From a virus: a stretch of DNA of 26,004 bases. A model generated the notes under the pieces. The model saw only the letters and a list, made by a program, of their open reading frames with translations. It did not search any database and was not told where the DNA came from. Where the stretch lies: IMG/VR virus record IMGVR_UViG_3300017786_000116, positions 1 through 26,004 of that record; one strand, given 5' to 3'. Positions 1 to 26,004 of this stretch are shown here, in pieces. How positions within the stretch are numbered: position 1 is the stretch's first letter; every line of letters begins with the position of its first letter. The position numbers and the translations under genes were made by a program.

Positions 1-351
1 AAATTTTTGTAATTGCTGCTGTGTGCCGCCCAGAATTGTGTTAATTTTTGCAAAAGTAGCTTCTACTTTGATAGTATTTGAAACCAAAGCCCCAAAAGCT
101 TGTGAGAGTTTATTTATAACAGCTACAGAGGCACCGAAAGCTAAAACACGAGCATTAGACGCTTCTAACGATTTTTGAAATTCAGAGGCTTGTCCAGTTA
201 TTTTTCCTAGCGGCCTAGAAAGTTTGTTTATAGATCCTGCTCCTCCGCCGAAGTCTACACCCTTAGCCTTGGCTTGAATCCTCGCTAATGCCGCGTCTAC
301 CTTCTTTGAATCTACTGGTGAAAATGTTACTGGTACTTTTGCCGTTGCCAT
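1..351 (-). CDS. Phage tail tape measure protein, N-terminal part (runs off the window)
   Basis: The minus-strand frame opens at ATG 351 and stays open for 117 codons to the window edge. The protein starts MATAKVPVTF and contains EFQKSLEASNARVLAFGASV followed by a hydrophobic stretch and KVEATFAKINTILGG. This Ala/Ser-rich helical pattern, with the phrase RVLAFG and a following KVEATFAKIN, is typical of the start of the core region of TP901-type tail tape measure proteins. These set tail length and are ejected through the tail tube. The gene is last in the minus-strand tail block, after the two chaperone candidates, which is the usual position. A copy of the late-promoter-like motif lies at 362-371, giving it its own likely promoter 10 nt from the ATG. 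Only the first roughly 117 residues are visible, so total length and C-terminal domains are unknown. Confidence 0.72.
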   Translation of the reverse strand, partial: MATAKVPVTFSPVDSKKVDAALARIQAKAKGVDFGGGAGSINKLSRPLGKITGQASEFQKSLEASNARVLAFGASVAVINKLSQAFGALVSNTIKVEATFAKINTILGGTQQQLQKF

Positions 352-361
352 ATAATATGGT

Positions 362-371
362 ATTACACTAT
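362..371 (-). promoter_or_regulatory. AGTGTAA-type promoter motif upstream of the tape measure gene
   Basis: The minus strand reads ATAGTGTAAT here, with 10 nt between the AGTGTAAT core and the ATG at 351. It is one of ten exact AGTGTAA copies in the window, all intergenic. A promoter role is inferred; the motif itself is seen directly. Confidence 0.6.
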
Positions 372-389
372 TTTATCGGCATTTCTTAA

Positions 390-1361
390 TCAAAGTCCAT
401 GCATCTCAACCATATCTTTCATATTTAATGAGCCACCCTTCTTTTTTATTGCATCTCCTAGCGTGATGGCGTTTTGATCTTTATCTTTTAAGTGAGCAAT
501 ATCATCCTTATTGGCTCCAAAATAAGTCGTAGCATCTGATTCTCCTGCGCTTTTGCCTTCTTTTTCTGTTTTTTGGCTATTATAGAAATCTATCAATAGG
601 TCTGGATCCTTTGCAATATGATCTGGTATATCCTTTTGAGAGTTTTTGAAAATATTTAAAAAGCTTCTCGAGTAGCTTATCATCTTCAATTGAAATGCTG
701 TCAAATTTTTTAAAGGTTCTCCAAACATATTAATAACATCTTCGGAATAAGGCATGTATGGGCCAAAAAAGGGAGACAACACAGCCTTCGATATGTTCCC
801 GTCATTCATTCTGTTGAAGAACTGGCCCTCTAAATCTGCGAGCTCTTTGGCTGTTTCAATGTCTTGATAATCTAAGTCGTCAAATGGAGATGTCTTAAAT
901 TCCTCATCTAAAAATAAAAGACTTTCAAAAAAATCTTTATTGACTTTTCTTTCTGCGTATTTTTCTGCCGTAAGCCCAACAAGTTTCTCCCTTTCAAAAG
1001 ATAGTTTGTTTAGTTTGCTAATTTCTAAATCTATTAGCTTTGAGTGTTCTTTTCTTTTTGATGGTAATACAATTTTAGATAAAGAGGTTTTTAAATTTTC
1101 TATAAATTTCTTTTTATCTTGTATCTCTTTTTCAGATTCGTCATCCCACATGTCATCCTCAATTAGCATTTTTAAAATACTTTTTTCGGCCAACAAGCCT
1201 CTTTCTTCGGCTTCAGCTATATATAGTTTTCGTTTACCTAGTATTTTTCTTGTATCTAATTGATGAAAGTGCTTAATATAAATTGGACCTAAACTAGAAT
1301 TCAAAACACTAAAACCTTCAAAAACCTCAACAATGATGTCGGCTAATTCATCGTTATCCAC
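390..1361 (-). CDS. Unknown protein, candidate second tail assembly chaperone
   Basis: This is a 323-residue, charged, mostly helical protein that I do not recognise by motif. The candidate start is GTG at 1361, which overlaps the end of the 245-residue gene by 8 bp in the +1 frame. No ATG in this frame lies near the overlap. The C-terminal third is Lys/Asp-rich (KSAGESDATTYFGANKDD). The case for a tail assembly chaperone is positional: it is the last gene before the tape measure gene and overlaps the previous gene, as the G/GT pair does in lambda-like tails. No -1 slippery heptamer is visible, so translation by reinitiation is the simplest reading. The CDS is well supported by length and codon quality; the function is only inferred. 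Confidence 0.6.
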   Translation of the reverse strand: MDNDELADIIVEVFEGFSVLNSSLGPIYIKHFHQLDTRKILGKRKLYIAEAEERGLLAEKSILKMLIEDDMWDDESEKEIQDKKKFIENLKTSLSKIVLPSKRKEHSKLIDLEISKLNKLSFEREKLVGLTAEKYAERKVNKDFFESLLFLDEEFKTSPFDDLDYQDIETAKELADLEGQFFNRMNDGNISKAVLSPFFGPYMPYSEDVINMFGEPLKNLTAFQLKMISYSRSFLNIFKNSQKDIPDHIAKDPDLLIDFYNSQKTEKEGKSAGESDATTYFGANKDDIAHLKDKDQNAITLGDAIKKKGGSLNMKDMVEMHGL

Positions 1362-2091
1362 CCTCTTGTTGCTTTAAAAATTCTTCTATATCTTTTTCGC
1401 TTGATTGATTGTTGTAAAACCAATAAGACACAACAAGCATTAGTTTGTTTAAGGCTTCTTTTTCAAAGTCTTCGCCATCTTCATCCTTCTCATATAAATT
1501 ATTAAGTTGATCCTCATATATAAGTCCATTAAAAAAGCTTTTTTCTTCACCCTCTTCAATGATTACGCCAAGCTGTACAGCGTACCACAATAACATTGAC
1601 CTTTCAGCCCTGGCGTCAGCAGTATGTTCGTATACACTCTGAACAGACATTTCTACGTCAATTAAATTTTTTCTAATTTGGACAAGTTCTAGTTCTAATT
1701 CTTCTATTTCTTTTTTATTTTTTTTCTTATCTGTCGCAGATAGCATTTGAATCTTGTTTGTGATTTCATTGCTTCTTTGAAGTTTTCTAAGAGTATCCTT
1801 AGTCTCTTCTTCGGTTAGGCTCCCCCCAGTGTCAGCATATTTTTTTACAAGCATATCCTTTGTAACAATACCCTTTTTGATATTCTTACTAAGTTCGATC
1901 GCGTACTGAGCCTCAGCTTCATCAACAATACGGCGGCTTGGCTTTTTAATTACAAATTCAACTGGAGTTTTAACCGTCTTGTTTTGCAAGATAGTTTCTG
2001 TTTCACCAGTTTCTTTATTTTTGCGGTTAACCTCTACCTGCTTTTTTTCGCTCTTGTTTACCTGAAATTTATAAATATACTTTGTTTTCAT
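1354..2091 (-). CDS. Unknown coiled-coil protein, candidate first tail assembly chaperone
   Basis: The 245-residue protein has an N terminus of alternating charged and hydrophobic residues (MKTKYIYKFQVNKSEKKQVE). The middle is a long charged helix around residues 95-150 (KIQMLSATDKKKNKKEIEEL), probably a coiled coil. The acidic C terminus ends EEFLKQQEGG. No catalytic or metal-binding motif is seen. It lies 4 bp after the 96-residue gene and overlaps the following GTG-started gene. With the tape measure gene downstream, the pair fits the place of tail assembly chaperones, which coat the tape measure protein before the tube polymerises. This is inference from order. There is no clear Shine-Dalgarno; the leader before ATG 2091 is AT-rich. 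Confidence 0.6.
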   Translation of the reverse strand: MKTKYIYKFQVNKSEKKQVEVNRKNKETGETETILQNKTVKTPVEFVIKKPSRRIVDEAEAQYAIELSKNIKKGIVTKDMLVKKYADTGGSLTEEETKDTLRKLQRSNEITNKIQMLSATDKKKNKKEIEELELELVQIRKNLIDVEMSVQSVYEHTADARAERSMLLWYAVQLGVIIEEGEEKSFFNGLIYEDQLNNLYEKDEDGEDFEKEALNKLMLVVSYWFYNNQSSEKDIEEFLKQQEGG

Positions 2092-2095
2092 GATT

Positions 2096-2386
2096 TTAAT
2101 TTTTAAATCTAAATTCTACTGTTAGATTTTCAACTTCATTATTATAATCCCTCAATACAGAATTTCCATTATCTAAAACCCTTTTTCTGTAGGCTTGAAA
2201 ATGGTCTTCATCAAAATAATCAGCCATTTCAATAATGCTGTGATATTCTTTCGGCAGGTTATCATATAACTTTCCAAAGTTAATTTCGTGGTGAGACTGC
2301 AAGTCCTCCAGAGTGTTCAAAAAAGATTTGAACAGAAAACGGATATAGTAATCCGACCTATCATTTAAAAAATCCTGAGCTTTCAT
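2096..2386 (-). CDS. Small hypothetical protein opening the minus-strand tail operon
   Basis: The 96-residue protein is rich in Tyr, Phe, Asp and Asn (MKAQDFLNDRSDYYIRFLFK) and looks like a small helical fold. It has no signal peptide, membrane segment or metal motif. The sequence AAGGA sits directly before ATG 2386, and a minus-strand TGTGTAAA at 2405-2412 lies 18 nt upstream. It is therefore probably the first gene of the operon running through the two chaperone candidates towards the tape measure gene. It is divergent from the neck genes starting at 2432. A small tail-assembly or tail-completion role is possible from location only. Confidence 0.6.
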   Translation of the reverse strand: MKAQDFLNDRSDYYIRFLFKSFLNTLEDLQSHHEINFGKLYDNLPKEYHSIIEMADYFDEDHFQAYRKRVLDNGNSVLRDYNNEVENLTVEFRFKN

Positions 2387-2404
2387 TCCTTATTCCCAGC
2401 ATTA

Positions 2405-2424
2405 TTTACACAAAAAAGTGTAAA
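2405..2424. promoter_or_regulatory. Palindromic divergent promoter element TTTACAC-A6-GTGTAAA
   Basis: A perfect 7-bp inverted repeat (2405-2411 and 2418-2424) separated by six A residues puts one GTGTAAA copy on each strand. The plus copy AGTGTAAA at 2417-2424 ends 7 nt before ATG 2432. The minus copy TGTGTAAA at 2405-2412 ends 18 nt before ATG 2386. This is best read as two back-to-back late promoters sharing an A-tract. An operator for a dimeric regulator is the alternative. Confidence 0.6.
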
Positions 2425-2431
2425 AGTAGAC

Positions 2432-2911
2432 ATGGCCACTTCTCTCATTTCAGACTCCCAGAAAACTGCTATCAAATCAATCATCGACGATATACACGAA
2501 ACATTTGCTAGAAATATCACTGTATATAAAGATGGTGTAAAAATTTTAATAGCATCTAGCCAGGAATATAACGGAATATATGGTAAAACTTATTCTGGAG
2601 AATCTAGCACATCTACCACCTCTGAATCTCACACTGTTAAAGCTAGAATAAAATATATAAATGCCAATGAAGAATCAATGTCGGACGGACAAATAAATAG
2701 TCAATTTGGTATAGAAGTAATAGATGGTTCCGTAAGAATTACCGTAGATGCGTCTGGTTTCAATATTTTAAAAGAAGCAAAAAGGTGTGAATTTGAGGGC
2801 GGAAAGTACAAGATAGTCACAAAAGGAAATCCTACTGGTATATTTGGGCCCCAGTACTATCATTTTTATTTACAGCCAATTGAGGAACTCCAAGACGCAC
2901 CCACATCATAA
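2432..2911 (+). CDS. Hypothetical neck/head-closure candidate
   Basis: The 159-residue protein begins with a helix (SDSQKTAIKSIIDDIHETFA) and continues as a beta-rich body with a Ser/Thr-rich stretch near residues 53-68. The C-terminal part (FGPQYYHFYLQPIEEL) reads like a beta-strand ending. I recognise no motif. It is first in a four-gene plus-strand operon ending in a tail-tube gene. In many tailed phages the genes before the tube encode head closure, neck and tail terminator proteins in that order, so head closure is the positional guess. The start follows a promoter motif by 7 nt with no Shine-Dalgarno. The stop overlaps the next ATG (TAATG). Confidence 0.5.
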   Translation: MATSLISDSQKTAIKSIIDDIHETFARNITVYKDGVKILIASSQEYNGIYGKTYSGESSTSTTSESHTVKARIKYINANEESMSDGQINSQFGIEVIDGSVRITVDASGFNILKEAKRCEFEGGKYKIVTKGNPTGIFGPQYYHFYLQPIEELQDAPTS

Positions 2912-3498
2912 TGGCCCTTGATTTAAAAATTGTAGCCGACCTAAAAAAACAAGCGCCAAGGATACTTAGGAACGAAATACAAAAAAGAGGTAGGGCGGCT
3001 TTTCAGAAGATTAAAAATCAAATGATTGCCGAGTTTTTGAATCATCCAGTCACTATAGAGATAAAACAAGGAGTAGATGCCAAAAATATTAGTGGCACTT
3101 TGGGCGGATCAACTAACCTGTATTCATTTATAGGATTTGAAGATTCCTCAGAAGACCCCACAAAGAGCATAGAAAATATTTTACAAGAAACTAATTTTGA
3201 ATTTGTCACACTCAAGGGCAACTCAATTGAATTTTCTATTTACATACCAGACGCGAAAGACGTATTTGATGTTACCCCCATGCCTTGGGCCACTGGAAGA
3301 AGTTGGGCGAAAGGTATAGAAACGGGTATATCTGGATTGGGTTATTATTTGAGAGTAAAAAGAGAAAACAGTAGATCTGGGCTTGGGATACAATCACCAA
3401 GAAAAGTTAGAAAAAATGGATCACAATTCAAAAACATTCAATACATATCTGCCCTCCTCAATAAATACAAAAAACAATTTATAAATTTAACTATATAA
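2911..3498 (+). CDS. Probable neck protein (HK97 gp10-like pattern)
   Basis: The 195-residue protein starts with an amphipathic basic helix (LKKQAPRILRNEIQKRGRAA) followed by a loop and beta-rich region, then a basic C terminus. This matches the general build of HK97 gp10-like neck or tail-completion proteins, which join the head-tail connector to the tail end: one long N-terminal helix, a mixed alpha-beta body and about 150-200 residues. The match is by pattern, not by a diagnostic motif. The start overlaps the previous stop by one base, implying translational coupling. The stop at 3496-3498 abuts a new promoter motif for the next gene. Neighbours support a connector role. Confidence 0.48.
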   Translation: MALDLKIVADLKKQAPRILRNEIQKRGRAAFQKIKNQMIAEFLNHPVTIEIKQGVDAKNISGTLGGSTNLYSFIGFEDSSEDPTKSIENILQETNFEFVTLKGNSIEFSIYIPDAKDVFDVTPMPWATGRSWAKGIETGISGLGYYLRVKRENSRSGLGIQSPRKVRKNGSQFKNIQYISALLNKYKKQFINLTI

Positions 3499-3499
3499 T

Positions 3500-3507
3500 A
3501 GTGTAAA
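3500..3507 (+). promoter_or_regulatory. AGTGTAA-type promoter motif before the 286-residue gene
   Basis: The sequence AATAGTGTAAATA overlaps the end of the previous gene, and the core AGTGTAAA ends exactly 7 nt before ATG 3515. It shows that this gene and the tail-tube gene can be transcribed separately from the two upstream genes. Confidence 0.62.
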
Positions 3508-3514
3508 TACCTCT

Positions 3515-4375
3515 ATGAAACCGCAATATCACCACGAATTAATGACCAGCTTTCTCTTGTGGTTTGATCACGAGCTGCTTCAAAAGGGTGAAGCCTATTC
3601 AAATAAGACTGGAACACTCTTTTCAAAATCAGATAGCAGGGTGCCAAGTTCTTGGACGCCGCTTCAAAGCAACTACAAACAATGGGTTAACGATTCTTCG
3701 GTAACTGGCGAAGTAAACCCAATTATTGCTAATCCAAACTCAATCTTAAATGCTGGTTCTCAATTAAATAGGTCAGAATATATTTATGATTATGAAAATG
3801 GAAGAGTTTTGCACACTGGTGCGGGCGAAGCCGCCAACGTAACAGGAACTTTTGCCGTAAAAGATTTTAATATATACCTGACTAACGATACAGAAGAAGA
3901 CTTAATCATAGAAAATAAATTCACATTGAATAGCAGATATGGAACACCCACTATAAAAGGCTTAGAGCCTTACGATCAAATGGTTCCAGCTATATTCTTA
4001 AACTGCGAGTATATGAGAAATGAGGGCTTTGCCTTTGGGGGAGAAGATAAAACAAACAATTCTATTAAGGCTGTTGTTCTCGCTGAAAACGAATATCAAT
4101 TAGATGGTTCCTTGTCTATCTTCGCAGACTCTGTCAGAAAATCTTTTGCAAAAATACCCTTTTCTTCCCACCCCTCAACGGAATATGGCGACGTAAAAAA
4201 CGGCTCTTATAGTTATTCATCCCTAAGGGACACATACCTTCAAAGCAACCCATATTTCATTGACGACGTCACCGTTTCTAAACTTTCACAAAAACCACAA
4301 TCCTCCCTGCCTGGCGACATAAAAGTCGGGTTCATTGATTTTGAGGTATCTACAGTAAGATATCCTAGATCATAA
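3515..4375 (+). CDS. Virion-type protein, unknown; positional tail terminator candidate
   Basis: The 286-residue protein begins MKPQYHHELMTSFLLWFDHE, a short amphipathic helix, then becomes beta-rich with many Asn, Ser and Tyr residues (YDYENGRVLHTGAG, TGTFAVKDFNIYLTND). The C terminus (GDIKVGFIDFEVSTVRYPRS) looks like paired beta strands. There are no catalytic, transmembrane or signal features. It lies between the neck candidates and the tail-tube gene, where the tail terminator (tail completion) gene is usual, but it is larger than typical terminators. It could instead be a tail-sheath-associated or collar protein. It has its own AGTGTAA promoter and there is no terminator before the next gene, 42 bp downstream. 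Confidence 0.5.
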   Translation: MKPQYHHELMTSFLLWFDHELLQKGEAYSNKTGTLFSKSDSRVPSSWTPLQSNYKQWVNDSSVTGEVNPIIANPNSILNAGSQLNRSEYIYDYENGRVLHTGAGEAANVTGTFAVKDFNIYLTNDTEEDLIIENKFTLNSRYGTPTIKGLEPYDQMVPAIFLNCEYMRNEGFAFGGEDKTNNSIKAVVLAENEYQLDGSLSIFADSVRKSFAKIPFSSHPSTEYGDVKNGSYSYSSLRDTYLQSNPYFIDDVTVSKLSQKPQSSLPGDIKVGFIDFEVSTVRYPRS

Positions 4376-4395
4376 TTTCACAATCAAACAAATAA

Positions 4396-4408
4396 ACTGT
4401 AAACAATA
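4396..4408 (+). promoter_or_regulatory. ACTGTAAACAATA promoter variant before the main tail-tube gene
   Basis: This 13-mer ends 9 nt before ATG 4418, with 14 nt from the ACTGTAAA core. The identical 13-mer recurs on the minus strand at 9848-9860, before an internal start in the protease-scaffold ORF. Sharing between two genes of abundant structural proteins suggests a strong subclass of late promoter. Confidence 0.6.
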
Positions 4409-4417
4409 TAAAATATC

Positions 4418-5812
4418 ATGGCTAAAAATAGAGTTATTTATCAATCCGACGCGCTGTTCGCGAGTAAATCAGTAGATTCTACTGGTATAAACGATCACGA
4501 ACAACTTCGCAGAGTACAATCTGCTAATTATTCACTAAACATCACTCGCCAAGACGTGAACCAATTTGGTCAGCTTGCTAGACTCGAAGCTATTATTCTT
4601 GAGGCTCCGACAGTATCCTTTGACATGTCTTACTATCTTGGAGATGGATACAACGAGCAAGTCCTTAATTTCTTAAATAGTACTGGCCTTGACGGCGGCT
4701 TTGTATCTGGACAAATTGCCTCATCAAGTGGCCAAAATTTCTACATTTTGACGGCTCCAGAAGGGGTAGACGCAAACTTTGATCCATCTTCTGCTGACGC
4801 TTCAGGCGGCTACAACACAATCGGTATTGGAAACGCTTTCCTTACCGACTACAGTCTAGAAGCTTCCGTGGGCAGCATTCCAACAATTTCCGCTTCTTTT
4901 GAAGGCACAAACATGAATGCGACCGCAGGCGTATCTGGTACATCTGCAGGTTATTCTGGTATTGAGGGTGTTGGTATTGATCCCACACTCGGAACAGCTC
5001 TACCAAATCAAGCCGTTTCTGGCTTCACTGGTGATGGCTTTACTGGTGTAGGTGTCGTTCTTCCAGTTGGCAATCAAGCTATTGGAGCAAATATTCCTAC
5101 GGCTCTTCGCCCAGGAGACATTTCTTTATCACTTGGTAATGCAGATGGCGACGCTTTTGTCGACCTTGATGGTGGAGGCTCAGCTCACGTTCAAAGTATA
5201 TCGATTTCAATTCCTCTCGGTAGAACTCCTATCGACAAGCTTGGATCTCGCTTCTCTTTTGCGCGTGTTGTTGATTTCCCAATCACTCCTACACTCGCTG
5301 TTTCTGCAATCGTTTCCGACACGCAGGGCGCGGCCCTTACTGATATTATTAACGATGACCAATTTATTACTGATCTTCAGTTTACATTTAAGGATTCAGA
5401 TTCAAGCAATACCCCAAGAGCATCGTACAAGCTTACTAATCTAAAGCTTGATAGCCAGTCATTCAGCTCTAGTATTGGTCCCAATAAGACCGTTGACTTG
5501 AACTTCTCACTGTCAATTGGTGGACCAAATGACGATGTCAATAATGTGTTCTTCTCTGGTTCGAACGTCAATACACCTTTTGACGGAACCGCTCCTGTAA
5601 TTACTCTGGTTGGCAACGCTACTATTAACCTCTCAGTAGGTGACGCGTATTCCGAGCTCGGTGCGACAACAGATGACGGTACCGCTGTGGTAATTGATTC
5701 GAGTGCTGTTGACACGAGCGTTGCTGCCACTTACACAGTTACTTACAACGCAACTGACGCAGCTGGTAATGTGGCCACCGAAGTTACAAGAAGTATTGTA
5801 GTTTCTGCTTAA
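4418..5812 (+). CDS. Major tail tube-like protein with a C-terminal Ig-like domain
   Basis: The 464-residue protein has two beta-rich halves followed by an added domain. The N half contains SANYSLNITRQDVNQFGQLA and later NAFLTDYSLEASVGSIPTIS. The C half contains PLGRTPIDKLGSRFSFARVV and a final strand FSLSIGG near residue 373. Two other proteins in this window (19959-20807 and 21021-21815) share this strand pattern, which fits a tail-tube family. Residues 389-464 form a separate domain starting DGTAPVITLVGNATINLSVG and ending TDAAGNVATEVTRSIVVSA. This is the signature of DUF5011/Big_3-type Ig-like domains, often displayed on virion surfaces. A strong terminator follows and a 13-bp promoter variant precedes. 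Arg codons include CGC and CGT, fitting high expression. Tube identity is inferred; the Ig-like domain is clearer. Confidence 0.68.
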   Translation: MAKNRVIYQSDALFASKSVDSTGINDHEQLRRVQSANYSLNITRQDVNQFGQLARLEAIILEAPTVSFDMSYYLGDGYNEQVLNFLNSTGLDGGFVSGQIASSSGQNFYILTAPEGVDANFDPSSADASGGYNTIGIGNAFLTDYSLEASVGSIPTISASFEGTNMNATAGVSGTSAGYSGIEGVGIDPTLGTALPNQAVSGFTGDGFTGVGVVLPVGNQAIGANIPTALRPGDISLSLGNADGDAFVDLDGGGSAHVQSISISIPLGRTPIDKLGSRFSFARVVDFPITPTLAVSAIVSDTQGAALTDIINDDQFITDLQFTFKDSDSSNTPRASYKLTNLKLDSQSFSSSIGPNKTVDLNFSLSIGGPNDDVNNVFFSGSNVNTPFDGTAPVITLVGNATINLSVGDAYSELGATTDDGTAVVIDSSAVDTSVAATYTVTYNATDAAGNVATEVTRSIVVSA

Positions 5813-5856
5813 TACTTTAGGGTGGAGCGAATAGCTAAGAAGCCCTTCTAATTTAC

Positions 5857-5885
5857 AAAACCCCCTCATTCGAGGGGGTTTTTTT
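5857..5885 (+). terminator. Rho-independent terminator after the tail-tube gene
   Basis: A CCCCCTC/GAGGGGG stem with an ATTC loop is flanked by AAAA on the left and seven T on the right. It ends the plus-strand block 2432-5812. The A/T flanks extend the stem and give a weaker U-tract on the minus strand, so it may also stop the converging minus-strand operon that ends at 5955. The remaining bases of the 142-bp gap hold no recognisable gene. Confidence 0.88.
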
Positions 5886-5954
5886 ATGCACAAAAAAGCG
5901 CAACCCGCATACAGTGGTCACGCTATTGTAAATCAGTATTTAGCTATCTTAGTC

Positions 5955-6395
5955 CTAAGACTCAATTCCACCAACTTGACGTGGGCTTGACTGGTAACTG
6001 TTATAATTTGTAACTAACACCGAGAAGGCGTCATAAGAGTCCTGAGCGAGGCTTTTGTAGACTTTGGACACTTCATTCTTATTAACAAACGTAATAGCGT
6101 TATCACCGTCTCTGACGCTTACAATGTTGCCATTTGTATCGTCAGCTATTCCACGAATAGTTTTTCGTGTTTGTTTCATATAATAATGATATAAATACAT
6201 CTCTTTATAGATGCTCTCTTCTTCTAGACCAAATCCAGATATATGCCCACTATCTCCAGAGAAACTAGTATAAAGTACATTATTTAACTGCCCAAGGTTA
6301 TTATCAAGCCATCCAGAAATAGATGCTTCAGACACTCCAACAGAATCAAATTCATTTACAAAAATAGAATTAGCTAAATTTCCTATCGTCGACAT
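5955..6395 (-). CDS. Hypothetical head-tail adaptor candidate
   Basis: The 146-residue protein starts MSTIGNLANSIFVNEFDSVG and has several amphipathic helices (SIYKEMYLYHYYMKQTRKTI, VSKVYKSLAQDSYDAFSVLV) around a short beta hairpin (NIVSVRDGDNAITFVN). Size, helical content and position two genes after the capsid gene resemble head-tail adaptor (connector) proteins that dock under the portal. This is a fold-and-position argument without a diagnostic motif. It starts 1 nt after the SAP-domain gene's stop and is last in the minus-strand head operon. It converges with the plus-strand tail-tube gene across the shared terminator. Confidence 0.5.
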   Translation of the reverse strand: MSTIGNLANSIFVNEFDSVGVSEASISGWLDNNLGQLNNVLYTSFSGDSGHISGFGLEEESIYKEMYLYHYYMKQTRKTIRGIADDTNGNIVSVRDGDNAITFVNKNEVSKVYKSLAQDSYDAFSVLVTNYNSYQSSPRQVGGIES

Positions 6396-6396
6396 T

Positions 6397-6663
6397 TTAA
6401 GTATTATCTAAAATATTTTTAATTAAGTCCGTCTTTCGTCTTGGGCTATCAATACCCAGTCTCGAACATATTGCTTTTAGTTCTGACGTGCCTTTTGTTC
6501 TCAAGTCCGACTCAGAATATTTAGGTTTTGTTGGTGTGGGCTCAACAGCAACAGGCTGTTTTGCTGGTTTAGCAATCTTTTTTTTAGCTTTCTTGGCAGC
6601 CTTTTTCTTGGCTGGTCTTTCTTTGCCGTCAGCTATGATTAAGTCGTTTAGTATGTCATCCAT
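6397..6663 (-). CDS. Small SAP-like domain protein with a lysine/alanine-rich linker
   Basis: The 88-residue form starts MDDILNDLIIADGKER. A histone-H1-like basic linker rich in Lys, Ala and Pro follows. The C-terminal ~35 residues (SELKAICSRLGIDSPRRKTD then LIKNIL) match the helix-loop-helix of SAP or Rho-N-like nucleic-acid-binding domains. An upstream ATG at 6672 would add three residues (MLC), but that codon overlaps the TGTGTAAT promoter motif at 6671-6678. ATG 6663 lies exactly 7 nt from the motif, as at four other genes, so I prefer it. The phrase ADGKER and the SAP-like end are shared with the next-upstream gene, so the two are probably paralogues. A role in contacting DNA in the head or at the vertex is inferred. 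Confidence 0.68.
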   Translation of the reverse strand: MDDILNDLIIADGKERPAKKKAAKKAKKKIAKPAKQPVAVEPTPTKPKYSESDLRTKGTSELKAICSRLGIDSPRRKTDLIKNILDNT

Positions 6664-6670
6664 ACATAAC

Positions 6671-6678
6671 ATTACACA
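6671..6678 (-). promoter_or_regulatory. Promoter motif variant TGTGTAAT before the small SAP gene
   Basis: This variant differs from AGTGTAAT at its first base and is preceded on the minus strand by a T-run. It ends 7 nt before ATG 6663. The exact 7-nt spacing is the main reason to accept it. Confidence 0.45.
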
Positions 6679-6696
6679 AAAAAAGACGGCAAAAGC

Positions 6697-7287
6697 TTAA
6701 CCTCTCTTAAGATATTCCTGCCTTAGCGCTGACATCAATCTAATTCTGTCGTAACTTGGAGTAAATCCAAGCTTCATCGCCATCTCTTGCAATTCCGATA
6801 GAGTCTTGCCCTTCAGGTTTTCTTCAAAATCTGAAATAGAATCAGAAGCTAAAACCGCTGCCTTTTCTGCTGTTCTCCCACCAGTAGATCCCCAGTTTGA
6901 TGATCTCCACTCATGAAATGCTTTGACCAGTGATTCGTCTTGCAAATCTTGATCAGCAAATACTCTAGCCGCAACTCTATGTGCTAGATGAGCTTTTTGC
7001 GAATAGTTCATATTTTCCAGCTTTCTTTTAAATACTCTGGTATCGTTTGTGCCAAATGGAGAAATTTTATCAGCTCCCATCAATTTTTCTTCAGCTTCTT
7101 TCTCGTCAATTTCGTCCCTCTCTTTGCCGTCTGCGTAACTTAATTTATCCATGGGATCTACCTCATTGGAGTTCTGAATTTCTTCATTATTGACTTCGTC
7201 ATTTTCAATAGCTGCGGTGATATCCGATTCAACAAATTCTTCCTTCAAATCGTGAAGGTTTTTGCTTTCTTTAATTTCTTCTTCCAT
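6697..7287 (-). CDS. SAP-like domain protein with an acidic N terminus
   Basis: The 196-residue protein has an acidic first third, the phrase SYADGKERDEIDEKEAEEK near residues 50-70, a helical middle containing YSQKAHLAHRVAARVF, and a C-terminal SAP/Rho-N-like segment (TLSELQEMAMKLGFTPSYDR). It shares ADGKER and the C-terminal helix pair with its 88-residue neighbour but has an acidic rather than basic linker. It sits between the capsid-gene terminator and the adaptor candidate. No promoter motif precedes it (the leader is AT-rich), so it may rely on readthrough of the terminator. A head-completion or DNA-end-handling role is a guess from position and domain; the SAP call is by eye. Confidence 0.6.
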   Translation of the reverse strand: MEEEIKESKNLHDLKEEFVESDITAAIENDEVNNEEIQNSNEVDPMDKLSYADGKERDEIDEKEAEEKLMGADKISPFGTNDTRVFKRKLENMNYSQKAHLAHRVAARVFADQDLQDESLVKAFHEWRSSNWGSTGGRTAEKAAVLASDSISDFEENLKGKTLSELQEMAMKLGFTPSYDRIRLMSALRQEYLKRG

Positions 7288-7320
7288 ATCAATATATTAA
7301 AATAAACATTTAAAAATTCC

Positions 7321-7353
7321 AAAAAAAAGGGCCACCCCGAAAGGTGACCCTTA
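7321..7353 (-). terminator. Rho-independent terminator after the major capsid gene
   Basis: Read on the minus strand, AAGGGTCACC pairs with GGTGGCCCTT (one G-U pair) around a short TTTCGG loop, followed by a run of eight T. It lies about 20 bp after the capsid stop at 7372. It separates very high capsid expression from the minor head genes downstream. Confidence 0.88.
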
Positions 7354-7371
7354 AATTTGTAATGATCGTTA

Positions 7372-8484
7372 TTAGACGATAACTCCAACAAGAGCACGAT
7401 CGTCAAGAACGATGCGGCCTTCTTCGAGTGAACCGAAGTAACCGATCTTGCTTTGACGGATGCTGTATTGGTCGTCAGCGATCAAGTTGAACTCACCACC
7501 GCTTTCGCTGTCAACAGCTACTGGGCGGATTAGAGACTCACGGCTACGATCGATACCGACAACGATTTCGTCGGCGTCTGAAGTTGTTCCTTTATCGAAG
7601 CTAGAACCGATTTCGTTGCCGAAGACGGTGTTGAACTTCTGGCCGACACCAAGCTCATTAAGCTCGATAACATTGATACCGTAGAACTCAGGAGCGCCAG
7701 CGGCCTTGTAAGCTTCTTCAGCGATAACGTTAGCAGTCTGAACTGGGTTGTTAAGAGCTGTTGCAGTTCCCATTGGTGAAGCTTTAGTGTTGATTGGGTT
7801 GTAAGCAATCGCACGAAGCTCTTCAACGATTTCAGGAGAACAGAGGATATCTGTTACACCGCGTCCTCGACCAGCCTCAGGAGTACCTCCAACAAAAGAG
7901 CTTGAGATTCTCTTTGCACGAGTCATAAGAGCATTAAGATCAGCAAGAGTAAAGCGATCTGCAGTTCCTGCATTAATTGCGTGAGGAAGGCTGTTAGTAG
8001 TAGCGTTAGCAAGTGCCTTCATAACAACATTAGCAGAGATGCTATTTTGCTTAAGAAGAATTTCTTGCGCAACACGAGTCATTGTCTTAGCGACAACATC
8101 CATGCGGCTCTTAGCAGCATAACGACGATCAAAGCTTACAGCTGAATCGAGGCTATATGTAGCGATCTTAAGCTCAGCAGATGTTGGGTGCACTTCCGAA
8201 GTTGGAAGGCCACCAGCACGGCTTTGGCTATAAACTTGAACATAATCTTCATCAGAAACGTCGAAGTATAGATCCAACGGAATCGAAGGATTGTCATCAG
8301 CGTTATATTGAAGAGTAGTGAAGAGGTTGGACAATACGGGAGCATTGTTTACAACTTCAGCGAGGACAGGTCCGATAAACTCAGCAAGGGCTGTTTGAGC
8401 TTCATAAGCAACATCACGGTTGCGAGAAGCCATTGCCTTTACAAGTTCGACTTGTTCTGGAGTATTTTTTAAAGTGATTTTCAT
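7372..8484 (-). CDS. Major capsid protein (HK97-fold type)
   Basis: The 370-residue length and sequence style fit HK97-fold major capsid proteins. There is an N-terminal helix (EQVELVKAMASRNRDVAYEA), an early EFIGPVLAEVVNNAPVLSNL segment, a middle spine-like helix (VAKTMTRVAQEILLKQNSIS), a glycine-rich segment (GGTPEAGRGRGVTDILCSPE) of the A-domain type, and a C-terminal GYFGSLEEGRIVLDDRALVG. The context is decisive: decoration gene and protease-scaffold upstream, a strong terminator downstream. Arg codons are almost all CGT/CGC, against AGA in the minor genes, as expected for a very abundant protein. AAAGGA about 11 nt before ATG 8484 is a plausible ribosome site. The likely mRNA source is the internal promoter at 9848-9860. 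Confidence 0.88.
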   Translation of the reverse strand: MKITLKNTPEQVELVKAMASRNRDVAYEAQTALAEFIGPVLAEVVNNAPVLSNLFTTLQYNADDNPSIPLDLYFDVSDEDYVQVYSQSRAGGLPTSEVHPTSAELKIATYSLDSAVSFDRRYAAKSRMDVVAKTMTRVAQEILLKQNSISANVVMKALANATTNSLPHAINAGTADRFTLADLNALMTRAKRISSSFVGGTPEAGRGRGVTDILCSPEIVEELRAIAYNPINTKASPMGTATALNNPVQTANVIAEEAYKAAGAPEFYGINVIELNELGVGQKFNTVFGNEIGSSFDKGTTSDADEIVVGIDRSRESLIRPVAVDSESGGEFNLIADDQYSIRQSKIGYFGSLEEGRIVLDDRALVGVIV

Positions 8485-8504
8485 ATTTTTTTAATTCCTT
8501 TTAA

Positions 8505-9122
8505 TTATCCTAGTTTCACAATGACGTAGTCACCTGCGAATTGTTCTAAATTGCCGCCTTGAGGGGCGCGTGAACCTGTTCCAATAACTGTTCCAAGAGA
8601 ATCAGCAGCACCAGCAGTAGCACCGCCGATTTTTCCAAGAGCTGACATTTTAAAGCCCCCACCGACTACGAATGCGTCGCCTGTGATAGCAGCTGAAGAA
8701 AGAGTAAAGATACCCTTTGTTGCAACAGGAACTGTTTGACCAGGAAGAACAGCTTGTAGCTCTTCTTTCTTGGTTGTATTATAAAGAAGTTTTTCACCGT
8801 TCTCATCAGCTTTAGCTGTTTGATTCAAGGTCAATCCGAGAGGGATCGAGCCAGAAGCAGCAGCTTCAACTTCTAGAGGGTTAGTGGGATACATTCCCGC
8901 GCCAACGTGAGGGTAAGCTTCATTACCAAGGTATGAGTTAACTCCGTAGGAGACAACATCTTGGTTGAAATTACCGTCTTTGACCGAGACAAAAACGCCG
9001 TTTGATCCATTTCCGTCATCAGCAGCAGTAGTGCTGGGGAGGACCTGGGCGTCTGTAAGAGCAAACATGTTTACCACGTCTTGCTCGCTGTACTGTCTGA
9101 ATGGTAGTAGTCTAAGTGCCAT
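8505..9122 (-). CDS. Capsid decoration (cement) protein, short form
   Basis: The 205-residue protein starts LRLLPFRQYSEQDVVNMFAL and contains GNFNQDVVSYGVNSYLGNEA, then GEKLLYNTTKKEELQAVLPG with VPVATKGIFTL, and ends GTVIGTGSRAPQ ... YVIVKLG. It lies just upstream of the capsid gene, is Ala/Gly-rich, and shares the codon bias of the capsid gene. These properties fit an abundant capsid-stabilising or head-decoration protein. The N-terminal ~170 residues and last ~30 residues are clearly homologous to the 465-residue protein at 11034-12431, which carries an extra inserted domain. The leader before ATG 9122 is AT-rich without a Shine-Dalgarno. Decoration function is inferred from position and sequence character. 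Confidence 0.68.
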   Translation of the reverse strand: MALRLLPFRQYSEQDVVNMFALTDAQVLPSTTAADDGNGSNGVFVSVKDGNFNQDVVSYGVNSYLGNEAYPHVGAGMYPTNPLEVEAAASGSIPLGLTLNQTAKADENGEKLLYNTTKKEELQAVLPGQTVPVATKGIFTLSSAAITGDAFVVGGGFKMSALGKIGGATAGAADSLGTVIGTGSRAPQGGNLEQFAGDYVIVKLG

Positions 9123-9152
9123 AATTTTTTTAGTTAAATTTTATTAGTTTGT

Positions 9153-9839
9153 TTATCCAAGGACGTTATCGCGGCTAAATGCAGCAGCGAACTTTTCCTT
9201 CAAAGTTGTTTTAGAAGCTTGAGCTTCGTTATTGTTGGGAAGAGGCTGGTCAGTAGCTTCTGCATTTTCAAGAGCTTCTTCGACGTTGACCTCTTCGGTC
9301 ACTTCTTCGGATGCTTCTGATGTTGTGCTGAGACGCTTTTCAATTTCAGCTTCAACTCGAGCGGCGATTGCCTCTTCTTGTTTTGCTTTAGCTTCTTTGC
9401 TCTTCGATGCCCAAAAAACAGTAAGTTCTTTCTTGAACGACGCGAAGGATTCTTCGGAATCGTCAAGACCTTTAATTTTTTCAGCAATAAATGCATTGTC
9501 GCTTTCTTCAAGATCGTAGGTAGAATCAATTTCTTCCATGCGAGCGTTAAATGTAGCAACAGCTTCTTCGGCCTTTTTCTCGGCTTCGAAAGAGTTAATG
9601 CGTTCTTGAGCAGTCTTAAGCTCCTCTTTCATAGATTCTACAGAAGCTTGAAGCTCTTCTCTCGCAGATGCGATTTCAGCCTTCTCTTTTTCCGTAGCTT
9701 CTAGAGAAGCTTTGTACTCATCGTCCTTTAATTTAATGGCATCGGCAAAAGTCGATGTCATGCCAGCGACTGCTTCTTCAGAAAATTTCTTTTCCGCGAG
9801 AGAGTCCTTTAGTTCTGATAGTAGAGTTTCGAGTTCCAT
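9153..9839 (-). CDS. Scaffold protein from an internal start within the protease-scaffold ORF
   Basis: An in-frame ATG at 9839 opens MELETLLSELKDSLAEKKFS and would give a 228-residue protein made only of the coiled-coil scaffold half. The promoter variant ACTGTAAACAATA at 9848-9860 lies 8 nt upstream and is identical to the one before the main tail-tube gene. Lambda C/Nu3 is the established precedent for a protease-scaffold ORF with a nested scaffold. The nested product would give the excess of scaffold over protease that procapsid assembly needs. The start and motif are seen; separate expression is inferred. Confidence 0.65.
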   Translation of the reverse strand: MELETLLSELKDSLAEKKFSEEAVAGMTSTFADAIKLKDDEYKASLEATEKEKAEIASAREELQASVESMKEELKTAQERINSFEAEKKAEEAVATFNARMEEIDSTYDLEESDNAFIAEKIKGLDDSEESFASFKKELTVFWASKSKEAKAKQEEAIAARVEAEIEKRLSTTSEASEEVTEEVNVEEALENAEATDQPLPNNNEAQASKTTLKEKFAAAFSRDNVLG

Positions 9840-10685
9840 AATTTTAGTATTGTTTACAGTATTTTTTAAATTTTGTGAAATTTTGTCATTAATTTTTTTT
9901 AAATCTGAAGCCTGCGTCTTGTTAGATTTAGAAACTTCTTCATCCTTTGATTCTTCGTTTTCGTATTCATTGCTGATTACGCCCTTAACGTTTGCGGCTG
10001 GTTTCATAGTAAATCCAATACCTAGAGGATACACTTTTCCAGTAATCAGTCGGTAAACTGGACGACCATCTTCAGTTGCTCCTTTACCACCAAATGCCTT
10101 TAACATTCCTTTCATTTCTTGCACTTGTTCTGGATCAGAAATAATTTCAGCATCCTTAAGGTTTTTACTGCCCACTGCAATTTTATATTCACTAAACCCG
10201 ATTTCCCAACTTGCAGAAACCATGTTGTGCATTTTGTTATTAGGATTGGTGCTTTTTTCTAGTGTGCTAAAAAATTCTTTATCTACCGTCTTGTAAACAA
10301 CTGCGCCAAGAGCTATATTAAAAGGGTCGTTTTGTTCTTCGTCTACATTAACCAATATCGTACTATCTGAATAATCGCTGAAACCAGCGTTTACAATATG
10401 ACCAACAATTTTCTTTTTGTTGTGCTCAATATTTGTGGGTTTATGTATGAATTGCTGAACAGACTCGATTGCTGTTTTAGTGTCTATACCGTCTCCATTT
10501 TTATTGAATTCGTTGACAACAGCAGCATTAAATGCAACGCCCATCAAATCAATATTTTTCTCTAAATCTACGGAGCTTGGAATTAACTCCTTTAAATTTT
10601 GAATATTGGCTTTAGTTACATTAATGCCAGCAATTTCTTCACAGGCTTTGACTTCAAATTCGAAAGTTGTAGTGTATTTATGCAT
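9153..10685 (-). CDS. Prohead maturation protease fused to scaffold protein
   Basis: From ATG 10685 the product is 510 residues (MHKYTTTFEFEVKACEE). The open frame continues to 10718, but that start lies deep in the previous gene, whereas ATG 10685 overlaps it by 8 bp and follows GAAGAAAAGG. Residues 1 to about 240 form the protease. A His occurs in NIEHNKKKIVGHI (about residue 88) and a Ser in NMVSASWEIGFSEY (about residue 157), the H-and-S pattern of T4 gp21/U9-type and related prohead proteases. From about residue 255 the chain is a Lys/Glu/Ala-rich coiled coil typical of scaffold, ending KEKFAAAFSRDNVLG. Scaffold is removed by the protease during head maturation. A second start at 9839 probably makes scaffold alone. 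Confidence 0.85.
   Translation of the reverse strand: MHKYTTTFEFEVKACEEIAGINVTKANIQNLKELIPSSVDLEKNIDLMGVAFNAAVVNEFNKNGDGIDTKTAIESVQQFIHKPTNIEHNKKKIVGHIVNAGFSDYSDSTILVNVDEEQNDPFNIALGAVVYKTVDKEFFSTLEKSTNPNNKMHNMVSASWEIGFSEYKIAVGSKNLKDAEIISDPEQVQEMKGMLKAFGGKGATEDGRPVYRLITGKVYPLGIGFTMKPAANVKGVISNEYENEESKDEEVSKSNKTQASDLKKINDKISQNLKNTVNNTKIMELETLLSELKDSLAEKKFSEEAVAGMTSTFADAIKLKDDEYKASLEATEKEKAEIASAREELQASVESMKEELKTAQERINSFEAEKKAEEAVATFNARMEEIDSTYDLEESDNAFIAEKIKGLDDSEESFASFKKELTVFWASKSKEAKAKQEEAIAARVEAEIEKRLSTTSEASEEVTEEVNVEEALENAEATDQPLPNNNEAQASKTTLKEKFAAAFSRDNVLG
9848..9860 (-). promoter_or_regulatory. Internal promoter ACTGTAAACAATA for scaffold, decoration and capsid genes
   Basis: The minus strand reads ACTGTAAACAATA, identical over 13 bp to 4396-4408. 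It is within a coding region, which makes conservation of this exact sequence more striking. Downstream on the same strand are scaffold, decoration protein and capsid protein, ending at the terminator at 7321-7353. Confidence 0.58.
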
Positions 10686-11034
10686 CCTTTTCTTCAGCAT
10701 AAGACTTGGAAGCCTCACCTTCTTTTTTCATTTTTTTAAGAATCGCTTTTTGTAAAGCTGGCGGCAATTTCTTTTGCTTGTCTGTTAAGCCCCCCTTGCC
10801 AACTTCATTCATCATGGCTCTCATCTTGCCATACTGTCCTGCACAAGCTTTCATGGTTTGTTTATCGTCCATGTCGCTTGTATCGGTTAGCGCCTTGTCG
10901 TCCATAGCACAAACGCTCATGTATGACTTATACATAGCTTCTTCGGTATCGCTGTATTTTTTCGCAATAGATATTTCGATATTGCCGTTAGAGCGATCTA
11001 CGCTCATTTCTAGTGGGTTTTTGATTTCTTTCAT
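10678..11034 (-). CDS. Small hypothetical protein between decoration and protease genes
   Basis: The 118-residue protein is rich in Met, Lys and Asp, with a short beta start (VDRSNGNIEISIAKKYSD), a Met/Cys-containing helical middle (YMSVCAMDDKALTD, MKACAGQYGKMRAMMNEVG) and a basic tail (LPPALQKAILKKMKKEGE). I do not recognise a family. It starts at 11034 with a TAATG overlap with the decoration-fibre gene and overlaps the protease start by 8 bp, so it is translationally coupled on both sides. An internal head protein or assembly helper is possible from its place between portal and protease genes. Confidence 0.6.
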   Translation of the reverse strand: MKEIKNPLEMSVDRSNGNIEISIAKKYSDTEEAMYKSYMSVCAMDDKALTDTSDMDDKQTMKACAGQYGKMRAMMNEVGKGGLTDKQKKLPPALQKAILKKMKKEGEASKSYAEEKDA

Positions 11035-12431
11035 TATTTGCCTATTTTTATCATATAATAATTTATTTTACTGTCGTCTTTTTGACCGATCGGAAGCGTG
11101 TTTTTCCAAAAAATATCAGAATAAATCCCATCTGTTTTTTCAGAGTGCATGCTGCCCGTTCCAATTATAGTTCCGAAACAGAAAGGATCGGTTGGTTTAC
11201 AAATAGCAATTTTACCCAACTCTCGTGTGAACACTTGATCGGTCCCGTCAATATAATGCAGGCCATCGTAACCATTAATCGGACCATACGAGCTTGAAGT
11301 TTTAATTCCTGAATTTATAACTGACACTCCAGTTTGATGAGCAAATCCATATTTAATACCAAGATTACTCTTTCTACATCCACCAGAATAGCTGTTATAA
11401 CTATCAAGCGTTACTCTTCCGACTGGAGTGAACTCAGACGGGGAATTACTCTGAAGGTTTACGCCGTTAGGGATAAGGTCGCCCACCGCGAGGGTGACAT
11501 CTGTATCATTTAACATACAAAGAATTATAAGATTTCCAGTATCTGCATCGTAAACTCTCAAGTTTCTCCAGTGAGCTTGTGTATAATCATTGCCATCTGA
11601 AGTTCCAAAAATCATAGCAAAGCCCTGGTTATCATTTTGAATAAAAGTGTGATCCTCCCATTCATTATTTTTTGTCTGCGTTGAAAATCCAACATTGCTA
11701 GAACTACTGCCATTGGCTAAGTTAGTTCTTATTAATGTCCCAGCCGTCGTCAAGCAGGAGACTACTACCCTAAATCTCAAATCATTAAAATCCGTTCCGT
11801 CTTTTTTTAAACGGGGGTACAAAGTTTCAGTCACACTCATGATATTTAATCTAAACTCGCCGTCTACACCATCAGTTGAAACCCCGAATGTATCTCCGCC
11901 ATCGTCTTGAGCAATAGCTGCACCATCGAAAGATTCTACATGAAATGTGAAAACACCCTTTGTGGCTACAGGCACTGTTTCGCCTGGTAAAATAGCTTGT
12001 AGTTCTTCCTTCTTCATTTTGTTGTAAAGAAGTTTTTCCCCATTTTCGTCGCCTATCGCGGTAGTATTTAAGGTTATTCCCAGTGGCATATCATAACCCT
12101 CAGTTGGCATTATATTCAATGGGTTTACGGGGTAAGTTTCTGATACAACAAAAGGTAGTGGCCTAGATGTGGAAACTGCTGCATTACCATAACCATTGAA
12201 TCCGTTTTGATTACTTTTTCCTAAAAAGTCTGGATGTTGATAATCTACAATATCTTGATTGAAGTTCCCGTTTTCTATTTTAACAAAAGTTCCAGCGGCT
12301 CCATCGTTTCTTATCTCGGTTTGTGAGTTAAGGTTTGTCGATTCTGAAGCGTACATCGGATGCAAAGAAAAAAGATTAACTACATCCTCTTCTTCGTATG
12401 ATCTAAATGGTAATAATTTTGTGTTTTTCAT
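11034..12431 (-). CDS. Decoration protein paralogue with a large inserted domain (head fibre candidate)
   Basis: The 465-residue protein starts KNTKLLPFRSYEEEDVVNLF and shares GNFNQDIVDYQHPDFLGK, GEKLLYNKMKKEELQAILPG and VPVATKGVFTF with the 205-residue decoration protein. It ends like it with FGTIIGTGSM and YYMIKIGK. Between about residues 178 and 400 it has an insertion absent from the short form: beta-rich and Asn/Gly/Ser-rich, with RFRVVVSCLTTAGTLIRTN and WRNLRVYDADTGNLIILC, like a carbohydrate-binding jelly-roll or fibre tip. I infer a less abundant decoration subunit carrying a surface-exposed adhesin-like domain. Its start overlaps the portal stop (ATGA), tying expression to portal rather than capsid. 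Confidence 0.65.
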   Translation of the reverse strand: MKNTKLLPFRSYEEEDVVNLFSLHPMYASESTNLNSQTEIRNDGAAGTFVKIENGNFNQDIVDYQHPDFLGKSNQNGFNGYGNAAVSTSRPLPFVVSETYPVNPLNIMPTEGYDMPLGITLNTTAIGDENGEKLLYNKMKKEELQAILPGETVPVATKGVFTFHVESFDGAAIAQDDGGDTFGVSTDGVDGEFRLNIMSVTETLYPRLKKDGTDFNDLRFRVVVSCLTTAGTLIRTNLANGSSSSNVGFSTQTKNNEWEDHTFIQNDNQGFAMIFGTSDGNDYTQAHWRNLRVYDADTGNLIILCMLNDTDVTLAVGDLIPNGVNLQSNSPSEFTPVGRVTLDSYNSYSGGCRKSNLGIKYGFAHQTGVSVINSGIKTSSSYGPINGYDGLHYIDGTDQVFTRELGKIAICKPTDPFCFGTIIGTGSMHSEKTDGIYSDIFWKNTLPIGQKDDSKINYYMIKIGK

Positions 12432-14374
12432 TTTGAGTGGTATAAAATTGCTGAAGGATAAATTTCTAACTTATGAGATTCTGAAACTTTAAAGATACCG
12501 TTAAGTGTACCTAGTTTTTCAATTTCACTAAAATCATTTACACAAGAAACTACAGTGTTTTGCCAATTTTCTTTTTCAGAAGAACAGATTACAGATTCAC
12601 AAAGTTTTTCTAACATTGCTTCTTGGTTTTCATCTAACGATTCTGCCCCAAGTTTTTCTAACATTTTTTCCTTAGCAATGGAGCTTAAAGATTCAACTTC
12701 GTATATAGTCCCTTGAATACTTTCCCTCGAAAATTTGTCTCCAGAGCCTTCTGGTCTACCAGGCATTGCCTTCGTAGGTTTTGATGCTTCGTCGGGTTTT
12801 TCTGAATCTTCGCCATCTAATTCCATCATTGGAACGCCGCCAACGACTGGATTAAAGTAACCCTTTTCTCTTTGTTCAACGAACTTCTTTTGAGCTGGCG
12901 CCAATTCTTCTGACAAGGGAAATCTTCCAGTGTGGAATAAATCCATACCTTGTTCCGCTGTCATAATTCCAAGCTCCATAAGTCTCGTGGCGACGCGCAT
13001 AAGCTGAACTTCATCACGCAAATCGATATCTTTAAACTTAACCGTTGGGTATGATCTGAATCCTAAATCTTTAGCTATGCGTCTGATTTCTGGCTGTAAA
13101 AAGTCTTGAATAAAAGCCTCACGAGCTTCCTTCAATCTGTCTAAAAATACACGAGCCTTTATTTGAGCGCCATTATACTTATCATCATTAAGTATTATAT
13201 TCTGAAGGCCTTCTTTAATATCTTTGTTGATCACTTCGTATTTTCCTGGACCGACGACCTTATTAATATCAGGAATAACAAAGTCAGCTTTAGTTGTATA
13301 ATCAGAAACTAAGACTCTGCCCACAGATTCATTTTGAAAAAGTTTTTGCATAGCCATGACGTTATTTGGATTAATTCCGCCCTTGTCTGGCTCTGCCCCC
13401 ATTGTAATCATAAGAATAACATTCTCAACGGTTCTCATGATGGCTTGATCCATCTTTTTCATTTCAAGCTTAGCGTTAATGTCTTCAAGAACAGGATAAC
13501 CAAAAGGAATAGCAAATGGCTCGTAATCTTGCTTCTTATAGAAGCTATATGAAATTTTATCGTTTTTAAGGTTTATCTGAAGGCCGTCCTTGAAATAAGC
13601 TCCGTTCTTGATTTGTTTTCTCACTTCTGGGTCTAGGCCGTCGAAGACAGCTTGATCGTAATCGTTCTTAGGATTAGCTAGCCTTTCCATATCAAACTCG
13701 GAAAGAATTTTTGCATAGGCTCCGTCTTTAGTATTGAACACAGTACTACGCTTTGCTACAATTTCGAAAGGGTTTAAAACAATATATTTTAAAGGAAACT
13801 TGTTTAAAGATGGTCCGTCAGATACGTTTTGAGAAAACTTCTTATAATCATCTAGGCTAAATTTACCATCGACACGATAAAGAAAAACGTTACCACTTCT
13901 GTAGTACTCTCTGAAATATTGATCTTTTAAGTCCCAAATCTTAATTCTGTCTAGCAGTTTCTCGAAAAAATTCCTAGAGGTAGCATTTCCGTCCTCTAAG
14001 TATAGTTCTGCATTGGCAAACTCCGACATCATGTCAATAGTATTTCTAAAAATAGGCACATTTGCGTATGCTTTTTGGCAAAGCTCAATAGCTTCCCTGA
14101 CATTGATTCCATCGGATGAAACTTCGTAAGGAAGAAGCCCTCCTCGAATTTGACTATATTTATTTTTCGGAGTCGTAACAGAAGATTTATTGATCCTCGT
14201 GCTTGTGCTAGAAGATGACATAGAACCAGATCGGCTGTAGGATCCTTCAGAAACATGATATGCTTCTCCCATTGTAGCTGGCTCAACTACTTCTTGGGCC
14301 GCTGATACTTGCGGTGGAACTCTTTTAAATTTATTCCAGTACTCAGATTTTTTCTTATATTGTCTTTTTGGCAT
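12428..14374 (-). CDS. Portal vertex protein
   Basis: The 648-residue length and layout fit T4 gp20-type portal proteins, the dodecameric ring through which DNA is packaged. The N terminus is basic and Ser-rich. The body includes GINVREAIELCQKAYANVPI, the strand YYRSGNVFLYRVDG, and IPFGYPVLEDINAKLEMKKM with the long helix after it. The wing/stem part IGLRSYP-type segment reads AKDLGFRSYPTVKFKDIDLR, followed by GIMTAEQGMDLFHTGRFPL. A Pro/Gly hinge (KAMPGRPEGSGDK) leads to an unusual acidic C-terminal extension of about 110 residues. It lies 57 bp after the large terminase gene, the normal packaging order, and has its own promoter motif. Confidence 0.87.
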   Translation of the reverse strand: MPKRQYKKKSEYWNKFKRVPPQVSAAQEVVEPATMGEAYHVSEGSYSRSGSMSSSSTSTRINKSSVTTPKNKYSQIRGGLLPYEVSSDGINVREAIELCQKAYANVPIFRNTIDMMSEFANAELYLEDGNATSRNFFEKLLDRIKIWDLKDQYFREYYRSGNVFLYRVDGKFSLDDYKKFSQNVSDGPSLNKFPLKYIVLNPFEIVAKRSTVFNTKDGAYAKILSEFDMERLANPKNDYDQAVFDGLDPEVRKQIKNGAYFKDGLQINLKNDKISYSFYKKQDYEPFAIPFGYPVLEDINAKLEMKKMDQAIMRTVENVILMITMGAEPDKGGINPNNVMAMQKLFQNESVGRVLVSDYTTKADFVIPDINKVVGPGKYEVINKDIKEGLQNIILNDDKYNGAQIKARVFLDRLKEAREAFIQDFLQPEIRRIAKDLGFRSYPTVKFKDIDLRDEVQLMRVATRLMELGIMTAEQGMDLFHTGRFPLSEELAPAQKKFVEQREKGYFNPVVGGVPMMELDGEDSEKPDEASKPTKAMPGRPEGSGDKFSRESIQGTIYEVESLSSIAKEKMLEKLGAESLDENQEAMLEKLCESVICSSEKENWQNTVVSCVNDFSEIEKLGTLNGIFKVSESHKLEIYPSAILYHSK

Positions 14375-14391
14375 AAGTATAATACGATTAT

Positions 14392-14421
14392 AAAGTTACT
14401 TACACTTTTTAAAAGTTACTT
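14392..14421 (-). promoter_or_regulatory. Portal promoter region: AGTGTAAG motif within a direct repeat
   Basis: The minus-strand motif AGTGTAAG is at 14399-14406, 24 nt from ATG 14374. The 10-mer AAAGTTACTT (plus-strand reading) occurs at 14392-14401 and again at 14412-14421, 20 bp apart, straddling the motif. The repeats could be an operator, or may be part of an AT-rich promoter context. Confidence 0.48.
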
Positions 14422-14431
14422 TTCAACTTTT

Positions 14432-16282
14432 TTAAATAAAGATCGGGGTAAATCCGTGGTTAATTTCTTCAGGAATATTCATCATATCATAATATATGTT
14501 CATTCCCCAGTTGCCTAGTATTAAAGCAGAATAAGAATCCTTTCTCGCTTTATCTACGCCTTTTTGTCTTTTTAGATTAGGCGGTAAATCAAAACTTTGA
14601 GTTCCTCCAGCCGAACTTGAAACTTGTATGAGTGCACATTCAGCTTTTGTTAAGTCGATCATGTCTTTTTGGTGCTCAATAAAATCAATCATCTTAGCTC
14701 CCACATTCTTTTCGTCCTCATATTTTGAGAACTTTAAATCCTTTATCGGTATTCTTTTAGCTTTTTGCGCGGAATAGTTGTCGTCCATGGCTGTCGCTCC
14801 AAAATATAGTCTCTTTCTATCGAAGGCCGTTTGCAGCATTTCGTTTGCATTTCTTATCCACACCGATAAAGGCTTCCTTAAGTGACATATGACTTTACTT
14901 TGGACATTATATTTTCTTCTAGCTTCTTTCAAATCCTTTACATAGTCGTGCGGATTGTTAAAATCGCCTTCGAACATACCTATTTCTAACTTATCCTTTT
15001 TAAACAAGTCGCTTTCATTGCAAGAATTCATGAATTGGACTCCTCCGTTATAGTCTCCAACAATCATAATGACATTAAAGTGATCCAATATATACTTGAA
15101 GTAGGTTATGTGTTTCTTCAAATTTGTTCCTGGCAGCGCATAACTGTGCACCAGTACACCTTTTTTCTCTTCTGGTAGTAGTTTTATAACCTGTATAGCA
15201 AAATCGTCAGAAGCTTCAGATTCAGACCAAGAGGGGTCAAACGCCAAAATGTATTCAGAACCCTCTTCTCCAGCAACTTCTATAGAGGGGGATTCTCCAT
15301 CTTCAATGGTGCAATCAGCCATTTTGCTAATTTTGAAATAACCAGCACTATCATCAGTGAACTGGGCATTGAACTCCCTATCAATCTGTGATTGGCTCAT
15401 TGTACCCTTAGCTTGCGAAATTAAGTTTTCATCATACAGGGCTTTAGGCGCACAATCGTAGCTGAACTGCATAATACATCTCCTACCTTGGTTTTTTGCC
15501 CCAGGATTAAAAATCATATTTTCATAGGCTTGATACATTTTATAGAGATACTCAAACTTATAGGATGCTGAAGACAGTCCAATCATTTTATTCGATGGCC
15601 ACTCTGTCCTTTCGTCTTCCGCCATCTTTCCAGCCTCAATCATTGAGTCTTCTGCGTCTTTAATTTTTTGTCTTTCCGTTGGATTTTCTACAACAGCCAG
15701 GAACGGCATAATAACTTCATTTAATACCTTTTCTGGCATCAGTAGAAGCTCATCAACGATAATCCGTTGAAAACGAAAACCACGAAGTTTTTCTCCGTCG
15801 CCCAGCGGCAGGGCCGTGATACGACTCTTGCCTATTTGCATAGACCATTCGTCGTTAGACTTACTCACCTTACCTATACACTGCCTAAACAGTTCAGCTT
15901 TGGGGTCTTGCGATATATCCTCAATCTTGCGAAAAATCATTTTAGACTGCCTAAATGATTTAGATATAATTCCAATATGTACGCCTTGATTCATCATTGC
16001 ATCCAACAAAGCGAAAATACCAGTAGAGAATGATTTCGACATACCACGAGACCAGATACCCAAAAAGTAATCGTTTTCCATCATGGCTTTGACAGCCATA
16101 TGTTGAAACGGAAATAGCTCAATACCAGTAAGTAATTCTGTGGTGAAGGTCACATTTTCCTTCATAAATTTATATAACCAAATTTTAGCTTTAGTATCCT
16201 CCAGATATCCTTCTAGATCCATAATCTGTTGGTTAACTGGTTCCCTTTTTAGGGGTTTCTGATTACCCGCATCCCAACTCAT
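14432..16282 (-). CDS. terL: Terminase large subunit (packaging ATPase-nuclease)
   Basis: The 616-residue protein drives DNA into the prohead and cuts the concatemer. Near residue 56 the adenine-motif-like FPFQHMAVKAMM precedes a Walker A of the phage type, WSRGMSKSF at about 77-85. Walker B is RIIVDELLLMP with Asp-Glu at about 177-178. The C-terminal RNase H-like nuclease begins YILAFDPSWSESEASDDFA, giving the first catalytic Asp, and continues with IMIVGDYNGG. Length matches T4 gp17-type proteins. AAGGAGG five bases before ATG 16282 is the strongest Shine-Dalgarno seen in the window. The start overlaps the ERCC4 nuclease stop by 4 bp (ATGA), coupling the two. Confidence 0.93.
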   Translation of the reverse strand: MSWDAGNQKPLKREPVNQQIMDLEGYLEDTKAKIWLYKFMKENVTFTTELLTGIELFPFQHMAVKAMMENDYFLGIWSRGMSKSFSTGIFALLDAMMNQGVHIGIISKSFRQSKMIFRKIEDISQDPKAELFRQCIGKVSKSNDEWSMQIGKSRITALPLGDGEKLRGFRFQRIIVDELLLMPEKVLNEVIMPFLAVVENPTERQKIKDAEDSMIEAGKMAEDERTEWPSNKMIGLSSASYKFEYLYKMYQAYENMIFNPGAKNQGRRCIMQFSYDCAPKALYDENLISQAKGTMSQSQIDREFNAQFTDDSAGYFKISKMADCTIEDGESPSIEVAGEEGSEYILAFDPSWSESEASDDFAIQVIKLLPEEKKGVLVHSYALPGTNLKKHITYFKYILDHFNVIMIVGDYNGGVQFMNSCNESDLFKKDKLEIGMFEGDFNNPHDYVKDLKEARRKYNVQSKVICHLRKPLSVWIRNANEMLQTAFDRKRLYFGATAMDDNYSAQKAKRIPIKDLKFSKYEDEKNVGAKMIDFIEHQKDMIDLTKAECALIQVSSSAGGTQSFDLPPNLKRQKGVDKARKDSYSALILGNWGMNIYYDMMNIPEEINHGFTPIFI

Positions 16283-17196
16283 CTTTCCTCCTTATCTAAA
16301 AAATATTGCACGTCTACGTCCCATAACTTTTTGCCCAAGAAAAGTAGTTTAGGTATTATTTCTTCGCTATGTTTCCTGCCATCTGTGAAAACAAATTGAC
16401 AATTCTCAGCGAATTCGTGTTGTACAGAAATTAAATTAGAAAACACCCAACCTAGTTTTGGGGCCCTTCTCCCTTTAGTAAACACAGCTTCTTTTTCTAT
16501 TGCTTTAAGAGATTTTTCTACAACGATATACATGTAGCTATCCAGTTCGACGCATCTTTCCATCTCTCTCCTAAATCTATCCACTTGCCCGCCAAAAGTT
16601 GATAAGAAATCACCAGCGCTTTTTCTATCCACAAATGTATTAGTAAAATCATTTCCACCTAAAGTATAATCACCAAAATCTAACTTTAAAATTGAAGATC
16701 TCTCAAATTCTAATGGCTGTTGCTCTCTAGTATCGATAAGAACTTCGACATCTACACTACTATTAAATTCCTTAGGCATGCCCTTGTGGAATATGGGTTT
16801 TGCGCCCATGGCCTCACAAGCTTTAGTATATGTGCCGAAGTGTTTTTTGTAAATATCTAAGTCTGGCAATTGTCGCTTGAGAAGCTCTAAATAAAAGGGT
16901 GCGTTTTTGTATTTCTTTCTTTCAATTCTTTTTTTACCTAGGTCAAGGATGTAGTCCTTAACTTCTTGATCTGGCGCAGACTCACACCACTTTACTAGTT
17001 GTGATCTATTAATAAAATCATTTGTAAAGTATTCATCCTTCTTCTTAAAAGGCAAAGGGTTACCATTTAACTTATTAAATCGTGGATAATGTTTAACATA
17101 ATAGTCAGCCACATACATCTTATGTGCCTTAAGATGAGCATGAAGACTTTTTTCTGTCTCGAACTCGACTCCACATTCTTTACATTTATAAGACAT
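16279..17196 (-). CDS. ERCC4-family nuclease with an N-terminal C2H2 zinc finger
   Basis: From ATG 17196 the protein has 305 residues. A TTG-started extension to 17214 is possible but weaker. Residues 5-25 form a canonical C2H2 finger (C5, C8, H21, H25; C-X2-C-X12-H-X3-H, with F12 and L18). A helical linker covers about 30-145. Residues 150-200 carry the ERCC4/XPF nuclease core: IDTREQQP (D155, R157, E158), GDYTLGG (G175, D176) and VDRKSAGDF (D190, R191, K192, D196). This is the GDx(n)ERKx3D motif with Asp in place of Glu. The family cuts branched or flap DNA using a metal ion. Lying between the small-terminase candidate and terL, it may trim or debranch DNA for packaging, by analogy with T4 gp49 or HK97 HNH. 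The start overlaps the previous gene by 11 bp. Confidence 0.85.
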   Translation of the reverse strand: MSYKCKECGVEFETEKSLHAHLKAHKMYVADYYVKHYPRFNKLNGNPLPFKKKDEYFTNDFINRSQLVKWCESAPDQEVKDYILDLGKKRIERKKYKNAPFYLELLKRQLPDLDIYKKHFGTYTKACEAMGAKPIFHKGMPKEFNSSVDVEVLIDTREQQPLEFERSSILKLDFGDYTLGGNDFTNTFVDRKSAGDFLSTFGGQVDRFRREMERCVELDSYMYIVVEKSLKAIEKEAVFTKGRRAPKLGWVFSNLISVQHEFAENCQFVFTDGRKHSEEIIPKLLFLGKKLWDVDVQYFLDKEER

Positions 17197-18232
17197 CTTC
17201 AATACCGATACCAAGAACGCGAGCTTTCCAAGCCGCCATGCCCTCTAATTTTTTAGCTTCTTCTCTAATTACTTCCTTTTGCATTTCAGCAATACGAACA
17301 ATATTTTTTCTCTCTTCTTCTTCCTGGAACAACTGGACGATAGCAAGAAACGACGCAGTTTCTTTTTGTTTATTCGCTAATCTTGCTCCACGATCTCCCT
17401 GAAGTTTTTTTGTCAAGTTTTCAATGCGAGTCTCACATTGATGATATTCTGAACTTTTAGCCTTAATAATTTCCGCTAAGCGAACTGTCATTTCATCCTG
17501 GTCGTCGGCACTCTCAAACATGTCATTCAGTTTTTGTAAGTGGCCAGTAATTAACTCAAGATTAATTATTTCTTTGGCGACATTCATGTATAAATTTAAT
17601 TCGTCTGCAGTAAGATCGGGCTTGTCCCAAGTCAATCTAATAAATTCTTGCTCAAACAACTCTTTGTCTCTATGACTCGTATAGTTATTTACAATAGCAA
17701 CAAATCTTGAGTTGTTAAGGTTGACCCTTAGCTTATCACAGCAATGTTTTTGATTTCGAGACATTCTACTTTCTTCCAGCCCGAAACCAGTTGAGTCATT
17801 AATTTTTTTAATAATTCTGGAAACTGCTTGGGGTGCAATGTAGTTACCCGCAGAGTCTTCTCCTCTATCTTTTTCTTGCTCTTTTTCTTCGTTAACTATT
17901 TCATTTACAGCTCTCCACTCCTTGGACAGTCTTGTTATCTTAGTCTTAAATACAATATCTGCTATTTCTGAAGTATTTAACTTATCGTTTTTTAATTCTT
18001 TAATTTTTTCTATTTGACTTTCGGTCAGAGTTACGTCTTCCGTTTTGTCTCTTTTCGTCGTTTTAGCCTTCAAACCATTTTCTGCTAGGAATTTAGTAAC
18101 AGCTCTGCCTTCTTTAGATCTTCCATCAAGGGCATCATCCTCAAAAACAATCTTAGTAATGTTTAGAATATTTGCTTCTTCTTGAAATATTTCTAAAATT
18201 CTATCCTTTTGATCTTCGGTTAAATTAATCAT
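17186..18232 (-). CDS. DNA-binding protein with tandem HTH-like repeats, candidate small terminase
   Basis: The 348-residue protein has two related N-terminal units. Residues 4-52 run LTEDQKDRILEIFQ ... GRSKEGRAVTKFL and residues 69-113 run LTESQIEKIKELKN ... RLSKEWRAVNEIV. Each looks like a helical DNA-binding unit with a conserved SKE-x-RAV core. The rest is helical, with a long charged coiled coil from about residue 215 to 320. Small terminase subunits commonly combine an N-terminal HTH and a coiled-coil oligomerisation region, and are encoded upstream of terL as here. The length is greater than usual and the nuclease gene lies between. A regulator of late transcription is the alternative, since the sigma gene overlaps it by 4 bp. 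AAGGA precedes the ATG. Confidence 0.6.
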   Translation of the reverse strand: MINLTEDQKDRILEIFQEEANILNITKIVFEDDALDGRSKEGRAVTKFLAENGLKAKTTKRDKTEDVTLTESQIEKIKELKNDKLNTSEIADIVFKTKITRLSKEWRAVNEIVNEEKEQEKDRGEDSAGNYIAPQAVSRIIKKINDSTGFGLEESRMSRNQKHCCDKLRVNLNNSRFVAIVNNYTSHRDKELFEQEFIRLTWDKPDLTADELNLYMNVAKEIINLELITGHLQKLNDMFESADDQDEMTVRLAEIIKAKSSEYHQCETRIENLTKKLQGDRGARLANKQKETASFLAIVQLFQEEEERKNIVRIAEMQKEVIREEAKKLEGMAAWKARVLGIGIEDVL

Positions 18233-18900
18233 ATTATGTCCTTTTCGATAATTATTTGCTTGGCTTTTTGTTGAAAAATTTTTTTAAGATTTTTTATTTG
18301 CTTATAGCCAGCAGATCTTTTCTTTTCGTTAGTTTTGAATCCTAAATACTTTGCAATTTGTTCGTCGGTACTGTTCTCTATGAACATCATTTTAAATGCA
18401 CGAAAATGCCTCTTACTAAGATGAGGTTCCATCTCTGCTGACAATTTTTCTGTCGCAGATTCTAAATTCAAAAAACCATCCTTTTGAGCATTGACTTCAT
18501 TTATATGGCCCTCCATGGTAACAGCGAGTTTTATGTCGTAAGCAGCTTTCTTCTTCATGGACCACTGTTTAAAGTCTTCGCAAGATTCGTTTTGAATTCC
18601 ATTCGCTGTTTTCGAGCAGCCGTCTCCACCGTTATTAAATTTGCATTGCAGACACGGTCTTACATAATTTCCATAATGGTTTCTTAATAAGTTTTTAAAT
18701 TGGTTAGAAACTACCCTACTTAACCAGGGTTCTATAGGTTTTGATTGATCCCACAAATGCCACTTTTTGTAGATGTGAGTCATAATTATTTGTTTTATGT
18801 CATCGTAATCTATATAAGCTACCGCATCCAAATTCCATTTTGCTCTTTTTCTTTCTACCGCCGCATTAATTTCTTTTATCTTATCTTCAAAATCATACAT
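18229..18900 (-). CDS. Late-transcription sigma factor (T4 gp55-like) with a zinc-binding insert
   Basis: The 223-residue protein directs RNA polymerase to late promoters. Residues about 30-80 resemble sigma region 2: YIDYDDIKQIIMTHIYKKWH and EPWLSRVVSNQFKNLLRNHY. A four-Cys insert follows (C83, C86, C94, C106; PCLQC ... GDGC ... ESC), likely a zinc site. Residues about 160-215 resemble a region 4 HTH (HLSKRHFRAFKMMFIENSTD, then EQIAKYLGFKTNEKK). T4 gp55 is the best-known member of this divergent group and reads a single -10-like element, which fits the single AGTGTAA element found here. It overlaps the zinc-ribbon gene (TAATG) and the following gene. Promoter partnership is inferred. Confidence 0.8.
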   Translation of the reverse strand: MYDFEDKIKEINAAVERKRAKWNLDAVAYIDYDDIKQIIMTHIYKKWHLWDQSKPIEPWLSRVVSNQFKNLLRNHYGNYVRPCLQCKFNNGGDGCSKTANGIQNESCEDFKQWSMKKKAAYDIKLAVTMEGHINEVNAQKDGFLNLESATEKLSAEMEPHLSKRHFRAFKMMFIENSTDEQIAKYLGFKTNEKKRSAGYKQIKNLKKIFQQKAKQIIIEKDII

Positions 18901-19223
18901 TATAGGTCATCAATTTTTTTGATAGAAATTTCTCTTCTCTTGGGGCTTGACTTGCCGCCTAAAGAACCTATAGTTTGTTGCATTGAAGCACCAAAATCTT
19001 CAAGCTCGTATTCTAGCTTTGATATATTTGGTATATTGCTGGCGTCAGTGTAGCCCTCAGAATCTTCAGAAGATTTTGAAATCTTGGCTGACGCTTCCGC
19101 GCGCGCGGGTTCAACTTTTTTAGATTCACCACCTTTTAAATTTGCTCCACAACTAGGACAAAAATTTGGAGGATTGAATTTATATTCGAGCTTAGTGCCA
19201 CATTCAAAACAAAATTTATTCAT
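18900..19223 (-). CDS. Zinc-ribbon protein coupled to the late sigma factor
   Basis: The 107-residue protein opens with a zinc ribbon (C5, C8, C22, C25; FCFECGTKLE ... FCPSCGANLKG). A Lys/Glu/Ala/Ser-rich, probably disordered, region follows to about residue 62. A short conserved-looking segment (NISKLEYELEDFGASMQQTI) precedes a basic stretch and the end SIKKIDDL. The stop overlaps the sigma start by one base. Small proteins beside a late sigma factor can be RNA polymerase coactivators, as T4 gp33 is, so a transcription accessory role is plausible but not shown. A generic zinc-ribbon protein with another partner is equally possible. Confidence 0.7.
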   Translation of the reverse strand: MNKFCFECGTKLEYKFNPPNFCPSCGANLKGGESKKVEPARAEASAKISKSSEDSEGYTDASNIPNISKLEYELEDFGASMQQTIGSLGGKSSPKRREISIKKIDDL

Positions 19224-19251
19224 AACTTATATTAAATCAAAAAATATTTTT

Positions 19252-19947
19252 TTAAATATTATCTTCTAGTTTTTTAACTATGAACTTTAGGATTTCACTT
19301 CTTTTAATGTCTTCGTAACCAAACTCCGTGCAAATAATTCCATTTTCTTTTGATTCTTCGTCGTTGAAAGTATTAAATATTTTATTAAATCCACTTTGTT
19401 TTATATCGGCTTGCGTCATATCTCCGCAGATTATTATTTTTGAATCTTCGCCAATTCTCGTAAGCACAGTCATTAATTCGTTGTAAGTAAAATTTTGAGC
19501 TTCGTCTATTATAACAATTGTGTCATTCCAGTTTGATCCTCTAACAAAATTAACTGGCATGCATTGGAATTGATTTTTATCGCGAAGTGCCTTTATATCG
19601 GAAGTATGAAGCATCTCGTCCATCTTATCATAAAAAGGTCCAGCAAAAACCCCGAACTTTTCATCAATTGATCCAGGGAGCGATCCAAGGCTTTTTTGCG
19701 AGCTTTCTGCTATGCTTCTAACATACAGTATGTCTTTTTCCAAGTTAGAGTTCATCATAACCTGTAAAGCCGAGTACACGGCCATATAAGTCTTGGCTGT
19801 ACCAGCTGGCCCAGATAAAAACATTAATTTAGTTTTATCTTCTAGGGTATTTTTTAAAAAATCAATCTGGTTCTGAGTGAATTTAAATTTACGTTCCTTG
19901 AACCTTATTCTTGGGTTCAACTGGTTGAATTCAAGTTTATTAGGCAT
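19252..19947 (-). CDS. phoH: PhoH-like ATPase
   Basis: The 231-residue protein has Walker A GPAGTAKT at residues 46-53, Walker B IVIIDEAQN about 100 residues later and a following IICGDMTQAD segment, the arrangement of the PhoH P-loop ATPase family. Related features include TQNQIDFLKNTL before Walker A, DILYVRSIAESSQKSLGSLP after it, and VNFVRGSNW before Walker B. PhoH-like genes are common in large phages; the family is linked to RNA metabolism and phosphate-related host control, but the role in phages is unsettled. It follows the tail-tube paralogue by 11 bp and precedes the zinc-ribbon and sigma genes, so it is probably co-transcribed with them from the promoter at 20815-20822. No Shine-Dalgarno is visible. 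Confidence 0.9.
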   Translation of the reverse strand: MPNKLEFNQLNPRIRFKERKFKFTQNQIDFLKNTLEDKTKLMFLSGPAGTAKTYMAVYSALQVMMNSNLEKDILYVRSIAESSQKSLGSLPGSIDEKFGVFAGPFYDKMDEMLHTSDIKALRDKNQFQCMPVNFVRGSNWNDTIVIIDEAQNFTYNELMTVLTRIGEDSKIIICGDMTQADIKQSGFNKIFNTFNDEESKENGIICTEFGYEDIKRSEILKFIVKKLEDNI

Positions 19948-19958
19948 TTAAGCTTTTT

Positions 19959-20807
19959 TTATTTTAACAATTCTGTAATAGTCAATGAACCTCTCGCTAA
20001 GTCGCCACCAGCGATAGAAATATTTTCTGAAGTTATTCTTCCATTGATATTGGTTGAAAAAATCTCATTGAGTTTGGAATTTTTTACAGTCATTGATAAA
20101 TTTCCAGGATTTGAACCAGTCAAAGGTACTAGAGCCTGTATGTTATCTCCCCTAATTGAAATATTTTGCTCCGCCGTCACTAGCTCTACAACAGTGGGGT
20201 TATATGATCCAATTTCGTAAACTGGTAAACGATTTGCATTAAATTGATATTGGATTGTTTCAAATACTGAAATATCATTTAAAGGCGATCCACCAAATGT
20301 AGAATAAGCTCCATGCCCGTAATCTGCAAAATTCAAAGCCTCGATAATAGAATCTTCTTCTTCCACAATCTTACCTCCAGCACTAGATATAGTCAGAGGA
20401 TTGTAAATAGCAAAATCACATTGAACTAAAACTGGAGAATAGGGTGCTAGCGTATAAGAGAAAGAAGTAAGAAAAGCTCCACTACCAGATATTCCGCTTG
20501 TGGCGTCACCTAGTCGAAAAGCCGCTCCAGTATCACCTACGTCACCTGTGAAGTCGGTTGGGTTAAATTCTCCAGTGCTTACATAACAAGAAAAAGAAAG
20601 AGAAGAATTAGGGGGCCCAGCAAGATTAAAATTATCTCTAGTTGGGGTTTTTCCCAAAAGCCTTACTGGCGCTATATTTGGCGTATAGTTGAGTTGAACC
20701 TGTTCACAGAACACTCCCGAATTGTTTCCGTCTGTACCATCTGGTAATGTGCTACTATTTACTCCTCCAAAATACAACGGTACGTCCTTATATGATATAT
20801 ATGCCAT
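19959..20807 (-). CDS. Tail-tube-like virion protein (paralogue 3)
   Basis: The 282-residue beta-rich protein has the pattern seen in the other two tail-tube-like proteins. EQVQLNYTPNIAPVRLLGKT comes near the start, then SLSFSCYVSTGEF, then GAFLTSFSYTLAPYSPVLVQ, a second-half strand IQYQFNANRLPVYEIGSYNP with ISIRGDNIQAL, and a final SENISIAGGDLARGSLTITE. It matches in order but not closely in sequence, indicating ancient duplication. Known tails use distinct tube-type subunits for tube, hub and baseplate initiation, so this may be a minor tube or baseplate component. The start follows AGTGTAAT by 7 nt. It heads the operon with phoH and the sigma gene, which is unusual for a tail gene. Confidence 0.58.
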   Translation of the reverse strand: MAYISYKDVPLYFGGVNSSTLPDGTDGNNSGVFCEQVQLNYTPNIAPVRLLGKTPTRDNFNLAGPPNSSLSFSCYVSTGEFNPTDFTGDVGDTGAAFRLGDATSGISGSGAFLTSFSYTLAPYSPVLVQCDFAIYNPLTISSAGGKIVEEEDSIIEALNFADYGHGAYSTFGGSPLNDISVFETIQYQFNANRLPVYEIGSYNPTVVELVTAEQNISIRGDNIQALVPLTGSNPGNLSMTVKNSKLNEIFSTNINGRITSENISIAGGDLARGSLTITELLK

Positions 20808-20814
20808 AAATTTT

Positions 20815-20822
20815 ATTACACT
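20815..20822 (-). promoter_or_regulatory. AGTGTAA-type promoter for the tail-tube paralogue, phoH and sigma operon
   Basis: The minus strand reads AAAAGTGTAATA, and the AGTGTAAT core ends exactly 7 nt before ATG 20807. If the sigma factor at 18229-18900 reads this motif, the operon would be autoregulated. Confidence 0.65.
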
Positions 20823-20859
20823 TTTTTGCTATCTATTGGAATTGGTTTTATAAACGAAG

Positions 20860-20902
20860 AAGCCCCGAAATCCTTATTCTGGACTTCGGGGCTTAAATTT
20901 TT
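20860..20902 (+). terminator. Strong hairpin with U-tract in the divergent intergenic region
   Basis: AAGCCCCGAAATCC (20860-20873) pairs with GGACTTCGGGGCTT (20881-20894) with one mismatch around a 7-nt loop, followed by AAATTTTT. This is an intrinsic terminator in the plus direction. No plus-strand gene ends upstream, so it may stop antisense transcripts, insulate the divergent promoters or end a small RNA. On the minus strand the tract after the stem is only CTTCTTCGTTT. Confidence 0.75.
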
Positions 20903-20953
20903 GTACAAGAGCTAGCGAAACACGCCACGCGATTAAGCTAATGGAACGTGAAA

Positions 20954-20964
20954 AGTGTTACACT
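20954..20964. promoter_or_regulatory. AGTGT-T-ACACT palindrome containing a minus-strand AGTGTAAC
   Basis: The plus strand reads AAGTGTTACACTT, an odd-centred inverted repeat. Its minus strand carries AGTGTAAC (20957-20964), preceded by TATA. No start codon follows within 30 nt. The hairpin lies about 60 nt downstream on that strand, so a short untranslated RNA is conceivable; an operator is the alternative. Confidence 0.45.
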
Positions 20965-21005
20965 TATAATTAATAAAAAAGAAAAAAAAAAATTAAAAAG
21001 GAAAA

Positions 21006-21013
21006 AGTGTAAA
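21006..21013 (+). promoter_or_regulatory. AGTGTAA-type promoter before the 264-residue tail-tube-like gene
   Basis: AAAAAGTGTAAAG follows an A-rich stretch and its core AGTGTAAA ends exactly 7 nt before ATG 21021. No Shine-Dalgarno fits between them. Confidence 0.65.
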
Positions 21014-21020
21014 GTAATTC

Positions 21021-21815
21021 ATGGCAGTAGAAGGATCTCACGAAGAACATGTAATAATAAATGGAACTCTATTGCAGGGGGTTTCAAATACCTCATTTGA
21101 ACAGAATGTAGAAGAACAGCCCGTTTCTATGGTTGGTAAAGATTTTGCTGGCAAAACAACCACAGGGCCGACTCAAGTCACAGCCGCAATCGATAAGTAT
21201 CTTTTGAATAACGACTTTGTAACGACTTTAACGGGACTCACTGATATTTCTGGACAATTCGAATATGGGGATAATCTTCTTGATTTCTCTCAAGCGGTTA
21301 TAAATGGATATGCAGTTTCTACGGCTGTCGGAAGTTTACCAGAAATATCTTTTGACTTATCTATATACGGAAGTTTGAGTGGCGGTGGCACATCAATTAG
21401 ATCGCTAGCATCAGATGAAAGCGCAGTAGAAAATGTTTCTCAATCAGGACTAATTGTTACTTTTGATAAAAATCAAACAAACGCTGTACAATCCTTTAAT
21501 TTTTCTGAAACTTTTAATGTTGTGCCAACGTATGGATTGGGGCAGAAAACGCCAGCAGATATTTCTATTGTCGGCCCCATCGTTCAAGAGGCTAGTATAT
21601 CTATAGAAGTTGAAGATTACGAAGTAGAAGAAACGTTTTCTTTTTTAAGTGGTTCCAAGGATAGATCTAGAAACATTGAGTTAAAGATCAGTGGCGACAA
21701 TGGTATATTAAATACCTTCTCATTGCAAAATGGATGCTTGGCCAGCGAATCTATAGTCTCCAACGCTGGTAATACTACGACAGCTCAGTTGACTTATAGA
21801 GGGTACAGAACTTAG
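21021..21815 (+). CDS. Tail-tube-like virion protein (paralogue 2)
   Basis: The 264-residue beta-rich protein shows the same order of elements as the 464- and 282-residue proteins: NTSFEQNVEEQPVSMVGKDF near the start, VTAAIDKYLLNNDF, then AVINGYAVSTAVGSLPEISF close to the 464-residue protein's NAFLTDYSLEASVGSIPTIS, then VQSFNFSETFNVVPTYGLGQ with ASISIEVEDYE, and a final SESIVSNAGNTTTAQLTYRG. It lacks the Ig-like domain. The likely role is a tube, hub or baseplate-proximal tube subunit. It is a single-gene plus-strand unit with its own promoter motif and a TAG stop, converging on the 329-residue gene. No terminator hairpin is visible in the short gap between them. Confidence 0.6.
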   Translation: MAVEGSHEEHVIINGTLLQGVSNTSFEQNVEEQPVSMVGKDFAGKTTTGPTQVTAAIDKYLLNNDFVTTLTGLTDISGQFEYGDNLLDFSQAVINGYAVSTAVGSLPEISFDLSIYGSLSGGGTSIRSLASDESAVENVSQSGLIVTFDKNQTNAVQSFNFSETFNVVPTYGLGQKTPADISIVGPIVQEASISIEVEDYEVEETFSFLSGSKDRSRNIELKISGDNGILNTFSLQNGCLASESIVSNAGNTTTAQLTYRGYRT

Positions 21816-21895
21816 TAATCAAAAAATGTAAATGATGCAGTTGTTGGTGCGGTATCAGGAGGATAGTCATAATTTATAAAAAACTCCAAAAATAC

Positions 21896-22885
21896 TTAAG
21901 AATCGTAAGTAAAATAAGAAACATCCAATGAAGAAAGGTTAAGAGTAAAGCCTGGGGTAGTATAGGATTCAGTTGACCCGAAAACTGAGGCAAATCCCGC
22001 GTTTGTTGAAGGGTTCCAAGGTGCGTAGGCGTAGTAGGTGAAATGATCTCCACCCCAAGCCCAAGTCCATGAGTTGGGGCTATTACTATTCTGGAGATAA
22101 GCATCAGTATATTTGGGCAGTGCTGTAACTGAATGTCTAGCTTTTGAAACTCTAAGTATGGGGAACGGGGAAGATTCCGCTTGTACGTTAATTACAGCGG
22201 CATTTTGTGGCTGAGATCCTAGATTGTATATAATACCATTTGGATCTTCTGGATAGCCGAAATCGTAAGAAGTATAGCTCACGGATCCATTAGCTCTTTG
22301 AAAGTGGTCTATGTTCTCATAGTTTGGGCCACTCAAATATCCATTACTGAAAGTATGATAGTACCCTCTCATTTTAACAAAATCTTTAAGTCCGTATCCA
22401 ATAAAATTATCAGGGTTAGTGGTTGCTCCGTTATACATAGCTGCAATGAAAACGTTTGTTCCGCCAGAAGTCTTCACCTCGCCAAAAGAACTATTATTAT
22501 ATTCCGCTCTACCTAAATCGTAATTATAATTATCACCTCCAAACCGCGAGTCTTGTGACCTCGTGCTTATTCTTTCTTTTGGTTGCGTTCCGTTTCCAAG
22601 GTCGTCGGCGGTAACGCTCCAATTTCCAGCTAGTCCATTAAACCTGCCATCATCTGCTTCAATAAATGTAGTCGCGCTACCCACCACCTCTATTTTGTAC
22701 AAATTCCAAAATATCTTCATAGCGTTAGCAAGAGAGAGCTTCTTTTCTGCGACGGTAGGCGGGGTCCCTTTTCTCGTCCCTCCTAGGGTCATGTAATCAT
22801 GAGCGCTTGATACATCTACGTTAAACATGGGAAACGGAAATCCGTTTCCCGCTCCTAGCGCTTTGAATGGTGTTGCTATCGGCAT
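21896..22885 (-). CDS. Virion-type protein of unknown function
   Basis: The 329-residue protein begins MPIATPFKALGAGNGFPFPM and is rich in Asn, Gly, Tyr, Ser and Pro, with a middle helix (EKKLSLANAMKIFWNLYKIE) and many aromatic-rich short strands (MRGYYHTFSNGYLSGPNYEN, NSWTWAWGGDHFTYYAYAPW). The composition is that of phage tail-tip, baseplate or fibre proteins. I do not recognise a family. The start follows AGTGTAAA by 8 nt. The frame stays open for 27 further sense codons after the stop, down to a TAA at 21812-21814, and the encoded tail (ending PTTASFTFFDY) resembles this protein's own end (SLDVSYFTYDS). The real C terminus may therefore have been longer, or readthrough may occur. Confidence 0.6.
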   Translation of the reverse strand: MPIATPFKALGAGNGFPFPMFNVDVSSAHDYMTLGGTRKGTPPTVAEKKLSLANAMKIFWNLYKIEVVGSATTFIEADDGRFNGLAGNWSVTADDLGNGTQPKERISTRSQDSRFGGDNYNYDLGRAEYNNSSFGEVKTSGGTNVFIAAMYNGATTNPDNFIGYGLKDFVKMRGYYHTFSNGYLSGPNYENIDHFQRANGSVSYTSYDFGYPEDPNGIIYNLGSQPQNAAVINVQAESSPFPILRVSKARHSVTALPKYTDAYLQNSNSPNSWTWAWGGDHFTYYAYAPWNPSTNAGFASVFGSTESYTTPGFTLNLSSLDVSYFTYDS

Positions 22886-22893
22886 ATCAATTA

Positions 22894-22901
22894 TTTACAC
22901 T
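22894..22901 (-). promoter_or_regulatory. AGTGTAA-type promoter before the 329-residue gene
   Basis: The minus strand reads AAAAAAAAGTGTAAATA; the AGTGTAAA core ends 8 nt before ATG 22885. It lies back to back with the tandem plus-strand motifs at 22917-22933. Confidence 0.63.
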
Positions 22902-22916
22902 TTTTTTTGAGTCCTC

Positions 22917-22933
22917 AGTGTAATTAGTGTAAA
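22917..22933 (+). promoter_or_regulatory. Tandem AGTGTAA motifs before the fibre-like operon
   Basis: AGTGTAAT at 22917-22924 and AGTGTAAA at 22926-22933 are two adjacent copies, 9 bp apart. The second ends 24 nt before ATG 22958, where AAGAAAGAGA provides a possible ribosome site. This is the only tandem pair seen. Confidence 0.6.
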
Positions 22934-22957
22934 GTTCACTAAGAAAGAGATTAAAAT

Positions 22958-24256
22958 ATGGCTACAATAAAAATATCGGATTTACAACAATTCTCATCAG
23001 TAAGTACTGGCGATTTCGCGCTAGTTATAAATACCGAGACAAGGACTCCAAAAAAGATAGCGATATCAGATCTAGTCACTATTGATCGCGATAATATTTT
23101 TTCAAGATATAAATTTTCTCGAGGTTCTTCTCTTACTGGGTTCGATCAATCTTCAATCTCGTTTCAAGCTAAAAACTTAGAAAACCAATTCGTGTATAAC
23201 ATCCCTGAAACAATCACTTTCATCGGATTTTCTGCATCTGCGGGGCTTTTAAATCAAACTTTTAATTTATCAGGAATCAAAGATGACAATTTCTATTGGT
23301 CAGGTACAGATTTCTCTATTCAAAAATCTGGAGAAACTCCACATTGGGACATTTATAGCGGATCAAGTGTTTTGTTTAAACTTACTGGTAATACAACTTA
23401 TCCTCAATTTGGCCCAGTAGATCCATTGACAATTAGTGGTTCTGGGACAAACGAAAGTGGGGTAGTTTCAAGACAAGTAAAAACACAGGACACTCCATTT
23501 TTAACTTCCTCAGTTAACGGAGAAATTACTGGTTTGATAGAGTCTACATTTAATATTAGTCTTCCTACTTTTGAGTCTGCTGAAATAAATTACAAGCATG
23601 GCACAACTTATTACCCTGCATCTAGTTCGGCAAATTTTACATTTAGTAACAATAATGAATCGTTTAAAAGTTTGAACGAAAAGGGGTCTGTCACCTCTAT
23701 TACTACTACTGGCGCGTCAGGTCAAACAATTTTTGAGCTAGATGTTTCGGGCTTTTCAGTTAATAGTATTACAGAGTCTCTTACTGGAAATTTAGGTGAC
23801 TTTAATTTTTCTCAGCCTTTTGTTAATAATTTTCAATTAACTGATAGTATTAAAACAACTGGGGTTATACTTACGGATTCGTATGAACTTTCGCAATATA
23901 AACCCCAACTAGCTATTCATAGCTTAGATATTGATAATGACGGGAATGTTTCTAGCGAAATTGATGTATTGCTTCTTCAAAGATACTTTAATGGGTTGAC
24001 TGGTAACGATTTGGTTTCTGGAATAACCTTTACTACTGGAGTTGGACAACGATATCTTTCGTCAGAAATAGAGAGCTTCATTCAGAGCGGCCTTGATTTA
24101 AATGCTTATGATATAAACGAAGATGGTATTGTCGGATCGGATGATATTACTTTTATTACAGGTTTTATTTCAGGTCTGGCACCCGCCTCTACTGGAAGAA
24201 ATGGATCAAAAGAACCCCACTTAATAAGTAATCTACAAAAATTATTTAATATATAA
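22958..24256 (+). CDS. Fibre-like tail protein with a C-terminal dockerin-like domain
   Basis: The 432-residue protein starts MATIKISDLQQFSSVSTGDF and continues ALVINTETRTPKKIAISDL, the kind of short N-terminal module often found on phage tail fibre or baseplate-wedge proteins. The middle is Ser/Thr/Asn-rich and beta-strand-like. Residues about 318-410 resemble a dockerin: two EF-hand-like Ca loops with following helices, LDIDNDGNVSSEIDVLLLQR (about 323-342) and YDINEDGIVGSDDITFITGF (about 384-403), spaced by about 40 residues. The second loop has acids at positions 1, 5 and 12. In the first, position 12 is Ile, flanked by Glu and Asp. Dockerins bind cohesins; here the domain may stabilise the fibre or join virion parts. 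The stop overlaps the next ATG. Confidence 0.68.
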   Translation: MATIKISDLQQFSSVSTGDFALVINTETRTPKKIAISDLVTIDRDNIFSRYKFSRGSSLTGFDQSSISFQAKNLENQFVYNIPETITFIGFSASAGLLNQTFNLSGIKDDNFYWSGTDFSIQKSGETPHWDIYSGSSVLFKLTGNTTYPQFGPVDPLTISGSGTNESGVVSRQVKTQDTPFLTSSVNGEITGLIESTFNISLPTFESAEINYKHGTTYYPASSSANFTFSNNNESFKSLNEKGSVTSITTTGASGQTIFELDVSGFSVNSITESLTGNLGDFNFSQPFVNNFQLTDSIKTTGVILTDSYELSQYKPQLAIHSLDIDNDGNVSSEIDVLLLQRYFNGLTGNDLVSGITFTTGVGQRYLSSEIESFIQSGLDLNAYDINEDGIVGSDDITFITGFISGLAPASTGRNGSKEPHLISNLQKLFNI

Positions 24257-26004
24257 TGCCTGTAATATACGATATAGAGACCTTATCGCGCACTGGGCTT
24301 TCGCCAAATGATAGCCTTTTCATGCTAGATTCTAGTGATGCAACTATGTCTGGCTCGGGGTCAAATAAATTAGAATCTCTTCAGTTTTTTTCTCAGTCGC
24401 CTGAAACTGCAGAAGAAATATTTTTAAATTTAAGTTTAGACGAAGCTACAGACGAAAATTTAACATTAGAATTTTTTATTACTGGCGGCAATTCAAAATT
24501 TGCCTTCACTGATGACCTTCAATTATCTAAAACTGTTTCTACAACTAGTGGCATCTTTTTAACCGAAAGTGAAATAAGTAGAGTAAAAAGCTCAATAGAG
24601 TCTTTATCCTACATAAGCCTTTCCAATTCCCAATACTCATTTCAAAGAACAATAGACCCGACGCATTATCAGGGCCAAAAAACTTCTTTAATATTTTCTA
24701 ATTTGTCCTCCCTCCAAGCTCACTTAATAGATTTACTTTTGGAAGATAATTTTGATTTTGGCAGACGAGAACTCGAAGCCAATGGCCTAATAAACGATTT
24801 TTTTCAAAGGTCTTCTAGCGCAAATCCTGTTTTTGATATTGCAGAGTTGTTTCCTATTAGTTCTTTGTCTGACGTGGAACCTGGCGAAAGATTTGTAGAC
24901 AATGAAGATGTTATTGTAGAAAGCATAAATGGAGGTGTAAATGAAAATTACAATTTTATGGTAGGTTTTTTAGCTCAAGCTTTAAACACCACTCATTCTT
25001 TTGTAAATTTAGAAATAGCTAAAAAGGTAAAAGCGGGAATTTATGAAGATTATTTTTTCCAAAGATCAACTTTTGTAGAAAATTTTATAGCTGAGTTTGA
25101 TTCCTCTATCGACACAAACATTGTTGCTAACAATTACCTACTTTTACTGAATATAAACCATAAGCACAAGGGGTCATCAATAAAATCATTTAACCTCACT
25201 GCATCGAGTTTGCAGTCGCAAAGTAAAATTATATTGTCGAAATCCTCTCGAGAAAATGTCTTTTCCCAATCTCGTTCAGAATTTGTAGGAACTTTGTCAG
25301 ATGGTCAGATAATAACTGCCCATTTATCTATTTCTGTATCAGATAAAGCTGATGTTAAAAATATAACTTTAGATAACTTTTCGGAACAAAATATAAATCA
25401 AACTTATTCGCTTATCGGCTCAAATCAAGGAAAAGGATTTTATCTTTCCCAAGACGAGAGATTTGAAATAATATATGGGCTGACGGGATCTTCGCCTTCT
25501 GTTGATTCTATAACTTTCGATCAAACCTCGGAAGAATACACAGTTGCATTAGCTGGTCTAGATGGAGGTTTTTCGTATGAAATTGAATTTGATAATATCG
25601 TTAACTCAACTTATAATACTAGCGGTACAATAACGGGCATAAAAACAGATAGTCAAACTTTGCCAATATCTAACAATTTTAAAATTGATCTTATCGAAAC
25701 TGGCGAAAATCAATCGGTGTCTTTTAAATTATTGGAATCTAAAAGCGCGACTTTAAACGTCCCTCAATCTTCTGGTGAATTTTCTTTTGGTGATATAAAG
25801 TTCCTTCGATCCGACAAACTTATTGATTCCCAACAAAATATAAACCCCTCTTGGATAATAAGAAGTTCAGACGTCAGGAAAAATTTTCAAGCCTCAATTG
25901 ATCCCAGCACCGAAAACATTAGTGGAGAAACCTATTTCGTAGCTAGTATAAACAATACTGCTGGTTTAGTTTTTGATATACAAGGTGCTAGCTTTGATTT
26001 TGTA
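24256..26004 (+). CDS. Large fibre- or baseplate-like virion protein, 5' part only
   Basis: The frame opens at ATG 24256 (TAATG overlap with the previous stop) and is open for 583 codons to the window end, so the C terminus is missing. The start MPVIYDIETLSRTGLSPNDS then LFMLDSSDATMSGSGSNKLE parallels the start of the previous protein (a short strand, L-x2-F/L, S-x-x-D-x-x-x-V/L, then a K-containing strand), suggesting the same attachment module. A helical region (about residues 140-290, e.g. NYNFMVGFLAQALNTTHSFV) is followed by long Ser/Thr/Asn-rich beta-type sequence. No enzyme motif is seen. It is translationally coupled to the dockerin-like fibre gene and probably assembles with it. Confidence 0.65.
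   Translation, partial: MPVIYDIETLSRTGLSPNDSLFMLDSSDATMSGSGSNKLESLQFFSQSPETAEEIFLNLSLDEATDENLTLEFFITGGNSKFAFTDDLQLSKTVSTTSGIFLTESEISRVKSSIESLSYISLSNSQYSFQRTIDPTHYQGQKTSLIFSNLSSLQAHLIDLLLEDNFDFGRRELEANGLINDFFQRSSSANPVFDIAELFPISSLSDVEPGERFVDNEDVIVESINGGVNENYNFMVGFLAQALNTTHSFVNLEIAKKVKAGIYEDYFFQRSTFVENFIAEFDSSIDTNIVANNYLLLLNINHKHKGSSIKSFNLTASSLQSQSKIILSKSSRENVFSQSRSEFVGTLSDGQIITAHLSISVSDKADVKNITLDNFSEQNINQTYSLIGSNQGKGFYLSQDERFEIIYGLTGSSPSVDSITFDQTSEEYTVALAGLDGGFSYEIEFDNIVNSTYNTSGTITGIKTDSQTLPISNNFKIDLIETGENQSVSFKLLESKSATLNVPQSSGEFSFGDIKFLRSDKLIDSQQNINPSWIIRSSDVRKNFQASIDPSTENISGETYFVASINNTAGLVFDIQGASFDFV

Follow-up and report, generated by a model that had tools for sequence, protein, structure and literature searches.

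AGTGTAA sites and associated features of the window

The window, by which we mean the whole 26,004-nt stretch of DNA analysed here, belongs to a phage that encodes its own sigma factor and in which the heptamer AGTGTAA often stands upstream of structural genes. Exact matching on both strands recovered ten AGTGTAA sites, with the same coordinates and strands as in an earlier note on this DNA, and all ten lie in non-coding DNA, which according to our own gene finder (the source of all gene starts used here) amounts to about 3.5% of the window. Dinucleotide-preserving shuffles of the window give an expectation of 3.65 matches (sd 1.97), with ten or more in 0 of 100 shuffles, and an order-1 model of the window's non-coding DNA predicts 0.16 against the ten observed. 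Two further sites, absent from the earlier list because their first base is T, read TGTGTAA. The elements and the features linked to them are as follows.

363..369, minus strand: AGTGTAA, predicted promoter of gene 1-351, gap to ATG 11 nt
1-351: gene running off the window; a tape measure gene only by the size of its homologues (1,817 and 1,944 codons)
2406..2412, minus strand: TGTGTAA variant, predicted promoter of gene 2096-2386, gap 19 nt
2417..2423, plus strand: AGTGTAA, predicted promoter of the gene at ATG 2432 (gap 8 nt), with the A of ATG as predicted start
3500..3506, plus strand: AGTGTAA, predicted promoter, gap 8 nt to ATG 3515
6672..6678, minus strand: TGTGTAA variant, predicted promoter, gap 8 nt provided that ATG 6663, and not 6672, is the start of the gene
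12428-14374: gene after the terminase; portal by position only, with no family match
14400..14406, minus strand: AGTGTAA, predicted promoter of gene 12428-14374, gap 25 nt, predicted 17-nt leader
18229..18900, minus strand: phage sigma factor, candidate reader of AGTGTAA
18900..19223, minus strand: zinc-ribbon-like protein, encoded directly before the sigma gene (25.6 bits for Pfam DZR, under the cut-off of 27.3)
20816..20822, minus strand: AGTGTAA, predicted promoter of gene 19959-20807, gap 8 nt
20860..20949, minus strand: conserved predicted RNA of about 90 nt ending in an intrinsic-terminator-like hairpin
20958..20964, minus strand: AGTGTAA, predicted promoter of the small RNA, no protein gene; pyrimidine-purine (YR) step at +8/+9 (C20950/A20949)
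21006..21012, plus strand: AGTGTAA, predicted promoter, gap 8 nt to ATG 21021
22895..22901, minus strand: AGTGTAA, predicted promoter of gene 21896-22885, gap 9 nt
22917..22923, plus strand: AGTGTAA, first of two tandem copies ahead of gene 22958-24256, gap 34 nt
22926..22932, plus strand: AGTGTAA, second of the two copies, nearer the gene (gap 25 nt), leader of 17 nt predicted

Homologues bear on both variant sites: GTGTAA is retained at gaps of 18-24 nt in 16 members of the protein cluster behind site 2406, and the homologue of the gene at 6663 (gene 25 of contig G001) has AGTGTAA at gap 8 with a start that matches ATG 6663. Gene 19959-20807 opens a series of genes on its strand in which PhoH and the sigma gene also lie. 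The earlier statement that all sites but one stand at the head of a transcription unit goes too far, since three of the nine gene-linked sites (363, 3500 and 14400) have a same-strand gene 16-57 nt before them and would thus be internal promoters.

Site 20958 had been set aside as the exception to this rule, a view not borne out by what lies downstream of it. The stretch at 20860..20949 is conserved over about 90 nt and ends in a terminator-like hairpin (with an imperfect T-run in the window), and we found no consistent open reading frame and no Rfam family at gathering score. A search with nhmmer gave 89 hits, and our counts use the 30 with E<1e-8 and a differing hit stretch, comprising 28 distinct RNAs; 27 were aligned. 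A YR step stands at +8/+9 in 25 of the 30 hits and 23 of the 28 distinct sequences. Consensus folding gave nine pairs, seven of them in the terminator and four with compensatory changes, so that support is mainly for the terminator hairpin; the 5' part is conserved in sequence and adopts no single fold among the six sequences folded.

Enrichment, direction and spacing in related phages

The lineage is a widespread marine phage group, apparently without a cultured member. Our inner set comprises 17 related marine phage contigs and serves for the counts of enrichment, gap, direction, −35 words, initiator and leading genes; excluded from it are the window itself (99.9% identity to G011), G015 (99.9% to G007), G016 (99.9% to G009) and G010 (90% to G020). 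Part of the work on the motif consensus used 14 of 17 relatives, de-duplicated by 40-mer. The outer clade, which is more distant, was matched in at least 600 stretches, and three MAG contigs carrying outer-clade relatives fall in bins assigned to Flavobacteriaceae, to Verrucomicrobiales and to one other bacterium.

By z-score for non-coding versus coding DNA, AGTGTAA is the top 7-mer of the 17 contigs, with 130 non-coding and 70 coding occurrences (69,852 and 881,385 positions, respectively), a 23-fold enrichment; because the sites include orthologues, most of our counts are non-independent. The coding versus non-coding count that the earlier note had proposed upholds its observation, with one correction: confinement to intergenic DNA holds for all ten sites in the window, but in the relatives the motif is only enriched there, with 70 copies inside coding DNA as a counterpoint. 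On fold enrichment without the z-score, two GC-rich words of low count (20 vs 7 and 20 vs 8) stand above AGTGTAA. The reversed word AATGTGA occurs 20 times in non-coding and 88 times in coding DNA, and an order-1 model of the non-coding DNA predicts 11.58 AGTGTAA. Chance arising from AT-rich intergenic DNA was considered and rejected, AGTGTAA being the most enriched of 210 words of the same composition (23.3-fold, median 0.75). The motif is conserved in both clades: in 83 outer-clade loci AGTGTAA is again the top 7-mer, with 167 non-coding and 103 coding occurrences in 52,511 and 800,813 positions, near-identical loci all counted. The core GTGTAA precedes 182 of 464 leading genes and 27 of 471 operon-internal genes in the 17 contigs, and 132 of 329 and 4 of 232, respectively, in the outer clade. 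An RNR gene also has the core, so the motif is not purely one of structural genes.

The sites have a direction and a fixed geometry. A count by distance to gene starts, likewise proposed earlier, placed 109 of 225 AGTGTAA at 8-12 nt from a downstream start on their own strand, a further 33 at 13-60 nt, one nearer than 8 nt and 76 beyond 60 nt, while the reversed word stood 8-60 nt before a start in 0 of 108 cases. Among de-duplicated non-coding sites 106 point only toward a start, five only away, 24 both ways and 17 neither way. The gap to ATG in the inner clade has a sharp floor of 8 nt, which implies leaderless mRNA; neither the floor nor this implication was part of the earlier note. Outer-clade gaps are mainly 8-14 nt, with ten sites at 3-6 nt.

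A pyrimidine precedes ATG at every gap-8 site (79 of 79 inner, 15 of 15 outer) and in 29 of 29 gap-8 protein clusters. The YR step tends to fall 8/9 nt past the GTGTAA core even where ATG is distant: inner sites with a gap of at least 13 nt have YR at +8/+9 in 41 of 67 cases, against 10-39% at other offsets, and in the 32 clusters with such gaps the mean YR is 0.53 there against 0.17-0.35 elsewhere. At outer sites with gaps of at least 12 nt the frequency (29 of 68) is hardly above that at +12/+13 (28 of 68), and in the window the step is missing at three of ten sites (363, 22895 and 22917). No −35 element is common to the 203 sites searched for position-specific words, which yielded only scattered words at many positions. 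The bias in direction and this lack of a −35 lend sequence support to the earlier view of a single −10-like element. In all four classes compared, Shine-Dalgarno-like words are at most as common as their reversals.

A second kind of spacing marks other genes. TTGACA ends exactly 29 nt before ATG in 29 of 60 cases in the 17 contigs, from which we infer that early genes have sigma70-type promoters likewise positioned to start at ATG. Among the 464 leading genes, GTGTAA alone occurs before 166 and a suitably spaced −35-like hexamer of TTGA type alone before 76; both occur before 16 and neither before 206.

The phage sigma factor and the reading of the motif

The predicted product of 18229..18900 is laid out as a region 2 (residues 1-78, approximately), a cysteine-rich insert (C83..C107) and a predicted region-4-like C-terminus (residues 145-223, approximately). 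Two alignments were made, one of the window's protein with 33 of the 49 sigmas that remained of 50 when one with an unknown residue was excluded, and the other of the window's protein with 13 inner and 16 of 18 outer sigmas (27 before reduction at 90%). Pfam Sigma70_r2 (PF04542) matches all 34 members of one set at E<=1 and all 30 of another at E<=0.1, the window's protein itself being just over the cut-off (24.5 vs 24 bits), and by this conserved region 2 the protein would belong to the sigma-70 family. It also seems, from its model, to keep a region 4: residues 148-220 superpose on SigW region 4 (Z 7.2, 2.3-2.4 Å, 63 residues). The region 4 family PF08281, whose best match has E 5.6e-4, is found at E<=1 in 15 of 34 members and at E<=0.1 in 4 of 30, with no match in the window's protein. 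Foldseek with the model gave weak sigma-factor matches (best E 0.014 and 0.0097 in PDB, 0.027 in BFVD); T4 gp55 is absent among the matches listed, which excludes nothing. All further structural comparisons had Z <9, and the top chain for the first model was a non-sigma protein, Sld7 (Z 8.7). PDB sequence searches with the sigma profile returned nothing or three unrelated matches, the best of which (7e-6) aligned the helix-turn-helix-like part with a designed repeat protein.

The sigma-family profile (A4) finds a single copy in six of six large relatives and no match in T4. The best PHROG is phrog_1740, to which 27 of 30 members have a match at E<=0.1; the lowest E is 1.8e-7, and that of the window's protein is 0.0094. 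Searches of 50,697 phage records by tblastn with the window's sigma (1e-5) and with two outer-clade sigmas (0.01) gave no match. The label "gp55-like" in the earlier note did not survive: phrog_234 matches T4 (2.5e-70) and none of six relatives at E<=1, and hhalign against T4 gp55 gives 0.2% probability. For the gp45 clamp, phrog_223 matches T4 and none of the six large relatives, whose records may be incomplete; PF02916 matches none of six, but its control matched in 1 of 14 only. The bacterial clamp PF02768 matches one of six at E 0.05 and none over the cut-off. The zinc-ribbon-like protein encoded at 18900..19223 is a possible accessory factor to the sigma.

In our proposal, which we hold with good though not full confidence, WWWWAGTGTAAWW (core GTGTAA) is a single-element late promoter read by the phage sigma and giving leaderless or near-leaderless mRNAs. 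As the lone −10-like element of the lineage's late promoters it would be read by host RNA polymerase core with the phage sigma, in the absence of any −35 contact of defined sequence, and transcription would start about 9 nt past the GTGTAA core, preferably at a pyrimidine/purine step. The start purine would in most genes be the A of ATG or lie a few bases upstream, which would make late mRNAs leaderless or nearly so. The promoter role in the cell, the exact start site, the pairing of sigma and motif, and the late timing are all predicted here from sequence. Region 4 of sigma factors usually reads the −35 element, and there is a tension in the proposal between a predicted region-4-like domain and the lack of a visible −35. 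The 76 sites beyond 60 nt and the 206 leading genes with neither promoter type also count against the proposal. A broader statement, which we think somewhat favoured, is that early promoters (sigma70-type, TTGACA at 29 nt) and late promoters (AGTGTAA, phage sigma, 8 nt) would both start RNA at the A of AUG, that most first genes would be leaderless, and that the late promoter would also drive the conserved small RNA.

The 8-12 nt gap to ATG and the lack of Shine-Dalgarno enrichment would also fit a translation-initiation signal, a Shine-Dalgarno substitute 8 nt before ATG. We reject this reading, to which we give very little credence: site 20958 precedes a terminator-ended RNA stretch without a consistent open reading frame, which speaks against a ribosome signal; operon-internal genes are translated too, yet mostly lack the motif; and at inner gaps of at least 13 nt the initiator step stays fixed to the motif and not to ATG. 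An operator for a phage repressor or activator, overlapping promoters of another kind, would account for the clustering of sites in promoter-like regions and for tandem or divergent arrangements (22895/22917/22926 and 20958/21006). The strong bias of 106 sites toward a start against five away, the fixed 8-nt floor and the lack of a second promoter element in 203 sites make an operator just as improbable, and an undirected one is rejected.

The reader could instead be a host sigma, whether sigma70 using a −10 variant or an alternative sigma. GTGTAAWW does stand where a −10 element is expected, and the phage also has sigma70-type promoters. We nevertheless regard a host reader as unlikely, for the two promoter classes are mostly separate, no −35 accompanies the motif, GTGTAA has G and T at −12/−11 where sigma70 requires A, and the phage sigma is present in single copy in all six large relatives.

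The earlier interpretation is partly supported. The promoter reading is of interest because it supplies a late-promoter code that can be tested, in a phage group for which we found no cultured member; with it, temporal gene classes could be assigned directly on metagenomic contigs and gene starts revised. If late mRNAs are indeed leaderless, these phages offer a natural setting in which to follow leaderless translation through the infection cycle, and a promoter of one element whose reader seemingly has region 4 poses a mechanistic puzzle.

Comparison with known phage promoters

Among open-licence PubMed Central papers we found none on AGTGTAA as a phage promoter that looked related. The late promoters of AR9 and phiKZ (AACA-6N-TA/G; TATG) have a short motif near the start site and are read by a phage-encoded multisubunit RNA polymerase, with AR9 leaders of 26-491 nt (PMC5312081). 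They resemble the present case in a short late motif close to the start and differ in the polymerase and the long AR9 leaders. Phage 7-11 uses a phage sigma for late genes at GTAAtg-16-aCTA (PMC8948821), similar in its use of a phage sigma and in the distance to the start but with a bipartite element of other sequence.

T4 late promoters (TATAAATA; gp55/gp33/gp45) rely on one 8-bp element roughly one helical turn before the start, followed by AT-rich DNA, and lack a −35, and the late element of phage Aeh1 is also altered at −13/−12 (PMC2988020). The likeness lies in one element without a −35; were transcription to begin at the A of ATG in the gap-8 case, TGTAAWWA would occupy −13 to −6 as TATAAATA does. 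The TATAAATA octamer itself is not matched, the second octamer base here being G and AG standing before the octamer. The window's sigma is not of the gp55 family, and gp45, found in T4, was found in 0 of 6 relatives, with possibly incomplete records. Where T4 starts had the element (13 of 36 checked), the gap was 14-35 nt with Shine-Dalgarno-like words between. Compared with T4, the replication genes of G001 are of DNA polymerase III alpha and DnaB type, and G001 has a tail L protein.

The gp36-dependent middle/late promoters of phiEco32 (tAATGTAtA) consist of a single element without a −35 and start 6-8 bp downstream, and gp36 is said in the same source to lack region 4 (PMC8948821), which the window's sigma has as a predicted region-4-like domain. 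For the six mapped promoters only (gene list from PMC4331800) we measured element-to-ATG gaps of 11, 33, 38, 59, 36 and 39 nt (genes 6, 13, 26, 40, 58 and 68), with Shine-Dalgarno-like words between, by eye; the mode here is 8 nt. Direct hhalign of the sigma with gp36 gives 0.2%; gp36 falls in phrog_1740 (1.9e-45), to which 27 of 30 members of the window's sigma family have a match. The promoters themselves are alike in having a single element without a −35 and in their cores, AATGTAtA and AGTGTAAw, which are similar and not identical. Where phiEco32 starts 6-8 bp past its element, the initiator step here, a candidate start, lies 8/9 nt past the GTGTAA core.

The AGTGTAA motif in the window and its relatives

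AGTGTAA occurs at ten exact sites in the 26,004-base virus record, exactly where the earlier note had placed them, and its claim that all ten are non-coding was borne out. Non-coding DNA makes up about 3.5% of the window, and an order-1 model of that DNA predicts 0.16 occurrences versus the ten seen. The accompanying claim, that every gene-linked site precedes the first gene of a transcription unit, needs narrowing: at three of these nine sites a same-strand gene lies upstream, and for those three the term internal promoter fits better than first-gene promoter. Two variant sites differ from the motif in the first base alone:

2406-2412, minus strand: TGTGTAA variant site
6672-6678, minus strand: TGTGTAA variant site

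Between 22895 and 22932 three copies are packed into 38 bp, one leftward and two in rightward tandem 9 bp apart. Near 4396-4402(+) we observed ACTGTAAAC, whose CTGTAA ends 15 nt 5' of gene 4418; this element could be a variant promoter or an operator. AACTGT recurs in relatives at gaps (the distance from motif to downstream start codon) of 17-18 nt.

A terminase search yielded 145 confirmed relatives, of which 80 were kept, and a search with the sigma factor yielded 48; 17 contigs from terminase or sigma relatives, plus three more, were taken whole. A genome-contig scan revealed three MAG contigs with terminases 61-65% identical, and these gave entry to an outer clade of more distant relatives, with at least 600 matching stretches, 80 of them kept. 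Against phage records the terminase found nothing better than about 25% identity. A tblastn search of 50,697 phage records with the window sigma found no match, and two outer-clade sigmas and the protein at window 7372-8484 were likewise without a match there. Genes were called on the contigs with our own simple gene finder, and "non-coding" DNA may include unannotated genes, notably in the related contigs G002 (22%) and G018 (13%); such genes should weaken, not create, the enrichment of AGTGTAA.

Across 17 contigs of the inner clade, AGTGTAA is the first 7-mer by z-score in non-coding versus coding DNA (130 vs 70, 23-fold), while the reversed word is found 20 times in non-coding and 88 times in coding DNA. 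When words are ranked purely by fold enrichment, AGTGTAA comes behind two rare GC-rich ones (20 vs 7 and 20 vs 8). In the outer clade, too, it leads the z-score ranking, with 167 non-coding and 103 coding occurrences. It is also the most enriched 7-mer in the last 25 nt upstream of 681 starts from 14 contigs, being found before 92 genes versus 1.6 expected.

Spacing to start codons and predicted transcription starts

In the 17 contigs AGTGTAA ends 8-12 nt 5' of a same-strand start at 109 of 225 sites; a further 33 have gaps of 13-60 nt, one falls below 8 nt and 76 exceed 60 nt. The reversed word never falls at gaps of 8-60 nt (0/108). Since the gene finder favours the most upstream acceptable ATG, the 8-nt floor should not be an artefact of start choice. 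Every site with a gap of 8 has a pyrimidine directly 5' of the ATG (79/79 inner, 15/15 outer; 29/29 when counted by protein cluster). In closely spaced internal genes lacking the motif, this base is A at a frequency of 0.49 and T at 0.28; motif-less genes with 15-100 nt upstream have T at 0.69 and C at 0.19, a bias expected if other promoters also start at the ATG.

A pyrimidine-purine step at a fixed distance from the core, GTGTAA, is the expected trace of an RNA polymerase start site and not of a ribosome. Among inner-clade sites with gaps of at least 13, the step lies 8/9 nt past the core in 41 of 67, as compared to 10-39% at other offsets. The signal is weak in the outer clade, where at gaps of at least 12 it is found in 29 of 68 and the best other offset gives 28 of 68. 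Seven of the ten window sites (2417, 3500, 14400, 20816, 20958, 21006 and 22926) have the step exactly 8/9 nt past the core. Taken from sequence, AGTGTAA is very likely a promoter, many first genes of the inner clade likely have leaderless mRNAs, and leaders of 0-6 nt are predicted to be common in the outer clade. The leaderless rule suggests that gene 6397-6672(-) starts at ATG 6663 rather than 6672, in agreement with its homologue in the related contig G001. At 203 sites we also noted an apparent, weak A/T enrichment at -36..-32, -26..-24 and -16..-12 of the core, in steps of about 10 bp, which perhaps reflects helical phasing.

A sigma70-type promoter is found before other genes, of which one example is:

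L133:140-960, minus strand: putative early gene with a sigma70-type promoter, in the relative locus L133

Of 60 TTGACA words lying upstream of gene starts in the 17 contigs, 29 stop exactly 29 nt short of the ATG, and these 29 genes (median 78 codons) have a pyrimidine immediately 5' of the ATG in 25 cases. In sigma70 promoters, a 17-nt spacing plus the -10 hexamer places +1 at 29 nt from the -35 element, so these genes too would start at the ATG, implying leaderless early mRNAs; we infer "early" from their kind of promoter and from how small the products are. In none of four gene classes are Shine-Dalgarno words more frequent than their reversals, although AAGGA-type words do lie 5-7 nt ahead of the ATG in a small group of internal genes. 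Neither promoter type is found at 206 of 464 leading genes. By eye, several outer-clade genes, noted at L218:741-2606(-), share a similar upstream block, CAGAAAAAGCTTT-like and followed by a TATACT-like hexamer whose distance to the ATG is about 6 nt; the block is perhaps a repeated early promoter.

Genes behind the sites and a predicted small RNA

In the window and the related contigs G001 and G003, sites lie in front of a very long gene presumed to encode the tape measure, the gene that follows terminase, a homologue of tail L and the gene heading the PhoH/sigma run; given this last site, the sigma may be acting on the operon that encodes it. Upstream of RNR a sigma70-like site and a GTGTAA site are both present, and DnaB has a -35-like hexamer. 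The motif class is provisionally termed "late" because structural genes are prominent among the site-bearing genes, although most genes have no annotation.

At the orphan site, 20958(-), the next start is 150 nt away. The conserved stretch behind this site gave 30 nhmmer hits (28 distinct) at E<1e-8 in inner-clade loci and none at that threshold in the outer-clade loci examined. The initiator step is present in 25 of the 30 hits, and the promoter core is intact in all 28 distinct homologues, with T as the preceding base in 16 and A in 12. The stretch carries a conserved GCTTAATCGCG-like block and ends in a GC-rich hairpin and T-run. No consistent ORF was found (14 of 30 have no ATG ORF at all, and the longest is 23 codons), nor any Rfam match at gathering score. 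The interval 20860-20949(-) is best read as a predicted small RNA of about 90 nt with its own promoter and terminator.

The candidate sigma factor and comparison with known phages

The candidate reader of the motif is the 223-aa sigma factor encoded at 18229-18900(-). Pfam matches region 2 in every member, the window protein included; region 4 is matched in 15 of 34 and 4 of 30 members of two sets and not in the window's own sigma. In a predicted model (mean pLDDT 78.7), residues 1-78 superpose on region 2 structures and residues ~145-223 on region 4 structures, although a Z of ~7 is not strong on its own. Most members carry cysteines C83, C86, C95 and C107 in an insert between the two regions. 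In most members the insert reads CxxC..C..C; a subset of 212-aa proteins has a shorter variant, NPCP...TCPIC.

Contrary to the earlier description of this protein as gp55-like, profile comparisons place it outside the gp55 family. phrog_1740 is matched by all 34 inner sigmas at E<=1 (best 1.6e-6) and by 27 of 30 sigmas of a mixed set at E<=0.1, and the same PHROG holds phiEco32 gp36 with a strong match; a direct comparison found nothing. The sigma is single-copy in six of six large relatives and absent from T4. Given its single copy, the family precedent and the lack of rivals, this sigma likely reads the motif.

phiEco32 promoters, as described in PMC8948821, have the sequence tAATGTAtA, a start 6-8 bp downstream and no -35 element. 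Motif and sigma family thus serve as two independent, if weak, pointers to the same precedent. The AR9 authors remark in PMC5312081 that phage transcripts are often leaderless (AR9's own leaders being 26-491 nt), and leaderless mRNAs are therefore nothing new among phages. Late elements lie 14-35 nt from the ATG in T4 (13 of 36 starts with an element), and phiEco32 elements 11-59 nt (six genes), in contrast to the mode of 8 here. The system would thus represent phage single-element late promoters in variant form, and its new part is the predicted leaderless geometry, with its mode of 8 nt to the ATG.
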